Notes under the pieces: model-generated
Databases searched by the model: none
What the model was told of the DNA's origin: nothing
The model's input: only the letters and a program-made list of their open reading frames with translations
Translations under genes and position numbers: made by a program
DNA from: Dokdonella koreensis DS-123
GTDB taxonomy: Bacteria > Pseudomonadota > Gammaproteobacteria > Xanthomonadales > Rhodanobacteraceae
DNA length: 64,000 bases
Direction: 5' to 3'
NCBI RefSeq assembly: GCF_001632775.1
Contig: NZ_CP015249.1
Location: forward strand, 1,654,686-1,718,685
In this document: positions 1 through 64,000 of the stretch, one piece after another
How positions within the stretch are numbered: the stretch's first letter is position 1
How the letters are laid out: each line of letters begins with the position of its first letter

Positions 1-760
1 CCAGGTGGGCTGCTTGCGGCAGGTCGTCTGGCCGGATGCGGCTGAGCGATACCACCGCGTCGCTGGACACCACGCGCAGGCCGCCGCGGCGCAGCTTGCC
101 GGCGATCAGGTCCATCATGCCCAGGCGCAGCCAGTCCCAGTCGCCGTCGGCGTTCACCGCCACCGGCAGCACCACCGCCAGGGCATCGGCGGTCGGCAGC
201 GGCTGCGGTGCGGAGGCGGCCGGCGCCGCGTCGCGTACAGGTCCGGGAGCGCCCGGTTTCCACACCGCAACCGCGGCCACGCCCGCGATCGCCAGCAGCA
301 GGCCGGCCGCGGCCAGGCGCAGGTGGCGGCGTGGCGACACGACGGGCGACGGCAGGGCCGGCGCGGAGGACGGCTCCGGCGTCGATGCCGGCGTTGATGC
401 CGGTGCCGGTGCAGAAGCCGCGAGCGGTGGCGCATCGGCGGACAGCGGCTCGATCGCGCCGACCCAGCGGTAGCCGAATCCCGGAATGGTCCGGACCAGG
501 GCCTGTTCGCCGCCGGAGTCGCCGACCGTGCGGCGGATCTTGACCACCAGCTGGCCGAGCAGGTCGTCGCTGACGTCCGCCTTGCCCCACACCGCCGCGA
601 TCAGCTCGTCGCGTCCGATCGCGCGTTCGCGGTGGGTGATCAGGTAGGCCAGGCCGTCGAAGACCTTGGGCGAGAGCGGCTGCAATACGCCGTTGCGCCG
701 GCATTCCCGCGCGATCAGGTCGACCGTGCAGTCGGCGGAGGGGATGGCGTAGCGGCTCAT
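1..760 (-). CDS. Membrane-anchored winged-helix regulator (CadC/ToxR-like), C-terminus cut by window edge
   Basis: The visible part is 253 codons from an ATG at 760 and runs off the left edge. Residues about 5-100 form an OmpR-type winged helix (Trans_reg_C): an [13 protein letters not shown] helix, a V-W-G-K turn, a recognition-helix stretch [11 protein letters not shown], and the closing hairpin [11 protein letters not shown] Pro/Ala/Ser-rich linker (about 105-135) leads to one hydrophobic helix (about 143-162, [19 protein letters not shown]). After it comes a periplasmic segment typical of CadC-like proteins with C-terminal TPR or adenylate-cyclase-like domains. No receiver domain precedes the DNA-binding domain. 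The signal it senses cannot be told from what is visible. Confidence 0.85.
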
Positions 761-882
761 CGTCGCAGGATAGGCGGCGCGCCGTTGCCGTGTACACCCT
801 GGCTTGCCGCGCGCAGCGCCGCGCAGGCGCTGCGGTGCGGCATCGGCCGCTACAATCGCCGTCCGCTTCCAGGAGACCCGCG

Positions 883-2067
883 ATGAAACCGTTCGGCACG
901 CCGCATACCGGCACTGCGATCCGTGCGATGCTGCTCGGCTCGGGCGAGCTCGGCAAGGAGGTCGCGATCGAGCTGCAGCGCTTCGCCGTGGAGGTGATCG
1001 CGGTCGATCGCTACGCCGACGCGCCGGCGATGCAGGTGGCCCACCGCAGCCACGTCGTGGACATGCTCGACGGCGCTGCGATCCGCCGCCTGGTCGAGCA
1101 GGAGCAGCCCGACCTGATCGTGCCCGAGATCGAGGCAATCCACACGCCGACCCTGATCGAGCTGGAGCGCGAGGGGTTCACCGTGGTGCCGACCGCGCGC
1201 GCGGCCTGGCTGACGATGGATCGCGAGGGTATCCGCCGGCTGGCCGCGGAGGAACTGGGGCTGCCGACCTCGCCGTACCGCTTCGTCGATACGGTCGATG
1301 AGTACCGCGCGGCCGTCGCCGAGATCGGCCTCCCGTTCGTCATCAAGCCGGTCATGAGCTCGTCGGGCAAGGGGCAGAGCATCGTCCGCAGCGCGGACGA
1401 GGCGGAGGCGGCCTGGGCCTACGCGCAATCGGGCGGCCGTGCCGGCCGCGGGCGCTGCATCGTCGAAGGCTTCGTCGCGTTCGACTACGAGATCACGCTG
1501 CTGACGGTGCGCCACGTCGGCGGGACCGCGTTCTGTGCGCCGATCGGCCATCGCCAGGAGGACGGCGACTATCGCGAGTCCTGGCAGCCGCAGCCGATGA
1601 GCGCGGTGGCGCTGGCCGAGGCCGAGCGCCAGGCACAGGCGGTCACCGCCGCGCTGGGCGGCCGTGGCGTGTTCGGCGTGGAGTTCTTCGTCCGCGGCGA
1701 CGCGGTGATCTTCTCGGAGGTCAGCCCGCGGCCGCACGACACCGGCCTGGTGACGCTGATCTCGCAGGACCTGTCGGAGTTCGCGCTGCATGCGCGTGCG
1801 ATCCTCGGCTTGCCGATCCCGGCGATCCGCGCGGCCGGGCCGTCGGCCTCGTGCGCCGTGCTGGCCGAGGGCGACGGGCGGACGATCCGCTATGCCGGCG
1901 TGGCCGATGCGCTGGCCGAGGCCGACACGGCGCTGCGGCTGTTCGGCAAGCCCGAGGTCAAGGGCCGGCGGCGCATGGCGGTCACGCTGGCCCGGGCCGA
2001 CACGATCGAGGCGGCGCGCGCCAAGGCGGTCGCGGCCGCGGCGCGGCTGTCCGTCACGGTGGCGTGA
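883..2067 (+). CDS. purT: Formate-dependent phosphoribosylglycinamide formyltransferase 2
   Basis: PurT makes formyl-GAR from GAR, formate and ATP in purine synthesis, independently of folate. The 394-residue product matches the usual length (about 392). It opens with a Rossmann-like [12 protein letters not shown] and carries an ATP-grasp core ([13 protein letters not shown] near residue 160; [24 protein letters not shown] near 265-290, with metal-binding Glu residues). The ATG at 883 was chosen over an in-frame start at 790 because AGGAG lies 8 bases upstream and a TACAAT -10-like box sits at 851. It converges on bpt and overlaps it by 14 bases. Confidence 0.96.
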
Positions 2068-2782
2068 CGGCGGCGCGGCTCTCGTCGGCGACCCAGCGCC
2101 CCGAGCGCAGCAGTTCGAGCGGGCGGTAGCGGCGCTTGTAGTCCATCTTCGGGTGGCCGTTGATCCAGAAGCCCAGGTACAGGTGCGGCAGGCCGCGTTC
2201 GCGCGCGATCCGCACCTGCTCGGTGATCGCGAACGTGCCCAGCCCGCGGTCCTGCTCGGCCGGGTCGAAATAGGTATAGACCGCCGACAGGCCGGTGGTG
2301 CAGAAGTCGGTGACGGCGACCGCGACCAGGCGGCCGCGCAGGCGCCACTCGACGAAGCGCGTCGGGCTCCAGTCGGTGTAGAGGAAGCGCGCGAAGTCCT
2401 CGGGCGTCGCATCGTCCATGCCGCCGTTGAGGTGGCGCGAGCGCAGGTAGTCCTGGTACAGCGCGAAGCGCTCGTCGCTGTAGCCGGCCGGCTGGACGTC
2501 GGCTTCCAGGTCGGCGTTGCGGCGGATGCAGCGGCGCTGGCCGCGGTCGGGCGTGAAGCGGTCGACCGGGATGCGGCAGGCGACGCAGGCGCGGCAGCCG
2601 GTGCAGTGCGGAAAGTAGACGTGGCCGCCGGCGCGCCGGTAGCCGCGGCTCAGCGCCAAGTCGTACAGCTGCGGCAGCTGCGGCACGCTCGGGTCGATCA
2701 CGAGGTTCTGCGCGCTGCGGGCCTCGTAGTAGCCGCAGCGGTGCGGAAGGGTCTGGAACAGGCGGACGACATCCGAGCGCAT
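2054..2782 (-). CDS. bpt: Aspartate/glutamate leucyltransferase (arginyl-tRNA-protein transferase family)
   Basis: This is an N-end-rule enzyme. By family it moves leucine from Leu-tRNA to N-terminal Asp/Glu of proteins, marking them for ClpS/ClpAP. The 242-residue product has the ATE_N features ([15 protein letters not shown]; clustered cysteines in [15 protein letters not shown]) and the ATE_C GNAT-like half ([39 protein letters not shown]). It is last in a leftward run with the amidase, tesB and DUF2007-like genes, 54 bases after its neighbour. The substrate class (Bpt rather than Aat or Ate1) is inferred from length and taxon. Confidence 0.92.
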
Positions 2783-2836
2783 GCGCCGATTCTATCCATC
2801 GGCGGGCGCCGCCGCGGGGGCATCCGCAGCGGGCGT

Positions 2837-3226
2837 TCAGCTCGCCAGGCGGTTCAGCACGATCAGCACCACGACACCGGCGATCAGGCCCAGCAGCACC
2901 AGCTTCATGCGCTTGGACACGGCGCCGTGGCGGCCGGGCTCGATGGTGCCGCGCGAGGCGGCCAGCTCGTCGGCGAACCGGATCGCCGGCTCCAGGCCCG
3001 AATCGCGCAGGACCTGACGCGCCCGGACCTGGTCGTCGGCGCGGACCACCCAGACCTGCGGCCAGTCGTCGCGGTCGCGGCCGCCCGCGCTGTAGCTGAA
3101 GCGCTTCCAGCTGCCGCCGCGCCAGCCGCTGCGGTTGACCGTGGTGGTCTCGATGCCGTGCTGCTGCATCAGCGCGACGACACGCTCGACGTTCTCGGCC
3201 CGGGGCGAGGTATAGATCTGGCGCAT
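2837..3226 (-). CDS. DUF2007-like small protein with C-terminal membrane anchor
   Basis: The product has 129 residues. The N-terminal part (MRQIYTSPRAENVERVVALMQQHGIETTTVN) is a beta-alpha-beta unit like the putative signal-transducing DUF2007 fold. A middle segment (WVVRADDQVRARQVL) repeats the DUF2007-style ending. A C-terminal hydrophobic helix (about 107-126, LVLLGLIAGVVVLIVL) should anchor it in the inner membrane, with the soluble part in the cytoplasm. Only 6 bases separate it from the upstream tesB stop, so the two are probably co-transcribed. The function is unknown; xanthomonad homologues are often labelled pathogenicity-like without direct evidence. Confidence 0.75.
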   Translation of the reverse strand: MRQIYTSPRAENVERVVALMQQHGIETTTVNRSGWRGGSWKRFSYSAGGRDRDDWPQVWVVRADDQVRARQVLRDSGLEPAIRFADELAASRGTIEPGRHGAVSKRMKLVLLGLIAGVVVLIVLNRLAS

Positions 3227-3232
3227 CGACGC

Positions 3233-4096
3233 TCAGTCCTGCATCCGGATCAGGCCTTCCTGCGCCGTCGAGGCGACCAGCCGCCCGTCACGCGAGAAGA
3301 CCTGGCCGCGCGCCAGGCCGCGCGCGCTCTGCGCGGTGGGGCTGTCGCACGAGTAGAGCAGCCACTCGTCGACCCGGAACGGCCGGTGGAACCACAGCGC
3401 GTGGTCGAGGCTGGCGACCGTCACGTTGGGCTGGAGGTAGGAGACGCCGTGCGGGAACAGCGTGGTGCCGATCAGGTGGAAGTCCGACGCGTACGCCAGC
3501 AGCGTGCGGTGCAGGACGGCGTGGTCGGCCACCGGTCCCACCAGGCGGAACCACACCGGCTGGTACGGCGGGCGCCGGGGCGGATGCAGGTCGCTGCGCG
3601 GATAGACCGGGCGGAACTCGAACGGGCCCCGGCGCGCCAGCCAGCGCTGGACCTTGGCCGGCGCTTTCTCGAACTCCTCCGGCGAGGGCAGGGGCGGCGG
3701 CTCCAGGTCTTCCGGGCCGGGCACGTCGGGCATCGACGCCTGGTGCTCGACGCCGTCCTCGGCGATGTGGAACGACACCGTGCCGTTGAGGATCGGCTGG
3801 CCGTGCTGGATCGCGACCACCCGCCGCACCGAGAAGCTCTGGCCGTCGCGGGTGCGTTCCACGTTGTAGACGATCGGTGCCTCCATGTCGCCGGGCCGCA
3901 GGAAGTAGGCGTGCAGCGAATGCGCGGCGCGGTCCGCCGCCACCGTCTGCTGGGCGGCCGACAGGGCCTGGCCGAGCACCTGGCCGCCGAACACGCAGCG
4001 CGTGCCGATGTCGCGGCTCTGGCCGCGGAACAGGTTGTCTTCCAGCCGTTCCAGCTGGAGCAGCTCGACGAGTTCGGCGACGACGGTATGGCTCAT
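3233..4096 (-). CDS. tesB: Acyl-CoA thioesterase II
   Basis: It hydrolyses acyl-CoA to fatty acid and CoA. The 287-residue product is a double hot-dog protein of normal length. The N-terminal half has FRGQSRDIGTRCVFGGQVLGQAL and SLHAYFLRPGD; the C-terminal half has HRTLLAYASDFHLIGTTL and LDHALWFHRPFRVDEWLLY, where Asp, Thr and Gln form the known TesB catalytic site. An in-frame start 36 codons upstream gives only Arg/Cys-rich, non-homologous sequence, so the ATG at 4096 (MSHTVVAELVELL) was chosen. It lies between the amidase gene (46-base gap) and the DUF2007-like gene. Confidence 0.94.
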   Translation of the reverse strand: MSHTVVAELVELLQLERLEDNLFRGQSRDIGTRCVFGGQVLGQALSAAQQTVAADRAAHSLHAYFLRPGDMEAPIVYNVERTRDGQSFSVRRVVAIQHGQPILNGTVSFHIAEDGVEHQASMPDVPGPEDLEPPPLPSPEEFEKAPAKVQRWLARRGPFEFRPVYPRSDLHPPRRPPYQPVWFRLVGPVADHAVLHRTLLAYASDFHLIGTTLFPHGVSYLQPNVTVASLDHALWFHRPFRVDEWLLYSCDSPTAQSARGLARGQVFSRDGRLVASTAQEGLIRMQD

Positions 4097-4142
4097 GGGC
4101 GGTACGGCAGCGGGCGAAGGGCCGGAGTATAGCGGTGCGCAC

Positions 4143-4724
4143 CTACGGCAGCGGCGCGCCGTCGCCGTGCCAGCGTTCGAGCGGGATCGCCGGCAGCACG
4201 GCATCCCACGGAAACAGCGGTCCGGGATCGCGGCGGCGCGGCAGCAGGATCGCCGGATCGTCGCTGGCCGGTTCCAGCCGGCGGTCCAGGTCCTCGTGGC
4301 CGGCGATCCAGCGCAGGCTCGGCAGCGCCGCGGCGAGCTGGCGCAGCAGGCCGGTCAGCGCCTGGATCTGCGCCGGCGGGTAGGGCTCCTCGAAGCGCTG
4401 GTGGCGCGAGTCGGTCCAGTGCGGGTAGCGGCCGCGGTTGACCAGCTCGATGCCGACCGACCGCTCGTTCCAGCCGGAGACGTGATGCGCGATGCGCGCC
4501 GCTTCCACGAAGCGCCAGCAGCGGCCGTCGCGGTCGAGGTAGTAGTGGCCGCTGTTGCCGGTGCCGCTGGCCGGGTAGCGGACCTGCTCGCCGAACGCCC
4601 GCGCCATCGCCATGTCCGGCAGCTCGGTGCAGTGGATCACCACCAGGTCGACGGCATCGTCCGGGCGCGGGGCCAGCCGGGCGGTGTACGGCAGCAGCCA
4701 GTCTTCGATGGGCGGGACGGACAT
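4143..4724 (-). CDS. N-acetylmuramoyl-L-alanine amidase, AmpD/amidase_2 family
   Basis: The product has 193 residues with the amidase_2 fold. The putative zinc ligands are the His of DLVVIHCTEL, the His pair in ARIAHHVSGWN, and the His of IAGHEDLDRR. The usual ERSVGIELVN core is present. The family cleaves the lactyl amide between MurNAc (or anhydro-MurNAc) and the peptide in cell-wall recycling or turnover. No signal peptide is visible from MSVPPIEDW, so it is probably cytoplasmic like AmpD. The ATG at 4724 fits better than an upstream start in the divergent gene's territory. It is the first gene of the leftward four-gene run. Confidence 0.87.
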   Translation of the reverse strand: MSVPPIEDWLLPYTARLAPRPDDAVDLVVIHCTELPDMAMARAFGEQVRYPASGTGNSGHYYLDRDGRCWRFVEAARIAHHVSGWNERSVGIELVNRGRYPHWTDSRHQRFEEPYPPAQIQALTGLLRQLAAALPSLRWIAGHEDLDRRLEPASDDPAILLPRRRDPGPLFPWDAVLPAIPLERWHGDGAPLP

Positions 4725-4791
4725 GGCGGCCGGTATCCGGGTGGGGACGCAACGGGTGTTAGCATGCCCGACTTTGCACGCGGCGGCAGCG

Positions 4792-5304
4792 ATGAAAGGC
4801 ACGGTCATTCTTTCCCATGGGCTCGACAGCGGCCCGCAGGCCAGCAAGGTGTCGGCCCTGGCCGAGGTGGCCGCTGCGCACGGCTGGGGCAGCGTCCGGC
4901 CCGACTACCGCGACATCGACGCCACGCGCGATCCGCTGGCGATCGACGATCGCATCGCGCGCGCGCTGGACCACGCGCCGGCTTCCGGGCGCATCGTGTT
5001 CGCCGGTTCGAGCATGGGCGCGTTCGTTTCCGGCTTCGCCTCGTGCCGGCGCCCGGCCGAGGCCCTGTTCCTGATGGCGCTGCCGGTGGCGATCCCGGAC
5101 TATCCGCACCCGTTCGCGGCGGCGCCGATCCCGACCGTGCTGGTGCACGCCTGGCAGGACGAGTTGTGCCCGGTGGAGGACGCCATCGCGTTCGCGCGCG
5201 GCCGCGGCGACACGCTGCACCTGGTCGCGGACGACCACCGGCTCGGCGCGCACGTGGACTACTGCGCCGATGCGTTCGACCGCCTGCTGCGGACGCTCGG
5301 TTGA
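4792..5304 (+). CDS. Small alpha/beta hydrolase (YcfP/YqiA-like esterase)
   Basis: A compact 170-residue alpha/beta hydrolase. It shows VILSHGLDSGPQASKV (oxyanion loop), the nucleophile elbow GSSMG near residue 68, an acid candidate in HAWQDELCP, and the His of ADDHRLGAHV near the C-terminus. Length and lay-out match small esterases of the UPF0227/YqiA group. The substrate is unknown. It starts 67 bases from the divergent amidase gene. Its stop lies 2 bases before the rlmKL start, so it is probably translated from the same message as that gene. Confidence 0.8.
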   Translation: MKGTVILSHGLDSGPQASKVSALAEVAAAHGWGSVRPDYRDIDATRDPLAIDDRIARALDHAPASGRIVFAGSSMGAFVSGFASCRRPAEALFLMALPVAIPDYPHPFAAAPIPTVLVHAWQDELCPVEDAIAFARGRGDTLHLVADDHRLGAHVDYCADAFDRLLRTLG

Positions 5305-5306
5305 GC

Positions 5307-7472
5307 ATGCGCCGCTTCTTCGCGACCTGCCCGAAAGGCCTGGAGTACCTGTTGCGCGACGAACTGGTCGCGCTCGGCGCCGAGGCCGTGCGCGAGGGCC
5401 TGGCCGGCGTGCATTTCCAGGGGCCGCTCGAGACCGGCTACCGCGCCTGCCTGTGGTCGCGCCTGGCCAGCCGCGTGCTGATGCCGCTGGCCGAGTTCGG
5501 CGCGGCGACGGAGGACGCGCTCTACGACGGCGTGGCCGCGATCGACTGGTCCGAGCACCTGGCCGTGGACGCCACGCTGGCGGTCGATGCGCATGGCGGA
5601 ACCGATGCGCTCCGGCACACGCGCTACCTGGCGCAGCGCGTCAAGGACGCGGTGGTCGACCAGTTCCGTGATCGCGAAGGTGCGCGTCCGGGCGTCGACA
5701 CGCGCGAGCCGTCGATCCGCCTGAACCTGCTGCTGCGCAAGGACCGGGCGACGCTGTCGCTGGACCTGTCGGGCACGCCGCTGCATCGGCGCGGCTATCG
5801 CGTCGGCCAGGGCGAGGCACCTCTCAAGGAGAACCTCGCCTGTGCGCTGCTGCTGCGCGCGGGCTGGCCGGCGATCTTCGCCGCCGGCGGCGCGCTGGTC
5901 GATCCGATGTGCGGCTCGGGCACCTTGCTGATCGAGGCGGCATGGATGGCGGCCGACGCCGCGCCCGGCCTCCGGCGCAGCTACTTCGGTTTCCTCGGCT
6001 GGCGCGGCCACGACGCCGAAACCTGGGCACGCTTGAAGACCGAGGCGGAGACCCGCGCGCACGCCGGCTTGTCGGCGTTGCCGGCGGTGTTCTTCGGCTA
6101 CGACCAGGATGCGCGGGTGCTCGAGGAAGCCAAGCGCAACGCCCAGCAGGCCGGCGTGGCCGGCTTCGTGCACCTGGCCCGCCGCGACGTCGCCCACCTG
6201 GAGCGCCCGGAAGGCGGCGATGCGCCGGGGCTGATCATCTGCAATCCGCCGTACGGTGAACGCATCGGCCAGCACGAGGCGCTGGTGCCGGTCTATCGGA
6301 CCCTGGGCGCCCATGCGCTGGCCGGATTCGACGGCTGGCGCCTGGCGGTGATCACCTCCGACGACGGCCTGGCCCACGCCATCGGCCTGCGTGCCGACAA
6401 GCGCTACGTGCTGTTCAACGGGGCGCTGGAATGCCGCCTGTTCGTGTTCGGGCTCGGCGGCGAGGCGGCGCCGCGCGCCCAGCCGGACAAGCCGCTGGGT
6501 CCCGGCGCCGAGGCGGTCGCCAATCGCGTGACCAAGACGGCGCGCCACCTGCGCAAGCGTCTGGAGCGCGAGGCCGTGCACTGCTGGCGCGTCTACGACG
6601 CCGACCTGCCCGAGTACGCGGCGGCGATCGACGTCTACGTCGGCCAGCCGGAAGGCCAGCCGGCGACCGCCGCGCAGGCCTACCTGCACGTGCAGGAGTA
6701 CGCGCCGCCGCGCGAGATCCCGGAGGCGGTGGCGCGCACGCGCCTGGCCGACCTGGTGCGCGGCGCCGGACGCGCGCTGGACATCCCGCGCGAGCGCATC
6801 GCGACCAAGACCCGCTACCGCGCCAAGGGCGGAAGCCAGTACGGCCGTCACGACGCGCGCGGCGAGTTCCTGGTGGTGGAGGAGGGCGGGTTGAAGTTCC
6901 TGGTCAACCTGCACGACTACCTCGACACCGGCCTGTTCCTCGATCACCGCCCGGTGCGCCTGCGCATCCAGGCCGAGGCACGCGGACGGAGCGTGCTCAA
7001 CCTGTTCTGCTACACCGCGTCGGCCAGCGTCCACGCCGCGGGCGGCGGTGCCGCCGCGACCACCAGCGTGGACCTGTCGGCCACCTACCTGGACTGGGCC
7101 GCCCGCAATTTCGCGCTGAACGGCATCGGCGGCCCGTCGCATCGCCTGCTGCAGGCCGATTCGATGCAATGGCTGGCGCACGACCGCGGCCACTACGACC
7201 TGGTCTTCGTCGACCCGCCCACCTTCTCCAACTCCAAGCGCGCCGATGACTTCGACGTCCAGCGCGACCACGTCCGCCTGCTGGAGCTGTGCCGGCAGCG
7301 GCTGGCGCCGGACGGCCTGATCGTGTTCTCGAACAACAACCGGCGCTTCCGGCTCGACGCCGAGGCGCTTCCCGGCCTGGCGATCCGGGACATCACCGCC
7401 GCGACGATCCCGTTCGATTTCGCACGCAACCCGCGCATCCACCAGTGCTTCGAGCTGCGTCACGCGGGCTAG
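5307..7472 (+). CDS. rlmKL: Bifunctional 23S rRNA methyltransferase (m2G2445 and m7G2069)
   Basis: The product has 721 residues, close to E. coli RlmKL. Domains in order: N-terminal ferredoxin-like/THUMP (about 1-155); RlmL-type N2-guanine methyltransferase with SAM motif DPMCGSGTLLIEAAW (about 200) and catalytic NPPYGERIG (about 313); RlmK-type methyltransferase with LNLFCYTASASVHAA (about 565) and FVDPPTFSNSKR (about 636). Both catalytic sets look intact. The enzyme acts on helix 74 and nearby 23S rRNA during 50S assembly. The ATG at 5307 follows the hydrolase stop by 2 bases. Confidence 0.96.
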   Translation: MRRFFATCPKGLEYLLRDELVALGAEAVREGLAGVHFQGPLETGYRACLWSRLASRVLMPLAEFGAATEDALYDGVAAIDWSEHLAVDATLAVDAHGGTDALRHTRYLAQRVKDAVVDQFRDREGARPGVDTREPSIRLNLLLRKDRATLSLDLSGTPLHRRGYRVGQGEAPLKENLACALLLRAGWPAIFAAGGALVDPMCGSGTLLIEAAWMAADAAPGLRRSYFGFLGWRGHDAETWARLKTEAETRAHAGLSALPAVFFGYDQDARVLEEAKRNAQQAGVAGFVHLARRDVAHLERPEGGDAPGLIICNPPYGERIGQHEALVPVYRTLGAHALAGFDGWRLAVITSDDGLAHAIGLRADKRYVLFNGALECRLFVFGLGGEAAPRAQPDKPLGPGAEAVANRVTKTARHLRKRLEREAVHCWRVYDADLPEYAAAIDVYVGQPEGQPATAAQAYLHVQEYAPPREIPEAVARTRLADLVRGAGRALDIPRERIATKTRYRAKGGSQYGRHDARGEFLVVEEGGLKFLVNLHDYLDTGLFLDHRPVRLRIQAEARGRSVLNLFCYTASASVHAAGGGAAATTSVDLSATYLDWAARNFALNGIGGPSHRLLQADSMQWLAHDRGHYDLVFVDPPTFSNSKRADDFDVQRDHVRLLELCRQRLAPDGLIVFSNNNRRFRLDAEALPGLAIRDITAATIPFDFARNPRIHQCFELRHAG

Positions 7473-7601
7473 CGCGGGGCCTGGGAAACGACGCTGCGCA
7501 GCCGCTTTACAGCGGTTTTCCTGAACGCCGATGCTCAGTCCGCATTCAGCGCCTCGGCCCCAGCATGCGGCCGTTCGGATAGCGAATGTGGAGACAGATT
7601 C

Positions 7602-8057
7602 ATGGCTGTGCAGGTATCCAAGCGCGCGTCATTCGGCATGGCAGCCCTCGTCCTGGCCGCCCTGCTGCTGGCGGCGCCGGCTGCCCAGGCGGGTGGCCGC
7701 CATCACCACGGCCACGGCCACGGCCACCACGGCGGGTGGGGCGTCAGCATCGGCCTGCCCGGTATCGGCCTCAGCTACGTGGACGGCCACCGCGGCGGCT
7801 ACTGGGGCGGGTACGTCAACGCCTATCCGCGCTATTACGGCGGGCGCCACTACGGCGGCCCGTACCGGTACGACGACCCGTACTACGGCGGCTACTACCC
7901 GAGCTACGGCGTGGTCTACCGCGACCGTCCGGTCGTGCGCCGCGTGGTGCACCGCACGGTGTACTACGACGACGATCGTGGCGGCCGCCGCTATTCGGAC
8001 GACCGCTACTACCGCGATCGGGACTACGGGCGCCGCGCGCGCTACTACGACCGCTGA
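7602..8057 (+). CDS. Secreted His/Gly/Tyr-rich low-complexity protein
   Basis: The product has 151 residues. A clear signal peptide (FGMAALVLAALLLAAPAAQA) is followed by a His/Gly run (GGRHHHGHGHGHHGG) and a Tyr/Gly/Arg-rich tail ending DYGRRARYYDR. The His cluster could bind Ni, Cu or Zn, and the Tyr/Gly part is probably disordered; both points are inferences from composition. Xanthomonads carry similar small glycine/tyrosine-rich exported proteins with no proven role. A GGAGA element lies about 8 bases before the ATG. The gene is monocistronic, ending in a strong terminator at 8130-8173. Confidence 0.8.
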   Translation: MAVQVSKRASFGMAALVLAALLLAAPAAQAGGRHHHGHGHGHHGGWGVSIGLPGIGLSYVDGHRGGYWGGYVNAYPRYYGGRHYGGPYRYDDPYYGGYYPSYGVVYRDRPVVRRVVHRTVYYDDDRGGRRYSDDRYYRDRDYGRRARYYDR

Positions 8058-8129
8058 TCCGGCCCGGTCCTTCCAGGTTTTCCGGTTCAACGCCGGCGTG
8101 GCTCCTCCCCTTCATGCCGCCCGGCGTTC

Positions 8130-8173
8130 GGCCCCGCGATGATTTCCCCTGATCATCGCGGGGCCTTCTTTTT
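8130..8173 (+). terminator. Strong rho-independent terminator
   Basis: A perfect 14-bp stem (8130-8143 with 8152-8165) around an 8-base loop is followed by TTCTTTTT. It ends the transcript of the His/Gly/Tyr-rich gene and insulates the methyltransferase gene downstream. Confidence 0.93.
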
Positions 8174-8238
8174 ATGCCGCTTGCAACCGGTATGAGCCGC
8201 GGCGGTATGATGCCGCCTCCCAGCCACCGGAATCGCGA

Positions 8239-8892
8239 ATGAGCCACTTCCGCCGCAAGAACGCCACCGCGGCCGCCGAGTCGCCCGTGGCCTGGACGTT
8301 CTTTCGGCAATGGTTGAAGAACCCGCTTTCGATGGCGGCGTTTTCGCCATCGGGCAAGCAGCTCGCACGTGCGATGGTTTCCCAGCTGCCGCCGGGCGCC
8401 CGGCGCATCGTCGAGCTGGGCGGCGGGACCGGCGTGTTCACCCGCGCCCTGCTCGACCACGGCATCCGCGCGTCGGACCTGCTGGTGGTCGAACTCAACG
8501 AGCCCCTGCACCGGCTGCTCCAGCACCGCTTTCCCGGCGTCCACGTGGTCCGCGGCGATGCCCGCCGGCTCACGGAACTGGCGGCCGGCGAGCATTTCCT
8601 CGAAGAAGGCCCGGCCGATGCCGTGGTCAGCGGCCTGGGCCTGCTGTCGATGTCCCGCGGCATGCAGCGCGACATCCTGAACGCCGCGTTCTCGGTGCTG
8701 GCCCCGCACGGCCGCTTCATCCAGTTCACCTACGGGCCGGTCAGCCCGGTCTCGCGCGAGCTGCTCGGCGAGCTGGGGCTGCACGCGCGACGCGGGACGA
8801 TGGCCTGGATCAACGTGCCGCCGGCGACCGTCTATACCTATACGCGCAGCCGCTCCACGGCGATACCGGCGCAGGCGGCCGCGCCGCGCTGA
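8239..8892 (+). CDS. Class I SAM methyltransferase, phospholipid N-methyltransferase-like (PmtA group)
   Basis: The product has 217 residues. An amphipathic N-terminus (FFRQWLKNPLSMAAFSPSGKQLA) resembles the membrane-binding helix of bacterial PmtA enzymes. The SAM site follows: VELGGGTGVFTRALL (motif I), LLVVELNEPL (motif II acidic end), VVRGDARRL, and VSGLGLLSM (motif IV). Members of COG3963 methylate phosphatidylethanolamine towards phosphatidylcholine; whether this one does so is inferred. A TATGAT-like box at about 8205 precedes the gene. The C-terminal YTYTRSRS is family-like. Confidence 0.78.
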   Translation: MSHFRRKNATAAAESPVAWTFFRQWLKNPLSMAAFSPSGKQLARAMVSQLPPGARRIVELGGGTGVFTRALLDHGIRASDLLVVELNEPLHRLLQHRFPGVHVVRGDARRLTELAAGEHFLEEGPADAVVSGLGLLSMSRGMQRDILNAAFSVLAPHGRFIQFTYGPVSPVSRELLGELGLHARRGTMAWINVPPATVYTYTRSRSTAIPAQAAAPR

Positions 8893-8907
8893 GCCCGGGC
8901 AGCGGCG

Positions 8908-9336
8908 TCAGCCGGCGATGTAGCGCTGCAGCTGCTCGATTTCCTCGGCCTGCTCGCTGATGACCGCCTTGACCAGGTCGCCGATCGACAGCACGCCGAC
9001 GATCTCGCCGTCGTCGATCACCGGCAGGTGGCGCACGTGGCTGCGCGTGCACACGTGCATGCAGTGGCCGACGCTGTCGGCCGAGGATACGGTGATCACC
9101 GGGGACGACATGATGTCCGAGACCGGCGTATCGGCCGACGAGCGACCCTTGAGGATGATCTTGCGCGTGTAGTCGCGCTCGGAAACCATGCCGACGATGA
9201 CGCCGTCGCGCAGCACCAGCAGGGCGCCGACGTTGTGCTCGGCCATCGTGCGGATCGCCGCCAGCACCGGGGCATCCGGCGCGACCGAGTAGATCGCGTT
9301 GCCCTTGTCGTTGAGAAGCTGCCTGACCAGGATCAT
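8908..9336 (-). CDS. Tandem CBS-domain protein
   Basis: A stand-alone Bateman module of 142 residues. CBS1 (about 10-70) has the MVSERDYTRKIIL motif and CBS2 (about 75-135) has HVRHLPVIDDGEIVGVLSIGDLVK. The family binds adenine nucleotides and signals energy state. Its start codon overlaps the stop of the upstream glycosyltransferase gene (shared ATGA, 9333-9336), so translation should be coupled. A partner protein cannot be named from sequence. Confidence 0.9.
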   Translation of the reverse strand: MILVRQLLNDKGNAIYSVAPDAPVLAAIRTMAEHNVGALLVLRDGVIVGMVSERDYTRKIILKGRSSADTPVSDIMSSPVITVSSADSVGHCMHVCTRSHVRHLPVIDDGEIVGVLSIGDLVKAVISEQAEEIEQLQRYIAG

Positions 9337-10334
9337 GGGACCTCCCTCGCGTGTACTGGGTCGGGTGACAGTCTACTACTGCGCGTCGCGGTGCCGTCCT
9401 CGGCCTCGTGCGGAGGATGCCAGACGTCGATGAAATACAGCGGGCGCTGCTTGGCCTCGACGTAGAGCCTGCCGATGTATTCGCCGAGCACGCCGAGCGC
9501 CATCAGCTGGACGCCGCCGAGGAACAGGATCACCACCATCAGCGACGGATAGCCCTGGACCGGGTCGCCGTAGAGGATCGCCTTCAACAGCACCCAGGCG
9601 CCGAAGACGAAGGCCACCAGCGCCACCGCGAAGCCGAAATAGGTGGCGATCTTCAGCGGTGCGCTCGAGAACGATGTGATGCCGTCGAGCGCGAAGTTCC
9701 ACAGGCGCCAGTAGTTCCACTTGCTTTCGCCGGCGAAGCGCGGATCGCGGTCGTAGACCACCGCCTTCTGGCGATAGCCGACCCAGGTGAACAGCCCCTT
9801 CATGAAGCGCTGGCGCTCGCGCACCTGGCCGAGGGCCGCCAGGGCGCGCCGGGAAAGCAGGCGGAAATCGCCGGTGTCGCGCGGGATCGGCGTCTGGCTG
9901 AGGCGGTCCATGACGCGGTAGAACGCCGAGGACGTGAGCTTCTTGAAGCCGGTCTCCCCGGCGCGCGAGGCACGGGTGCCGTAGACCACGTCGTAGCCTT
10001 CGCGCCAGTGCTCGATGAAGGTCCCGATCAGCTCGGGCGGATCCTGCAGGTCCGCGTCGATGACCACCACCGCATCGGCGTCGACGTGGTCGAGCCCGGC
10101 GGTCAGCGCCAGCTCCTTGCCGAAGTTGCGCGACAGCCGCAGCGTGGCGACGCGCGGGTCGCGCGCGCGCAGCGCCTCCATCACCTGCCAGGTGTCGTCG
10201 CGGCTGCCGTCGTCGACATAGAGCACCGAGCAGTCGAGGTCGAGCGTGTCGAACGTCGCGGCCAGGCGCTGGTGGAAGGTGTTGAGACCCTCGCTCTCGT
10301 TATAGGCAGGGACGACGACGGCCAGGGAGGACAT
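9333..10334 (-). CDS. GtrB/YkcC-type polyprenyl-phosphate glycosyltransferase
   Basis: The product has 333 residues. The N-terminal GT2 domain has VVVPAYNESEG, the DDGSRDDT loop and VIDADLQDPPEL (metal/nucleotide-binding acidic cluster). Two C-terminal membrane helices follow (about 230-257 and 267-290), then the signature GEYIGRLYVEAKQRPLY. This lay-out is that of bactoprenol-phosphate glucosyl- and related glycosyltransferases, which load a sugar on undecaprenyl phosphate at the inner membrane for later transfer to LPS or lipid A. The donor sugar is unknown. The ATG at 10334 was preferred to a GTG two codons upstream. It is coupled to the CBS gene by ATGA. Confidence 0.87.
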   Translation of the reverse strand: MSSLAVVVPAYNESEGLNTFHQRLAATFDTLDLDCSVLYVDDGSRDDTWQVMEALRARDPRVATLRLSRNFGKELALTAGLDHVDADAVVVIDADLQDPPELIGTFIEHWREGYDVVYGTRASRAGETGFKKLTSSAFYRVMDRLSQTPIPRDTGDFRLLSRRALAALGQVRERQRFMKGLFTWVGYRQKAVVYDRDPRFAGESKWNYWRLWNFALDGITSFSSAPLKIATYFGFAVALVAFVFGAWVLLKAILYGDPVQGYPSLMVVILFLGGVQLMALGVLGEYIGRLYVEAKQRPLYFIDVWHPPHEAEDGTATRSSRLSPDPVHAREVP

Positions 10335-10453
10335 GGGCACACCCGCAGGAGGGACCTGCGCATCGTAGCCGAGCGTCGGTTGCGGTGGAATGTCGTGACC
10401 GGAGCCGGCCGCAACGGCGATTCAGCCGCTGCGGCCGGCGGGTCGGGACGGCG

Positions 10454-13400
10454 CTACTTGATCGACACCCGCTTGCGGTTGTCCTCGGAGCTGCGGTCGA
10501 CCAGCTTGTTGTACGGGTCGATGCCGGCCTCGAACGGTTCGCCGTCGACGACCAGCTCCAGCGTGGTTTCCTTCTCGGTGACGTGGTGCTTCTGCAGGTA
10601 CAGCACGGTCTCGTCCGACTCCTTGCCGCCCGGCGGGCGGGCGAACACGCCGATGTCGACCCATTGGTCGAGCGTGGCCTCGGTCTCGGCGCCCTTGCCG
10701 TCGGTCTGCAGCATCGCCGAATGCAGCTTGAGCGTGACGGTGTACTTGCCGTCCTCGCGCTTGACCGCATTCGCCTCGACCGCCCGGTTGTCCCAGAAGG
10801 TGATCTTCTCGAACAGGTTCTCGATGAACGGGTGGAACTTCGGGTCGGTACCCTCGCGCAGGTAGGCCAGGAACTCGCGCGTGGTCGTGTACGGCGGCTG
10901 CTGGAAGCCCTTGTCCTTCAGGAAGCGCGCCAGCACCGCGTTGAGGGTGTCCTCGCCGATCATGTCGCGCAGCGCGTAGAACACCACCGAGCCCTTGCGG
11001 TAGTGGATGTAGTCCTGGTTCTCGTTCAGGGCCAGCGGCAGTTCCTCGACGCGCTCGGTGGCGCGGCTCATCAGGTACCGGTCCAGCTCGTACTTGAGGA
11101 ACTTGCGCATCTTCTGCGGGCCGTACTCGTGCTCCATGACCATCAGGGCGGAGTACTGGGCCAGCGATTCGGACAGCATCGTCGCGCCCTGGACGTTGGC
11201 CCCGATCACCTGGTGCGCCCACCACTGGTGTGCAGCCTCGTGGGCGGTCACGTAGAACACGTAGTCGATGTCCTCCTTGTCGCGCAGGTCGGCGATGAAG
11301 CCGATCGACTCGGAGTACGGGATCGTCCCGGCGAAGGCCTGGGCGAAGCTGGCGTAGCCCGGGAACTCCAGGATCCGGAACTGGCGGAACTGGTACGGCG
11401 AGAAGTTGCGCGTGAAGTACTCGAGCGACTTCTTCGTCGACTCGATCATGCGATCGACGTTGTAGGGATGCTTGGCGTCGTAGTAGATCTCGATCGGGAT
11501 GCCGTTCCAGGCGTCGCGCTTGACCTGCCAGCGTGCCGACAGCCACGAGAAGAACGGCAGCAGCTTGGCCTCGGACTTGTAGTGGAAGAAGCGGCGGCCG
11601 CCCTCGGTCCATTCGCGCTGCAGGTAGCCCGGCGCCAGCGCGATCTGGTCGCCGGCGGTCGAGACGATCGTCTCGAAGTCGACCCAGTCGGCGCTGTCGC
11701 TGATGTAGGTGTTGGCGCGGGCGGCCTCGTCGTCGATCTTGGGCATGCGCGGCAGGTCCGGCAGGCCGTACTTGCGCCGGTCGTTGCGGTCGGTGAGCTG
11801 GCGGCCCTCGGCGTAGCCGAACTGCGGCAGTGCCATGTTGTTGAAGAACGTGCCGTTGTCGACCACCTGCGTGTCGCCGCCGTTGAGCGGGAAGCCGTGC
11901 GGCTCGCTGGCCAGTTCGAACGCGAAGTCCATCGACGCACCGGGCGGCAGCGGCGTGTCCAGCCGGTAGATGGTGTAGCCGTGCACGGTATCGGCCTTGA
12001 CGACGCTGTGCGGCCCGAAGTCCAGCCGCTTGACCTCCACGCGCGGGTCCAGCGTCACGTGCAGCTCGCTGATCGTCTCGGCGGTCTTGTTGACCAGGGT
12101 GTAGTGGCCGCGGATCGCGACCTTGCGTGCGTCGGGGTAGATGTCCACGTCCGACCGGATCGCCGTGATCCGCGGCTTGGCCATGTCCTTGTACTGGCGG
12201 TAGGTCTTTTCGTAGTCGGCCTGGCGCTGCTCGGCCAGGTCGCCGGGCACGTAGTCGTTGAGGACGTTGGTGTTGTAGAAGATCCAGCCGCCGAGCGCGA
12301 CGAAGGCCGCCAGGCCCGCGGCCAGCACGAAGCGGCCCGGGCCGTGCCGCAGCCGTGCCCGCGCCTCGCGGACCCGGTCCTTCCAGGCCAGCGAGGTGCC
12401 GCGCGGCCAGAACGCCGCGGCCAGTGCCAGCAGCGCCAGCGCGAAGGCGCCCCAGTAGGCGCGGAACCACAGGTGCGGGCCGATGAAGTGGCCATAGCCG
12501 TTCATGTCCGAATACGGCGTGGGCGAGGCGCCGCCGTACCGGTAGAGCAGGTGGTCGAAGTCGTTCATCGCCAGCGCGGTGCGGCCGACGAGGTAGACGA
12601 TCATCAGCAGGTAGCCAAGGAACTTGTTGCCGCTGACCACTTGCAGGAACACCGCCAGCACCGCCATCAGCACGAACGGCAGCGCTTCGAGCAGCAGGCC
12701 CTTGAGATACAGCAGCGGCTCGAGCTGGGTATAGCCCTGGGCGACCTGGTAGCCCATCGTGAACAGGCTGCCGGCGGCGAAGAACACCACGACGATGCCG
12801 AGCAGGGCGGTCAGCTTGCCGGCCAGCGGCACCCAGTTGGGCACGGGGAACGCGTCGGTCGCCTCGGAGACGCGCATCGTGCGTTCGCGCCAGATCAGCT
12901 CGCCGGCGTAGAACGTCACGATGATGATCAGGAACAGGTTGAGGCTGCCGCTGATCGTGGTCAGCATCTGGCGCGTGACCGGATAGACCTCGGTGCCGTA
13001 CATCATGCCGCTGAACTTGAGCACGCTGAACGTCAGCAGCAGGCCGAGCAGCAGCATCACCAGGAACGGCGCGCCGGTGAGCGCACCGCGCAGGTCGAAT
13101 GCGGCCTGGTGGAGGTACTGCTTCCACTGCGCCGCGCGGTCGGTCCGCAGCACCACCTGCGGCAGCGCGACCGCCACGGCGGCGCTGGCGGCCGGGGCGG
13201 TGTCGACCGCCTTGCGGCGGCGCAGGACCAGCCCTTCGCGATCGGAACGGAACAGCACGAACGCAGCGGCCAGCATCAGCGCGGTGACGACCAGCCACAG
13301 CGCGCGGTTGGCCAGCAGCAGGCCGGTCAGGTCGGGCAGCTTCGAATTGAGCTCGGCGCTGGACCAGTAGCGCATGTGGTCGTAGATCGCGTTGCTGCCC

Positions 13401-14032
13401 GAGGGGTCGACCAGTGCCGCGATCCAGCGCGAGTCGAGGTCGCGCGTCAGGAAGTCCGACATCTGCCACAGCACGAAGAACGCGATCACGCCCAGGTACG
13501 TGTAGAGCATCGACCGGGTCGCGGTCGCCAGCAGGAACATCAGCGCCGAGACGAACAGCAGGTTCGGTATCACCAGCACCACGAACGACCACAGGTACGC
13601 GCTCCACGGCGTGGGGCCCAGCCGGGCCGCGTCCAGCCACGGCATCAGCGTCCCGACCCACAGGCCCAGTGCCAGCGTGACCATGATGCCGACCGAGGCC
13701 AGCAGGCCGCCGCCGAAGCGGCCGAGCAGGTAGTCGCGCCGCTTCATCGGCGTGACGAAGAACAGCTCGGCCGTGCCCTGCTCGAAATCGCGCAGCGCGA
13801 TGCCGGCGACGAAGATCGTGGCCAGCAGCACGCTGATCACGCTGAACGAGCCGAGCACGGTGACGACCACGGCCGGCGCGTTGCGCAGCACGTTGCCGAC
13901 GCCGCCGCCGAAGCTGACGTTGTCCGACGCCATCGTCGCGAAGCCGATCGCGCCGTAGACCAGGGCGACGATCCAGAACAGGCCGCTGCCGAGCAGCAGG
14001 CGGCGTTCGAACTGCAGGAGGTGCCTCAGCAT
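10454..14032 (-). CDS. ABC-2 type permease fused to M1-family peptidase domain
   Basis: The product has 1192 residues. Residues about 1-570 contain two blocks of predicted membrane helices of the ABC-2 permease kind (for example LVYGAIGFATMAS, LLATIFVAGIALRDFEQGTAELFF, LLLGLLLTFSVLKF). Residues about 590-1190 are an M1 (gluzincin) domain with zinc motif HEAAHQWW at 931-938; the third ligand is probably the Glu of MLSES, 20 positions after the second His. The classical GAMEN exopeptidase motif is absent; AGTIPYSES occupies that place. The ATP-binding subunit is encoded 10 bases upstream. It may export, sense or process peptides at the membrane, but the substrate is unknown. Confidence 0.88.
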   Translation of the reverse strand: MLRHLLQFERRLLLGSGLFWIVALVYGAIGFATMASDNVSFGGGVGNVLRNAPAVVVTVLGSFSVISVLLATIFVAGIALRDFEQGTAELFFVTPMKRRDYLLGRFGGGLLASVGIMVTLALGLWVGTLMPWLDAARLGPTPWSAYLWSFVVLVIPNLLFVSALMFLLATATRSMLYTYLGVIAFFVLWQMSDFLTRDLDSRWIAALVDPSGSNAIYDHMRYWSSAELNSKLPDLTGLLLANRALWLVVTALMLAAAFVLFRSDREGLVLRRRKAVDTAPAASAAVAVALPQVVLRTDRAAQWKQYLHQAAFDLRGALTGAPFLVMLLLGLLLTFSVLKFSGMMYGTEVYPVTRQMLTTISGSLNLFLIIIVTFYAGELIWRERTMRVSEATDAFPVPNWVPLAGKLTALLGIVVVFFAAGSLFTMGYQVAQGYTQLEPLLYLKGLLLEALPFVLMAVLAVFLQVVSGNKFLGYLLMIVYLVGRTALAMNDFDHLLYRYGGASPTPYSDMNGYGHFIGPHLWFRAYWGAFALALLALAAAFWPRGTSLAWKDRVREARARLRHGPGRFVLAAGLAAFVALGGWIFYNTNVLNDYVPGDLAEQRQADYEKTYRQYKDMAKPRITAIRSDVDIYPDARKVAIRGHYTLVNKTAETISELHVTLDPRVEVKRLDFGPHSVVKADTVHGYTIYRLDTPLPPGASMDFAFELASEPHGFPLNGGDTQVVDNGTFFNNMALPQFGYAEGRQLTDRNDRRKYGLPDLPRMPKIDDEAARANTYISDSADWVDFETIVSTAGDQIALAPGYLQREWTEGGRRFFHYKSEAKLLPFFSWLSARWQVKRDAWNGIPIEIYYDAKHPYNVDRMIESTKKSLEYFTRNFSPYQFRQFRILEFPGYASFAQAFAGTIPYSESIGFIADLRDKEDIDYVFYVTAHEAAHQWWAHQVIGANVQGATMLSESLAQYSALMVMEHEYGPQKMRKFLKYELDRYLMSRATERVEELPLALNENQDYIHYRKGSVVFYALRDMIGEDTLNAVLARFLKDKGFQQPPYTTTREFLAYLREGTDPKFHPFIENLFEKITFWDNRAVEANAVKREDGKYTVTLKLHSAMLQTDGKGAETEATLDQWVDIGVFARPPGGKESDETVLYLQKHHVTEKETTLELVVDGEPFEAGIDPYNKLVDRSSEDNRKRVSIK

Positions 14033-14042
14033 CAGCCGGTCC

Positions 14043-14933
14043 TCAGGCCGCGGCCGCGACGGGCGCGGCCTGGCGGCGCAGCTCGCCGAAGTAGACGTCT
14101 TCCAGGTCCGGCGCGACGGCCTCGAAGCCGTCGCCGGGGTAGCTGTCGCTCAGCACGTGGATCACCGGCTGACCGCCGACCAGGCGCGTGGACAGCACGG
14201 TGTGCGCCGCCTGGATCGCTTCGAGTTCCTGCTTGCGCACGGTCTTGCGCCAGACCCGGCCGTCGAGCGAACGGATCGTCTCGTGCGGCTGGCCGGCCAG
14301 GCGGACCTGGCCGCTGGCGATGATCGCCATGCGCGGGCACAGGTCGGTCACGTCCTCGACGATGTGGGTGGAGAGGATCACGACGACCTTCTCGCCGATC
14401 TCGGCGAGCAGGTTGAGGAAGCGGTTGCGCTCCTCCGGGTCGAGGCCGGCGGTCGGCTCGTCGACGATGATGAGGCTGGGCTGGCCGATCAGCGCCTGGG
14501 CGATGCCGAAGCGCTGGCGCATGCCGCCGGAGAAGCCGCCGAGCTTGCGTGCACGGGCGTCCCAGAGGTTGACCTGCTTGAGCAGGCCCTGCACGACCTC
14601 CTTGCGCTGCTTGCGGTCGACCACGCCCTTGAGGATCGCGAAATGGTCGAGCATGTCCTCGGCGCGGACCTTCGGGTAGACGCCGAACTCCTGCGGCAGG
14701 TAGCCCAGCCGCCGCCGGGCCTCGTCCTTGTTGGCCAGCACGTCCAGTTCGTCCAGGGTGACGCTGCCGCTGTCGGCGTCCTGCAGCGTGGCGATCGTCC
14801 GCATCAGGGTCGACTTGCCGGCACCGTTGGGGCCGAGCAGGCCGAACATGCCGTTGGGGATGTCCAACGAGACATTCTTGAGCGCCTGGACGCCGTTGGC
14901 GTAGGTCTTGGATAGATCGCGGATCGCCAGCAT
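14043..14933 (-). CDS. ABC transporter ATP-binding protein (ABC-2 exporter)
   Basis: The product has 296 residues. Walker A is GLLGPNGAGKSTLM, the Q-loop is LGYLPQEFGVYP, the signature LGGFSGGMRQRFG, Walker B SLIIVDEPTAGLDPEE, and the switch His is in LSTHIVEDV. A C-terminal extension (about 220-296) ends DLEDVYFGELRR, as in exporters of the CcmA/NatA group. The ATG at 14933 follows AGGAG and replaces a much longer antisense-like extension. It is first in a two-gene operon with the permease-peptidase fusion (10-base gap) and diverges from aceF. Confidence 0.94.
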   Translation of the reverse strand: MLAIRDLSKTYANGVQALKNVSLDIPNGMFGLLGPNGAGKSTLMRTIATLQDADSGSVTLDELDVLANKDEARRRLGYLPQEFGVYPKVRAEDMLDHFAILKGVVDRKQRKEVVQGLLKQVNLWDARARKLGGFSGGMRQRFGIAQALIGQPSLIIVDEPTAGLDPEERNRFLNLLAEIGEKVVVILSTHIVEDVTDLCPRMAIIASGQVRLAGQPHETIRSLDGRVWRKTVRKQELEAIQAAHTVLSTRLVGGQPVIHVLSDSYPGDGFEAVAPDLEDVYFGELRRQAAPVAAAA

Positions 14934-15161
14934 GCGGGAGGTCTCCTGGATGGACGCAGGCGGTGACCATAACCGCTCTATCGCACCGCGGCATTGGCCG
15001 GACGTCATGGCAGGCCGCTGCGGTGCTTCCCGGCTCGCGTCCAGTGGCTCCGGACCCGGGACGGACGGCTCGCGGTTGGCGGGGCCGCCCTTCGGCGCCA
15101 CAATAGCCGGATCGTGCACCGCCGAACGCGTCCGCGCCGGCGATCTTCCGGAGCAGTTTTG

Positions 15162-16565
15162 ATGGCCAGCCAAGAAGTCAAAGTCCCCGACATCGGCAAC
15201 TACACCGACATCCCCGTCATCGAGCTGCTGGTCAAGCCGGGCGACAGCGTGCGCAAGGACCAGGGGCTGGTGACGCTGGAGTCGGACAAGGCGACGATGG
15301 AAGTGCCTTCGTCGGCCGAGGGCGTGGTCAAGGCGATCACGGTGAAGATCGGCGACACGGTCAGCGAGGGCTCGGTGGTCGCGATCATCGAAGCGGCCGC
15401 CGCGGCTGCGACACCGGCGGCGGAGGCGGCGCCCGCTGTTGCGCCGGCGGCGCCGGCCGCCGCGGCGCCGGCATCGAAGGCCGCACCGGCGGCGGACGCC
15501 GGCAAGCCCGAGAAGGCGGTGATCGACACGCGCCGGCCGGCCGAGCTGAGCGAGCTGCAGACCGCCGCGCTGGCGCCCGACATCGATCCGGAGGTTTCCG
15601 GGCCGCGCACGCCGCCGATCGCGTTCGGCGCCGATACCGTGCTGCCGGAGAAGGTGCCGCACGCCAGTCCGGCGGTCCGCCTGTTCGCGCGCGAGCTCGG
15701 CGTGGACCTGCGCCGCGTGACGGGCACCGCGCGCAACGGCCGCATCGCGCGCGAGGACGTGCAGGCCTTCGTCAAGAAGGCACTGGCCGGCAGCGGCCCG
15801 GCGGCTCCGGCGCCGGCCGGCGGCGGCCTGAACCTGTTGCCGTGGCCGCAGGTCGATTTCAGCAAGTTCGGTCCGATCGAGCACCGGCCGCTGTCGAAGA
15901 TCAAGAAGATCTCCGGCGCCAACCTGGCGCGCAACTGGGCGATGATCCCGCACGTCACCCAGCACGACGACGCCGACGTCACCGACCTCGAAGCGCTGCG
16001 CGTGGCGCTCAACAAGGAAAACGAAAAGGCCGGCGTCAAGGTCACCATGCTGGCCTTCCTGATCAAGGCGGTGGTGGCGGCGCTGAAGAAGTTCCCCGAC
16101 TTCAACGCCTCGCTCGATCCCGCCGGCGACAGCCTGATCCTCAAGAAGTACTTCCACGTCGGCTTCGCGGCCGATACGCCGAACGGCCTGGTGGTGCCGG
16201 TGCTGCGCGACGCCGACCAGAAGGGCGTGCTCGACATCGCCGTGGAGACCGGCGAGCTGGCCCGGAAGGCGCGCGAGGGCAAGCTCGGGCCGGCCGACAT
16301 GTCCGGCGGCTGCTTCTCGATCTCCAGCCTCGGCGGCATCGGCGGCACCGCGTTCACGCCGATCATCAATGCGCCGGAAGTGGCGATCCTCGGCGTCTCC
16401 AAGACGCAGACCCGGCCGGTCTGGGACGGCAAGGCGTTCCAGCCGCGCCTGCTGCTGCCGCTGTCGCTGAGCTACGACCACCGCGTGATCGACGGCGCCT
16501 CGGCCGCACGCTTCACGGCCTATCTCGGCCAGGTCATGGCCGACCTGCGGCGCGTGCTGCTCTAG
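15162..16565 (+). CDS. aceF: Dihydrolipoyllysine-residue acetyltransferase, PDH complex E2
   Basis: The E2 core moves the acetyl group from E1-bound hydroxyethyl-TPP via lipoate to CoA. The 467-residue product has one N-terminal lipoyl domain (lipoyl Lys43 in ESDKATMEVPSS), an Ala/Pro-rich swinging arm (about 82-110), a peripheral-subunit-binding domain (about 165-200, HASPAVRLFARELGVDL) and the catalytic domain with active-site His440 in SYDHRVIDG. E. coli has three lipoyl domains; one is common in other lineages. E1 (aceE) is not in this window. E3 (lpdA) lies 2.8 kb downstream, beyond two secreted-protein genes. Confidence 0.95.
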   Translation: MASQEVKVPDIGNYTDIPVIELLVKPGDSVRKDQGLVTLESDKATMEVPSSAEGVVKAITVKIGDTVSEGSVVAIIEAAAAAATPAAEAAPAVAPAAPAAAAPASKAAPAADAGKPEKAVIDTRRPAELSELQTAALAPDIDPEVSGPRTPPIAFGADTVLPEKVPHASPAVRLFARELGVDLRRVTGTARNGRIAREDVQAFVKKALAGSGPAAPAPAGGGLNLLPWPQVDFSKFGPIEHRPLSKIKKISGANLARNWAMIPHVTQHDDADVTDLEALRVALNKENEKAGVKVTMLAFLIKAVVAALKKFPDFNASLDPAGDSLILKKYFHVGFAADTPNGLVVPVLRDADQKGVLDIAVETGELARKAREGKLGPADMSGGCFSISSLGGIGGTAFTPIINAPEVAILGVSKTQTRPVWDGKAFQPRLLLPLSLSYDHRVIDGASAARFTAYLGQVMADLRRVLL

Positions 16566-16568
16566 GCG

Positions 16569-17921
16569 ATGCCCGGCCACCCGCCCGCACGACCGATCCG
16601 CGGCCGCATGTCCGGCCGCTGGCGGGCGGTGGCGCGCCATGCCCGGGTGGTGCTCGCGCTGGCGGTCCTGGCCAGCGATGCCGGCGCGGTCCCGGTCGAG
16701 GTGAGCGCGGACGGGCGGACGATCGCGGTTGCGCAGCCGCCCGCCTCGACGCTGCCGGCGCCGCGCGGCGCGGCGAAGCTGCCGTTCGGTGCCACGCCGG
16801 ACTGGCAGAACACGCTCCGCGTCCAGGTCGGCGGCCTGGCGTTCGGCGACCTCAACGGCGACGGCCGGCCCGACCTGGCCGCCGTCTGCTACCAGTCATC
16901 GAGCTTCCCGCCGTACGAGGACTGGCGCAACTTCGTCTACTTCAACACCGGCACCGCGCTGCAGGCCGAGGCCGGCTGGATCTCGGCCGACCAGGTCCAC
17001 TCCGGCGACGCCGCGATCGCCGACATCGACGGCGACGGCACCAACGACCTGGTCGTCGCCAACGGCGGCAGCGCGTACGCAGCCAATGCGATCTACTTCG
17101 GCAGCGCCTCGGGACTGGCGACCACGCCGGGCTGGCTGAGCGCCCAGCCGGCCTGGGCCGTCGGCATGGAGCTGGTCGACATCGACGGCGACGGCGACCT
17201 GGACCTGTTGACCGCCAACCAGGGACGCAGCCAGCCCGACGTCCATCGTCCGGCCTACCTGTTCCGCAACGATGCCGGGCACCTGACGACGACACCGGTC
17301 TGGCAATCGGCCGAGTCCTCGATCCAGAACAGCGTCGCCGCCGGCGACCTGGACGGCGACGGGCGCCCCGAGATCGGCCTGGCCAAGTGGGTCGGCTTCA
17401 CCAGCGGCGTGCATTTCAATGCCGGCACCCTGCCGGAAACGACGCCGTCGCTGAGCCTGGGCGGCGGCCAGGGCGATCGCGGCATCGCCTTCGCCGACAT
17501 GGACGGCGACGGCCGGCAGGACATCGTGCTCGGCGTCGACGACCGCCTGCACATCTACATCAACGACGGCCAGGGCGGCTTCACCGATGCCTGGACGTCG
17601 GGCCAGGCCGCCAGCCACCAGGACCTGCTGGTCGCCGATTTCGACGGCGACGGCCTGCCGGACATCGTCGACATCGACTTCTCCAGCGGACGTGCCTACC
17701 TGTACATGAACCGCCCGGGCCTGCCGGCGACCACGCCGGACTGGAGCTACGACGCCGCCGCATCGGGCACCGCGCTCGCGGCCGCCGATATCGACGGCGA
17801 TGGCCGGCTGGACCTGGCGATCGGCTATTCGGGCCAGCCCTCGGTCGTCGTCTTCATCAATCGCCTGGTCGTCGAGGATCTGCTCTTCGCCGACGGGTTC
17901 GAGCTGGAGGGCCTGCGCTGA
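16569..17921 (+). CDS. Secreted seven-bladed FG-GAP/VCBS propeller protein with C-terminal GFE tag
   Basis: The product has 450 residues. The N-terminus has a signal-like stretch (RHARVVLALAVLASDAGA); a second ATG at codon 14 may be the true start. Seven Ca-binding D-x-[DN]-G-D-G loops (DLNGDGRPDL, DIDGDGTNDL, DIDGDGDLDL, DLDGDGRPEI, DMDGDGRQDI, DFDGDGLPDI, DIDGDGRLDL) predict a seven-bladed integrin-alpha-like propeller. The tail reads LLFADGFE followed by five residues, matching the tag of three other exoproteins here. It begins 3 bases after the aceF stop, an unexpected place for an exoprotein. No enzyme motif is seen. Confidence 0.84.
   Translation: MPGHPPARPIRGRMSGRWRAVARHARVVLALAVLASDAGAVPVEVSADGRTIAVAQPPASTLPAPRGAAKLPFGATPDWQNTLRVQVGGLAFGDLNGDGRPDLAAVCYQSSSFPPYEDWRNFVYFNTGTALQAEAGWISADQVHSGDAAIADIDGDGTNDLVVANGGSAYAANAIYFGSASGLATTPGWLSAQPAWAVGMELVDIDGDGDLDLLTANQGRSQPDVHRPAYLFRNDAGHLTTTPVWQSAESSIQNSVAAGDLDGDGRPEIGLAKWVGFTSGVHFNAGTLPETTPSLSLGGGQGDRGIAFADMDGDGRQDIVLGVDDRLHIYINDGQGGFTDAWTSGQAASHQDLLVADFDGDGLPDIVDIDFSSGRAYLYMNRPGLPATTPDWSYDAAASGTALAAADIDGDGRLDLAIGYSGQPSVVVFINRLVVEDLLFADGFELEGLR
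17883..17903 (+). other. GFE tag codons (C-terminal copy 1)
   Basis: These bases encode LFADGFE, 5 residues before the stop of the FG-GAP protein. They are one of four occurrences of the [ILV]-F-x-[DNS]-G-F-[ED] motif in secreted proteins of this window. Confidence 0.75.
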
Positions 17922-18033
17922 CGCACCATTCCGGCATTTTCGCGCGGTGCACGCACGACCGCGCGTCCCGACCGCCAGGATGGCCGCTTTTCGCTGACCC
18001 CGCTCGAACGATACCCACACGAGGAGTGCAGGC

Positions 18034-19314
18034 ATGAACAAGCTCTATCCGGCCGCGATCCCGGCGCTCGGCGCCGCCGTGCTGCTGACCCTGGCGGCCA
18101 CCGCGCCGCTGGCGGCGTCCGTCCCCACCGGCGACGAGAAGGACCCGATCTTCTCCAACGGCTTCGAGGTGCCGCCGCAGGCGATCTGCGGCTGGGAAAC
18201 CGCGCTCGGCACGCCCGGCGGATCGCTCAACGGCATCGGCCGCTGGGGCAGCGATGCCTATGCCGGTGGCTCGGCCGGCTCGGCGTTCAACGGCGTCAGC
18301 AACGGCGTCGCCCGTATCGACCTGGCGGCCGGCACCACGCACGCGCTCGGCTCCACCACGCTCGACGACGGCTTCGTCACCGACTTCGTGGCGTTCGACG
18401 CCGGCACCGGCGAGAAGCTCTACGTCGTCGGCAGCCAGAACGGCATCAGCAACGGCGGCACGCCGGTGCCCAACAGCAACGTGGTGTTCTCGTGGGACGG
18501 CACCACGGCCGGCGCACTGGCCGGCGCGAGCTTCCCGGGCCTGACGTTCGGCTGGGCCGGCCGGGTCTACCAGGGGCGCCTCGCGATCGGCGGCACCACC
18601 GGCATCCCGCAGCTGCCGCTGCTGGCGTTCTGGGACGGCACGACCTGGGAGACCCACAGCACCGGCTTCGAAGGCCTGGTCGCGCCGATCATCATGACGA
18701 TGGTCGAGTACCGCGGCGACCTCTACGTCGGCGGCCGCTTCGATCGCATCCGCCTGCCGGATGGCAGCGGTGGCGAGGTCGTGGTCGAGTCGAAGAACGT
18801 CATGGGCTTCGACGGCACCGGCTTCTTCTCGGTCGGCGGCGGCGTCAAGCGCGCGACCAGCACGATCTCGCAGGTGCAGGCGCTGGCCGTGTTCCAGGAC
18901 GCGCTCTACATCGGCGGCCGCTTCGACGCATCGGCGGTCGGCAACGTGCCGATGTTCGCGGTGGCGCGCTGGGACGGCACGACGCTGTCGGCGGTCGGCC
19001 GCGGCTTCCCGATGCCGACCGAAGTGCGCGACTTCGAGGTCTACGACGACGGCACCGGGCCGGCGCTGTACGCAGTCGGCAGCTTCACCGCCGATACGCA
19101 AGGCACGCCGATCCGCCGCTTCGCCAAGCTCGTGGCCGGCGAATGGGTCGAAGTCGCCGGCGGCATCGGCGAGAATCCGAACAAGGCGCTGACGCTGCCG
19201 GACGGCCGCCTCGCCGTTGCCGGAAGCTTCACCGAGGTCGGTGGCGGCGGCGTGGCCGGTTCCGGGCCCTCGACCGGCATCGCCGCCTTGTCCTGCCAGC
19301 TCGCGCCGCGCTGA
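18034..19314 (+). CDS. Secreted propeller-like protein with N-terminal GFE tag
   Basis: The product has 426 residues. A signal peptide (IPALGAAVLLTLAATAPLAAS) is followed at once by KDPIFSNGFE, a GFE tag at the mature N-terminus instead of the C-terminus. The rest is a series of about 50-residue blade-like units with repeated [LV]Y[IV]GG-F and [RF]WDGTT motifs (LYVGGRFD, LYIGGRFD, ARWDGTT, FWDGTT), suggesting a Kelch-like beta-propeller. No catalytic motif is evident. It has its own GAGGAG ribosome site at about 18021-18026 and lies 112 bases after the FG-GAP gene and 50 bases before lpdA. The function is unknown. Confidence 0.8.
   Translation: MNKLYPAAIPALGAAVLLTLAATAPLAASVPTGDEKDPIFSNGFEVPPQAICGWETALGTPGGSLNGIGRWGSDAYAGGSAGSAFNGVSNGVARIDLAAGTTHALGSTTLDDGFVTDFVAFDAGTGEKLYVVGSQNGISNGGTPVPNSNVVFSWDGTTAGALAGASFPGLTFGWAGRVYQGRLAIGGTTGIPQLPLLAFWDGTTWETHSTGFEGLVAPIIMTMVEYRGDLYVGGRFDRIRLPDGSGGEVVVESKNVMGFDGTGFFSVGGGVKRATSTISQVQALAVFQDALYIGGRFDASAVGNVPMFAVARWDGTTLSAVGRGFPMPTEVRDFEVYDDGTGPALYAVGSFTADTQGTPIRRFAKLVAGEWVEVAGGIGENPNKALTLPDGRLAVAGSFTEVGGGGVAGSGPSTGIAALSCQLAPR
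18148..18168 (+). other. GFE tag codons (N-terminal copy)
   Basis: These bases encode IFSNGFE directly after the signal peptide. This is the only one of the four tags at an amino terminus. Confidence 0.7.
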
Positions 19315-19364
19315 CCGCGCGGCCGTCACGCTTCTTCCCATCTCAACCGACGATCCTTTCCGAC

Positions 19365-21158
19365 ATGGCCACCAGCAGCGAAATCACCGTTCCCGACATC
19401 GGCAACTACAGCGACATTCCGGTCATCGAGCTGCTGGTGCAGCCGGGCGACACGGTGAAGAAGGACCAGGGACTGGTCACGCTGGAATCGGACAAGGCCA
19501 CCATGGAAGTGCCCTCGTCGGTGGCCGGGGTCGTCAAGGAACTGCGCGTCAAGATCGGCGACACGGTCAGCGAAGGCAGCGTCGTCGCGATCGTCGAGGC
19601 CGCCGATGCCGCCGCCGGCGCGGCGCCGGCCGCGGCGAAGGCCCCCGCCGAAGCGAAGGCACCGGCCGAAGCGAAGGCCGCGGCCGCGGCCCAGCCGGCG
19701 TCGCCACCCGCGCCGACCGCGGCGCCGGCGAGCGGCCGCGAGCCCGACCTCCGCTGCCAGGTCCTGGTGCTCGGCTCGGGTCCGGGCGGCTACACCGCCG
19801 CGTTCCGCGCCGCCGATCTCGGCCAGGACACCGTGCTGGTCGAGCGCTACACCTCGCTCGGCGGCGTCTGCCTCAACGTCGGCTGCATTCCGTCCAAGGC
19901 CCTGCTGCACGCTGCGCGCGTGATCGAGGAGGCCGCGCACGCGGCCGACATCGGCCTGGACTTCGGCGCGCCGAAGATCGACCTCGACAAGCTGCGCGGC
20001 CACAAGGAGAAGACCGTCGGCCAGATGGTCAAGGGCCTGTCCGGCATGGCCAAGCAGCGCAAGGTCACGGTGGTGCAGGGCACCGGCCGCTTCGTCTCGC
20101 CGAACGAACTGGAAGTGGAGGGCGCCGATGGCAGGAAGATCGTGCGCTTCGAGAAGGCGATCATCGCCGCCGGTTCGCAGGCGGTGAAGCTGCCGGGCTT
20201 TCCCTGGGACGATCCGCGCATGATGGATTCGACCGACGCGCTGGACCTGACCGACGTGCCGAAGAAGCTGCTGGTCGTCGGCGGCGGCATCATCGGCCTG
20301 GAGATGGCCTGCGTCTACGACGCGCTCGGCAGCGAGGTGACCGTCGTCGAGCTGATGGACCAGCTGATGCCCGGCGCCGACGCCGATCTCGTCAAGCCCT
20401 TGCAGCAGCGCCTGTCCAAGCGCTACGGCGGCATCCACCTGAAGGTCAAGGTGACCGGCATCGAGGCGGGCGGGAAGGGTCTGACCGCGACCTTCGAAGG
20501 CGAGGGCGCGCCGGCGCCGCAGACCTACGACCGCATCCTGGTCGCGGTCGGGCGTTCGCCGAACGGCGGCAAGATCGACGCGGACAAGGCTGGCGTCACC
20601 GTCACCGACCGCGGCTTCATCCCGGTCGATCGGCAGATGCGCACGAACGTGCCACACATCTTCGCGATCGGCGACCTGGTCGGCCAGCCGATGCTCGCGC
20701 ACAAGGCCACGCACGAGGGCAAGGTGGCGGCCGAGGTCGCCGCCGGCCAGAAGAGCGAGTTCGTGGCACGCGTGATCCCGAGCGTGGCCTACACCGATCC
20801 GGAAATCGCCTGGGTCGGCATGACCGAAGGCGAGGCCAAGAAGGCCGGCGTCGCCTATGGCATCGGCAAGTTTCCGCACATCGCTTCCGCGCGCGCGGTC
20901 GGCATCGGCCGCACCGAGGGCTTCACGAAGCTGATCTTCGACGAAGCCACGCACCGCCTGATCGGTGCCGGCATCGTCGCGCCGAACGCCGGCGACCTGA
21001 TCGCCGAGCTCGCGCTCGCGATCGAGATGGGTGCCGAAGCGGCGGACATCGGCCTGACCGTGCATCCGCACCCGACGCTGAGCGAGTCGGTCGGCTTGGC
21101 GGCCGAGGTCTACGAAGGGACCATCACCGACCTGTACATCCCGAAAAAGCGCGGCTGA
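19365..21158 (+). CDS. lpdA: Dihydrolipoyl dehydrogenase with N-terminal lipoyl domain (E3)
   Basis: It reoxidises dihydrolipoamide with NAD in the PDH (and possibly OGDH) complex. The 597-residue product starts with a lipoyl domain (Lys44 in LESDKATMEVPSS), then an Ala/Pro/Lys linker (about 85-120) with repeated APAEAK units. The flavoprotein follows: FAD-binding VLGSGPGGYTAAFRAADLG, redox-active CLNVGC (about 168 and 173), NAD-binding VVGGGIIGLEMACVY, the FAD motif FAIGDLVGQPMLAHKA, and the dimer-interface active-site HPHPTLSE. This architecture is known from Neisseria and xanthomonads. The lipoyl domain is very like that of aceF. Confidence 0.95.
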   Translation: MATSSEITVPDIGNYSDIPVIELLVQPGDTVKKDQGLVTLESDKATMEVPSSVAGVVKELRVKIGDTVSEGSVVAIVEAADAAAGAAPAAAKAPAEAKAPAEAKAAAAAQPASPPAPTAAPASGREPDLRCQVLVLGSGPGGYTAAFRAADLGQDTVLVERYTSLGGVCLNVGCIPSKALLHAARVIEEAAHAADIGLDFGAPKIDLDKLRGHKEKTVGQMVKGLSGMAKQRKVTVVQGTGRFVSPNELEVEGADGRKIVRFEKAIIAAGSQAVKLPGFPWDDPRMMDSTDALDLTDVPKKLLVVGGGIIGLEMACVYDALGSEVTVVELMDQLMPGADADLVKPLQQRLSKRYGGIHLKVKVTGIEAGGKGLTATFEGEGAPAPQTYDRILVAVGRSPNGGKIDADKAGVTVTDRGFIPVDRQMRTNVPHIFAIGDLVGQPMLAHKATHEGKVAAEVAAGQKSEFVARVIPSVAYTDPEIAWVGMTEGEAKKAGVAYGIGKFPHIASARAVGIGRTEGFTKLIFDEATHRLIGAGIVAPNAGDLIAELALAIEMGAEAADIGLTVHPHPTLSESVGLAAEVYEGTITDLYIPKKRG

Positions 21159-21450
21159 CCTCCAGGCCGCGCGCGCCCGGTGGCGATGCCGCCGGGCGTC
21201 CGTGTCCGCGCAGCGCAAGGCTGCGCGCGTACGTTTGCGCCGGCCGAGCGAGAACACGCGCCCCCATGGGGCGCTCGATGCGCGTTTGCGCTCCGGCTGC
21301 GGCGTTCCGATGGCCTTTTTCGTCGCTTCTCGTCTGTGGACAGGACGGTTCGCGCCGTGGCCGCCCCTGCGGGTCGCGGCGGCAGCTCCCTGGCCGCCCG
21401 CCGTCGGGTCGTCCGCGGCGGCCGTTCGTGCACGAACCTGAGGAGCAACG
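21159..21450. other. Gene-free gap with two GC-rich hairpins
   Basis: The 292 bases between lpdA and the delta-60 gene contain a 7-bp stem at 21208-21226 and a perfect dyad at 21258-21274 (7-bp arms, 3-base spacer). Neither is followed by a T-run, so intrinsic termination is doubtful. No convincing small gene is present; short frames here have Arg/Ala/Pro-rich shadow composition. Confidence 0.5.
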
Positions 21451-23460
21451 ATGTCCGCATTCATTCATCGGCTGGCGCGGGTGACCCGGCTCGCCGGCCT
21501 TTTGCTGGCCGGATCGATCCTGGCCGGGCCGGCCCTGGCCCGCGACGGCGATCCCGACAGGCGGTTCGGCCAGGACGGCGTGGCCTTCCTGGCGTCGTCC
21601 AACCCCAACGACCGGCTGCGCCCCACGCAGGTCGCCGCCCAGCCCGACGGCAAGCTGCTGCTCGCCGGCTCGCGCGACCGGTTCACGCCGAGCGCGCCGT
21701 TCGATCCGCATGCGCTGGGCCTGGTGGTGCGCCTGAATCCCGATGGCAGCGCCGATGCCTCGTTCGGTAGCGATCCGGCCGATCCGGGACTGGTCGTGCT
21801 GCCGGACCTGGTGGTCGGCACGGCCATGCAGGTGGTCGAGGCGATGCAGGTCCTCGGCGACGGCTCGATCCTCGTCGCCGGCACCGCCCAGGCGTTCGGC
21901 CCGTTGACCGGCTTCGTCGTCAAGCTCGCCGCCGATGGTTCCGTCGATCGCGACTTCGGCGATGCCGGCGTCATCCGGCTGGGCGGGGCGCGGTTCAACG
22001 CGCTCGCCGTCGACAGCCGCGGGCGCATCGTCGTGGCCGGCGAGCTCGCCGGCGCAGGCGGCATCAGTCGCGCGGTGGTCGCCCGCTACACCGCAGCGGG
22101 TGCGCCCGATGCCGCCTTCGGCGACCGTGACGGGCAGGTGCTGCTCGGCCAGGACGCGCCCGCGCGCGCCGGCTTCCTGCGCGCCGTGCACGTCGGTGCG
22201 GACGACGGCCTGCTGGTGGCCGGCTCCTGGGCTGAAGAGGACTTCGCCAGCGACGCGTACTGGATCCACCGGCTGGATGCCTCCGGCGCGCCCGATCCGG
22301 GGTTCGGCGACGGCGGCCGTCGCGTCTTCCGGCTGCCGGACAGCAGCTCCACGGTCAACGGTATCGGCTATCTGGTGGAGCAGCCTTCCGGCCACATCGT
22401 GTTCGCCGGCCATCACGAAGGCGCCGACGGGGTCGGTCTGGTCGTGGGGCGCCTGCACGCCGACGGCACGACGGACGTGCGTTTCGGCGACGGCACGCTG
22501 CCCGGCTACGCGCGGGTCGCCATCGCGCCGGACGCATGGAACCGCTATCCGAGCGGCCTGGTGCGCCAGAGCGACGGCCGCCTGGTGCTGAGCGCCAGCT
22601 ACGCAACCGGCGGGCGTTCGCAGTTCATCGCACTGCGACTGACCGCCGACGGCCGGCTCGACCCGAGCTTCGCCGACGGCGGCATCGCGACGTTCGACCT
22701 CGCCGCCGCCGGCGTGTTCAGCGACGCCACGGCACTGACGCTGACCGCCGGCCAGCCGGTGGTGGCGGGGGCGGCGATGCGGTCGGCCGGTGCGCGCGCG
22801 GTCGACCTGGCCGTCGTGAAGCTCGAGAACGACGGCGTCTTCCGCGAGGTCTTCGACGAGGCGCCGGCCGCGACCTCGACGGTCGTGACGATCGGCTACG
22901 ACGAACTCGCCGAGGGCTTCCGCGGCCCGGTCTTCGTTCACGGCGGCACGACCTGGCGCGAGGTCAACGGCGTCGACGGCGCCTATCCGGACGGCGAGCC
23001 ATTCGTGGCCGGCGAGCTCGGCACCGAGGTGATCGTCGAGGATGCCCGCATGCTGTTCGACGACTTTCCGACGTACGGCTCGGCACCGAACCTGCTGACC
23101 TTCGGCACCGCCCTCGTCCCCGGCGCCAACTTCACCGTCGGCCCGCTTTCGAGCGCCCAGTTGGACCTCGACACGCCGGCGGTCGGGGCACGCCTGGACC
23201 TGGTCCACTACGAGAACGGTCCCTGGGGCGGCATCGAGGTCCGTCTGGAGGCCTACTTCCACGACAGCCTCGTCGGCAGTGCGAGCTTCACGATCGCCGG
23301 CGGCAGTCCCGGTCGCGACAACCTGGCCTTGCGGACGCTGGCGATCGAAGGCGCGACGTTCGACACGCTTCGGCTCAAGGCGACGCTCGGCGGCACCTAC
23401 GCCGCGCCGCGGATCATGCTCGACAACCTGCGGCTGACGCGCCCGGTCGCCGGGCCGTAG
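21451..23460 (+). CDS. Secreted delta-60 repeat protein with C-terminal jelly-roll-like domain
   Basis: The product has 669 residues. Signal peptide LAGLLLAGSILAGPALA. Residues about 30-450 carry at least seven delta-60 repeats, each closing on D-x-x-F-[GA] then G (PDRRFGQDG, DASFGS, DRDFGDAG, DAAFGDRDG, DPGFGDGG, DVRFGDG, DPSFADGG) and containing V-x-[AG]-G-[ST] strands. These predict a beta-propeller-like fold. After the junction GVFREVFDEAPA, a roughly 195-residue beta-rich domain (TIGYDELAEGF to MLDNLRLTRPV) looks like a carbohydrate-binding-like or PEP-CTERM-associated domain. No anchor is seen. It is probably extracellular; its role is unknown. Confidence 0.82.
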   Translation: MSAFIHRLARVTRLAGLLLAGSILAGPALARDGDPDRRFGQDGVAFLASSNPNDRLRPTQVAAQPDGKLLLAGSRDRFTPSAPFDPHALGLVVRLNPDGSADASFGSDPADPGLVVLPDLVVGTAMQVVEAMQVLGDGSILVAGTAQAFGPLTGFVVKLAADGSVDRDFGDAGVIRLGGARFNALAVDSRGRIVVAGELAGAGGISRAVVARYTAAGAPDAAFGDRDGQVLLGQDAPARAGFLRAVHVGADDGLLVAGSWAEEDFASDAYWIHRLDASGAPDPGFGDGGRRVFRLPDSSSTVNGIGYLVEQPSGHIVFAGHHEGADGVGLVVGRLHADGTTDVRFGDGTLPGYARVAIAPDAWNRYPSGLVRQSDGRLVLSASYATGGRSQFIALRLTADGRLDPSFADGGIATFDLAAAGVFSDATALTLTAGQPVVAGAAMRSAGARAVDLAVVKLENDGVFREVFDEAPAATSTVVTIGYDELAEGFRGPVFVHGGTTWREVNGVDGAYPDGEPFVAGELGTEVIVEDARMLFDDFPTYGSAPNLLTFGTALVPGANFTVGPLSSAQLDLDTPAVGARLDLVHYENGPWGGIEVRLEAYFHDSLVGSASFTIAGGSPGRDNLALRTLAIEGATFDTLRLKATLGGTYAAPRIMLDNLRLTRPVAGP

Positions 23461-23473
23461 GACGTCGCATCGC

Positions 23474-23503
23474 CGCCCGGGCACGAGCCCGGGCGCGCTT
23501 CCT
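23474..23503 (+). terminator. Possible terminator after delta-60 gene
   Basis: A perfect 9-bp GC stem (23474-23482 with 23487-23495, loop ACGA) sits 14 bases after the stop. The following tract is only weakly T-rich (CGCTTCCTCGTT), so efficiency is uncertain. Confidence 0.55.
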
Positions 23504-23715
23504 CGTTCCCGTCCCGAACGCGCGGGCGGTGCGGCCGGTTCGGGAGCGGCGGCAGCCGGGCGCGCGCCTGGCCGGTACGGCGCCACGGTCGGTCGTGGCG
23601 TCGTGTCCGCGCCGCGTCGTCCGCGGTTTCCGGCATGCAGGGCTTCGGCGACAATCGCGCGCCGGCCCGCCAGCCCCGCGCGGAACCGGTTCGCCCTCCC
23701 GACAACCGAGGCTGC

Positions 23716-25017
23716 ATGCCCGCTCTGCCCATCGCCGTCCGCGTCGCCGCCGCCGTGCTCGGCGCGTTCCTGCTGGCGGCGACGCTGCGCTGGCACCTTT
23801 CGCTGATGCTGTGGGACCACCTGGACCTGGTCCCGATCTACCAGGCCTGGCAGGCCGGCGCGCTGGCCACATCGGACTTCTGGCGCTTCCACGGCGGGCA
23901 CCTGCACACGGCCGCCTATGCGGTCCTGCTGGCCACGACCTGGCTGTCGGGCGGGCGGCCGTGGCTGGACTGCCTGGTCAGCGTGCTGCTGCTGTTCGCC
24001 TATGCCGGCGTGATCGCGCTGATCGCGCGCGACAGCGTCGCGAAGGCCCGCGGCGCGGACGTGTCCTGGCTGCTGCTCGTGCTGTTCACGTTGTACCCGG
24101 GTCACCTGGCCAACCTGCAATGGGGCTGGCAGGTGGCGGTGTTCCTGTGCCTGGCCGGCGTGGCGGTGGTGGTCCGCTGCATCACGGTGCCGGCGCCGAG
24201 CTGGGCGGGGCAGGCGCTCGCATTGCTGGCGGCGGCGGTGGCCTATCTCAGCTTCGCGACCGCGATTGCCCTGATCCCGATGGCGGTGGTGTTGCTGGCA
24301 CTGCGCGACGACCTGCCGTTGCGACGGCGCGTGTCGTTCGCGCTGCCGTGGCTCGCCGCCGGCGCAGCCGTGAGCGTGCAATATCTCGCGGCCTCGCCCG
24401 GCGGAGCGGCGGGGACGGTCTCGGTATCGGCCGCGCTGCTCTACGTGCTGAACTTCCTCGGCGGCGGCATCGCGCGTTTCGCGACCGACCTGGCCCCCGG
24501 CCTGGCGGCCGCCGGATTGGTCAGCGCGGGCTGGGCGGCGGTGCAGGCCAAGGACCGGCGCGCCAGCCTGCCGTGGCTGGGCCTGTGCCTGTTCGCGTTG
24601 GTCGCCGCGGTCCTCGCCGCCGCCGGACGGGTCGGCACCTACGGCAGCGACCAGGCCTTTTCGAGCCGCTACGTCAGTTTCTCTTCGCTGTTCTGGCTGG
24701 GCTGGGCCGGCCTGCTGGCGACGGCGCTGCCGGGCCGGCCGCTCGCGCGGCGCACGCTGGGCGCCGCCGTGATCGCGGTCGGGCTGTTCGCGATCGTCAA
24801 CGCAGTGCACCTGGCCAGGAAGGCCGCGTACCTCGCGGACGACAGCCGCCGCATCGCGCAGCGCCTGCGCACCGCTGCACCGGCGGCGGACGAAGCACTG
24901 CTGCGGGAGGTCTACTTCGACCGCGCGGACATCGCCGCCGAACGCCTGGCGGCCTTGCGGCAGCTGGGGTTCGCACCGTTCGATCGCGCGGCCGGATCAC
25001 GGGAGCCCTTGCCTTGA
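23716..25017 (+). CDS. Polytopic inner-membrane protein of unknown function
   Basis: The product has 433 residues with about ten predicted membrane helices (for example VRVAAAVLGAFLLAATL, VSVLLLFAYAGVIALIA, VAVFLCLAGVAVVVRC, ALALLAAAVAYLSFATAIALIPMAVVLLAL). A short soluble C-terminus follows (about 380-433). The early loop with WDHLDLVPIYQAW and FWRFHGGHLH, and the TYGSDQAFSSRYVSFSS segment, look like GT-C or O-antigen-polymerase-like membrane proteins, but no family signature is certain. The ATG at 23716 was chosen over one 27 codons upstream because the upstream stretch is Arg/Pro-rich. A GACAAT box lies at about 23650. Confidence 0.72.
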   Translation: MPALPIAVRVAAAVLGAFLLAATLRWHLSLMLWDHLDLVPIYQAWQAGALATSDFWRFHGGHLHTAAYAVLLATTWLSGGRPWLDCLVSVLLLFAYAGVIALIARDSVAKARGADVSWLLLVLFTLYPGHLANLQWGWQVAVFLCLAGVAVVVRCITVPAPSWAGQALALLAAAVAYLSFATAIALIPMAVVLLALRDDLPLRRRVSFALPWLAAGAAVSVQYLAASPGGAAGTVSVSAALLYVLNFLGGGIARFATDLAPGLAAAGLVSAGWAAVQAKDRRASLPWLGLCLFALVAAVLAAAGRVGTYGSDQAFSSRYVSFSSLFWLGWAGLLATALPGRPLARRTLGAAVIAVGLFAIVNAVHLARKAAYLADDSRRIAQRLRTAAPAADEALLREVYFDRADIAAERLAALRQLGFAPFDRAAGSREPLP

Positions 25018-25108
25018 GTGGTCCGGTGCGGGACGTGCCGGCCGACATCGGCAGGACATCGCGCGTTGGCAGCATTGCCGGCGATACCCCGGCCGGAGCG
25101 CGTGCCCG

Positions 25109-26359
25109 ATGAAGATTCCGATGACGGTCCTGCGATGCTGGACGATCCTGGCGCTGGCCCTGCTGGCGGCCGGCTGCGCCAGCGTCCGCGCCCCGGGGCC
25201 GGTACCGCAGGCGCCGGTGGTGCTGGTGTCGCTGGACGGCTTCAGGCCGGACTATCTCGGGCGCGGCCTGACGCCGGCGCTCGATCGCCTGGCCGCGGAG
25301 GGGGCGCATGCCGAGGCGCTGCGCCCCTCGTTCCCGACGTTGACGTTCCCGAACCATTACACGCTGGTGACCGGCTTGCGCCCGGACCGCACCGGCGTCA
25401 TCCACAACACCATGACCGACCCGGCGCTGCCGGGGCAGCGCTTCGCCACGTCCAACCGGGCTGCGGTGCAGGATGCGCGCTGGTGGGACCAGGCCGAGCC
25501 GATCTGGACGCGCGTGCAGCGCGCCGGCCGGCGCGCGGCGACGATGTTCTGGCCGGGATCGGAGGCGCCGGTGCACGGCGCGCATCCGGACGAATGGGTG
25601 CCGTTCGATCCGGCGATCACGCCCGAGGCCCGCGTGGATACCGTGCTCGGCTGGCTCGACCGGCCGGTGGCCGAGCGCCCGGCCTTCATCTCGCTGTACT
25701 TCGAGCACGTGGACAAGGCCGGCCACCACGACGGTCCGGCCTCGCCGGCGGTCGAGGCGGCGATCGGCACGGTCGATGCCGCCGTCGGGCGCCTGCTGGC
25801 CGGCCTCGCGGCGCGTGGCCTGGAGGACCGCGTCAACCTGCTGGTGGTCTCCGACCACGGCATGGCGGCCGTCGCGCCCGAGCGCGTCGTCTACCTGGAG
25901 GATTTCGTCGACGAGGCCGAGATCGAGATCGTGACCGCCGGTGTGCTGGCCGGCCTGCGGCCGCAGCCGGGCCGGGGGGACGTGGTCGAGCGCGCGCTGC
26001 TCGGCCGGCACGCGCACATGGAATGCTGGCGCAAGCGCGACCTGCCGGCACGCTTCCACTACGGCAGCCACCGGCGCATTCCTTCGCTGCTGTGCCTGGC
26101 CGACGAAGGCTGGGTGATCTCCACGCGCCGCCGCATCGCGGCGCTGGCGCATTTCTCGCTCGGCGAGCACGGCTACGATCCGGCGCTGCCGAGCATGCAG
26201 GCGATCTTCATCGCGCGCGGCCCGGCATTTCGCCGCGGTGCGGTGGTGCCGCCGTTCGACAACGTCGATGTCTATCCGTTGCTCGCCCACCTGCTCGGCC
26301 TGGTCCCGGGTCGCACCGACGGCAGCCTGGCGGCGGTGCGCGCGCTGCTGGTGCCGTAG
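25109..26359 (+). CDS. Nucleotide pyrophosphatase/phosphodiesterase lipoprotein (NPP family)
   Basis: The product has 416 residues. A lipobox ends at Cys23 (ALALLAAGC), predicting outer- or inner-membrane lipidation. The alkaline-phosphatase-superfamily core is complete: VVLVSLDGFRPDYL (first metal Asp), PTLTFPNHYTLVTG (nucleophile Thr), FEHVDKAGHHDGP (Asp/His ligands), VVSDHGM (Asp-His pair) and the late His in a HFSLGEHGYD-like segment. It closely resembles the structurally known Xanthomonas NPP, which cleaves nucleotide phosphodiesters and pyrophosphates. Substrate use here is inferred from that family. Confidence 0.92.
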   Translation: MKIPMTVLRCWTILALALLAAGCASVRAPGPVPQAPVVLVSLDGFRPDYLGRGLTPALDRLAAEGAHAEALRPSFPTLTFPNHYTLVTGLRPDRTGVIHNTMTDPALPGQRFATSNRAAVQDARWWDQAEPIWTRVQRAGRRAATMFWPGSEAPVHGAHPDEWVPFDPAITPEARVDTVLGWLDRPVAERPAFISLYFEHVDKAGHHDGPASPAVEAAIGTVDAAVGRLLAGLAARGLEDRVNLLVVSDHGMAAVAPERVVYLEDFVDEAEIEIVTAGVLAGLRPQPGRGDVVERALLGRHAHMECWRKRDLPARFHYGSHRRIPSLLCLADEGWVISTRRRIAALAHFSLGEHGYDPALPSMQAIFIARGPAFRRGAVVPPFDNVDVYPLLAHLLGLVPGRTDGSLAAVRALLVP

Positions 26360-26453
26360 GGCGCGATCCTTCCAGGTTGCCTTGCCGCGGTCGCTGCCCG
26401 TAAGGTGGGCCTGCGGCCACGGCGGGCCGCCGCAACGATCGGAACCACAGCGC

Positions 26454-28154
26454 GTGAGCGACTTCTACCGGCAACTGGTGCGTACGATTCCGGAGCGGCG
26501 CACCGCCACGTCCGGCGATCCGGCACTCGATCCGCGCAGCCTGCGCAGCTGGCTCGCCGACCTGCCGATGGCCAGCGTCGCACTGGTGGCCCGCCAACTG
26601 GCCGAGCGCCTGCACGCGATGAACCGGTTGCGGGCCAATCCGTTCGAACGGCTCGACGCGCTGGAGGCGATGCGCCCGGTGATCGGGCAGGCGCTGGAGA
26701 TGATCGAGCAGCAGGTGGCCGCCGCCACGCTGCCGCTGCAGCCGCAGAAGGCCGAGCTGGTCGCGCGCGCCGAGGAATTCCACCAGGCGCTGGCCCTGGG
26801 CTATCTCCAGGTCGTGTACGACGGCTGCGCGCCGGCCGGTGCCGTGCCGCTGCTCAAGGGAGGGCGGGTGGCGCTGGCGGCCCTGCGCGCGCTGCAGCAC
26901 GGCGGCGAGCGCATGCAGCGCGCCTACGCGCTGTATCGCGTGCCCGCTGCGGGCGCCTGGCAGCTGCTGCACAGCGTGCATCGCTTCGCCGCTTCGGTAC
27001 GGCTCGACGATCGTGTCGCCGAGGATGCCCAGGGCGTCGCGCTGCGTACGCCGCGCCTGGTCTACCAGCACGCGCTGCTGCTGGCGTTGGCCAATCCCTA
27101 CCGCTACTCGCGGCGCGAGCTGCCGGCCGTCGTCGCGCTGACGCGCGTGCTGGCCGCCTACTGCGACCTGCGCGAAGGATTCACCGAGGGGCTGCGCGCG
27201 ATCGATCCGGCCGGTGATCGCGAGCCTGGCCACCTGCCCGACGGTGCCGAGCCGGGACACGCCGGGCAGATCGGCGTGGACGTCGCGCGCGTGCTGGCCT
27301 ACATCGAGGGCCAGATCGTGGCGCTGCCGCCCGGTGCGGCGCGCGTCGGCCTGCGCGCTGCGGGCGGGCCCGGCGTCCAGGTCGGCATCGACCTGGTCCG
27401 GCGACTGGTGGTCAGCCTGACCGACGGCGGCCCGCGCGGCCATTCGCGGCTCGGTGGCGGCCATGCGCTCGATGCGGTGATCGGCCTGCACGACCTGCAC
27501 CGGACCTTGGCCGGTGGCCTGGACTTCGACAGCTTCCTGCAGGACGCGCTCGGGATCACGGCCGCCGGCCACGACCGCCCGGCGGCCTGGACCCAGGGCG
27601 GCGCGGAGATGCTGCGCGTCCTTTCCGGGGCGGCCCGTGTCGTCGACCAGAGCCCGGGCGGCTACCGCCTGCTGTGGGAGCGAAGCGCGGAGAGCGAGCT
27701 GGCGCGCATGAAGGTCGGCGACGCGATCGGCCTCAGCCTGCCGGCCACCGCGGCCGGGCAGGCGGACTGGCTGGTCGGCGTGGTCCGCTGGATCCGTGTC
27801 GACCCCGACGGCCGGGTCGAGGCCGGCGTCGAGCTGCTGGCGCGGCGCGCCCTGCCGGTCGCCGTGCGCAGCCTGGACGACGGGCAGAGCGGCCGTCCGC
27901 CGCTGCGCGGCATCCTGCTGGAATCGCTGCACACGCAGCACGGCAGTGGCTACACCGCCCTGCTGACGCCGGCCTTGTTCGATCGCGCGCCGGCGCGGCT
28001 CGAGCTGACGCTGCCGGCCGATCCGTGGCGCTGGTGGAACACGACCGGTTCGCGCGAGATCCTCGGGCCGGGCGTGATCGACCGCACCGGTTCGCACCTG
28101 CATCTGGCGCTGCCGCCGGCCGAACCCGACGAGGCGCCCGCCGCCGCGGTCTAG
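26454..28154 (+). CDS. Conserved xanthomonad protein with C-terminal PilZ-like domain
   Basis: The product has 566 residues from a GTG start ([16 protein letters not shown]); upstream in-frame sequence overlaps the NPP gene and looks non-coding. The bulk (about 30-440) is alpha-helical, with no membrane segment or signal peptide. Residues about 440-505 ([40 protein letters not shown]) have the strand order of PilZ domains, but the canonical RxxxR c-di-GMP motif is not clear, so it may be a non-binding PilZ-like fold. The gene precedes ispG by 74 bases. The function is unknown. Confidence 0.72.
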
Positions 28155-28228
28155 TAGACTGCGCATCCGCACCGTCCCGGCGCCGTTCAGCCCGCACCGG
28201 GCACCGCCGTTTCCGCCAGCGCTCCACG

Positions 28229-29488
28229 ATGTCCACAGCCACCGATCCGACCGTTTCGCTTCCTGCCGGCCCCGTTGCGCGTCGCCGCAGCGTCGGCGTG
28301 CCCATCGGCGCTGTCTGCATCGGCGGCGACGGCCCGGTGGTCGTGCAGTCGATGACCAATACCGATACCGCCGACATCGTCGGCACCGCCCGGCAGGTGG
28401 CCGAGCTGGCGCGGGCAGGGTCGGAGCTGGTGCGGCTGACCGTCAATACCGCCGAGGCCGCGGCCGCCGTGCCGAGGATCCGCGACCGCCTGGCGATGAC
28501 CGGCTGCTCGGTGCCGCTGATCGGCGACTTCCACTACAACGGCCATCTGCTGCTGGAGCGCGAGCCGGCCTGTGCCGAGGCGCTGGCCAAGTACCGGATC
28601 AATCCCGGCAACGTCGGCTTCGGCAAGAAGAAGGACACGCAGTTCGCGGCGATCATCGAGACCGCGCTGCGCCACGGCAAGCCGGTCCGCATCGGCGCCA
28701 ACTGGGGCTCGATCGACCAGGCGATGGTCGCCGCGCAGATGGACGAGAACAGCCGGCGCGCGCAGCCCTGGGACGCGGCCCGCGTCGCCCGCGAGGCCCT
28801 TATCCGCTCGGCGCTCGATTCGGCGGCCCGCGCCGAGGAGCTGGGCCTGCCGCGCGAGCGCATCGTGCTGTCGTGCAAGGTTTCCGGCGTGCAGGAGCTG
28901 ATCGCCGTCTACCGCGACCTGGGCGCCCGCTGCGACTACGCCCTGCACCTGGGGCTGACCGAGGCCGGCATGGGCTCCAAGGGCATCGTCGCGTCGGCGG
29001 CCGCGCTCGCCGTCCTGCTGCAGGAAGGTCTCGGCGACACGATCCGCATCTCGCTGACGCCGGAGCCGGGCGAGTCACGCACGCGCGAGGTCATCGTCGC
29101 GCAGGAACTGCTGCAGACGATGGGCCTGCGCGCGTTCACGCCGCTGGTGACGGCCTGCCCGGGCTGCGGCCGCACCACCAGCACGTTCTTCCAGGAGCTG
29201 GCGCGCACGGTGCAGGACCACGTGCGGGCCAAGATGCCGGAATGGCGGATCAAGTACGACGGCGTCGAGAACATGACGCTGGCGGTCATGGGCTGCATCG
29301 TCAACGGACCCGGCGAGTCGCGCTACTCGAACATCGGCATCTCGCTGCCGGGCACCGGCGAGGCACCGGCGGCGCCGGTCTTCATCGACGGCGAGAAGGC
29401 GATGACCTTGCGCGGCGAGAACATCGCGCAGGAGTTCGTCGGCGTGGTCGACGACTACGTCGCGCGCCGCTACGCGCCGCGGCAATAG
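28229..29488 (+). CDS. ispG: 4-hydroxy-3-methylbut-2-enyl diphosphate synthase (flavodoxin)
   Basis: This is the penultimate MEP-pathway enzyme, reducing MEcPP to HMBPP with a [4Fe-4S] cluster. The 419-residue product has the TIM-barrel part ([34 protein letters not shown]) and the C-terminal cluster domain with Cys ligands in CPGCGRTTS and [25 protein letters not shown]. The long bacterial-type insert is normal for the family. The ATG at 28229 was taken because the preceding in-frame sequence belongs to the upstream gene. Its TAG abuts the convergent EamA gene's stop directly, forming TAGCTA. Confidence 0.96.
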
Positions 29489-30415
29489 CTAGGCCTGGGG
29501 CTCGGACCGCACCACGACCGGCTCCTCGCGCCGCTGGCGCGCCAGGCGCGCCTCGCGCCGGGCGATGTAGAGGCTGGCGCCGATGATGATGGCGGCACCG
29601 AGCGCGGTGTAGCCGTCCAGGTTCTCGTCGAACAGCAGCCAGGCCAGGCCGGCGACCACCAGCAGCTGCAGGTAGCTCAGCGGTGCCAGCAGCGAGGCAT
29701 CCGCCAGCTTGAGGGCGCGCGTCCAGCAGTAGTGGCCGCCGGTGCCGAGCGCGCCGGCCAGGACCAGCCACGGCCAGATGCCCGGCTGCGGCCACTGCCA
29801 GACGGTCAGTGCCGGGCCGAGCGACAGCGGTACCCAGAGCATCGTGGTCAGCAGCACGATGCGGTCCGGCGGCTCCGAGCGCGACAGGAACTTGATGCTG
29901 ATCGTCACCATGCCGCTCATCGCCGCGGCGAGGATCGCGACCAGGCTGTCGATCGCGAAGCCTTCGCCGTTCGGCCGCATGATGACCAGCACGCCGATGA
30001 AGCCGGCGACGACCGCGCTCCAGCGGCGCAGCCGCACGACCTCGCCGAGGAACAGCACGGCGCCGATCGTGACGAACAGCGGCGAGGAATACGACAGCGC
30101 GATCGCCTGCGCCAGCGGCAGGTGGACGATCGCCCAGAAGCCGGCCAGCATCGACAGCATGCCGATCATGCAGCGCGCGACGTAGAAGCCGAACTTGTCG
30201 GTCTTGAGGATCGACAGGCCGTGGACCCGCAGCAGCGGCAGCGCGAACAGCGCGCCGAACAGGCAGCGGAAGAACGCGATCTCGAACGGGTGCAACTGGC
30301 GGGAGGCGTAGCGGATCGCTATCGCCATCAGGCCGAACAGGCAGGCGCTGGCGACCATCAGCAGCGCCGCGCGCAGGGGCAGCGGCGAGGCGGCGGCCGG
30401 GGCAGGGACGTTCAC
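29489..30415 (-). CDS. EamA-family (DMT superfamily) permease
   Basis: The product has 308 residues with ten predicted membrane helices in two EamA repeats (about 12-145 and 160-290). Family-typical stretches include [39 protein letters not shown] and [20 protein letters not shown]. Such proteins export metabolites or amino acids across the inner membrane; the substrate is not evident. It converges on ispG with no gap. Its start lies 167 bases from kdsB, which is read the other way. Confidence 0.9.
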
Positions 30416-30582
30416 GTGGGGCGGGGCCGGTCGAGGGGCGGAAAAGCGCGCGTATGGTAGCCGCTGCGCCGGCGCGGCGCCCGCTGCCGGCGCGCGGGAG
30501 CCGGGTGCCGTTCATGTCCGGCGGACTGTCGTTCGCCGGTCGTGTCGATTACGCTGGCCGGGTTGCCCGGAACGTACCACCG

Positions 30583-31362
30583 ATGGACCCACTGCCTTTC
30601 CGTTTCGTCGTCGCCATTCCCGCCCGCTACGGGTCGACCCGGCTGCCGGGCAAGCCGCTGCTGCCGATCGGCGGCGTGCCGATGGTCGTGCACGTGGCCC
30701 GGCGTGCGCTGGCCGCCGGTGCATCGGAGGTGGTCGTCGCCACCGACGACGAGCGGATCGGCCGCGCCCTGGACGGCACCGGCGTGCGCGTCGCGCTGAC
30801 CGGCGCCGATCATGCCTCGGGCAGCGACCGCCTGGCCGAATGCGCGGCACAGCTGGGCTGGCCGGACGACACGATCGTCGTCAACCTGCAGGGCGACGAG
30901 CCGCTCGCGCCGGCGAGCGGGATCCGCGCCGTCGCCGCGACGCTGGCCGCCGGCAGCGCGCCGATGGCGACACTGGCCACGCCGCTGGCATCGGCGGCCG
31001 AGCTGTTCGATCCCAACTGCGTCAAGCTGGTGCGCGCGGCCGACGGCCGGGCGCTGTATTTCAGCCGCGCGCCGCTGCCGTGGCCGCGCGATGCGTTCGC
31101 CGCACGGCGCGACCTGCTGCCGGCCGGCGTGCCGTTCCTGCGCCACATCGGCATCTACGCCTATCGCGCCGGCTTCCTGCGCGCGTTCGCCGCCCTGCCG
31201 CGCACGCCGCTGGAGGAGGCCGAGTCGCTGGAGCAGCTGCGCGCGCTCGAGCACGGGCACGCCATCGCGGTCGGCCTGGCGCCGGAGCCGTTCCCGCCCG
31301 GCGTCGACACCGCCGAGGATCGCGCCCGCGTCGAGCGGCTGCTGGCCGGGACTGCGGCATGA
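30583..31362 (+). CDS. kdsB: 3-deoxy-manno-octulosonate cytidylyltransferase
   Basis: KdsB activates KDO as CMP-KDO for LPS inner-core synthesis. The 259-residue product has [18 protein letters not shown] (nucleotide loop), [29 protein letters not shown] (metal-binding), [25 protein letters not shown] and [13 protein letters not shown], all family hallmarks. The ATG at 30583 (MDPLPFRF) follows a short leader; an in-frame start 43 codons upstream lacks homology. Its TGA overlaps the next gene's ATG (31359-31362), indicating translational coupling. Confidence 0.95.
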
Positions 31363-31835
31363 TGCGGATCCTGTTCGTCTGCATGGGCAACATCTGCCGC
31401 TCGCCGACCGTCGAGGCGGTCGCGCGGGTCGAGCTGGCGCGGGCGGGCCTGCCGGCCGCCGTCGCCTCGGCGGGCACCGAGGACTATCACGTCGGCAAGC
31501 CGGCGGACCGGCGCGCGATCGCCGTCGCCGAGGCGGCCGGCTATCCGATGATGGCGCACCGCGCGCGGCAGGTCGCCGCCGCCGACTTCGCCGACTACGA
31601 CCACCTGCTGGCGATGGACGCGACCAACCTGCGCGCGCTCGGCCGGATCTGCCCGGCGGCGGCGCGCGACCGGATCGGGCTGTTCCTGCCGTTCGCGGGC
31701 CTTGCCAGCCTCGACGAGGTGCCCGATCCCTACTACGGCGCGTCGCGCGACTTCGAGCAGGTGCTGGCGCTGGCGCGCGACGGTGTCGCTGCGCTGGCCG
31801 CGCGGCTGCAGGGCTGCCGGGAAGCGGCGCGATGA
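31359..31835 (+). CDS. Low-molecular-weight protein-tyrosine phosphatase
   Basis: The product has 158 residues. The P-loop C-x5-R-[ST] is [11 protein letters not shown] (Cys near residue 9), and the general-acid Asp is in DEVPDPYYG. This is the size and order of LMW-PTPs, which dephosphorylate tyrosine kinases of exopolysaccharide systems (Wzb-like) or other phosphotyrosine proteins. No tyrosine kinase gene is in the window. It overlaps kdsB and the following NHL gene by ATGA on each side, making a tight three-gene operon. Confidence 0.93.
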
Positions 31836-33259
31836 GTTCGGTGCGGCCGGTCGCCCCGGAGTTACCGGCCGGCCTCGAGTGGGTCAACAGCGACGACCCG
31901 CCGCGCCTGGCCACGCTGCGCGGACGCGTCGTCCTGGTGTGGTTCTGGAGCGGCGACAGCATCCCCTGCGCCAATCTCGTGCAGGACCTGGCCGTGCTGC
32001 AGGCACGGCATCACGACGGCCTCAGCATCGTCGGCATCCACTGCCCGAAGTACGGCGCGCAGTGCGCGTCCGCCGTGGTGCTCAAGGCGGTCAATCGCCT
32101 GCGCATCGACCATCCGGTCGCCAGCGATCCGCAGTTCCTGGCCTGGCGCGACTACGGTGTCGGCGCCTGGCCGACGGTCGCCGTGGTCGACGCCGACGGC
32201 CGCCTGGCCGCCCGCGTAGCCGGCGCCGGCAACCTCGAGCAGCTCGACGCCCTGGTGGCAGCGCTCCTGGACGAGGCGGCCGAGCAGGGGCTGCGCCGGT
32301 TCGAGAGCGCGGTACCGGCGGTGCGCCCGGAGCCGCGCACGTCGCTGCGTTTCCCGGGCAAGCTGCTGGCGACCGAGCGCCTGCTCTACGTGGCCGACAG
32401 CGGCCGCGATCGCGTGCTCGAATGCGACCACGACGGCCGCGTGCTGCGCATGTTCGGCTCCGGTCACACCGGCTGGCTCGACGGCCGTGGCGAGGCGGCG
32501 GCGTTCAGCGATCCGCAGGGGCTGGCGCTGCATCGCGACCAACTGTACGTCGCCGATCGCGGCAACCACGCCGTGCGCAGCGTCGACCTGGCGGACGGCG
32601 AGGTCCGCACCGTGCTCGGCACCGGCGCGCCCGGCTACCCGCGCATCGGCGACGCCGCGTTGCACGGGCTGGCGGCCTGCGCGCCGACCGACCTGGCCGT
32701 GGTGGCCGATCACCTCTACATCGCGATGACCGGCCTCAACCAGATCTGGCAGGTCGACCTGATCGGCCGGCGCGCCAGCGTGCTGGCCGGCGGCGGCGCG
32801 CTCGACCGTGTCGACGGCCTCGGCGAGGCGGCCTGCTTCGCCCAGCCCAGCGGGCTGGCCGTGGCGACGGCCCAGCTCGCGGTCGCCGATGCGGCGGCTT
32901 CCGCAATCCGCCTGGTGCGCCTGGCCGACCGCCGCGTGTCGACCTGGGTCGGTGCCGGACTCTACGACTTCGGCGACGCCGTCGGTCCCTGCGAGGCGGC
33001 GCGCCTGCAGCATCCGCTGGCGGTCGCGGCCGGTCCGCGCGGCGTGCTGTTCGTCGCCGACAGCTACAACGGCGCGGTCAAGCTGGCCAATCCGGCGACC
33101 GGCAAGGTCCACCGGCTGGAGGTGGACTACCGGTTCTGCGAACCGGGCGGGCTGTCGGTGGCTGGCGGCGCCTTGTGGCTGGCCAATACCGGCCACCACG
33201 AGATCGTCCGCATCGACCTGGGCAGCGGATCGGCGAAACGGATCGCGGTCGCGGAATAG
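31832..33259 (+). CDS. NHLRC2-like protein: thioredoxin-fold plus NHL propeller, without CXXC
   Basis: The product has 475 residues. Residues about 20-150 are a thioredoxin-like fold (RGRVVLVWFWSGDSIPCANL, DHPVASDPQFLAWRDYGVGAWPTVAVVDADGRL with the cis-Pro region). Where a WCxxC site is expected there is a single Cys, so disulfide exchange is doubtful. Residues about 170-475 hold NHL repeats (LLYVADSGRDRVLECD, LYVADRGNHAVRSVDLADG, FVADSYNGAVKLANP, WLANTGHHEIVRID) forming a beta-propeller. No signal peptide is seen. Its start overlaps the phosphatase stop. The domain order is that of eukaryotic NHLRC2 and bacterial relatives; the role is unknown. Confidence 0.88.
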   Translation: MSSVRPVAPELPAGLEWVNSDDPPRLATLRGRVVLVWFWSGDSIPCANLVQDLAVLQARHHDGLSIVGIHCPKYGAQCASAVVLKAVNRLRIDHPVASDPQFLAWRDYGVGAWPTVAVVDADGRLAARVAGAGNLEQLDALVAALLDEAAEQGLRRFESAVPAVRPEPRTSLRFPGKLLATERLLYVADSGRDRVLECDHDGRVLRMFGSGHTGWLDGRGEAAAFSDPQGLALHRDQLYVADRGNHAVRSVDLADGEVRTVLGTGAPGYPRIGDAALHGLAACAPTDLAVVADHLYIAMTGLNQIWQVDLIGRRASVLAGGGALDRVDGLGEAACFAQPSGLAVATAQLAVADAAASAIRLVRLADRRVSTWVGAGLYDFGDAVGPCEAARLQHPLAVAAGPRGVLFVADSYNGAVKLANPATGKVHRLEVDYRFCEPGGLSVAGGALWLANTGHHEIVRIDLGSGSAKRIAVAE

Positions 33260-33371
33260 AAGAGCGTGCTATGGACGTCGAGATGAGTAGGAAGACGCCT
33301 GGCGCGATGGTCCGGCACGACGCGCGGCCGTCGGGCCGAGGGCTGCAACCCTCACAGCACGCGCCAGCCCG

Positions 33372-35198
33372 ATGACCGCCACCGACGACCGCGCCGTCTT
33401 CGACGGCAAGGTGTACGTAAGCACCCTCAGCAACGGACCCGGCGTCTACCGGATGTTCGACGCCGGCGGCGACCTGCTCTACGTCGGCAAGGCCGGCAGT
33501 CTCCGCAAGCGCGTCGGCAGCTACTTCCTGAAGCCGAGGCTGGAACCGCGCATCGCCTCGATGGTCTCGCAGATCGCGCGCATCGAGGTCACGCTGACGC
33601 GCACCGAGGCCGAGGCGCTGCTGCTCGAATCGCAGCTGATCAAGACGCTAAAGCCGCGCTACAACATCCTGCTGCGCGACGACAAGAGCTACCCGTACAT
33701 CCACCTGACGGCCGGCGACTGGCCGCGGCTGGCCTTCCACCGCGGCGCGCGCAGCGGCGGCGGCCGCTATTTCGGGCCGTATCCGAGCGCGGCCGCCGTG
33801 CGCGAGAGCATCGGCCTGCTGCAGAAGCTCTTCCGGCTGCGCAACTGCGAGGACAGCTATTTCCGCAACCGGTCGCGGCCGTGCCTGCAGCACCAGATCG
33901 GCCGCTGCACGGCACCGTGCGTCGGCCTGGTCGAGGCGGCCGAGTACCAGGCCAGCGTGCGTCACGCGACGCTGTTCCTGGAGGGCCGCAGCAAGCTGGT
34001 GCTCGACGAGCTGGTGGCGGCGATGGAACGCGCCAGCGCCGCGCTGGAGTTCGAGCGCGCGGCGACCGTCCGCGACCGCATCACCGCCCTGCAGCGCATC
34101 CAGGCGCGCCACTACGTGCAGGGCGCCAGCGCCGACATGGACGTGATCGCCTGCGCGATCCGCAACGGCATCGCCTGCATCAGCGTGCTGTTCTTCCGCA
34201 ACGGCATCAGCCTCGGTTCGCGCGACTTCTTCCCGCGCCTGGGCGGCGACGCGGAACCGGCGGCGGTGATCGCCTCGTTCATCGCGCAGTACTACCTCGA
34301 GCGGCCGCTGCCCGAGGAACTGGTGGTCAGCCACCTGCCGGACGAGGCCGCCCTGCTGGCCGAGGCGCTCGGCGGGCAGGCCGGGCACGGCGTGGAGATC
34401 AAGGCGCGCGTGCGCGCCGAACGCGCGCGCTTCCTCGAACTGGCGGTGAAGAACGCCGGCGCCGCCCTCGACGCGCGGCTGGCCAGCCGCCAGACGCTGG
34501 CGACGCGGTTCGAGGCGCTGCGCGACCTGCTGGCACTGGAGGAAACGCCGCGCCGCATCGAGTGCTTCGACATCAGCCATACGATGGGCGAAGCGACCGT
34601 GGCCTCCTGCGTGGTGTTCGGCCCGGAAGGACCGGAGAAATCCCAATACCGGCGCTTCAACATCACCGGGATCACGCCGGGCGACGACTACGCGGCGATG
34701 GGCCAGGCCCTGCAGCGCCGCTACCGGCGCATCCGGGACGGCGAGGGCGTGCTGCCCGACGTGCTGTTGATCGACGGCGGCAAGGGCCAGGTGCGGCAGG
34801 CGCTGGACGTCCTGGCGGAACTGGGCATCGAGGGCCTCGTCGTCGTCGGCGTCGCCAAGGGCGAGGCGCGCCGGTCCGGCGACGAAACCTTGATCTTGGG
34901 CGACTCCGGCCGCACGCTCTGGCCTGGACCGGAGTCGCCGGCCTCGCACCTGGTCCAGGCGGTGCGCGACGAGGCGCACCGCTTCGCGATCACCGGCCAC
35001 CGCGGCCGCCGCGAGAAGGCGCGCGAGGCCAGCAGTCTGGAGGAGATCGCGGGGATCGGCGCCAAGCGGCGCTCGGCCCTGCTCAAGCACTTCGGCGGCC
35101 GTGCCGGCCTGGCGGCCGCCGGTGTCGAGGAACTCATGCAGGTCAAGGGCATCCACCGCGACCTGGCCGAACGCATCTATGCAGCCTTCCACGGCTGA
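33372..35198 (+). CDS. uvrC: UvrABC excinuclease subunit C
   Basis: UvrC makes both incisions in nucleotide excision repair. The 608-residue product has the GIY-YIG domain (GPGVYRMFDAGGDLLYVGKAG, about 17-95), the Cys-containing region (RPCLQHQIGRCTAPCVG), the UVR motif binding UvrB (about 205-240), the RNase-H-like 5' incision domain (ECFDISHTMGEATVASCVVF; DVLLIDGGKGQ), and a C-terminal helix-hairpin-helix pair (IAGIGAKRRSALLKHFGG). The next gene, pgsA, begins 13 bases on, the same order as in E. coli. Confidence 0.97.
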   Translation: MTATDDRAVFDGKVYVSTLSNGPGVYRMFDAGGDLLYVGKAGSLRKRVGSYFLKPRLEPRIASMVSQIARIEVTLTRTEAEALLLESQLIKTLKPRYNILLRDDKSYPYIHLTAGDWPRLAFHRGARSGGGRYFGPYPSAAAVRESIGLLQKLFRLRNCEDSYFRNRSRPCLQHQIGRCTAPCVGLVEAAEYQASVRHATLFLEGRSKLVLDELVAAMERASAALEFERAATVRDRITALQRIQARHYVQGASADMDVIACAIRNGIACISVLFFRNGISLGSRDFFPRLGGDAEPAAVIASFIAQYYLERPLPEELVVSHLPDEAALLAEALGGQAGHGVEIKARVRAERARFLELAVKNAGAALDARLASRQTLATRFEALRDLLALEETPRRIECFDISHTMGEATVASCVVFGPEGPEKSQYRRFNITGITPGDDYAAMGQALQRRYRRIRDGEGVLPDVLLIDGGKGQVRQALDVLAELGIEGLVVVGVAKGEARRSGDETLILGDSGRTLWPGPESPASHLVQAVRDEAHRFAITGHRGRREKAREASSLEEIAGIGAKRRSALLKHFGGRAGLAAAGVEELMQVKGIHRDLAERIYAAFHG

Positions 35199-35211
35199 AG
35201 GACACCGCACG

Positions 35212-35802
35212 ATGACATTGACCCTGCCGACGATCCTGACGCTGTTTCGCATCGTTCTGCTGCCGGTCATCGTCGTCGTCTTCTACCTGCCCGAGTATTT
35301 CCCGACGACCGCGAGCTGGTCCAACATCGCGGCCGCCGGCGTCTTCGTGCTGGCCGCGGTCACCGACTGGCTCGACGGCTGGATCGCGCGCCGCTACGAC
35401 CTCACCTCCGCCTTCGGCGCCTTTCTCGATCCGGTCGCCGACAAGCTGATGGTGGCGGTCGCGCTGTTCCTGCTGGTCCAGCAGAACCCGACCGCGCTGA
35501 TGGCGGTCGCCAGCGCGGTCATCGTCGGCCGCGAGATCAGCATCTCGGCGCTGCGCGAATGGATGGCCGAGATCGGCCAGCGCGCCAAGGTCGGCGTCGC
35601 CTGGATCGGCAAGCTCAAGACGACGATGCAGATCGTCGCGATCGTGGTCTGCCTGCACCAGCGCGACGTGCCGGAGCTGCGGTTGTACCGGATCGGCGAG
35701 GCGCTGCTGGTGGTGGCCGCGGTGCTGACGATCTGGTCGGCGCTGGTCTACGTGCGCGCCGCCTGGCCGGCCCTGCGCGACAACGACAGCGGCCGGGTCT
35801 GA
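35212..35802 (+). CDS. pgsA: CDP-diacylglycerol-glycerol-3-phosphate 3-phosphatidyltransferase
   Basis: PgsA makes phosphatidylglycerol phosphate, the committed step to PG and cardiolipin. The 196-residue product is polytopic with the CDP-alcohol phosphotransferase motif D-x2-D-G-x2-A-R-x8-G-x3-D-x3-D in TDWLDGWIARRYDLTSAFGA followed by FLDPVADK (about 47-77). The length is slightly above E. coli PgsA. Linkage to uvrC upstream and tRNA-Gly/tRNA-Cys downstream is the conserved gammaproteobacterial order. Confidence 0.95.
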   Translation: MTLTLPTILTLFRIVLLPVIVVVFYLPEYFPTTASWSNIAAAGVFVLAAVTDWLDGWIARRYDLTSAFGAFLDPVADKLMVAVALFLLVQQNPTALMAVASAVIVGREISISALREWMAEIGQRAKVGVAWIGKLKTTMQIVAIVVCLHQRDVPELRLYRIGEALLVVAAVLTIWSALVYVRAAWPALRDNDSGRV

Positions 35803-36029
35803 ATCCGTTCCTCGCGCGACTGCGGCCTCGCTGCCGCGATTGCCGGCGTCCAGACCCCCGGTCTCCGCATGAAGGAGCGCCGCGGCCGTGCCGTGAACGC
35901 GCGGTTTCTTTCGCATTTCGCGCGGAGAACCTCACCCGGGCTCGCCACGCGCATCGGCCGCCAGTGCTGCGAGCCACGGATCGCGGCCGCGTCGATCCGC
36001 TGATCTTTGCCCGTCCGCGCAAATTTCTG

Positions 36030-36057
36030 TTGACACGTGTGCGTCATTCCGTAAGAT
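36030..36057 (+). promoter_or_regulatory. Sigma-70 promoter of tRNA-Gly
   Basis: TTGACA at 36030-36035, a 16-base spacer, then TAAGAT at 36052-36057 place the start point a few bases before the tRNA at 36069. It is one of the clearest consensus promoters in the window. Confidence 0.85.
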
Positions 36058-36068
36058 GCGCGTCCCGG

Positions 36069-36144
<76 letters not shown>

Positions 36145-36154
36145 GGCTTTTCAC

Positions 36155-36187
36155 CAAAACCTCGGCCCGCCGAGGTTTTGTTTTTTT
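36155..36187 (+). terminator. Terminator between tRNA-Gly and tRNA-Cys
   Basis: A perfect 11-bp stem (36155-36165 with 36170-36180, loop CCCG) is followed by seven T. It sits 10 bases after tRNA-Gly, so the two tRNAs are probably separate or attenuated units instead of one simple transcript. Confidence 0.92.
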
Positions 36188-36244
36188 CAAGGTTCGGCGT
36201 CCCGGTACGCGCCGGGCCGACGAAGAAGCAGCTTCGCAGCCATC

Positions 36245-36318
36245 GGCCTGATGGCAGAGTGGTCATGCAGCGGCCTGCAAAGCCGTGTACGCCGGTTCGA
36301 TTCCGACTCAGGCCTCCA
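36245..36318 (+). tRNA. cysT: tRNA-Cys (GCA anticodon)
   Basis: A 74-base tRNA: acceptor GGCCTGA with TCAGGCC, discriminator T (U73, the Cys identity base), encoded CCA, anticodon loop CTGCAAA giving GCA, T-arm with GGTTCGATTCC. It follows tRNA-Gly as in the E. coli glyW-cysT-leuZ cluster, but no tRNA-Leu follows. Here cysT denotes the tRNA, not the sulfate permease. Confidence 0.97.
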
Positions 36319-36380
36319 CAACATGGTTCGACGACGTCCCAGGACGTCCCCTAAGCCCGCAGCGATGCGGGTTTTTTGTT
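36296..36380 (+). repeat. Direct repeat, left copy: tRNA-Cys 3' end plus trailer and terminator
   Basis: From the T-loop of tRNA-Cys through its terminator, this stretch aligns with 38158-38240 in the same orientation. Matching by eye gives about three-quarters identical positions over roughly 83 columns with two small gaps. The longest exact match is GCCCGCAGCGATG (13 bases). The two copies bracket a 1.8-kb segment carrying one exoprotein gene. Confidence 0.75.
36353..36378 (+). terminator. Terminator of tRNA-Cys
   Basis: The stem CCCGC/GCGGG (36356-36360 with 36367-36371, loop AGCGAT) is followed by six T. The same AGCGAT loop occurs in the degenerate copy at about 38219. Confidence 0.85.
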
Positions 36381-36637
36381 GCCCGGTCGCCCCGCATCGT
36401 CCAGCCGTGGCCCATCGAACCGGACGCGGTGGCCGTTCGGGAATCACGAGCCGCCGGCTTTGCTCCGCCGGCCAAGACGCCTGCGCATGCAGCGTCACCG
36501 GCTTCCCGCCGGGAAGCGTGCGATCGGGCCCGGGATGAACCCAGGGAGGCCTGGCCGTACGGCTCGCCGAGCTGCCGCGCCTGCCTTGCGGCGAGTCGAG
36601 ACCCCGCTCCATCATCGGGTTGATCGCCCCGCGCGCT
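36379..36637. other. Gene-free gap, left part of the tRNA-Cys block
   Basis: No gene, tRNA or clear terminator was found between the tRNA-Cys terminator and the leftward exoprotein gene. The sequence is less codon-structured than its surroundings, with no long frame of convincing composition. Confidence 0.5.
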
Positions 36638-37912
36638 TCAATCGAAGCCGGATGCGAAGACCCCGTCATGGAGCACCATCACGACGACCTGGCCGGCATC
36701 GACGATCCCGTTCTCGTCGCCCGTTTCCGGCCAGCCCACGATGACGTAGTTACCCCACATCGCCATCGAGAACGGCGAGTTCCAGCCGGACGCCGGGCCG
36801 GGAACACGCGCGGTTCCGATGACTTTCCATCCGCCTTCCGGTTGGGGTGTCGCCAGCAGGATCTCCGGTCCGTTCGCACCGACGACCAGGCAGACGAACT
36901 GTTCTTCGAAGAGCGCGAGCGCCAGGCAGCCGTCGACATACGGATAGCCGTTGAGATCGGCCATTGGGTAGCCCCCCGACCAGCTGCCGTCGCTATCGAA
37001 CTGAAACCTGAAACCGATGACCGGGAAATCGATCGCCCCGCTCACGACCAGGGTATCCAGATAGCGCGTGATGATGCCGAAGTCGTACCAGGACGTTGTC
37101 GGAACGGTCAGCGTGCCGGTCGGCGCGAAGTCTTCGTCGCCCCATCGCCGATAGACGCGCGGACCTGCAACCAGCCATTGGTAGCGATACTTGTCCGTGT
37201 AAAGCTCCACGTTGCGCCCGTAGCCAGCGGGCGGCCATACGAGACCAGTAGGGAGTGCGATGGTTTGTTTCAGGACGAGCTGCTGCGGGAAGAAGATCGG
37301 CTCGTAGATCAGCACCTCGGCTCCACCCGATGCGTACCGCGTCACGGCGATGGTCGTATTGGCCAGTGCTACGTCGACGTCCCAGACCGTTCCGATGTCC
37401 GGCAGCGTAGTCTCCATGCCCCAAAGATCCGGCGAAACCGCATCGTAGAATCCGAGTCGCATGCCGCCGGCAGCCGGGAAGGCCGGTTTCGACACGACGG
37501 CGACATAGGCGCTACTGAAAGCTTCTACGGCAATGGCGGCGCCGAATCCCGTTCCGGGCAGCGGCGCCAGCGGCAGCAGCGGCTGCTCCACGGGCTCCCC
37601 GCCCCAGCCCGGCGGCACGTGCAGCCAGACGGCTCCACTTCCCGCCTCGCCGCTGGAGTAGCCCGGACTGCCGATCCACAGCCGTCCGGCGCGGATCTCC
37701 ACGTCCGCGCCGAAGCGCGCGTGACTGGGATCGATGCCATCGCGCTGGACTCCCGTCACGACCTGGGTCGGGACGGAATTCGCGGGATGCGCGCCAGGCG
37801 GTCGCACGATCTGCAGTGGCCAGGCGATCGTCGGCAATGCGCCCTGGGCGCTTTCCGCGAAAACGAGCAACGCCAGAATCAGCGAAGCGGGCCAGCCCGC
37901 TCGAACGTCCAT
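36638..37912 (-). CDS. Secreted FG-GAP-like protein ending in VFASGFD (GFE tag variant)
   Basis: The product has 424 residues from the ATG at 37912 (MDVRAGWPASLILALLVFAESAQG, a good signal peptide); a start 13 codons upstream is possible but breaks the signal. The mature part has loosely repeated G-A-[DS]-[VI]-x-[IV]-x-x-G-x-[IL] blade units (FGADVEIRAGRLWIGSPGYSSGEAGSGAVWL, FGAAIAVEAFSSAYVAV, NYVIVGWPETGDENGIVDAGQVVV), suggesting an FG-GAP or beta-propeller fold. It stops right after VFASGFD. Its base composition looks more AT-rich than the flanking genes, and it lies inside the repeat-bounded block, so horizontal origin is plausible. Confidence 0.75.
   Translation of the reverse strand: MDVRAGWPASLILALLVFAESAQGALPTIAWPLQIVRPPGAHPANSVPTQVVTGVQRDGIDPSHARFGADVEIRAGRLWIGSPGYSSGEAGSGAVWLHVPPGWGGEPVEQPLLPLAPLPGTGFGAAIAVEAFSSAYVAVVSKPAFPAAGGMRLGFYDAVSPDLWGMETTLPDIGTVWDVDVALANTTIAVTRYASGGAEVLIYEPIFFPQQLVLKQTIALPTGLVWPPAGYGRNVELYTDKYRYQWLVAGPRVYRRWGDEDFAPTGTLTVPTTSWYDFGIITRYLDTLVVSGAIDFPVIGFRFQFDSDGSWSGGYPMADLNGYPYVDGCLALALFEEQFVCLVVGANGPEILLATPQPEGGWKVIGTARVPGPASGWNSPFSMAMWGNYVIVGWPETGDENGIVDAGQVVVMVLHDGVFASGFD
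36641..36661 (-). other. GFE tag codons (C-terminal copy 2, variant)
   Basis: These bases encode VFASGFD immediately before the stop: Asp replaces the final Glu and Ser replaces Asp/Asn. Confidence 0.6.
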
Positions 37913-38157
37913 GCGGCAATCGTCGTGCCGCCCGACAGATACCGATGCCATGACACTCCCCGATGGCGTGGGTGCCGACAGCGTACCAGGGTATCGAGCG
38001 GTGTCGGCACCGGCAGCCGCCCCGCCGGGCGGTCAGCGGCCGCTGTCCCGTGACGCGGGTTCATCACCGGCCCCGTCGGCATGCAAGGCGCATGTGCGGG
38101 AACGCAATCGCGCTGGTCCGAACGCAGGGCAGCAGAATCAGCCCGTTGTGTCGCTCA
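37913..38157. other. Gene-free gap, right part of the block
   Basis: Upstream region of the leftward exoprotein gene. It contains its presumed promoter (none close to consensus seen) and a short stretch at about 38074-38100 faintly reminiscent of the tRNA-Cys anticodon arm, too weak to call. Confidence 0.4.
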
Positions 38158-38240
38158 TTCGATTTCGGCCCGGTCTCCACAGGGTCCGACGCTGTCCAAG
38201 GACCTCCCCCAGGCCCGCAGCGATGGGGCCTTCTTGTCGA
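38158..38240 (+). repeat. Direct repeat, right copy: degenerate tRNA-Cys 3' end, trailer and terminator
   Basis: It shows TTCGATTTCGG (T-arm-like), TCTCCACA at the CCA position, then a trailer ending in GCCCGCAGCGATG and a decayed hairpin with GGGGCC then TTCTTG. It parallels 36296-36380. No intact tRNA body precedes it, so it is a remnant, or an attachment-site-like duplication, not a functional tRNA. Confidence 0.7.
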
Positions 38241-38384
38241 TCGATCGGCCAGATGTCCAACGGCGATCCATTGAATCCGAGAGCTCGGTGGCTCGTCCTG
38301 CCTGTACGCCATGTCTGCGATCGGTCCGACCGTTTGGAGTAGCATCGCGGGGCGCCTCGTCGGCCCTGTCTGTGAAGGTATTCC

Positions 38385-39635
38385 TTGAACGCACCTACAC
38401 TTCTGCTCGTGCAGTTGGCGCTGATCCTGGTCGCGTCGCGCACCTGCGGCTTCGTGCTGAAACGCATCGGCCAGCCGCCCGTCATCGGCGAGATGGCGGC
38501 AGGCCTGCTGCTGGGACCGATCGTCTTCGGCGCCTGGCTTCCCGAGGTGCATGCGGTCATCTTCGCCAAGCAGTCCCTGCCTGCGCTGTCGGGCCTGGCG
38601 ACGGTCGGCGTGGCGCTGTTCATGTTCCTGGTCGGCCTGGAGCTGCGGGCGCCGGAAGGGACGCGCTCGCAGGTTCGCTCCGCGGCCCTGGTGGGCGGCC
38701 TCGGCATTGCCGTGCCGCTGCTGCTCGGTCTGGCGATCTCGCCGTTTCTGCACCAGCGGTTTGCGCCCGAGGGCGTGAGCTTCTGGCCGTTCGCTCTCTT
38801 CGTCGCCGCGGCCATGTCGGTGACCGCGTTTCCGGTGTTGGCACGCATTCTGAGGGACCAGAACCTGACACGGTCGCCTCCTGGTCGTCTCGCGCTCAGC
38901 GCCGCGGTCATCGACGATGGCTGTGTCTGGGTTCTGCTGGCGCTCGTCCTGGCGCTCACGCGCGGCGGCACGACCTCGCAGGTGCTGTTCACGGTCGTGG
39001 GAGGCATCGGCCTCGTCGCGGTCGTGTTCCTGGTTCTGAAGCCGTTCTACGCCCGGTTGCTGCGTCACCGGCCCGGCGGCAGCGAGTTGCCGTCCTCCAC
39101 TTTCGCCTGGGTCGTCATCGGCTGCGTGGCCTGCGCGGCAGCGGCCGAGTGGATCGAGCTGCACGCTGTCTTCGGGGCATTCCTGTTCGGCATCAGTCTG
39201 CCGCGCGACGATCGCCTGCTCGATGCACTGACGATGCGCATCGAGCCGGTGGCCGTCGTTTTCCTCATGCCCCTCGTCTTCGCGCTGGCCGGTCAGAACA
39301 CGACCGCCAGCGCCTTCGCCGGCGCCGGCCTGGGTGCGCTGGCGGTCGTGCTGGCGGTGGCCATCATCGGCAAGATCGCCGGGTGTGCGGCCGGCGCGCG
39401 CCTGAGCGGCCACGGCTGGCGCGACAGCCTGGCGGTGGGGGCGCTGATGAATGCCCGCGGCCTGATGGAGCTGATCGTCATCAAGATCGGCTTCGAGGCC
39501 GGTGTCATCGGGCCGGAGCTCTTCACGATGCTCTTCGTGATGACCCTGGTGACCACGTTCATGGCATCGCCGCTGGTCGGCGCGTTCCATCGGCGCAAGG
39601 CCGAACTGCCCGCCGGGCGGGGAACGGCGATCTAG
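38385..39635 (+). CDS. Monovalent cation/proton antiporter, CPA2 (Kef-type)
   Basis: The product has 416 residues with about twelve predicted membrane helices. Family motifs: GQPPVIGEMAAGLLLGP (helix 2), FMFLVGLELRAPEG, MSVTAFPVLARIL, the AVIDDG acidic pair of the transport site, HAVFGAFLFGISLPRD, and MNARGLMELIVIKIGFEAGVI. It lacks the C-terminal RCK/TrkA_N domain of KefB/C, as in short CPA2 members. The start is TTG at 38385 (reads MNAPTLLLVQ); no better ATG exists. The ion specificity (Na or K) is unknown. It lies just past the right tRNA-Cys-like repeat. Confidence 0.88.
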   Translation: MNAPTLLLVQLALILVASRTCGFVLKRIGQPPVIGEMAAGLLLGPIVFGAWLPEVHAVIFAKQSLPALSGLATVGVALFMFLVGLELRAPEGTRSQVRSAALVGGLGIAVPLLLGLAISPFLHQRFAPEGVSFWPFALFVAAAMSVTAFPVLARILRDQNLTRSPPGRLALSAAVIDDGCVWVLLALVLALTRGGTTSQVLFTVVGGIGLVAVVFLVLKPFYARLLRHRPGGSELPSSTFAWVVIGCVACAAAAEWIELHAVFGAFLFGISLPRDDRLLDALTMRIEPVAVVFLMPLVFALAGQNTTASAFAGAGLGALAVVLAVAIIGKIAGCAAGARLSGHGWRDSLAVGALMNARGLMELIVIKIGFEAGVIGPELFTMLFVMTLVTTFMASPLVGAFHRRKAELPAGRGTAI

Positions 39636-39919
39636 CCAGGCGCGCGATCGCGCCAGCCCCTCGCCGGCAAGGTGACGGCGGGTCGCCGAGACGTTCCATC
39701 CAGGGACATCGACGGCAGGTGCGTCGCGGCCGGAGGCGTCCAAGGCAGCGCGGGCCGGCAAACGCAGCGCTGGTCCGGGGGGGCGGTGAATGGCCGGCAT
39801 CGCGCACTGAAGCGGCGAGAAACGCGCTGCGCGCAGCGGCCGGAATCTCAGACGCGATTCACTCGCCCGGCGTTGATATCGCGTGGCCGACGCTCTTGTC
39901 GGTGCATCGGAGACAGAAC

Positions 39920-40132
39920 ATGGGCAGCAACCACCCGACCGCCGGCCAGAAGTCCGGTGGCCAAAAGCAGCCGGCCCGGGAGCCACAGCGCCAAGGCGGC
40001 CCGGTCGACCACGGTCGTGATCCGCAGCGCCATGCCGGCGGCAAGGACGACCCGAACCGCGAACCGCAGCGCCAGCGCGGCGCCGACGATCCGGACGGCG
40101 ATCGTCTGCGGCGCGGTGCGAAGAACCGGTAG
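39920..40132 (+). CDS. Small, highly charged, probably disordered protein
   Basis: The product has 70 residues, rich in Gln, Arg, Asp, Gly, Pro and Lys with almost no hydrophobic residues (MGSNHPTAGQKSGGQKQPAREP...RLRRGAKNR). A short unit recurs: AREPQRQGG near residue 19 and NREPQRQRG near residue 48, with DPQRHAGG between them. GGAG at 39909-39912 precedes the ATG by 7 bases. The composition recalls small stress-associated or hydrophilin-like proteins, but no family was recognised. Confidence rests on the ribosome site and non-random composition. Confidence 0.55.
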   Translation: MGSNHPTAGQKSGGQKQPAREPQRQGGPVDHGRDPQRHAGGKDDPNREPQRQRGADDPDGDRLRRGAKNR

Positions 40133-40326
40133 CCAGGTCGAACGCGTCTGTGCGGATGAAGGCGTCTGCGCGGATGCGTTCGTACCGTTTCGATTCTGAA
40201 CGCTGGAGGAAGCCTGTGCGCCTTCCGCGACGAGGGCGCACGACTCCGGCCGCTTCGCGGTCCGTGACGGCGCGTCGAGGACCGTAACGCGCAGGGCGGC
40301 GGTTGCGCCGGAGATACGCGCAATTC

Positions 40327-41151
40327 ATGCGGGCCGCGACAGACTCGGTGCGGATGGACATCGAGCGCCTCCAGCCGCCAGTGCAGCCGGAGCCGGTGGT
40401 CGAGCTGCCGGCATCGCTGCGCATCCTGACGATCAACATGCACAAGGGGTTCGGTTTCCTCAACCGCGGCTTCGTGCTGCACGAGCTGCGCGAGGCGGTA
40501 CGGGCCAGCGGCGCCGACGTGGTGTTCCTCCAGGAAGTCCTCGGCGCCCATCGCCGTCATGCCAGCCGCTACGCGAACTGGCCGGACCAGCCGCAGTACG
40601 AGTTCCTCGCCGACAGCATGTGGCCGCAGTTCGCCTACGGCCGCAATGCCGTGTATCCGCAGGGCGACCACGGCAATGCACTGTTGTCGAAGTATCCGAT
40701 CCTGCAGCACGGCAACATCGACGTGTCGGTGGGGCGGCACGAGCGCCGCGGCCTGCTGCATTGCGCGTTGACGCTGCCCGGCGCGGGCATTGTCGTGCAC
40801 GCGATCTGCGTCCATCTGGGCCTGCGCGAGCGCCAGCGCCGTTCGCAGATCGGCAGCCTGATCGACTACGTGGCCACGTCGGTTCCACTCGACGCGCCGG
40901 TGATCGTGGCCGGCGACTTCAACGACTGGCGCGGTCGCATCGGCGACACGCTCGACGAGGTCGGCTTGCGCGAGGTGTTCGCCGCGCGCGAACGGTCGCC
41001 GGCCCGCACCTTTCCGGCGCGCTGGCCGCTGCTGCGGCTGGACCGCATCTACGTGCGCGGCCTGCACATCGAGGAAGCGGCGGTACTCGACACCCGGCCC
41101 TGGTCGCACCTGTCCGACCATGTGCCGCTGGTCGCGCAGGTGCGCCTGTGA
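40327..41151 (+). CDS. Endonuclease/exonuclease/phosphatase family protein (YbhP-like)
   Basis: The product has 274 residues. EEP fold motifs: LRILTINMHKGFG (Asn/His site), ADVVFLQEV (metal Glu), HGNALLSKYPI, VVHAICVHLGL, VIVAGDFNDWRG (Asp/Asn) and SDHVPLVAQV (catalytic Asp-His). ATG 40327 was preferred to a TTG 8 codons upstream and an ATG 9 codons downstream because of GGAG at 40310. It overlaps the next gene by GTGA. The gene order YbhP-ClsB-YbhN matches the E. coli operon, suggesting a role in phospholipid metabolism; the enzymatic substrate is unknown. Confidence 0.88.
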   Translation: MRAATDSVRMDIERLQPPVQPEPVVELPASLRILTINMHKGFGFLNRGFVLHELREAVRASGADVVFLQEVLGAHRRHASRYANWPDQPQYEFLADSMWPQFAYGRNAVYPQGDHGNALLSKYPILQHGNIDVSVGRHERRGLLHCALTLPGAGIVVHAICVHLGLRERQRRSQIGSLIDYVATSVPLDAPVIVAGDFNDWRGRIGDTLDEVGLREVFAARERSPARTFPARWPLLRLDRIYVRGLHIEEAAVLDTRPWSHLSDHVPLVAQVRL

Positions 41152-42467
41152 GGACGGCATGGCACGAGGGCAACCGCGTACGCCTGCTGGAGAACGGCGA
41201 GGCGTTCTTCCCGCGCGTGTTCGAGGCGATCCGCGCGGCGAAGCACGAGGTCCTGGTCGAGACCTTCATCCTGTTCGAGGACGCGGTGGGCGAGGGCCTG
41301 CGCGATGCGCTGGCGCAGGCCGGCCGTGCCGGCGTCGCGGTCGACCTGACCGTCGACGGCTACGGCTCGCCGCAGTTCTCGCCGGCGTTCCTGGCGGTCC
41401 TGCGCGAAGCGGGCGTGCGGATGCGGGTGTTCGATCCACGGCGGCCGCTGCTCGGCCTGCGGACCAACCTGTTCCGGCGCCTGCACCGCAAGATCGTCGT
41501 CGTCGACGGCGAGCGCGCGTTCGTCGGCGGCATCAATTTCTCGGCCGACCACCTGGCCGATTTCGGTCCCCAGGCCAAGCAGGACTACTCGATCGAGATC
41601 GAGGGGCCGGCGGTGGCGGACATCCGCCGCGCCGGCCGCGCGCTGATCGATGCCGCGCCACGCCGCTGGCGCCGGTCCGCACCGATGCCGGGCCGGCGCC
41701 CGCCGGATCCCGCGCCGGTGGCGCGCGGTCCGGCCCGCGTCGCCTTCGTCACGCGCGACAACACGGAGCATACCGACGACATCGAGCACCACTACCGTCT
41801 CGCGATCCGCGCGGCGCGCCGGCGCATCGTCATCGCCAATGCCTACTTCCTGCCCGGCTACCGGCTGCTCAAGGCCCTGCGTGACGCCGCGCGGCGCGGC
41901 GTGGACGTGCTGCTGATCCTGCAGGGGCATCCGGACATGCCGATGGTGACCGCGGCGACGCGGTCGCTGTACCGCTACCTGATACCGGCCGGTGTGCGCA
42001 TCGTCGAGTACTGCCGGCGTCCGTTCCACGGCAAGGTCGCGCTGGTCGACGACGGCTGGGCGACGGTGGGATCGAGCAACCTCGACCCGCTCAGCCTGTG
42101 GATGAACCTCGAGGCCAACGTGCTGGTGCACGACACGGCATTCACAGCCGGGCTGCATGCGCACCTGGAGCGGCTCGCGCGCGAGGAGTGCACGCCGGTG
42201 GATGCCGCCGGCTGGCTGCAGGGCGGGGTGCTCAGGCCGGTGTTCGGGGTCGTGCTGTTCCACCTGCTGCGGCATTTCCCCCGCCTGGCCGGGCTGCTGC
42301 CGGCGCATGCGCCACGGATCAGCGAAGTGCGTGCGGCGGTTCCGGACGATATGCCGGCGGGCACGCCGGTGCCGGTGTTCGACGTGACCGCCGATGCGGC
42401 CGCGCCGGCGGAGCCCGCACGACCGGAAACCCGCGAGCTCGCCGGCGGGAAGCGCCGCCGTGCCTAG
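41148..42467 (+). CDS. clsB: Cardiolipin synthase B-like phospholipase D family protein
   Basis: The product has 439 residues from a GTG start overlapping the upstream stop. Two HKD motifs: HRKIVVVDGERAFVGGIN (about 107) and HGKVALVDDGWATVGSSN (about 290), the pair needed for phosphatidyl transfer. The N-terminal VRLLENGEAFFPRVFEAIRAAKHEVLVETFIL is typical of ClsB. The family makes cardiolipin from PG, and E. coli ClsB also makes PG in some conditions. A disordered Ala/Pro tail (about 400-439) ends the protein. It overlaps the next gene by 8 bases. Confidence 0.92.
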   Translation: MRTAWHEGNRVRLLENGEAFFPRVFEAIRAAKHEVLVETFILFEDAVGEGLRDALAQAGRAGVAVDLTVDGYGSPQFSPAFLAVLREAGVRMRVFDPRRPLLGLRTNLFRRLHRKIVVVDGERAFVGGINFSADHLADFGPQAKQDYSIEIEGPAVADIRRAGRALIDAAPRRWRRSAPMPGRRPPDPAPVARGPARVAFVTRDNTEHTDDIEHHYRLAIRAARRRIVIANAYFLPGYRLLKALRDAARRGVDVLLILQGHPDMPMVTAATRSLYRYLIPAGVRIVEYCRRPFHGKVALVDDGWATVGSSNLDPLSLWMNLEANVLVHDTAFTAGLHAHLERLAREECTPVDAAGWLQGGVLRPVFGVVLFHLLRHFPRLAGLLPAHAPRISEVRAAVPDDMPAGTPVPVFDVTADAAAPAEPARPETRELAGGKRRRA

Positions 42468-43434
42468 ACCGACCGTCGCGCGCCGTTGGCTACTGCGCGC
42501 CGTGGTGGCGGTGTTCTACGTGGCGGTCGTCGCCATGCTGGTCGCGATCGGCTGCGAGCTGGACTGGCCGGCGGCTGCCGCTGCGCTCGACGCGCTGCCG
42601 CTACGCGCGGTCCTGACCGCCGCCGCCTGCAGTGCAGTGTGCTACGCGCTCTATGCCGGCTACGAGCTGCTCGCGGCGCGGCAGGTGGGCGTCGCGCTTC
42701 CGAGAGGGCAGGTTGCCGCGATCGGCTTCGCCAGCTATGCCTGCAATCTCAGCCTCGGCGCGATGCTGGGGGCGCTCGGCCTGCGGCTGCGGCTCTATAC
42801 CTCGCGCGGCATCCCGGCCGGGGCCGGCGTGCGGCTGGTCGCCTTCAACCTGCTGACGAACTGGTCGGGCTACCTGCTGGTGCTGGGCGCCGCGCTGCTG
42901 TTGATGCGCACGGAGCCGCCGCCGGCCTGGCGCGTCGGTGCGCCGGTCCTGCAGGTGCTCGGCGGGGTGCTGGTCGTGCTCGCGGCCGGCTATGCCTACG
43001 CCTGTGCCCGCGCACGGCGCCGGCGCTGGCGGCTGCGTGGCCTGGCGGTCGAGCTGCCGACATTGCGCACGGCACTGCGCCAGTTCGCGCTTTCCGTGCC
43101 GGCCTGGCTGGCCAGCGCCGCCTCGCTGCATGCCCTGCTGCCGGCGGCGGATTTCGACCTGCTGCTGGTCTCGCTGCTCGGCTCGGCGGTCATCGGCCTG
43201 GTGGTGCGCGTGCCGGCCGGCCTGGGCGTGATCGAGGCCGTGTTCCTTGGTGCGCTGGGCGGCGCGCTCGGCGAAGGGCCGGTGCTGGCGTCGCTGCTGG
43301 CCTATCGCTGCGTGCACTACCTCGGCCCGCTGGTGCTGGGGTTGCTCACCTTCGTGCTGCTGGACCTGGCCGCACGCCGGGCGGCCGGCAGTGGGCGCCC
43401 GGCTGGCCCGATGCGGGTCCGGAAGGCCGCCTGA
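42460..43434 (+). CDS. ybhN: YbhN/UPF0104 family membrane protein (LPG synthase TM-like)
   Basis: The product has 324 residues from a GTG start inside the clsB end. About eight membrane helices, with LGAMLGALGLRLRLYTSRGI, FNLLTNWSGYLLVLGAALLL and VRVPAGLGVIEAVFLGALGG as the UPF0104 landmarks. The family resembles the flippase half of MprF and is thought to move lipids. It ends the ybhP-clsB-ybhN operon. Confidence 0.87.
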   Translation: MPRPTVARRWLLRAVVAVFYVAVVAMLVAIGCELDWPAAAAALDALPLRAVLTAAACSAVCYALYAGYELLAARQVGVALPRGQVAAIGFASYACNLSLGAMLGALGLRLRLYTSRGIPAGAGVRLVAFNLLTNWSGYLLVLGAALLLMRTEPPPAWRVGAPVLQVLGGVLVVLAAGYAYACARARRRRWRLRGLAVELPTLRTALRQFALSVPAWLASAASLHALLPAADFDLLLVSLLGSAVIGLVVRVPAGLGVIEAVFLGALGGALGEGPVLASLLAYRCVHYLGPLVLGLLTFVLLDLAARRAAGSGRPAGPMRVRKAA

Positions 43435-43478
43435 GCGGCGATCGGCCGGGTCGCCACTCGCGCGGTACACATCGGCAC

Positions 43479-43494
43479 AAAAGTCCACACTTTT
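43479..43494. repeat. AT-rich inverted repeat after ybhN
   Basis: AAAAGT at 43479-43484 and ACTTTT at 43489-43494 are separated by CCAC. It stands out in the GC-rich context. It could be a weak bidirectional terminator for the ybhN operon or an operator for the small gene downstream. Confidence 0.4.
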
Positions 43495-43566
43495 CGGCAG
43501 GTCTGCGCACGACGCGCCGATGCTGGTCCAGGACAATGTGAGGATACGTGAGCATGCGGGGGTGTC

Positions 43567-43866
43567 ATGCGCAGGATCCTGGTGGCGGAGCGGTCCGACG
43601 GGCAATGGGGCTTCGATCGCGAGGGGGCGGTGGTCCTGGCCGCCTCGCCGCTGCTGGCCGCGATCGAGGCACGGCGCTACGGGGACGCGCTGGAAGGACG
43701 CACGCCCGGCTACCTGATCCGGCTCGACCCGGGCGGTGAGGGCGACGCGTTGATCACGCTGCACTCGCGCATCTTCGGGGACGCGGCCACGGCCTCGCCG
43801 GACGCGCCGGGTACGGCCGCGGTCGAGCCCCCGGGGCGGGTGATGGAAACGGCGGCGGAACCGTAG
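43567..43866 (+). CDS. Hypothetical protein, 99 residues
   Basis: A small soluble protein (MRRILVAERSDGQWGFDREGAVVLAASPLL...) with codon usage like its neighbours. The first 70 residues look folded (alternating strands and one helix, LLAAIEARRYGDAL); the tail is Ala/Pro-rich and disordered. There is no signal peptide, membrane helix or known motif. A GGGGG tract lies 5 bases before the ATG. It stands alone between ybhN and gltX. Confidence 0.5.
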   Translation: MRRILVAERSDGQWGFDREGAVVLAASPLLAAIEARRYGDALEGRTPGYLIRLDPGGEGDALITLHSRIFGDAATASPDAPGTAAVEPPGRVMETAAEP

Positions 43867-43953
43867 CCGTCCGGCACGGCACGTGTCCCGGGCGAGCGGC
43901 GCCGACGGCGCTTGGGTAAACTTTCCGCCCGTTTCCGTTCCCGACGCTGTCCA

Positions 43954-45360
43954 ATGACCGTACGCACGCGCTTCGCCCCGAGTCCCACCGGCTATCTGCA
44001 CATCGGCGGGGCGCGCACCGCGCTGTACTGCTGGCTGGAAGCGCGCCATCGCGGCGGCCAGTTCGTACTGCGCGTGGAGGACACCGACCGGGAGCGCTCC
44101 ACGGACGCGGCGGTGCAGGCGATCCTCGACGGCATGAGCTGGCTCGGCCTGGATCACGACGAGGGGCCGTACTACCAGACCCTGCGCATGGACCGCTACC
44201 GCCAGGTGGCCGACGACCTGGTCCGCGCCGGCAAGGCCTACTACGCCTACGAGAGCAAGGACGAGATCGAGGCGATGCGCAACGCGGCCCTGGCCAGCGG
44301 CGCCAAGCCCCGCTACAACGGCCATTACCGCGACCTCGACGCGCCCTACCGCGACGATCCCAACCGAGTGATCCGCTTCAAGAGCCCGACCTCCGGCAGC
44401 GTCGTGTTCGAGGACAAGGTCAAGGGCCGGATCGAGTGGAGCAACGAGGAACTGGACGACCTGGTGATCCTGCGCTCGGACGGTTTCCCGACCTACAACT
44501 TCGCCGTCGTCGTCGACGACATCGACATGCGCATCACGGAGGTGATCCGCGGCGACGACCACGTCAACAACACGCCGCGCCAGATCAACATCTACCGTGC
44601 GCTCGAAGCCGAGGCGCCGATATTCGCGCACCTGCCGATGATCCTCGGCGCGGACGGCCAGAAGCTCAGCAAGCGCCACGGCGCGGTCAGCGTCATGCAG
44701 TACCGCGACGACGGCTTCCTGCCGCATGCGCTGCTGAACTACCTGGTGCGCCTGGGCTGGTCGCACGGCGACCAGGAGATCTTCTCGCGCGAACAGATGG
44801 TGGAGCTGTTCGACGTGGCCGACGTCAACCACTCGGCGGCGCGCTTCGACACCGAGAAGCTGGCCTGGCTGAACCAGCAGTACCTCAAGAACGACGATCC
44901 GCTGGAGCTGGTGTCGCATTTCGTCTGGCACCTGCGCGCCGCCGGCATCGATCCGGAATCGGGTCCGGAGCCGGCCGACGTCATCGTCGCCCTGCGCGAG
45001 CGCGCGCAGACGCTCAAGGAAATGGCCGAGAAGGCCCGCGTCTGGTACGCACCGCTGGCGGACTACGACGAAACCGCCGTGGCCAAGCACCTCAGGACCG
45101 CCACCGCGCTGCCGGCGCTGACCGCCGTGCACGCGCGCATCCACGCGCTGGCCGAGTGGTCGGTCGAGGCGGTGCACGGCGCGATCCAGGATGCGGCGAC
45201 CGCGATCGGCGAAGGCATGGGCAAAGTGGCGCAGCCGCTGCGCGTGGCGATCACCGGCACCCAGGTGTCGCCGTCGATCGACCAGACCGTGTTCCTCGCC
45301 GGCCGCGACGAGGCGCTGCGCCGCATCGACGCGGCGATCGCCAAGGCGCGGGCCGGCTGA
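43954..45360 (+). CDS. gltX: Glutamyl-tRNA synthetase
   Basis: The product has 468 residues. The class I HIGH motif is in [20 protein letters not shown], the KMSKS equivalent in KLSKRHG (about 240), and the zinc-free insert resembles non-E. coli Glu[28 protein letters not shown] is family-typical. The C-terminal anticodon-binding domain ends in [22 protein letters not shown]. It charges tRNA-Glu. The ATG at 43954 starts exactly at the conserved [13 protein letters not shown]. Confidence 0.97.
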
Positions 45361-45385
45361 AAAGCCCGTCGCATGCGCTGATCCC

Positions 45386-45784
45386 ATGGCAACCGAATGC
45401 ACGCTGGCGGCGCTGAACCGGCTGGATCGCGAGGATCTCGACGCGGTCCAGCAGATGCTCGACGCCTGCACGGCGACCTTGCTCGATCCCACGCTGTGGG
45501 GATGGGTGATCGGGCTGACCCTGGTCAGCATGCTGGTCGGCGCGCTGATCGGCTGGCCGCGCGGACGCTTCTGGGCCGGCCTGCTGTGGGGCGCGGCGCT
45601 CGGGCCGATCGGCTGGCTGATCGTCGGCTTCGCCAAGCCCAACCTCCCGGAATGTCCCGAGTGCGGGCATCGCAACGGCCGCGGCGCCAAGGTCTGCCGC
45701 GGCTGCGGCATCGACCTGCGCAAGGCCGGGCAGCGCTCCCAGCGCTCGGTCGTACGCGCCCAGGGGACCGGTCGGGGTTGGTAG
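45386..45784 (+). CDS. Small membrane protein with C-terminal zinc ribbon
   Basis: The product has 132 residues. Two membrane helices (about 36-56 and 61-82, LWGWVIGLTLVSMLVGALIGW and FWAGLLWGAALGPIGWLIVGF) are followed by a four-Cys ribbon CPECGHRNGRGAKVCRGCG (about 88-106) and a basic tail. The LWGAALGPIGWLIV stretch resembles superinfection-immunity or DUF-type small membrane proteins. The function is unknown. It starts 25 bases after gltX and ends 28 bases before zur; the zinc ribbon next to zur may be coincidence. Confidence 0.68.
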   Translation: MATECTLAALNRLDREDLDAVQQMLDACTATLLDPTLWGWVIGLTLVSMLVGALIGWPRGRFWAGLLWGAALGPIGWLIVGFAKPNLPECPECGHRNGRGAKVCRGCGIDLRKAGQRSQRSVVRAQGTGRGW

Positions 45785-45812
45785 AGGCGCGGGTGGTACC
45801 ATATCGGTCGCC

Positions 45813-46295
45813 ATGTCCAACCTAGCCAGCCAACGCCACGGCCGCCATGAGCACCACCACGATGCCGGCGCCTTCGTCAAGGCGGTCGCCTCCACCTGCG
45901 ACCTGCGCGGCCTGCGGCTGACGCCCTTGCGGCTGCGCGTGCTGGAGCTGGTCGCCGCTTCGCCGAAGCCCGCCAAGGCCTACGACCTGCTCGACCAGCT
46001 CAAGGACGAACACAGCGGCGCGGCGCCGCCCACGGTCTACCGCGCGCTGGATTTCCTGCTCGAGAACGGCTTCATCCACAAGCTCGCCTCGATCAACGCC
46101 TTCGTCAGCTGCCATCATCCGAACGAGGCACACCAGGTGCCGTTCCTGATCTGCGACGTCTGCTCGGCGGCGATCGAGGTCTGCGACGAGCGCGTCTCGC
46201 GGCTGCTGAACCTTCAGGCCAAGGAACACGGTTTCCGCCCGGCCGGCCAGACACTGGAAGTACACGGCACCTGCGCGGACTGCGCCAGCCACTGA
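45813..46295 (+). CDS. zur: Zinc uptake regulator, Fur family
   Basis: The product has 160 residues. The winged helix (about 30-95, RLTPLRLRVLELVAASPKPAKAYDLLDQL, PPTVYRALDFLLENGFIHKL) and a dimerisation domain with paired Cys (ICDVC and CADC) and the HHPNEAH metal region match Zur more than Fur. The N-terminus has GRHEHHHDAG, extra His that could bind zinc. By family, Zn-bound Zur represses zinc-uptake genes. The likely targets here are the TonB receptor and MerC gene diverging from the Zur box at 49497. It converges on a methyltransferase gene with a 2-base gap. Confidence 0.88.
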   Translation: MSNLASQRHGRHEHHHDAGAFVKAVASTCDLRGLRLTPLRLRVLELVAASPKPAKAYDLLDQLKDEHSGAAPPTVYRALDFLLENGFIHKLASINAFVSCHHPNEAHQVPFLICDVCSAAIEVCDERVSRLLNLQAKEHGFRPAGQTLEVHGTCADCASH

Positions 46296-46297
46296 CA

Positions 46298-47053
46298 TCA
46301 GGCCGGTTCGGCGGCGACCACGTAGTCCTCGCCCAGGCGCAGGCCGCCGCTGTCGGCGATGACGGCCAGCGCGCGATCCTGCAACGCCCGGGCCTGTCCA
46401 TCCAGCGCCGCGCCCAGCGTCCGGTCCGCCAGCCGCAGCGCGCGTTCCCGGCACATCGCGATCTGCCCGTCGACGAAGCGACGCCCGTAGCGGATCGGGA
46501 AGCGGCGCGCGGCGACGATGCGAAACCCGCAGCGCGCGAGCCGGTCGAGCACCCAGGCCAGCGGAAATTCCCGGTACGGGCGCTCGCCGGCCAGCAGCAG
46601 GCAGGCGTCGCGGAGCCGGCCGATCTCCCAGACCAGCCGTCCGCCCGGGTCGGCCGGCGCCGGCAGCGGCACGTACGGCTCCAGGCCGATCAGGTACAGG
46701 CGTCCGCGCGTGAGGGAGCGTAGCCGTCGCAGCAGGGTGTCCTGGCCGTAGGGGGCGAAACCTTCGACCGCACCGACCAGGTAGTCGGCCAGCACCGTGT
46801 CGAAGGACTCGCCGGCGAGCAGGCCCGGGTCGATCCAGTTGCCGACCACGATGCGATCGGCCGGCCGCATCGCCGCACCGGCCGCCGCACGGGCCTGCGC
46901 GGCCATCGCGACGGCCCCGGTGACGGCGGTCCAACGTTCGCTGCACAGCGTGGCCACCCAGCGCAGCGAGTTGCGGCCGGTGCCGGCGTCGAGCACGTGC
47001 CCCCAGGGGCGCTCGCCGTGCAGCTCGGACACGAAGCGGAACAGGCTCGACAC
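46298..47053 (-). CDS. Class I SAM-dependent methyltransferase, unknown substrate
   Basis: The product has 251 residues from a GTG at 47053 with a strong GAGGAG 8 bases upstream. The SAM motif is HVLDAGTGRNSLRWVATL (about 19-36), with IVVGNWID, FDTVLADYLVG (motif IV) and LYLIGLEPYVPLP following. The C-terminal part (FRIVAARRFPIRYGRRFVDGQIAMC) is not assigned to a family. It faces zur tail to tail; its start is 220 bases from the end of the TonB receptor gene. Confidence 0.75.
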   Translation of the reverse strand: MSSLFRFVSELHGERPWGHVLDAGTGRNSLRWVATLCSERWTAVTGAVAMAAQARAAAGAAMRPADRIVVGNWIDPGLLAGESFDTVLADYLVGAVEGFAPYGQDTLLRRLRSLTRGRLYLIGLEPYVPLPAPADPGGRLVWEIGRLRDACLLLAGERPYREFPLAWVLDRLARCGFRIVAARRFPIRYGRRFVDGQIAMCRERALRLADRTLGAALDGQARALQDRALAVIADSGGLRLGEDYVVAAEPA

Positions 47054-47272
47054 GCTGTCTCCTCGGAAACGCCGGCCGGCGCGCTGCGATGGGACGCGCG
47101 CCGCGCCGGGGCGACGGCGCGCTTGCGGGCGGTCGAGAAACAGCCCGCCAGCGCGATCTTTGGATGGGTCGCCCGGGAGCGACGGCGCGAGCCGTCGATC
47201 CGCGGAGCGGGGCGCGGCTCTGCCGCGACCGTACGAGTCGAAAAGGGCAGGAAGCCCTTTTTCGACATCCTG

Positions 47273-49399
47273 CTAGAAGAACGCGCGAACGCCGAACACC
47301 ACCGAGCGGCCGGGCAGTGGCGCTACGTCCTTGATGTAGGAGGTGGCCAGCCGCGCGGTCTGGTTGGTCAGGTTGCTGCCGTTGGCGAACAGCTCCACGC
47401 TGGTGCGATCGCTGCTGTGGACGGTCCAGGCGACGTTGGCGTCGACCAGGGTGAAACCGTCGGTCGGCGTCTCGTAGGCGGTGACGCGGTCCTGGTCGAA
47501 ATAGCGCACGACGCCGAGGCTGGCGCGCATCAGGTCGTTGCTCCAATGGATGGAGCTGCCGAAGCGCGCGGCGGGAATGCGGGGCAGGTTGCCGCCGCCG
47601 TCGTCCAGCCGCGCCCGCACGGTGTCGCCCCAGACCCGCAGGTCCCAGTGGCCGGCCGGGCCGCGGGCGAGGTGGAAGGTGGCTTCGGCCTCCAGGCCGT
47701 GGAAGCGGGCGTTGGCCTGGGTCCATTCGCGCACCGGCAGCCCATCTTCCTCGGTACCGGTATCGGCGAGGTAGATGTAGTCGTCGAAGCGGTTCAGGTA
47801 GGCGGCGAGCTTCGCCTCGACGAATTCGCTGTGGTAGTGCAGGCCCAGCTCGGCCTGGTTCGAGGTCTCCTTGCCGAGCTGCGCATTGCCGATCTCCCAG
47901 GTGCTGGTCGCCACGTGCGCGCCATCGGCGAACAGCTCCTCCTCGGCCGGTGCGCGCTGGGCGCGGTCGAGGTTGAGCTTCAGGTGCCAGGCATCGGCCA
48001 GGCGCCAGCCGGCGCCGAACGAGAAGCTGGTCGAGGTGAAGTCCCGCTTGCCGATCGGGTGGTCGTCCTCGTCGTGCGCGTGTTCGTGCTCATGGTCGTG
48101 CGGCGCGGCCGCCGTCGGGTCGAGCCGCGTACGGTCCACGCGCGCGCCCAGTTCCAGCGTCAGGCGGTCCCACTCGCGCTGCTCGGTCAGGAACAGGCCG
48201 AGGTTGTCGCTGCGCGTCGGCGGCACGAACGCTTCCTCGCCGATCGCATCGAAATGGCGGTTGGTCCCCTGCACGCCGAAGGCGCCGCGCCAGCCGGCCA
48301 GCGGCGCATGGACCAGTTCCAGGCGCGCCTCGTTGGTGTCGGCGAAGAACTGCGTCCCGGTCTGGCCGTTCTCGAACTCGGTGTGGTCGTAGACCGTGCG
48401 CGCGAAGCCGAAGCGCAGCGTCTCGATGCCCGCGAACGGATTCTGCAGGCCGCCCTTGACGTCGTAGCGGGTCTGGCGCATCCCGATCGTGACGTTCTCT
48501 TCCTCGTGCTCGTCGTCGCCGCCAGCCGCATGTTCGTGCTCATGCTCGTGGTCGTGCGAGTGCGTGCCGTTGGGCACGCCGTAGTCGGTCAGGAAGCGCG
48601 ATACCGAGGCGCCCAGGAAGCCCCAGTCGCCGAAGACCGAGCCGCCGATCGCGCCGCTGCGCGTCTTGACCGCGCTGTTCTCGAGCACGCCCTCGGGCGT
48701 GTCGTAGTCCTGCGTCTCGCGGTACAGGCCGTCGATGTGCAGGGCGTAGTTGCTGCCGCCGGCATCCAGCCGCGCCATGCCGGTACCGCCGTGCGAGACG
48801 CTGTCGCCGTTGATCTCGGCGCGACCGGTCGCGCCGTTGGCCGGCGCCGACTCGGGGATGCGGCCGTCGGCGACATTGACCACGCCGCCAATCGCGCCCG
48901 GTCCGTAGAGCAGCGTCCGCGGTCCCTTCAGCACCTCGATCTGGTTGGCCAGGAACGGTTCCAGCGTCACGGCGTGGTCCTGGCTGACGTTGGAGACGTC
49001 CGAGGCGGCCATGCCGTCGTTGAGAACGCCCACGCGCGGACCGTCGAGGCCACGCACGACCGGCCGGCCGACGCCGGGGCCGAAGTAGGTGGTCTGCACG
49101 CCCGGAAGGCGGGCGACGACGGCGCCGAGCGTCGCGCTGCGGGCGTCGTCCAGCTCGGCGCCGGAAAGCACCGCCACCGGTGCGATGACCTGGTCGCTGG
49201 TCTGGCGCAGCGGCGAGGCGCGCACCACCACCGCTTCGAGCTGCTCGTCGTGGTGCGGCGTGCCGTCGGCGGGCGTGGCGGTACCGTCCGGCGGCGCGGC
49301 GTCGGACGCGGGGAGGGGCGCGTCGGCGTCGGCCGCGATCAGCGGAAGCGGAGCGGCGAATGCCGCGGCGATGCAAAGGGCGAGAAGGGTGCGGTTCAT
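47273..49399 (-). CDS. znuD: TonB-dependent outer-membrane receptor, ZnuD-like
   Basis: The product has 708 residues. Signal peptide LLALCIAAAFAAPLPLIAA. The plug domain contains RLPGVQTTYFGPGVGRPVVRGLDGPRVGVLNDGM and EVLKGPRTLLYGPGAIGGVVNV. The barrel has long loops rich in His, Asp and Glu (HSHDHEHEHEHAAGGDDEHEEEN near 310 and APHDHEHEHAHDEDDH near 450), as in Neisseria ZnuD, which binds zinc on the surface. It ends on Phe (VVFGVRAFF), as barrel proteins do. The ATG at 49399 was chosen at the signal peptide. A Zur box lies about 100 bases upstream. Confidence 0.91.
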   Translation of the reverse strand: MNRTLLALCIAAAFAAPLPLIAADADAPLPASDAAPPDGTATPADGTPHHDEQLEAVVVRASPLRQTSDQVIAPVAVLSGAELDDARSATLGAVVARLPGVQTTYFGPGVGRPVVRGLDGPRVGVLNDGMAASDVSNVSQDHAVTLEPFLANQIEVLKGPRTLLYGPGAIGGVVNVADGRIPESAPANGATGRAEINGDSVSHGGTGMARLDAGGSNYALHIDGLYRETQDYDTPEGVLENSAVKTRSGAIGGSVFGDWGFLGASVSRFLTDYGVPNGTHSHDHEHEHEHAAGGDDEHEEENVTIGMRQTRYDVKGGLQNPFAGIETLRFGFARTVYDHTEFENGQTGTQFFADTNEARLELVHAPLAGWRGAFGVQGTNRHFDAIGEEAFVPPTRSDNLGLFLTEQREWDRLTLELGARVDRTRLDPTAAAPHDHEHEHAHDEDDHPIGKRDFTSTSFSFGAGWRLADAWHLKLNLDRAQRAPAEEELFADGAHVATSTWEIGNAQLGKETSNQAELGLHYHSEFVEAKLAAYLNRFDDYIYLADTGTEEDGLPVREWTQANARFHGLEAEATFHLARGPAGHWDLRVWGDTVRARLDDGGGNLPRIPAARFGSSIHWSNDLMRASLGVVRYFDQDRVTAYETPTDGFTLVDANVAWTVHSSDRTSVELFANGSNLTNQTARLATSYIKDVAPLPGRSVVFGVRAFF

Positions 49400-49496
49400 G
49401 GCGGTCGGCGTGTGGGGGAAAGGATGGGCGGATCCGATACCGGCTGCTGCCCGCGCCGCTCGGGTTGCGGGCGCGCTTTCGGTATCGCGCTTGACA

Positions 49497-49519
49497 GATA
49501 TGTTATACCATAACAATTC
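49497..49519. promoter_or_regulatory. Zur box in the divergent znuD/merC promoter region
   Basis: The sequence has a perfect TGTTAT-ACC-ATAACA dyad (49501-49515) flanked by GATA and ATTC, closely matching the enterobacterial Zur consensus (GAAATGTTATA-N-TATAACATTTC). It lies between the receptor and MerC genes. A rightward TTGACA (49491-49496) with ACAATT 16 bases on would put the box in the promoter spacer, the ideal place for repression. Confidence 0.87.
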
Positions 49520-49581
49520 AACGGTACGGCCAGCAATGCAGGAAGTCATGGCCGGTCCTGCCGGTGCGATCCTTTCCCCCA

Positions 49582-49600
49582 CATGTTATGTTGTTGCACC
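49582..49600. promoter_or_regulatory. Possible second, degenerate Zur site at the merC start
   Basis: CATGTTATGTTGTTGCACC matches one half (ATGTTAT) of the Zur consensus well and the other half poorly (about 10 of 14 core positions). It touches the ATG at 49602, so binding would block translation-start clearance. Confidence 0.4.
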
Positions 49601-49601
49601 T

Positions 49602-50048
49602 ATGAACGAGCCCGGCATCGACCCGCAGACCGTCGCGAAGACCGTCTCCCCGATCACGCGTGCTGCCGACCGGCTCGGTGCGACCGCCTCGTTCCTGTGT
49701 GCGGTGCACTGCGCGCTGCTGCCGCTGGTGGTGGCGGCGCTGCCGGCCCTGGGCCTGGGCATCCTGGCCGACCATGCCTTCGAGCGCGGATTCGTCGTCT
49801 TCGCCGTGATCCTCGCGTTCTCGACGATGATCGCGGGGTTCCGCCGGCATCATCACCTGCGCGCGTTCTGGTTCCTGGTGCCCGGCGTCGTGCTGCTGCT
49901 GACCGGCGTGGCGATCGACCTGGAGCATGCCGGCAATCTGCACGCCGTGCTGCTCGCTGCCGGCGGCACCCTCGTCGCCATCGCGCACATCGTCAACCTG
50001 CGCATGGGGCATTGGGGCCACGTCCACAGCGCCTACTGCCGGCACTAG
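49602..50048 (+). CDS. MerC-domain membrane protein
   Basis: The product has 148 residues with four predicted membrane helices. The MerC landmark is the Cys pair in ASFLCAVHCALLPLVV (about 31-36). A His-rich loop RRHHHLRAF and a terminal MGHWGHVHSAYCRH add metal-binding potential. Classical MerC moves Hg(II); Zur-linked MerC homologues are thought to act in zinc entry or trafficking, which fits this context but is an inference. It diverges from the znuD-like receptor with the Zur box between them. Confidence 0.83.
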   Translation: MNEPGIDPQTVAKTVSPITRAADRLGATASFLCAVHCALLPLVVAALPALGLGILADHAFERGFVVFAVILAFSTMIAGFRRHHHLRAFWFLVPGVVLLLTGVAIDLEHAGNLHAVLLAAGGTLVAIAHIVNLRMGHWGHVHSAYCRH

Positions 50049-50165
50049 GGCGTGTCATTAATCCCCCGGTAGGCCGCGCCGTTCGTGCAGCGTTCGGGAC
50101 ACGCAAGAGCGATGACGTGGCGGCCGTTGCGTGCCGGACGACGGCCTGGCGCGCGATTGTGTAAC

Positions 50166-50194
50166 GCGGCGGCATGAATCCAGAATGCCGCCGC
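50166..50194 (+). promoter_or_regulatory. Perfect hairpin immediately before the CDF start codon
   Basis: GCGGCGGCAT (50166-50175) and ATGCCGCCGC (50185-50194) form a perfect 10-bp stem with a 9-base loop. The ATG at 50195 begins on the next base. No Shine-Dalgarno sequence is visible nearby. The alternative ATG at 50174 lies inside the stem. Confidence 0.7.
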
Positions 50195-51193
50195 ATGAGC
50201 TCGCATCACCACCACCATCACCACGCGCATCACGAGGGGCACGGCCACGCCGGGGACGGCATGGGTACCGGGCGCCTCGGCGGCGACCGGCGTGCGCGCC
50301 GGCTGCTGTTCGCGTTCGCGCTGACGACGATCACCCTGGTCGTCGAGGCGATCGGTGGCATCGTGTCCGGCTCGCTGGCGCTGCTGGCCGATGCCGCGCA
50401 CATGCTGGTCGACGCGGCGGCGCTGCTGTTCGCCTGGCTCGGCGTGTTGTTCGCACGACGTCCGGCCGACGCCCGGCGCAGTTTCGGCTATGCGCGGCTG
50501 GAAGTGCTGGTCGGCTACACCAACGCGCTGTCGCAGATCCTGCTGGTGGCCTGGATCCTGTTCGAGGCGGCGCATCGCTTCCTCGACCCGCAGCCGATCC
50601 TGTCCGGCACGATGCTGGTGGTGGCTCTGGTGGGCCTGCTGGTCAACGCCATCGTGCTGGCGGTGCTCGGCGGCCACGACCACGACGACGTCAACACGGC
50701 CGGCGCCCGCCTGCACGTGCTCGGCGACCTGCTCGGCTCGGTCGGCGCGGTGAGCGCCGCGCTGCTGATCCGCTGGCTCGATTGGCTCTGGGCCGACCCG
50801 GTGATCTCGGTCCTGGTCTCGCTGCTGATCCTCAACAGCGCCTGGCGCCTGTTGCGCCGCTGCGCCCACATCCTGCTCGAGGGCGTTCCCGAAGGCCTGG
50901 AAGTGGCGGCGGTATCGCGGCTGCTCGAACAGGAGGTCGGCGACGTGCAGGGCATCCATCACGTGCACGTCTGGCAGCTGGCCGGCGGCAGCCGCCTGGC
51001 GACCCTGCACGCGCGGCTGGCCGACGGTGCGGTCGCCGACCGGGCCATCCACACGATCCAGGCGACGCTGCGCGACCGCTTCGGCATCAGCCACGCGACG
51101 ATCCAGCTGGAAACCGCCGCCTGCCGGAACGACGGCTGCGCCGGCCCGCCCGACGGCGGCTGCGCGGGCGCCCCGCGCCCGGGCGTCCTTTGA
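50195..51193 (+). CDS. Cation diffusion facilitator (ZitB/CzcD-like zinc exporter)
   Basis: The product has 332 residues (339 if the ATG at 50174 is used). The N-terminus is a seven-His run within SSHHHHHHHAHHEGHGHAGD. Six membrane helices follow. Transport-site pairs are H-x3-D in ADAAHMLVDAAALL (helix 2) and H-x3-D in LHVLGDLLGS (helix 5). The cytoplasmic C-terminal domain has GIHHVHVWQLAGG. The Zn/Cd/Co-proton antiport is a family inference. A Cys-containing tail (CRNDGCAGPPDGGCAG) is unusual. Placement beside the Zur-controlled pair gives an uptake/export cluster. The start is ambiguous because of the hairpin. Confidence 0.92.
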   Translation: MSSHHHHHHHAHHEGHGHAGDGMGTGRLGGDRRARRLLFAFALTTITLVVEAIGGIVSGSLALLADAAHMLVDAAALLFAWLGVLFARRPADARRSFGYARLEVLVGYTNALSQILLVAWILFEAAHRFLDPQPILSGTMLVVALVGLLVNAIVLAVLGGHDHDDVNTAGARLHVLGDLLGSVGAVSAALLIRWLDWLWADPVISVLVSLLILNSAWRLLRRCAHILLEGVPEGLEVAAVSRLLEQEVGDVQGIHHVHVWQLAGGSRLATLHARLADGAVADRAIHTIQATLRDRFGISHATIQLETAACRNDGCAGPPDGGCAGAPRPGVL

Positions 51194-51254
51194 GATTCGC
51201 CGCGACGCTGCTATCCTGGGCGACTTTCGCATCCACAGTATCCAGGAGTCCCTG

Positions 51255-51437
51255 ATGGGCCGAGGTGACCGCAAGACCCGTAAGGGAAAGATTGCCATCC
51301 GCAGCTACGGCAACGTCCGTCCGCACGCCGCCAAGTCGGCCGCGACCGGTACCGCTGCGCCGAAGCCGGCCGTGAAGACCGCCGTCAAGAAGGCGGCCGC
51401 TCCGGTGCGCAAGACGGCGGCCAAGAAGTCGGCCTGA
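51255..51437 (+). CDS. 30S ribosomal protein bTHX with Lys/Ala tail
   Basis: The product has 60 residues. The first 25 (MGRGDRKTRKGKIAIRSYGNVRP) match the Thx family of small, very basic 30S proteins. The remaining 35 form a Lys/Ala/Pro tail (KPAVKTAVKKAAAPVRKTAAKKSA), histone-H1-like and longer than in Thermus Thx (about 26 residues). CAGGAG precedes the ATG by 7 bases and a strong terminator follows. Confidence 0.85.
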   Translation: MGRGDRKTRKGKIAIRSYGNVRPHAAKSAATGTAAPKPAVKTAVKKAAAPVRKTAAKKSA

Positions 51438-51462
51438 AGCGGCCCGGCTTTCCCGCTCGTGG

Positions 51463-51492
51463 AAATCCCCGCTGCGGCGGGGATTTTCGTTT
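51463..51492 (+). terminator. Terminator after bTHX gene
   Basis: A perfect 10-bp stem (51463-51472 with 51477-51486, loop TGCG) begins with AAA and ends with TTTT then CGTTT. The A/T ends make it usable from both sides, so it may also serve the leftward patatin gene that ends at 51499. Confidence 0.9.
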
Positions 51493-51498
51493 CCGGGT

Positions 51499-52467
51499 TC
51501 AGCCGATCGCGGCCGGATGATCGCGGCCGGACGTGAGCCAGTCCTCGGCGCAGCGGCGTCCCTGCTCGCGCAGTTCCTCGAGGAAGGCCAGTCGCGTATT
51601 GATCCGGCTTTCCAGGTGATAGCCGTCGAGCGAGTCGCCGGGCTCGATCAGGTGCGTGCGCAGCGTCTTGAAGCGGTGGCCCAGCCAGGTCAGCGGATAC
51701 GCGCCGGCGAGGGCTTCGCGGGCGCGCCGCAAGGCTTCCAGCTCACGCAGGAAGGTCGTCGAGAAACTCAATTCAGCCACCCGCGTGGCGATCTCGGCCG
51801 GCGTGACCGGCAGCCGCGCGCGCGACAGCGGCTGCACCAGCACGCACAGGATGTCGTTGCTGGCGTGCCGGTAGACCAGCGGCTCCAGCGCCGGATTGCC
51901 GGCCCAGCCGCCGTCCCAGTAATGCTCGCCGTCGATCTCCACCGGGGCGAACAGCTGCGGCAGGCAGGTGGAGGCCAGCGCGGCCTCGACGCTCAGCCGC
52001 TCCTGGCCGAACAGTTCCAGCGCGCCGTCGCGTACGCGGGTGGCGGCGACGTAGATCGCGAACGGCGCTTCGCGGCGCAGGCGTTCGAAGTCGAACAGTT
52101 GCTCGGCGATGTCGCGGATCGGGTTGAAGCCGAGCGGATTGAACTGCTCGGGCGTCAGGTAGCGGCCCAGCCCCAGCCAGGTGTCGCGGCCGCCCGGTGC
52201 GACCTGGAACGCCCAGCGCGTCAGGCTGGTGCGGTTGGCCGTGCTTTCCCACAGCGCGCGCAGGCAGGTACGCGCGCCTTCGCGGCCGCCGTCCATCCAG
52301 CCTTGCGCGAGCGCCAGGGCGTTGAGTGCGCCGCTGCTGGTCGCGCTGACCGCCTCGACCGTGAAGTCCGGCTCGTCGAGCAGACGGTCGAGCACGCCCC
52401 AGGTGAATGCGCCGTGCGCGCCGCCGCCCTGCAGTGCCAAGGCCAGCGGCGGCAGCGGGGCGCTCAC
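51499..52467 (-). CDS. Patatin-like phospholipase
   Basis: The product has 322 residues from a GTG at 52467. Catalytic dyad motifs: oxyanion loop [10 protein letters not shown] (about 11), nucleophile elbow ATSSGALNA (G-x-S-x-G variant T-S-S-G-A near 43), and the acid DGGWAGNP (about 190). There is no signal peptide, so it is cytoplasmic or peripherally membrane-bound. By family it is an acyl hydrolase. The start overlaps the hutI stop (GTGA, 52464-52467), so it is coupled to histidine catabolism for reasons unknown. The elbow lacks the first Gly (S in its place). Confidence 0.85.
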
Positions 52468-53708
52468 GCGAGGCGCACGCCGCCGGCGTAGACCGCGGCG
52501 GCCAGGTTGCCGCCGATCCAGTAGCACAGTTCGGCCGGCCGCTCGACCGGCCAGAGCGCGAAGTCGGCCCGCAGGCCGGGCGCCAGCCGGCCGCGGTCGG
52601 CCAGTCCCAGCGCGCGTGCCGCCTGCACGGTGGCGCCGCGCAGGGCTTCCTCCGGCGTCAGGCGGAACAGCGTGCAGGCGAGGTTCATCGCCAGCCGCAG
52701 CGACAGCAGCGGCGAGGTGCCGGGATTGAGGTCGCTGGCGACCGCCATCGGCACGCCGTGGCGCCGCAGCGCCTCGATCGGCGGCAGCTGGGTGTCGCGC
52801 AGCGCGTAGAACGCGCCCGGCAGCAGCACCGCGACGGTGCCCGCTGCGGCCATCGCGCGCACGCCGGCTTCGCCGGTGTGCTCGATGTGATCGGCCGAAA
52901 GCCCGCCGAACTCCGCGCTCAGCGCCGCGCCGCCGAGGTCCGAGAGCTGGTCGGCGTGCAGCTTCACCGGCAGGCCGAGCGCGCAGGCCCGCTCGAACAC
53001 GCGGCGCGTCTGCGCCGGCGTGAACGCGATCGACTCGCAGAACGCGTCGACGGCATCGGCCAGGTTCTCCGCGGCGATCGCCGGCAGCATCGTTTCGCAC
53101 AGGTGGTCGACGTAGGCGTCCTGTTGGCCGGCGAACTCGGGTGGCAGCGCATGCGCACCGAGGAAGGTGGTGCGCACGCTGGCACCGGTGACCGCGCCGA
53201 TGCGCCGGGCGACGCGCAGCATCTTGCGCTCGCTGGCCAGGTCCAGTCCGTAGCCGGACTTGATTTCCAGCGTGGTCGCGCCATCCGCGATCAGCCGCCG
53301 TGCCCGTCCCAGCGATGGCGCGAGCAGGGCATCCTCGTCGGCTGCGCGGGTGGCGCACACGGTGGAGGCGATGCCGCCGCCGGCGCGGGCGATCGCCTCG
53401 TAGCTGGCACCGCCGAGGCGCAGCTCGAACTCGTGCGCGCGATCGCCGCCGAAGACCAGGTGCGTATGGCAGTCGACCAGGCCCGGCGTGATCCAGGCGC
53501 GCCCGGCCGATTCGACGCTGCGGGACAGCGCGTGCGGGGCGTCGGGCAGGCCGGCCATCGGGCCGGCGTAGACGATGTGCCCGTCCTTCCAGCCGAGCGC
53601 GGCGTCCTCGATGGCGCCATACGGTTGACCGGTGTCGGCCAGGGTCGCCAGCCGCGCGTCGAGCAGCAGTCCGTCCCAGGTGGGTGATCCGGCGTTCTCG
53701 GTTGTCAT
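52464..53708 (-). CDS. hutI: Imidazolonepropionase
   Basis: HutI opens the imidazolone ring to give N-formimino-L-glutamate, the third histidine-catabolic step. The 414-residue amidohydrolase has [13 protein letters not shown] (metal HxH), the EIKSGYGLD motif, [18 protein letters not shown] (metal His) and SDLNPGTSP (metal Asp). It diverges from hutF with an 81-base intergenic region holding two perfect palindromes. hutH and hutU are not in the window. Confidence 0.95.
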
Positions 53709-53730
53709 GCGGCGATTATCGCAGAGCCTC

Positions 53731-53742
53731 CCGCACGTGCGG
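53731..53742. promoter_or_regulatory. 12-bp palindrome between hutI and hutF
   Basis: CCGCACGTGCGG is self-complementary. It sits in the divergent promoter region and could be an operator for a hut regulator. Confidence 0.4.
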
Positions 53743-53756
53743 CGTGTCAGAATCCG

Positions 53757-53770
53757 CAGACGATCGTCTG
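53757..53770. promoter_or_regulatory. 14-bp palindrome upstream of hutF
   Basis: CAGACGATCGTCTG is perfectly self-complementary and lies 19 bases before the hutF ATG, just after a CAGAAT -10-like box. It does not resemble the pseudomonad HutC site. It is a good candidate for a local operator. Confidence 0.5.
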
Positions 53771-53789
53771 TTGCCGCCGGAGTCCGCCC

Positions 53790-55154
53790 ATGCAAGGTTC
53801 CACCTGGTCCGCCGATCACCTCTGGTCGCCGCAAGGCTGGCTCGAAGGCGCCTGCCTGGAGCGGGTCGCCGGCGGCCTGCGCGTGCACGCGCAGGGCGCG
53901 GCACCGTCCGGTGCCGGCCGCCTCGGCCATTGGGTGCTGCCGGGGCTGGCGAACCTGCATTCGCATGCGTTCCAGCGCGCGATGGCGGGGCTGGCCGAGC
54001 GCCAGGGCAATGCCGAGGACAGCTTCTGGACCTGGCGCGAGGTGATGTACGCCTTCGCCGGCCGCATTGGTCCGGAAGCGCTGCGCGCGATCGCGACCCA
54101 GCTCTACGTCGAGATGCTCAAGGCCGGCTACACGCACGTGTGCGAGTTCCACTACCTGCACCACCGGCCCGACGGCAGCCGCTATGCCGATCCGGCGGCG
54201 ATGGCGCTGGCCCTGGTCGAGGCGGCGCAGGATGCGGGCATCGGGCTGACCCTGCTGCCGACGCTGTACATGACCGGCGGGTTCGACGGCCGGCCGCTCA
54301 ACGCCCGGCAGGCACGATTCGGCCATGCCGTGGATGCCTACCTCGCCCTGGTCGAGCGGCTGCGAGCGCTCGAATCGACGCAGCTGCGCGTCGGCATCGC
54401 GCTGCATTCGCTGCGCGCGGTGCCGCCCGATGCGCTGCGGACGGTGCTGGCTTCGGGCCTGGCGCGCGACCGGCCGATCCACATCCACATCGCCGAGCAG
54501 ATCGGCGAAGTGCAGGACTGCCTGGCCTTGCGCCAGGCGCGGCCGGTCGAGTGGCTGCTCGACAACGCCGAGGTCGATGCCCGCTGGTGCCTGGTGCACG
54601 CCACCCACCTGACCGATCGCGAGACGGCCCGGCTGGCCGGCAGTGGCGCGGTCGCCGGGCTGTGCCCGACCACCGAGGCGAACCTCGGCGACGGCCTGTT
54701 CCCGCTCAAGCGCTATCTCGCGGCCGGTGGCGCGTTCGGCATCGGCTCGGACAGCCACATCTCGATCTCGCCGGTGGAGGAGCTGCGCTGGCTCGAGTAC
54801 GGCCAGCGCCTGGCCGCGCACCGCCGCAACATCGCCGTGCGGCCGGAGGCCCCCAGCACCGGCGAGGTGCTGTTCGGCGGCGCCTGGGCCGGCGGCCGGC
54901 AGGCGGCCGGCATCGATGGTGCGGGGCGCTTGCTGCGCGAGGACCTGCTGGTGCTCGACGAGCACGCGCCGCTGCTGGCCGGCCGCGATGCGTCGCACCT
55001 GCTCGATACCTGGCTGTTCGCCGGCAACGTCCCGCTGGTGCGCCACGTGCTCGCCGGCGGCGAGTGGGTCGTGCGCGACTTCCGCCACCGCGACGAGGAG
55101 CGCATCGCCGAGGCCTATCGCGCCACCGCCGAGGCATTGCGCGCCACCGCCTGA
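53790..55154 (+). CDS. hutF: Formimidoylglutamate deiminase
   Basis: HutF converts N-formimino-glutamate to N-formyl-glutamate and ammonia, the five-step hut route variant. The 454-residue amidohydrolase has [19 protein letters not shown] (metal HxH), [23 protein letters not shown] (metal His), VHATHLTD and [21 protein letters not shown] (metal Asp), all HutF marks. HutG, which would finish the route, is not in the window. Confidence 0.94.
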
Positions 55155-55163
55155 TCGCGGCAC

Positions 55164-55184
55164 CGCCCGGCCCGCGGCCGGGCG
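55164..55184. terminator. GC-rich hairpin after hutF
   Basis: A perfect 9-bp stem (55164-55172 with 55176-55184, loop CGC) lies 10 bases past the hutF stop without a T-run. It is a possible weak or Rho-assisted terminator. Confidence 0.4.
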
Positions 55185-55223
55185 TCACCGGGCCGGCTGC
55201 CGGCGCGTGCTACCATCGCGGCG

Positions 55224-55237
55224 TTTGGCCATCCAAA
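55224..55237. promoter_or_regulatory. Inverted repeat upstream of the transaminase gene
   Basis: TTTGG-CCAT-CCAAA follows a TACCAT -10-like box at 55211-55216, placing it near the presumed transcription start. It is a candidate operator for methionine or glutamine control; no known factor matches it. Confidence 0.35.
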
Positions 55238-55278
55238 TGGTGCGCGCCCGCAGCGCGCGAAGACGCAGGCGAGGAACG

Positions 55279-56430
55279 ATGCAGATTCAGACCAAGCTGC
55301 CGAAGGTCGGCACGACGATTTTCACCGTGATGAGCCAGCTCGCGGCCGAGCACCAGGCGGTCAACCTCGGGCAGGGCTTTCCCGACTTCGACGGCCCGCA
55401 GGCGCTGCGCGACGCGCTGGCGGCGGCGATGAATGCCGGCAGGAACCAGTACGCGCCGATGACCGGAATCCCGGCATTGCGCCAGCAGATCGCGCGCAAG
55501 ACGCAGGCGCTGTACGGCCACGCCGTCGACGCCGACACGGACGTGACGGTGACCTCGGGCGCCACCGAGGCCCTGTTCGCGGCGATCGCCGCGGTGGTAC
55601 GCGGCGGCGACGAGGTGATCGTGCTCGACCCGTGCTACGACAGCTACGAGCCGGCGATCGAGCTCAACGGCGCACGCGCCGTGCACGTGCCGCTGAACCT
55701 CGCCGCGGATTTTGCGGTGGACTGGCAGCGCGTGAGGGATGCGATCACGCCGGCCACGCGCATGATCATCGTCAACACGCCGCACAATCCCTGTGGCGCC
55801 GTGTTCTCCGCGGCCGACCTGGACGCGTTGGCCGAGCTGACGCGCGACACCGGCATCTTCGTGCTGTCCGACGAGGTCTACGAGCACATCGTCTTCGACG
55901 GCGCCGCCCACCAGAGCGTCCTGCGCCATCCGGAGCTGGCCGCGCGCAGCTTCGTCGTGTCCTCGTTCGGCAAGACCTACCACTGCACCGGCTGGAAGGT
56001 CGGCTACTGCATCGCGCCGCCGGCGCTGAGCGCAGAGTTCCGCAAGGTGCACCAGTACCTGACGTTCTGCACGTTCTCGCCGGCGCAGTGGGCGCTGGCC
56101 GATGTGCTCGAGCACCTGCCCTCGCACTACCTGGACCTGCCGGCGTTCTACCAGGCCAAGCGCGACCGTTTCCGCGCGCTGCTGGCGGGGTCGAAGTTCC
56201 GCCTGCTGCCGGTCGCCGGCGCCTATTTCCAGGTCGTGGACTATTCGGCGCTGAGCGATCGCGGCGACATCGAGTTCAGCCAGTGGCTGGTCCGCGAGGC
56301 CGGCGTCGCGGCGATCCCGGTCTCGGCGTTCTACGAGACGCCGCCGCGCGACGCGCGCCTGATCCGCTTCTGCTTCGCCAAGACCGACGGCGTGCTCGAG
56401 CAGGCCGCCGAGCGGCTGCAGAGGCTGTGA
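55279..56430 (+). CDS. ybdL: Methionine/glutamine-type aminotransferase (YbdL-like, PLP fold type I)
   Basis: The product has 383 residues. PLP motifs: SGATEALFAAIAAVV, the Asn of NTPHNPCGAVFS, Asp/Tyr in VLSDEVYEHIVFDG, the Schiff-base Lys in SSFGKTYHCTGWKVGY, and the C-terminal Arg in LIRFCFAKTD. It resembles YbdL/kynurenine-aminotransferase-like enzymes that use methionine or glutamine with oxo acids. The next gene, 2 bases on, encodes an omega-amidase, which pulls the reaction by hydrolysing the 2-oxoglutaramate formed, a known methionine-salvage pairing. AGGA lies 6 bases before the ATG. Confidence 0.9.
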   Translation: MQIQTKLPKVGTTIFTVMSQLAAEHQAVNLGQGFPDFDGPQALRDALAAAMNAGRNQYAPMTGIPALRQQIARKTQALYGHAVDADTDVTVTSGATEALFAAIAAVVRGGDEVIVLDPCYDSYEPAIELNGARAVHVPLNLAADFAVDWQRVRDAITPATRMIIVNTPHNPCGAVFSAADLDALAELTRDTGIFVLSDEVYEHIVFDGAAHQSVLRHPELAARSFVVSSFGKTYHCTGWKVGYCIAPPALSAEFRKVHQYLTFCTFSPAQWALADVLEHLPSHYLDLPAFYQAKRDRFRALLAGSKFRLLPVAGAYFQVVDYSALSDRGDIEFSQWLVREAGVAAIPVSAFYETPPRDARLIRFCFAKTDGVLEQAAERLQRL

Positions 56431-56432
56431 CC

Positions 56433-57236
56433 ATGAGCCTGCCGCCGCTGCGCGTATCACTGGTCCAGGGCGACACGCGCTGGCACGACCCGGCCGCCAA
56501 CCGCGCCTACTACGGCGCGCGGATCGCGGCGCTGAAGGGGCAGGGCGACCTGATCGTGCTGCCCGAGACCTTCCTGAGCGGCTTCACCAACGAAGCCCTG
56601 GTCAACGCCGAGACCATGGACGGCGAAGGCCTGCGCTGGCTGCGGGCGGCGGCTGCCGATGCCGGCGCTGTCGTCACCGGCAGCCTGGTCGTCCGTCACG
56701 GCGATACCTGCGTCAACCGCCTGGTCTGGATGCGGCCGGACGGCAGCCATGCGTTGTACGACAAGCGGCACCTGTTCAGGATGGCCGGCGAGCACGAGCG
56801 CTACGGCAGCGGACGCGAGCGCCTGGTGGTCGAGCTGAACGGCTGGCGCATCTGCCCGCAGGTCTGCTACGACCTGCGCTTCCCGGTCTGGCTGCGCAAC
56901 CGCTACGACCGCGCTGCCGGGCGCTTCGACTACGACCTGCTGATCTTCGTCGCCAACTGGCCCAGTCCGCGCCGCCACGCCTGGCGCACCCTGCTGCGCG
57001 CGCGCGCGATCGAGAACCTGGCGTACTGCGCCGGCGTCAACCGGGTCGGTACCGACGGCAACGCGCTGGCCTATGCCGGCGACAGCGCCGTACTGGATTT
57101 CCTCGGCCAGCCGCTGGTCGACCTGGGCGCGCAGGAGCAGGTCGTCACGGTCACGCTGGATCCGGCCGCGCTGGCGGCGCACCGGCAGCGTTTCCCGGCC
57201 TGGATGGACGCCGACGACTTCCAGCTCGATCCCTGA
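56433..57236 (+). CDS. Omega-amidase, nitrilase superfamily (YafV/MtnU-like)
   Basis: The product has 267 residues. The catalytic triad is Glu in [12 protein letters not shown], Lys in [13 protein letters not shown] and Cys in [17 protein letters not shown]. Conserved [20 protein letters not shown] follows. The family hydrolyses 2-oxoglutaramate or 2-oxosuccinamate. Coupled with the transaminase upstream (2-base gap), it probably serves methionine salvage. Confidence 0.9.
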
Positions 57237-57264
57237 GGCCGCGCGCGGGCCCGCTTCGGTGGGA

Positions 57265-57289
57265 GACGGCCATCTGGACGGCCATATGG
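57265..57289. promoter_or_regulatory. Direct repeat and palindrome upstream of sulfate operon
   Basis: GACGGCCAT occurs at 57265-57273 and again at 57277-57285, 12 bases apart (about one helical turn). The second copy runs into the palindrome CCATATGG (57282-57289). It may be an activator or repressor site for the sulfate genes; no named consensus was matched. Confidence 0.4.
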
Positions 57290-57363
57290 TTATGCTGGCG
57301 GCAGGTTGGACGCGGCGGGGTCGATTGCATAGGCTAGTTCGACGATCCCTGCGGAGCCTGCCG

Positions 57364-58356
57364 ATGAAACGCCTGACCCTGGGCCTTGCGTTCCTGCTTT
57401 CGATCGGCGCCGCGAACGCCGCCGACGTCGCCCTGTTCAACGTCTCCTACGATCCCACGCGCGAGCTCTACCAGCAGATCAACGCGCAGTTCGCCGCGTA
57501 CTGGAAGGAGAAGACCGGCGACACCGTGACGATCAAGCAGTCGCACGGCGGCTCGTCCAAGCAGGCGCGCGCGATCCTCGACGGCCTGGAGGCCGACGTC
57601 GCCACGCTGGGCATCGCCTCGGACATCGACGCCCTGCACGAGAAGGGCGGCCTGCTGCCGGCCGACTGGCAGGCGCGCCTGCCCGGCGACAGCACGCCGT
57701 ACGTCTCGACGATCGTGCTGCTGGTGCGCAAGGGCAACCCCAAGGCGGTGCGCGACTGGGACGACCTGGTCAAGCCCGGCGTCGCGGTCATCACGCCGAA
57801 TCCGAAGACCTCGGCGGGCGCGCGCTGGAACGTGCTGGCCGCCTACGCCTTCGCGCTCAAGCGCGAGGGCGGCGACGAGGCGAAGGCCAAGGCGTTCCTC
57901 GGTGCCTTGTTCAAGAACGTGCCGGTGCTCGACACCGGCGCCCGCGGCTCCACCGTCACCTTCGCCCAGCGCGGCCTCGGCGACGTGCTGATCGCCTGGG
58001 AGAACGAGGCGCACCTGGTCCTCAAGGAGTTCGGTGCCGACAAGTTCGACATCGTCGTGCCGCCCTCGTCGATCCTGGCCCAGCCGCCGGTCGCGGTGGT
58101 GGACACCTATGCGAAGAAGCACGGCACCGAGGCGCTGGCCGAGGCCTACCTGCGCTACCTCTACACGCCCGAGGCGCAGGAGATCATCGCCCGCAACCAC
58201 TACCGGCCGCTGGATCCCGGTGTCGCCGCGCGCTACCAGGACCAGTTCCCGAAGCTGGACCTGGTGACGATCCAGGCCTTCGGCGGCTGGAAGGTCGCGC
58301 AGGCGAAGTTCTTCGGCGACGGCGGCATCTTCGACCAGATCTACGCCGCGCCGTAA
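57364..58356 (+). CDS. sbp: Periplasmic sulfate-binding protein (first copy)
   Basis: The product has 330 residues. Signal peptide [16 protein letters not shown]. Family motifs: [30 protein letters not shown] (sulfate-contacting Ser/Gly), [47 protein letters not shown] and the C-terminal FGGW. It delivers sulfate/thiosulfate to the CysTWA transporter encoded next (28-base gap to cysT). Confidence 0.95.
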
Positions 58357-58384
58357 CCCCGGCCGCCGGAGCAGGAGAGCCACG

Positions 58385-59239
58385 ATGAGCGCCAGCGCCG
58401 TTCTGCCGTCCCCGATCGTGCGCCGGCACCGCTCGGTGCTGCCGGGCTTCGGCCTCACGCTCGGCTTCACGCTGGCCTACCTGTCGCTGATCGTGCTGCT
58501 GCCGCTCGCCGCGCTGCTGCTGCGCGCGGCCGGCCTGGGCTGGTCCGGCATCCTCGCCGTGCTCGATTCGCCGCGCGTGGGCCACGCGCTGTGGCTGAGC
58601 TTCGGCGGCGCGCTGGCCGCGGCTGCGATCAATGCGGTGTTCGGCGCGCTGATCGCCTGGACCTTCGTGCGCTACAGCTTCCCCGGCAAGCGCCTGTTCC
58701 AGGCGATGGTCGACCTGCCGTTTGCGCTGCCGACGGCCGTGGCCGGCATCGCGCTGACCTCGCTGTACGCAGCCAACGGCTGGATCGGAAAGCCGCTGGC
58801 GGCGATCGGCGTCCAGGTCGCCTACACGCCGCTCGGCGTGGTGCTGGCGATGACCTTCGTCGGCCTGCCGTTCGTCGTGCGCACGCTCGAGCCGGTGCTG
58901 GAGGAGGCCGAGAAGCAACTGGAGGAAGCCGCCGCGACCCTCGGCGCCACGCGCTGGCAGACGATCACGCGGATCGTGGTGCCGGCCGCACTGCCGGCGC
59001 TGCTGACCGGTACCGCGCTGGCGTTCGCGCGCGCGGTGGGTGAATACGGCTCGATCATCTTCATCGCCGGCAACCTGCCGGGCATCTCGGAGATCGCGCC
59101 GCTGCTGATCATGATCCGCCTGGAGGAGTTCGACTACGCCGGCGCCACGGTGATCGCCGCGGCGATGCTCGGGCTGTCGTTCCTGGTCCTGCTGGCGATC
59201 AACCTGTTGCAACACTGGAGCCGCAGCCGCGGCGCCTGA
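58385..59239 (+). CDS. cysT: Sulfate/thiosulfate ABC transporter permease CysT (CysU)
   Basis: The product has 284 residues with six predicted helices. FGLTLGFTLAYLSLIVLLPLAALLL is the first. The EAA cytoplasmic loop (EEAEKQLEEAAATLGATRWQTITRIVVPAALPALLTG, about 180-216) contacts the ATPase. It lies between the two binding-protein genes. The symbol should not be confused with the tRNA-Cys gene. Confidence 0.94.
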   Translation: MSASAVLPSPIVRRHRSVLPGFGLTLGFTLAYLSLIVLLPLAALLLRAAGLGWSGILAVLDSPRVGHALWLSFGGALAAAAINAVFGALIAWTFVRYSFPGKRLFQAMVDLPFALPTAVAGIALTSLYAANGWIGKPLAAIGVQVAYTPLGVVLAMTFVGLPFVVRTLEPVLEEAEKQLEEAAATLGATRWQTITRIVVPAALPALLTGTALAFARAVGEYGSIIFIAGNLPGISEIAPLLIMIRLEEFDYAGATVIAAAMLGLSFLVLLAINLLQHWSRSRGA

Positions 59240-59259
59240 CGAAACCCAAGGACTCCACG

Positions 59260-60252
59260 ATGAAACGCTTGCTGTTTTCGCTGATGGCCGTGCTGGCCGC
59301 CGGCCCCGCTACCGCCGCCGGCCTGCTGAACGTCAGCTACGACGTCGCCCGCGGGCTCTACCAGGAGCTCAATCCGCTGTTCGTCACGCACTGGAAGCAG
59401 ACCCACGGCGAGACCGTGGACATCGACCAGTCGCACGGCGGCTCCAGCAAGCAGGCGCGCGCGGTGATCGACGGCCTGGCGGCGGACGTCGTGACGATGA
59501 ACAGCCCGCTCGACATCGACGTGCTCGCCGATACCGGCCTGCTGCCCAAGACCTGGGCGGCGGCGTTCCCCGAGCGCAGCAGCCCGTCCTGGTCGGCGAT
59601 CGTCTTCGTCGTGCGCAAGGGCAATCCCAAGCAGGTCGCCGACTGGCCGGACCTGGTCCGCGGCGACGTCAAGGCGGTGCTTCCGAACCCCAAGACCTCC
59701 GGCAACGGCCGCTACAGCTACCTGGCGGCCTGGCACTACGCGCGCAGCCAGCCCGGCGCCACGGAGGCATCGGCGATCGACTTCGAGAAGCGGTTCTTCG
59801 CCAACGTGCCGGTGCTCGACATCGGCGGCCGCGACGCGACCACGACCTTCGCCCACCGCGGAATCGGCGACGCGCTGCTGACGTTCGAGAGCGAGGCCAA
59901 GGTGATCCTCGCCACGTTCGGGGCCGACCGCTTCGAGATCGTCTATCCGTCGCTGAGCGTGCGCGCGGACAATCCGGTCGCCGTGGTCGAGAAGAACACC
60001 GCGCGCAAGGGCACGACGGCGCTGGCCAAGGCCTACCTGGCCTTCCACTACGGCAAGGCGGCGCAGGCGGTCTTCGCCAAGCACGGGCTGCGTCCGGTGG
60101 ACGCCGAGGTGGCGGCCGCGCATGCGGCGGCCTTCCCGCCGATCGCGACCTTCACCGTCGAAGAGGCCTTCGGCGGCTGGCCGGCCGCGCAGGCGGCGCA
60201 TTTCGCCAGTGGCGCGCATTTCGACCGGATCATCGCCGAGGTCCGCAAGTGA
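59260..60252 (+). CDS. Periplasmic sulfate-binding protein (second copy)
   Basis: The product has 330 residues, a paralogue of the first binding protein with identical length. Signal peptide [16 protein letters not shown]. It shares [42 protein letters not shown] and FGGW but differs widely elsewhere (EERSSPSW-like and [16 protein letters not shown] regions), so it is an old duplication, perhaps with a different oxyanion preference (thiosulfate, molybdate or selenate). AAGGA precedes the ATG. It separates cysT from cysW, an uncommon order. Confidence 0.93.
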
Positions 60253-60268
60253 CGGCCGGAGCGCCCCG

Positions 60269-61129
60269 GTGAGCGCCACGCGCCGCCGCGCGCGCACGGC
60301 GACCGGCGAGCCGGCCGTCGTGCGCGGGCTGCTGATCGTGCTGACCGTGGCGTTCCTCGCGCTGTTCCTGCTGCTGCCGCTGGCGTTGATGTTCGCGCAG
60401 GCGTTCGCCGGCGGCGTCAAGGCCTACTTCGCGGCGATCACCGAGAGCGACGCGCTGGCGGCGATCCGCCTGACCCTGATCGCGGCGGCGATCGCGGTAC
60501 CGCTGAACGCGGTCTTCGGCGTGGCCGCGGCCTGGGCGATCGCCAAGTTCGAGTTTCGCGGCAAGAACCTGCTGACGACGCTGATCGACCTGCCGTTCTC
60601 GGTGTCGCCGGTCATCGCCGGCATGGTGTTCATCCTGCTGTTCGGTGCGCACGGCTGGTTCGGCGCGTGGCTGATCGAGCACGACGTCAAGATCGTGTTC
60701 GCCCTGCCGGGCATCGTGCTGGCGACGATCTTCGTGACGTTCCCGTTCATCGCGCGCGAGCTGATCCCGCTGATGGAGGCGCAGGGCAGCAGCGAGGAGC
60801 AGGCCGCGCTCACGCTCGGCGCCGGCGGCTGGAAGGTGTTCTGGCACGTCACCCTGCCGAACGTGCGCTGGGGCCTGCTCTACGGCGTGCTGCTGTGCAA
60901 TGCGCGTGCGATGGGCGAGTTCGGCGCGGTCTCGGTGGTCAGCGGCCACATCCGCGGGCTGACCAACACGATGCCGCTGCACGTGGAAGTGCTCTACAAC
61001 GACTACCAGTTCGCCGCGGCGTTCGCGGTGGCATCGCTGCTGGCGCTGCTGGCCCTGGTCACGCTGGGGCTCAAGAGCCTGCTCGAATGGCGCCACGGCG
61101 ACGAGCTGGCGGCGTTGCGGGGCAGGTGA
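60269..61129 (+). CDS. cysW: Sulfate/thiosulfate ABC transporter permease CysW
   Basis: The product has 286 residues from a GTG at 60269 ([14 protein letters not shown]), 16 bases after the second binding-protein gene. Six membrane helices; EAA loop [31 protein letters not shown] (about 175-205), followed by [31 protein letters not shown], the CysW signature. Confidence 0.94.
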
Positions 61130-61158
61130 GCCCGCCGATGTTTTGCATCCTGTTAACG

Positions 61159-61184
61159 CCGCAGGCGGAACAATCGTTCTGCGG
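61159..61184 (+). other. Bulged hairpin between cysW and cysA
   Basis: CCGCA/TGCGG outer arms (61159-61163 and 61180-61184) enclose GAAC-AATC-GTTC (61168-61179), with a 4-base bulge on the left. There is no T-run, so it is probably not a terminator. It might set relative cysA expression or protect the upstream mRNA. Confidence 0.4.
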
Positions 61185-61214
61185 TCGATCGATTCCTGCA
61201 AAGGCGCATGACCG

Positions 61215-61982
61215 GTGAAGATCACGATACGCAACGTCGGCAAGCATTACGGCGCGGTGAGCGCGCTGGAGGCGGTCGACCTGGACATCGCCTCGGGCGA
61301 GCTGCTCGCCTTGCTGGGACCGTCCGGCTCCGGCAAGACCACGCTGCTGCGCGCGATCGCCGGCCTGGAGGGCATCGACCAGGGCAGCATCGCCTTCGGC
61401 GAGATCGACGCGACGCGCCTGTCGGTGCAGGAGCGCCGCGTCGGCTTCGTGTTCCAGCACTACGCGTTGTTCAAGCACATGAACGTGCTCGACAACGTCA
61501 CCTTCGGCCTGCGCATGCGGCCGCGCGCGGAGCGCCCGCCACGCGCGGCAATCCGCGCGCGCGGCAGCGAGCTGCTGGCCCTGGTCCAGCTCGGCGGCCT
61601 GGAGGCGCGCTATCCCAATCAGCTGTCCGGCGGCCAGCGCCAGCGTGTCGCGCTGGCGCGCGCGCTGGCGATCGAGCCGCGCGTGCTGTTGCTCGACGAA
61701 CCGTTCGGCGCGCTCGACGCCAAGGTCCGCAAGGAGCTGCGCGTGTGGCTGCGTGCGCTGCACCGCGAGCTCGGCTACACCACGGTCTTCGTGACGCACG
61801 ACCAGGACGAGGCGCTGGAACTGGCCGATCGCGTGGTCGTCATGAATGCCGGGCGCATCGAGCAGGTCGATACGCCGGAGGCGATCGTGCGGCGGCCGGC
61901 GACCGCCTTCGTCGCCGACTTCATCGAGTCGCGCGACGAGCGGCGCCCGCCGTCGCCACCGCGGTTCGCGCTGGCGCACTAG
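61215..61982 (+). CDS. cysA: Sulfate/thiosulfate ABC transporter ATP-binding protein CysA, short form
   Basis: The product has 255 residues from GTG 61215. Walker [11 protein letters not shown]-loop FVFQHYALF, signature [15 protein letters not shown], Walker [13 protein letters not shown] and switch [15 protein letters not shown] are complete. CysA is usually 330-365 residues with a C-terminal TOBE-type regulatory domain. This one stops after [25 protein letters not shown] and lacks that domain. The following 127 bases contain no continuing frame with that homology, so it looks like a true short form. Confidence 0.92.
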
Positions 61983-62109
61983 GCTTCGCCTTCATCCCCG
62001 GGGCGCGCGCAGGAGCGGTGCGGCCCGGCCGGGGATCGATGGATACACGCCCTTGCATCGCGGACGCGCCTGCCGGCTGCGGTGCGATCCGGTGCGGCGC
62101 CCGGCCCGC

Positions 62110-63279
62110 TCACGGCTCGAAGCCGTCGACGAAGAGGCGGTCATTGCAGTCCCGGTGCCACGGCGTGGTGCCGGTCGCGGCATCCCAGGCGGCACTCGGC
62201 GTCGCTGCCAGCGGGTTGGGGCACAGCGCGGATCCGTCGGCGACCAGGATGCTGCCGGGCGGTGGCTCGGGCACGCTGCCGCTCAACCGGTTGTCCTCGA
62301 TGCGCAGGCGGCGCAGGGCGGCGCCGACCGGCGGTACGCTGCCGGTCAGCCGGTTGCCGGCGGCGCGGAAGCTGTCGAGCTTCGCCGCGTCGGCCAGGGC
62401 CGGTAGCGCACCGGTCAGCCGGTTGTCCGAGACGCTGTACTCGGTCAGGTCCGTCGCTCCGGCCAGCGGCGGGATCGTGCCGCTCAACTGGTTGCCGACC
62501 GCCGAGAAGTGGCCGATCGGCAGCCCGTCCAGCACCGGCAGCGGCCCGCTGAGCTGGTTGTAGCTGAGCGTGAGCACGCGCAGGCGGGTCAGCTCGGACA
62601 GGTCCGGGATCGGCCCGCTCAGCGCGTTGTCGTCGAGCAGCAGGTTGGCGAGCTGGGGCAGCGCGGTCAGCGGCGGAACGGTCCCGCTGAGCCGGTTGCG
62701 CGAGAGTTCCAGCAGGTTCAGGCGCGGCAGGCCGGAAAGGACCGGCAGCGGCCCGTCGATCAGGTTGTCCGAGGCGCGCAGCGTGGTCAGCGCGTTCAGC
62801 CCGGCCAGGCTCGGCAACGGTCCTTCGAGCCGGTTCTCGCGCACGTCGAGCCAGTTCAGGGACGAAAGGCCGGTCAGGCTCGGCAGCGGCCCGCTGAGCT
62901 GGTTGCGGTTGGCGTAGAACGCGGCCAGCTGGGTCATCGATGCCAGCGGCGGCAGCGGGCCGCTCAGCTGGTTGCTGCCGAGCAGCACCGTCTGTACGCG
63001 CGTGAGATTACCGAGCGAGGCCGGCAGCGTGCCGACCAGGTGGTTGTTCGACAACGACAGCACCATCACGCGGTCATTGAGGCAGGTGATGCCGAACCAG
63101 GCGCATTCGCCACCGGGCGGACCGTTCCAGCCGGTCGAGTCGGTCCAGCCGCTGCCGCCGGTCGCGGCATAGAGGTCGAGCAGGGCGGCGCGTTCGTCGG
63201 CGGGGACCTGGGCGGCCAGCGGCGCGGCGGCGCAGGCGGCGAGCACGGCGATGAAACGGGCGAGGCGATGGATCGGCAT
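62110..63279 (-). CDS. Secreted plant-type leucine-rich-repeat protein with GFE tag
   Basis: The product has 389 residues from ATG 63279 (MPIHRLARFIAVLAACAAAPLAAQ, signal peptide). An LRRNT-like cap (ERAALLDLYAATGGSGWTDSTGWNG, CAWFGITCLN) is followed by about eleven 21-24-residue repeats of the plant-specific type (L-x-x-L-x-L-x-x-N-x-L-[ST]-G-x-[LIV]-P), for example LGNLTRVQTVLLGSNQLSG and LSELTRLRVLTLSYNQLSG. A short Cys-containing end (ALCPNPLA, HRDCNDRLFVDGFEP) carries the GFE tag. The likely role is a surface or extracellular binding scaffold. Such LRRs are known in Xanthomonas and others, possibly acquired from eukaryotes. Confidence 0.85.
   Translation of the reverse strand: MPIHRLARFIAVLAACAAAPLAAQVPADERAALLDLYAATGGSGWTDSTGWNGPPGGECAWFGITCLNDRVMVLSLSNNHLVGTLPASLGNLTRVQTVLLGSNQLSGPLPPLASMTQLAAFYANRNQLSGPLPSLTGLSSLNWLDVRENRLEGPLPSLAGLNALTTLRASDNLIDGPLPVLSGLPRLNLLELSRNRLSGTVPPLTALPQLANLLLDDNALSGPIPDLSELTRLRVLTLSYNQLSGPLPVLDGLPIGHFSAVGNQLSGTIPPLAGATDLTEYSVSDNRLTGALPALADAAKLDSFRAAGNRLTGSVPPVGAALRRLRIEDNRLSGSVPEPPPGSILVADGSALCPNPLAATPSAAWDAATGTTPWHRDCNDRLFVDGFEP
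62113..62136 (-). other. GFE tag codons (C-terminal copy 3)
   Basis: These bases encode LFVDGFEP, the last eight residues of the LRR protein. A Cys lies four residues before the motif. Confidence 0.75.
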
Positions 63280-63382
63280 CGGAATCGACCTGGCGGGAAC
63301 TTGCCCTCCAAGGCGCAGCAGCGCGCGGCGGTGTCGCATGCCGCGGCGGGATTTCCGGCCGGGCGGGCCGTTCGCGCCGTGC

Positions 63383-64000
63383 CTACCGGGCGGCAGCACC
63401 CTGGCGCGCCCGTGCGTCGGCGATCAGCGCGGTCAGCGCGGCGCGGTCGTCCGGGTTCGCCGCCCCGGCCTTGACGTAGACCGCCAGCGCCCGGTTGGCC
63501 TCGTCGATCGCCGCCGCGGTGTCCTCGCGCTGCAGCGCGACCCGTGCCGCGACCGCATGGAGGTCGCCGAGCCTGACGTCGTCGGCCTCGTACAGCGTCG
63601 GTGCCAGGCGCAGCGCCTCGTCGATCGCCTCGGCCGCCTCGGCGTGCCGGCCCAATGCGGCGTAGTAGCCGGCCAGGTGCGACAGCGGCAGTGCCAGGCG
63701 CGGATAGTCGTGCCCCATCACGCTGCGCTTGAGCGCGATCGAGCGCTCCTGCAGCGGCAGCGCGTCGGCGGTCCGGCCCAGGCGGTCGAGCAGCAGGGCC
63801 TGGTTGTTGAGGTTGATCGAGATGTCGAGCTCGGGCAGCGGGTCGATCGTCTCGAGCAGGTCCAGTACGCGCGCGTAGTTCGCGCCGGCCGCCTCGTAGC
63901 GGCCCAGGCCGTACTCGGCCGAGGCGAGGTTGCTGAGAGTGACGGCCCGGTCGCGCGCCGCATCCGGCCCGGGCACGCGCGTCTGCAGCGCGAGCGAGTC
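63383..64000 (-). CDS. TPR-repeat protein, C-terminal part (start beyond the window)
   Basis: The visible part is 205 residues, open through the right edge; a GTG at 63976 is probably internal because the frame continues upstream (DSLALQTR). Tetratricopeptide units: AVTLSNLASAEYGLGRYEAA, ISINLNNQALLLDRLGRTADAL, LALPLSHLAGYYAALGRHAEAA, DLHAVAARVALQREDTAAAI. In this order such tails often belong to Ser/Thr-kinase-TPR or kinesin-light-chain-like proteins. The N-terminal domain, which would decide function, is not in the window. Confidence 0.8.
   Translation of the reverse strand, partial: DSLALQTRVPGPDAARDRAVTLSNLASAEYGLGRYEAAGANYARVLDLLETIDPLPELDISINLNNQALLLDRLGRTADALPLQERSIALKRSVMGHDYPRLALPLSHLAGYYAALGRHAEAAEAIDEALRLAPTLYEADDVRLGDLHAVAARVALQREDTAAAIDEANRALAVYVKAGAANPDDRAALTALIADARARQGAAAR

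What the first reader, a model, noticed from the sequence alone, without database searches (positions are those of the whole stretch)
16569..63279. Four exoproteins share a short [ILV]-F-x-[DNS]-G-F-[ED] tag
Four secreted proteins of unrelated sequence carry LFADGFE (17883-17903), IFSNGFE (18148-18168), VFASGFD (36641-36661) and LFVDGFE (62113-62136). Three are at or within five residues of the C-terminus and one follows the signal peptide. All four carriers are repeat-scaffold proteins (propellers, LRR). A conserved terminal heptapeptide on otherwise unrelated exoproteins suggests a sorting, secretion, anchoring or processing signal, comparable in concept to PEP-CTERM or GlyGly-CTERM but without a membrane helix. 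I know of no named family for it.
Basis: partly seen in the sequence, partly recalled or inferred. Interest (0 to 1): 0.72.

Follow-up and report, generated by a model that had tools for sequence, protein, structure and literature searches.

The report
Secretion tag tied to type II machine
A nine-residue tag sits on about ninety otherwise unrelated, mostly exported proteins of one bacterial genome, and among the genomes sampled it is common almost only in one branch of that family and is gone from a sub-branch that also lacks a second type II secretion machine, so it may be the address label that machine reads, which no experiment has yet tested.

Summary
The window's genome (genus Dokdonella, inferred) has 95 DNA matches to the motif and 0 to the reversed control. 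In 1.33 Mb taken around those matches, 75 of 839 called genes carry it in their last 22 residues; shuffling gives 0.025. The consensus is [DE]-x-[ILV]-F-x-[DNS]-G-F-[DE], on mostly exported proteins of many folds. Of 97 genomes of the family, 21 have 25-200 matches and 76 have 0-5.

The tag is kept in diverged orthologs, is absent from the distant homologs examined outside the lineage, and changes place within one peptidase family: a docking motif rather than a C-terminal cleavage signal.

A distinct secretin of a second type II secretion system (T2SS-A; its GspC has a PDZ domain) is full length in 19 of 20 tag-rich genomes, a fragment in the 20th, and present in 1 of 23 tag-poor ones. One nested subclade lacks both, and its homologs of a tagged peptidase have no tag. 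Best reading: a linear secretion signal read by T2SS-A. The reader protein is inferred; few gene families were profiled, and genus g25 has T2SS-A-like genes without the tag.

The parts
16569..17921 (+). Exported FG-GAP repeat protein, carrier 1 (450 aa from 16569; a later start at 16647 is also possible)
   Evidence: translation; FG-GAP_3 E 5e-49; leader seen by eye, my heuristic did not score it
17877..17903 (+). Tag D-L-LFADGFE (9 residues), 5 residues before the stop
18034..19314 (+). Exported propeller-like protein, carrier 2 (426 aa, signal peptide about residues 1-29)
   Evidence: signal peptide heuristic; sub-threshold DUF5122/Rax2 hits
18142..18168 (+). Tag D-P-IFSNGFE directly after the signal peptide region (N-terminal placement)
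36638..37951 (-). Protein without Pfam hit, carrier 3 (leader seen by eye, my heuristic did not score it); homologs at 36% and 29% identity in two other genomes of the genus also end in the tag
36641..36667 (-). Tag D-G-VFASGFD, last residues of the protein
62110..63279 (-). Exported LRR protein, carrier 4 (389 aa from 63279)
   Evidence: LRR hits; signal peptide heuristic
62116..62142 (-). Tag D-R-LFVDGFE, one residue before the stop

Best explanation
The motif [DE]-x-[ILV]-F-x-[DNS]-G-F-[DE] is a short linear targeting tag on proteins that have already crossed the inner membrane (by Sec, and at least once by a Tat-type signal). It lies in a flexible terminus or linker and is read in the periplasm by a second type II secretion system (T2SS-A), most likely by the PDZ domain of its GspC and/or by the periplasmic part of its secretin GspD, which then moves the folded protein through the outer membrane. 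Shown here: the tag, its enrichment, its protein-level conservation, its freedom of position, its restriction (among tested genomes of the family) to those with T2SS-A, and one joint absence that the tree places as a loss.
For: (1) Enrichment and export: 75 of 839 genes against 0.025 expected; signal peptide heuristic positive in 72 of 89 carriers and 213 of 617 non-carriers of 200 aa or more, Fisher p 8e-17. (2) Protein-level selection: 93 instances are spelt by 81 different DNA words; 19 of 19 DUF1501 ortholog loci read, from five tag-rich genera, end in the tag or a one-residue variant (12 exact, 7 with H or Q), and D, F, G and F of the tag are invariant in the 18 aligned, whereas 5 of 5 distant homologs from tag-poor genera end without it (family named). 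(3) Position freedom: in one S8 peptidase family the tag sits before the catalytic Asp (own, G075, G088, G043), at another internal site (G091, G035, G059) or at the C-terminus (G014). (4) Co-occurrence: the type A secretin (over 540 bits) is full length in 19 of 20 tag-rich genomes, the 20th (G079) having a fragment, and in 1 of 23 tag-poor genomes; type A GspG in 19 of 20 against 5 of 19. (5) Joint loss: three genomes of genus g8 that lack tag and T2SS-A nest inside tag-rich relatives (bootstrap 96-100 with G075, 89 with G088); their 6 homologs of the S8 peptidase carry no tag, and the site is altered in the four closest. (6) Linkage: genes beside gspC-A end in the tag in the two g26 genomes read, one in G026 and two in G043. 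(7) GspC-A has a PDZ domain: profile matches to OutC, PulC and EpsC, Pfam PDZ hits in 5 of 5 type A GspC scanned, some below Pfam's cut-off, and none in 2 of 2 GspC-like proteins of the other system, Foldseek match to EpsC PDZ. Passages seen of PMC12369372 and PMC7949064: the EpsC PDZ is needed for VesB secretion and captures a VesB Ig-fold fusion; a 9-residue loop of PelI acts as secretion signal through GspC and GspD.
Against: Genus g25 has T2SS-A-like genes but is tag-poor: GspG in 4 of 4 g25 genomes tested, GspD tested in G025 alone (44% identical to the own type A); motif counts in those four genomes 0, 2, 1, 0. g24 has a type A-scoring GspG with a different secretin. So T2SS-A does not imply the tag. 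The co-occurrence rests on one clade and one clear joint loss; only GspD, GspG and one cargo family (DUF1501) were profiled, and DUF1501 shows nearly the same distribution. The tag-rich group has support 81, and in the first, smaller tree several deep nodes had 29-54. G075 has no detected GspG-A (93% complete). In the own genome, G086 and G075 the gene beside gspC-A has only a degenerate end (IIFRYGHE, LIFANDLE), and in two g14 genomes the neighbour is an untagged helicase-like gene. No gspF, L or M of T2SS-A was seen in the own-genome stretches fetched. G016's S8 homolog has no tag. An exported DUF5122 repeat protein in the window (21481-23460) has no tag. No binding or secretion data exist.
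Confidence: 0.5

Rival explanations
1. The tag is a surface-retention (docking) motif: tagged proteins leave by any route and are then held on the cell by an unidentified surface receptor that binds the tag. T2SS-A correlates because the receptor or its cargo needs it.
For: Many carriers match NCBIfam choice-of-anchor domains (J 8, Q 8, D 4, I 1 among 94 scanned), which elsewhere precede anchoring signals (recalled); position freedom fits any docking motif.
Against: No receptor candidate found, and none was searched for systematically. A probable NpdA surface-layer gene beside the other T2SS has homologs (43-45%) beside that system in tag-less G008 and G061 too, so it does not follow the tag.
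Confidence: 0.25
2. The tag is a processing signal: an exported protease or transpeptidase cuts at or near it and trims or links the protein, as in PEP-CTERM, GlyGly-CTERM or LPXTG systems.
For: Most copies (75 of 91) lie within 13 residues of the C-terminus; such tags usually mark exoproteins (recalled).
Against: The tail after the tag is 0-13 unconserved residues and absent in 10 of 75, too short for a membrane helix and basic tail; none of the 12 families hit by 74 C-terminal 60-mers is a CTERM signal; N-terminal and internal copies would cut off or split the protein. No search for a sortase-like enzyme was run.
Confidence: 0.12
3. The tag is a periplasmic chaperone or quality-control handle (for example a DegP-type PDZ ligand) that keeps exoproteins soluble before export, with no role in choosing the exit.
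For: PDZ proteins bind short hydrophobic peptides; F-x-x-G-F is plausible as a ligand (general knowledge).
Against: Exported proteins of the window that should stay in the periplasm or outer membrane (solute-binding 57364 and 59269, TonB-dependent receptor 47273) do not carry it, and DegP-like proteins are widespread (recalled) whereas the tag is not.
Confidence: 0.07
4. It is a DNA-level repeat or chance peptide.
For: None found; single chance hits occur (two of 93 called carriers).
Against: 0 reversed-control hits in the own genome, 81 DNA words for 93 instances, both Asp and Glu in the last place.
Confidence: 0.01

Closest known systems
Type II secretion signals of PelI/Pel3 (loop 3 and other loops) and the VesB Ig-fold
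   Same: Exported, folded substrates; short exposed region; contact with the GspC PDZ domain and GspD reported (passages of PMC7949064, and PMC12369372). GspC-A here is of the PDZ type.
   Different: There the signals described are loops or a fold, composite and particular to each substrate; here one near-invariant linear motif is shared by about 90 unrelated proteins and changes position.
GlyGly-CTERM/rhombosortase, MYXO-CTERM/myxosortase, PEP-CTERM/exosortase
   Same: Dozens of exoproteins per genome share a short tag, mostly C-terminal; overlapping cargo families (choice-of-anchor proteins, models of rhombosortase- and myxosortase-dependent M36 peptidases hit by carriers).
   Different: Those are tripartite (motif, membrane helix, basic tail) and cleaved (MYXO-CTERM architecture from the abstract start listed, the rest recalled); this has no helix or tail, occurs at N-terminal and internal sites too, and has no known protease partner.
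T9SS C-terminal domain signals
   Same: C-terminal tag on outer-membrane-crossing exoproteins of similar families (recalled).
   Different: T9SS signals are folded domains of about 80 residues and belong to Bacteroidota (recalled); here nine residues in Gammaproteobacteria.

Membership tests
PEP-CTERM / GlyGly-CTERM / MYXO-CTERM type sorting signals | C-terminal membrane helix followed by basic residues after the motif | tested here: not met
   Tail after the tag 0-13 residues, unconserved, in the 75 C-terminal carriers; 3 of 93 carriers have any hydropathy-predicted helix beyond residue 45 and one of these is a chance hit
PEP-CTERM / GlyGly-CTERM / MYXO-CTERM type sorting signals | Match to a curated NCBIfam CTERM model | tested here: not met
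   74 C-terminal 60-mers, E up to 0.1: 12 families, none a CTERM signal
PEP-CTERM / GlyGly-CTERM / MYXO-CTERM type sorting signals | Cognate intramembrane protease or transpeptidase in the genome | not tested
   No exosortase, rhombosortase or sortase search was run
T2SS substrate | Sec or Tat signal peptide | tested here: met
   Heuristic positive in 72 of 89 carriers; many of the 17 others show a leader by eye; DUF1501 carrier with RRDFLK leader
T2SS substrate | A T2SS in the same genome | tested here: met
   43 of 43 genomes tested have a GspD over cut-off; the A type follows the tag
T2SS substrate | Secretion lost in a T2SS mutant | not testable with these tools
   needs an experiment
T2SS with PDZ-type GspC (OutC/EpsC/PulC) | GspC with HR and PDZ domains, secretin, ATPase, pseudopilins, platform proteins | tested here: inconclusive
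   Met for GspC (T2SSC plus PDZ), GspD, GspE, GspG and GspK over cut-off in the own genome, and gspH/I/J by BLAST. gspL and gspM seen in G043, G088, G014 and g25 but not in the own-genome stretch; among tag-rich genomes a gspF-like gene near gspE was seen in G026, G043 and G075

The most novel reading that the evidence does not exclude
The first linear, position-independent secretion signal shared by a whole type II secretome: a nine-residue peptide that addresses dozens to about 200 unrelated folded proteins per genome to one dedicated T2SS through its GspC PDZ domain or secretin, and that is lost from cargo when that machine is lost.
Probability: 0.42. Interest if true: 0.93.

Novelty: new variant of a known kind. 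Interest (0 to 1): 0.82.

Why it matters
How type II secretion systems choose their cargo is an open question: the passages seen of PMC7949064 and PMC12369372 call recruitment elusive or poorly understood and describe structural, substrate-specific signals. A short linear tag on dozens of exoproteins, with a matching machine and a natural lineage that lacks both, would make recognition testable with simple fusions and mutants, would help predict secretomes of these bacteria from sequence, and could serve as a portable export tag. If the partner is something else, it is still a lineage-wide protein address system for which I found no name.

Tried and rejected
C-terminal processing as the main reading was set aside because of N-terminal and internal copies and the missing helix. 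Simple chance and DNA repeats were rejected by controls. T2SS in general as partner was rejected, since 43 of 43 genomes have one; only the A type discriminates. The NpdA surface layer as receptor was set aside because a homolog of the probable npdA gene is also in tag-less G008 and G061. The AlphaFold model of the tagged DUF1501 protein was too poor (mean pLDDT 52.9) to say whether the tag is outside the fold. The GspC-A model (mean pLDDT 63.4) supports only the PDZ region. Literature: seven searches were answered; no listed title or abstract start described such a tag, but (motif letters as words) was swamped by unrelated names and says little, and most subscription papers are not held. First gene calls at the T2SS-A locus picked antisense frames and were redone with the codon model of the own genome. 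G016's T2SS-A stretches (L173, L247) and G059's (L246) were poorly called and are not used for gene order. Second DUF1501 copies (L154-L157) and the two DUF1501 fragments of G036 (L148, L158) were not examined for tags. S8 homolog L263 (G035) was read in a wrong frame and is not counted. On checking, L169's gene beside gspC proved not to match the own-genome neighbour significantly, and I do not call the two homologs.

Rows dropped: from 93 called carriers two chance hits (L050 6025, L080 9517), for the C-terminal 60-mers also L041 5160, a probable shadow frame; from 101 relaxed-pattern genes seven were left out before the family scans (L035 1163, L041 5163, L045 2233, L061 16520, L068 16605, L071 18176, L073 17631), so the 94 scanned include a few near-variants; L071 18176 may be a true one. 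Of 21 tag-rich genomes 20 were given to (G036, 85% complete, left out). The counts were copied by hand from the table. The S8 search was given 34 of the 97 sampled genomes of the family.
Full report
THE OBSERVATION. Three are 5, 0 and 1 residues from the stop and one follows the signal peptide region; all four have Asp two places before the motif. NCBIfam has no sorting-signal match for the four proteins, and Pfam shows FG-GAP repeats in one and LRRs in another.

IT IS A GENOME-WIDE TAG. The window lies in a single-contig genome of 4,446,619 bases. A degenerate DNA pattern for the motif (serine only as AGY, so the window's own VFASGFD is missed) gives 95 matches there and none for the reversed pattern. 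I fetched stretches around them (1.33 Mb with the window). A six-frame search found 100 translated matches: 12 end at the stop, 57 have 1-5 residues after, 7 have 6-10, 5 have 11-15 and 19 have more than 40. My own simple gene caller gives 891 genes, 93 with the motif. After dropping two chance hits, 75 of 91 carry it within 13 residues of the C-terminus. Across those 75 the consensus is [DE]-x-[ILV]-F-x-[DNSG]-G-F-[DE]: D or E at -2 in 69, last residue D in 38 and E in 37, F, G and F by the search itself; the tail is unconserved. The last 22 residues of 75 of 839 genes hold the motif against a shuffle mean of 0.025; since the stretches were chosen by motif hits, this shows non-randomness, not a genome-wide share.

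THE CARRIERS ARE MOSTLY EXPORTED AND UNRELATED. A crude signal-peptide score is positive for 72 of 89 carriers and 213 of 617 non-carriers (p 8e-17); by eye, many of the 17 negatives listed there show a leader near a wrongly called start. One carrier, a DUF1501 protein, has a twin-arginine leader. In 94 scanned carriers or near-carriers the matches include S8 peptidases (11), choice-of-anchor J (8), Q (8), D (4) and I (1) domains, FG-GAP, Kelch, delta-60 repeats, LRRs, M12B-like peptidases, endonuclease I and DUF1800 (these tables show at most 25 families each). In the window two solute-binding proteins, a TonB-dependent receptor and a phosphodiesterase with a lipobox-like leader (by eye) are untagged, and so is an exported DUF5122 repeat protein at 21481-23460. 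So the tag does not mark all exported proteins, nor all repeat proteins.

SELECTION ACTS ON THE PEPTIDE. The 93 instances are spelt by 81 DNA words. Homologs of the window's 36638 protein at 36% and 29% identity still end LFSSGFE and IFRSGFD. For DUF1501, 19 of 19 ortholog loci read, from five tag-rich genera, end in the tag, 12 exactly and 7 with one H or Q change; 5 of 5 distant homologs (35-39% identical) in tag-poor genera g4 and g19 end without it. In the alignment of 18, D, F, G and F of the tag are invariant while the linker before it varies.

POSITION IS FREE. Internal copies lie between domains, and the regions after them recur in pairs. In an S8 peptidase family the tag lies just before the catalytic Asp in four genomes, at another internal site in three genomes (four loci), 190 residues before the frame's end in a second G043 copy, and at the extreme C-terminus in G014; the G016 homolog has none. 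This argues for a docking motif that needs exposure, and against C-terminal trimming.

TAXONOMIC RANGE. In 97 genomes of the family 21 have 25-200 matches (genera g1, g14, g16, g26 and two of five g8 genomes) and 76 have 0-5. In 369 genomes of the class only two, both of this family, exceed 4 (stricter pattern); other classes were not sampled this way. An exact 20-base form with a stop one residue later is found in 23 stretches of named genomes: Dokdonella 7, Tahibacter 1, Pseudofulvimonas 1, Lysobacterales or Lysobacteraceae assemblies 8, assemblies named only to phylum level 4, and one each in a Wenzhouxiangellaceae and an Opitutaceae assembly. Whole-genome counts: D. fugitiva 117, D. immobilis 64, Pseudofulvimonas 66, Tahibacter caeni 40, Wenzhouxiangellaceae 7, Opitutaceae 1. 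The genus of the window, Dokdonella, follows from a shared contig length (G086:C2 and a Dokdonella sp. record, both 857,265 bases) and shared hit coordinates (G045 and D. immobilis), both G086 and G045 being of the window's genus g1; the species is not established.

A CANDIDATE MACHINE. The secretin family search over 43 genomes shows more than one kind of GspD. Every one of the 43 has a GspD over cut-off; a kind scoring 542-589 bits (type A) is full length in 19 of 20 tag-rich genomes, with a fragment in the 20th, and in 1 of 23 tag-poor ones, G025. In a tree of 16 secretins type A separates from the other kind; the tag-rich type A sequences group closely, G025 on a long branch. GspG of the same type is in 19 of 20 tag-rich genomes and 5 of 19 tag-poor ones, four of them genus g25 and one g24; the g24 system has a different secretin. 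T2SS-A is gspC-D-E at one place (own genome 697.3-701.7 kb) and gspG-H-I-J-K at another (3,140-3,143 kb), with L and M also seen in G043, G088, G014 and g25; F, L and M of the own genome were not located. Its GspC has the T2SSC domain and a C-terminal PDZ domain with the best profile matches to OutC, PulC and EpsC (model); two GspC-like proteins of the other system have no PDZ match. Beside gspC-A, G026 has one tagged gene and G043 two (ends IFADGFD; LFRDGFD and IFRDGFD); the own genome, G086 and G075 have degenerate ends there, and two g14 genomes a helicase-like neighbour instead.

ONE JOINT LOSS. In a tree of 45 genomes from ATP synthase proteins the tag-rich genomes, with three tag-less ones, form one group (support 81) whose sister g2 has neither tag nor type A GspD or GspG. 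The three g8 genomes without tag and without T2SS-A (G008, G031, G061) nest inside it, next to tag-rich G075 (support 96-100) and G088 (89). They still encode S8 homologs, the closest at 44-45% identity, and 6 of 6 homologs there have no tag; at the site they read, for example, DSLFGDLD instead of DTLFANGFD. So machine and tag are gone together while this cargo stayed. This is one event and one cargo family, and genus g25 shows that T2SS-A-like genes can exist without the tag. DUF1501, itself cargo, also follows the tag: close homologs in 20 of 21 tag-rich genomes and only distant ones in 5 of 76 others.

LITERATURE. I saw passages, not whole papers. PMC7949064: recruitment by T2SS is elusive, a 9-residue loop of PelI is a secretion signal working through GspC and GspD, signals are composite and partly disordered. 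PMC12369372: the EpsC PDZ is needed for VesB secretion and captures a VesB Ig-fold fusion. PMC10765051: npdA, a surface-layer gene, lies beside gsp genes; Dokdonella and Tahibacter are in its table. This fits the gene after the other system's gspD here (L168), which has no Pfam match. No listed title or abstract start described the tag.

CONCLUSION. The tag is real, large and lineage-specific among the genomes sampled. The best-supported mechanism is a linear secretion signal for T2SS-A, likely read by GspC PDZ or GspD. The association is strong for the families tested but is not a genome-wide profile, and the mechanism is untested.

Noticed in passing
window 21481-23460: Exported 659-aa DUF5122 repeat protein, of a kind often tagged in this genome, but without a tag.
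   Followed up: partly
L168 10906-12375: Gene after gspD of the other T2SS, with homologs in L179 and L180 and no Pfam match; probably the NpdA surface-layer protein reported beside gsp genes in PMC10765051.
   Followed up: partly
L038, L059, L076: A tag subgroup with a shared tail of about ten residues holding CPGI or CPSI; the L038 and one L076 copy lie in very short frames, perhaps broken genes.
   Followed up: no
L034 3463-4104, L075 11567-12205; L044/L088; L055/L068: Internal tags are followed by one of a few recurring C-terminal modules (52%, 35% and 37% identity within pairs), suggesting domain addition behind a former C-terminal tag.
   Followed up: partly
L167 11989-13533; L172 11526-13025; L178 4404-6038 and 6206-8236; L169 6686-8053: Genes beside gspC-A: exact tags in the two g26 genomes, degenerate ends (IIFRYGHE, LIFANDLE) in the own genome, G086 and G075; the L169 gene has DUF5122 repeats but no significant BLAST match to the own-genome neighbour.
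   Followed up: partly
L053 6454-7578, L054 8378-9937, L074 7330-9837, L078 2416-3777, L095 4902-7829: Near-variants at C-termini of exported proteins (VFAHGFD, IFRSGLD, IFADGFG, IWSDGFE, IFLQGFE), so the strict motif undercounts.
   Followed up: no
G000:C1:729254-730669 and orthologs L129-L147: The DUF1501 family itself follows the tag: close homologs in 20 of 21 tag-rich genomes, only distant ones in 5 of 76 others.
   Followed up: partly
L284 (Wenzhouxiangellaceae assembly): 7 motif matches with 0 control matches, above the class background of 0-4; a possible outlying tag user.
   Followed up: no
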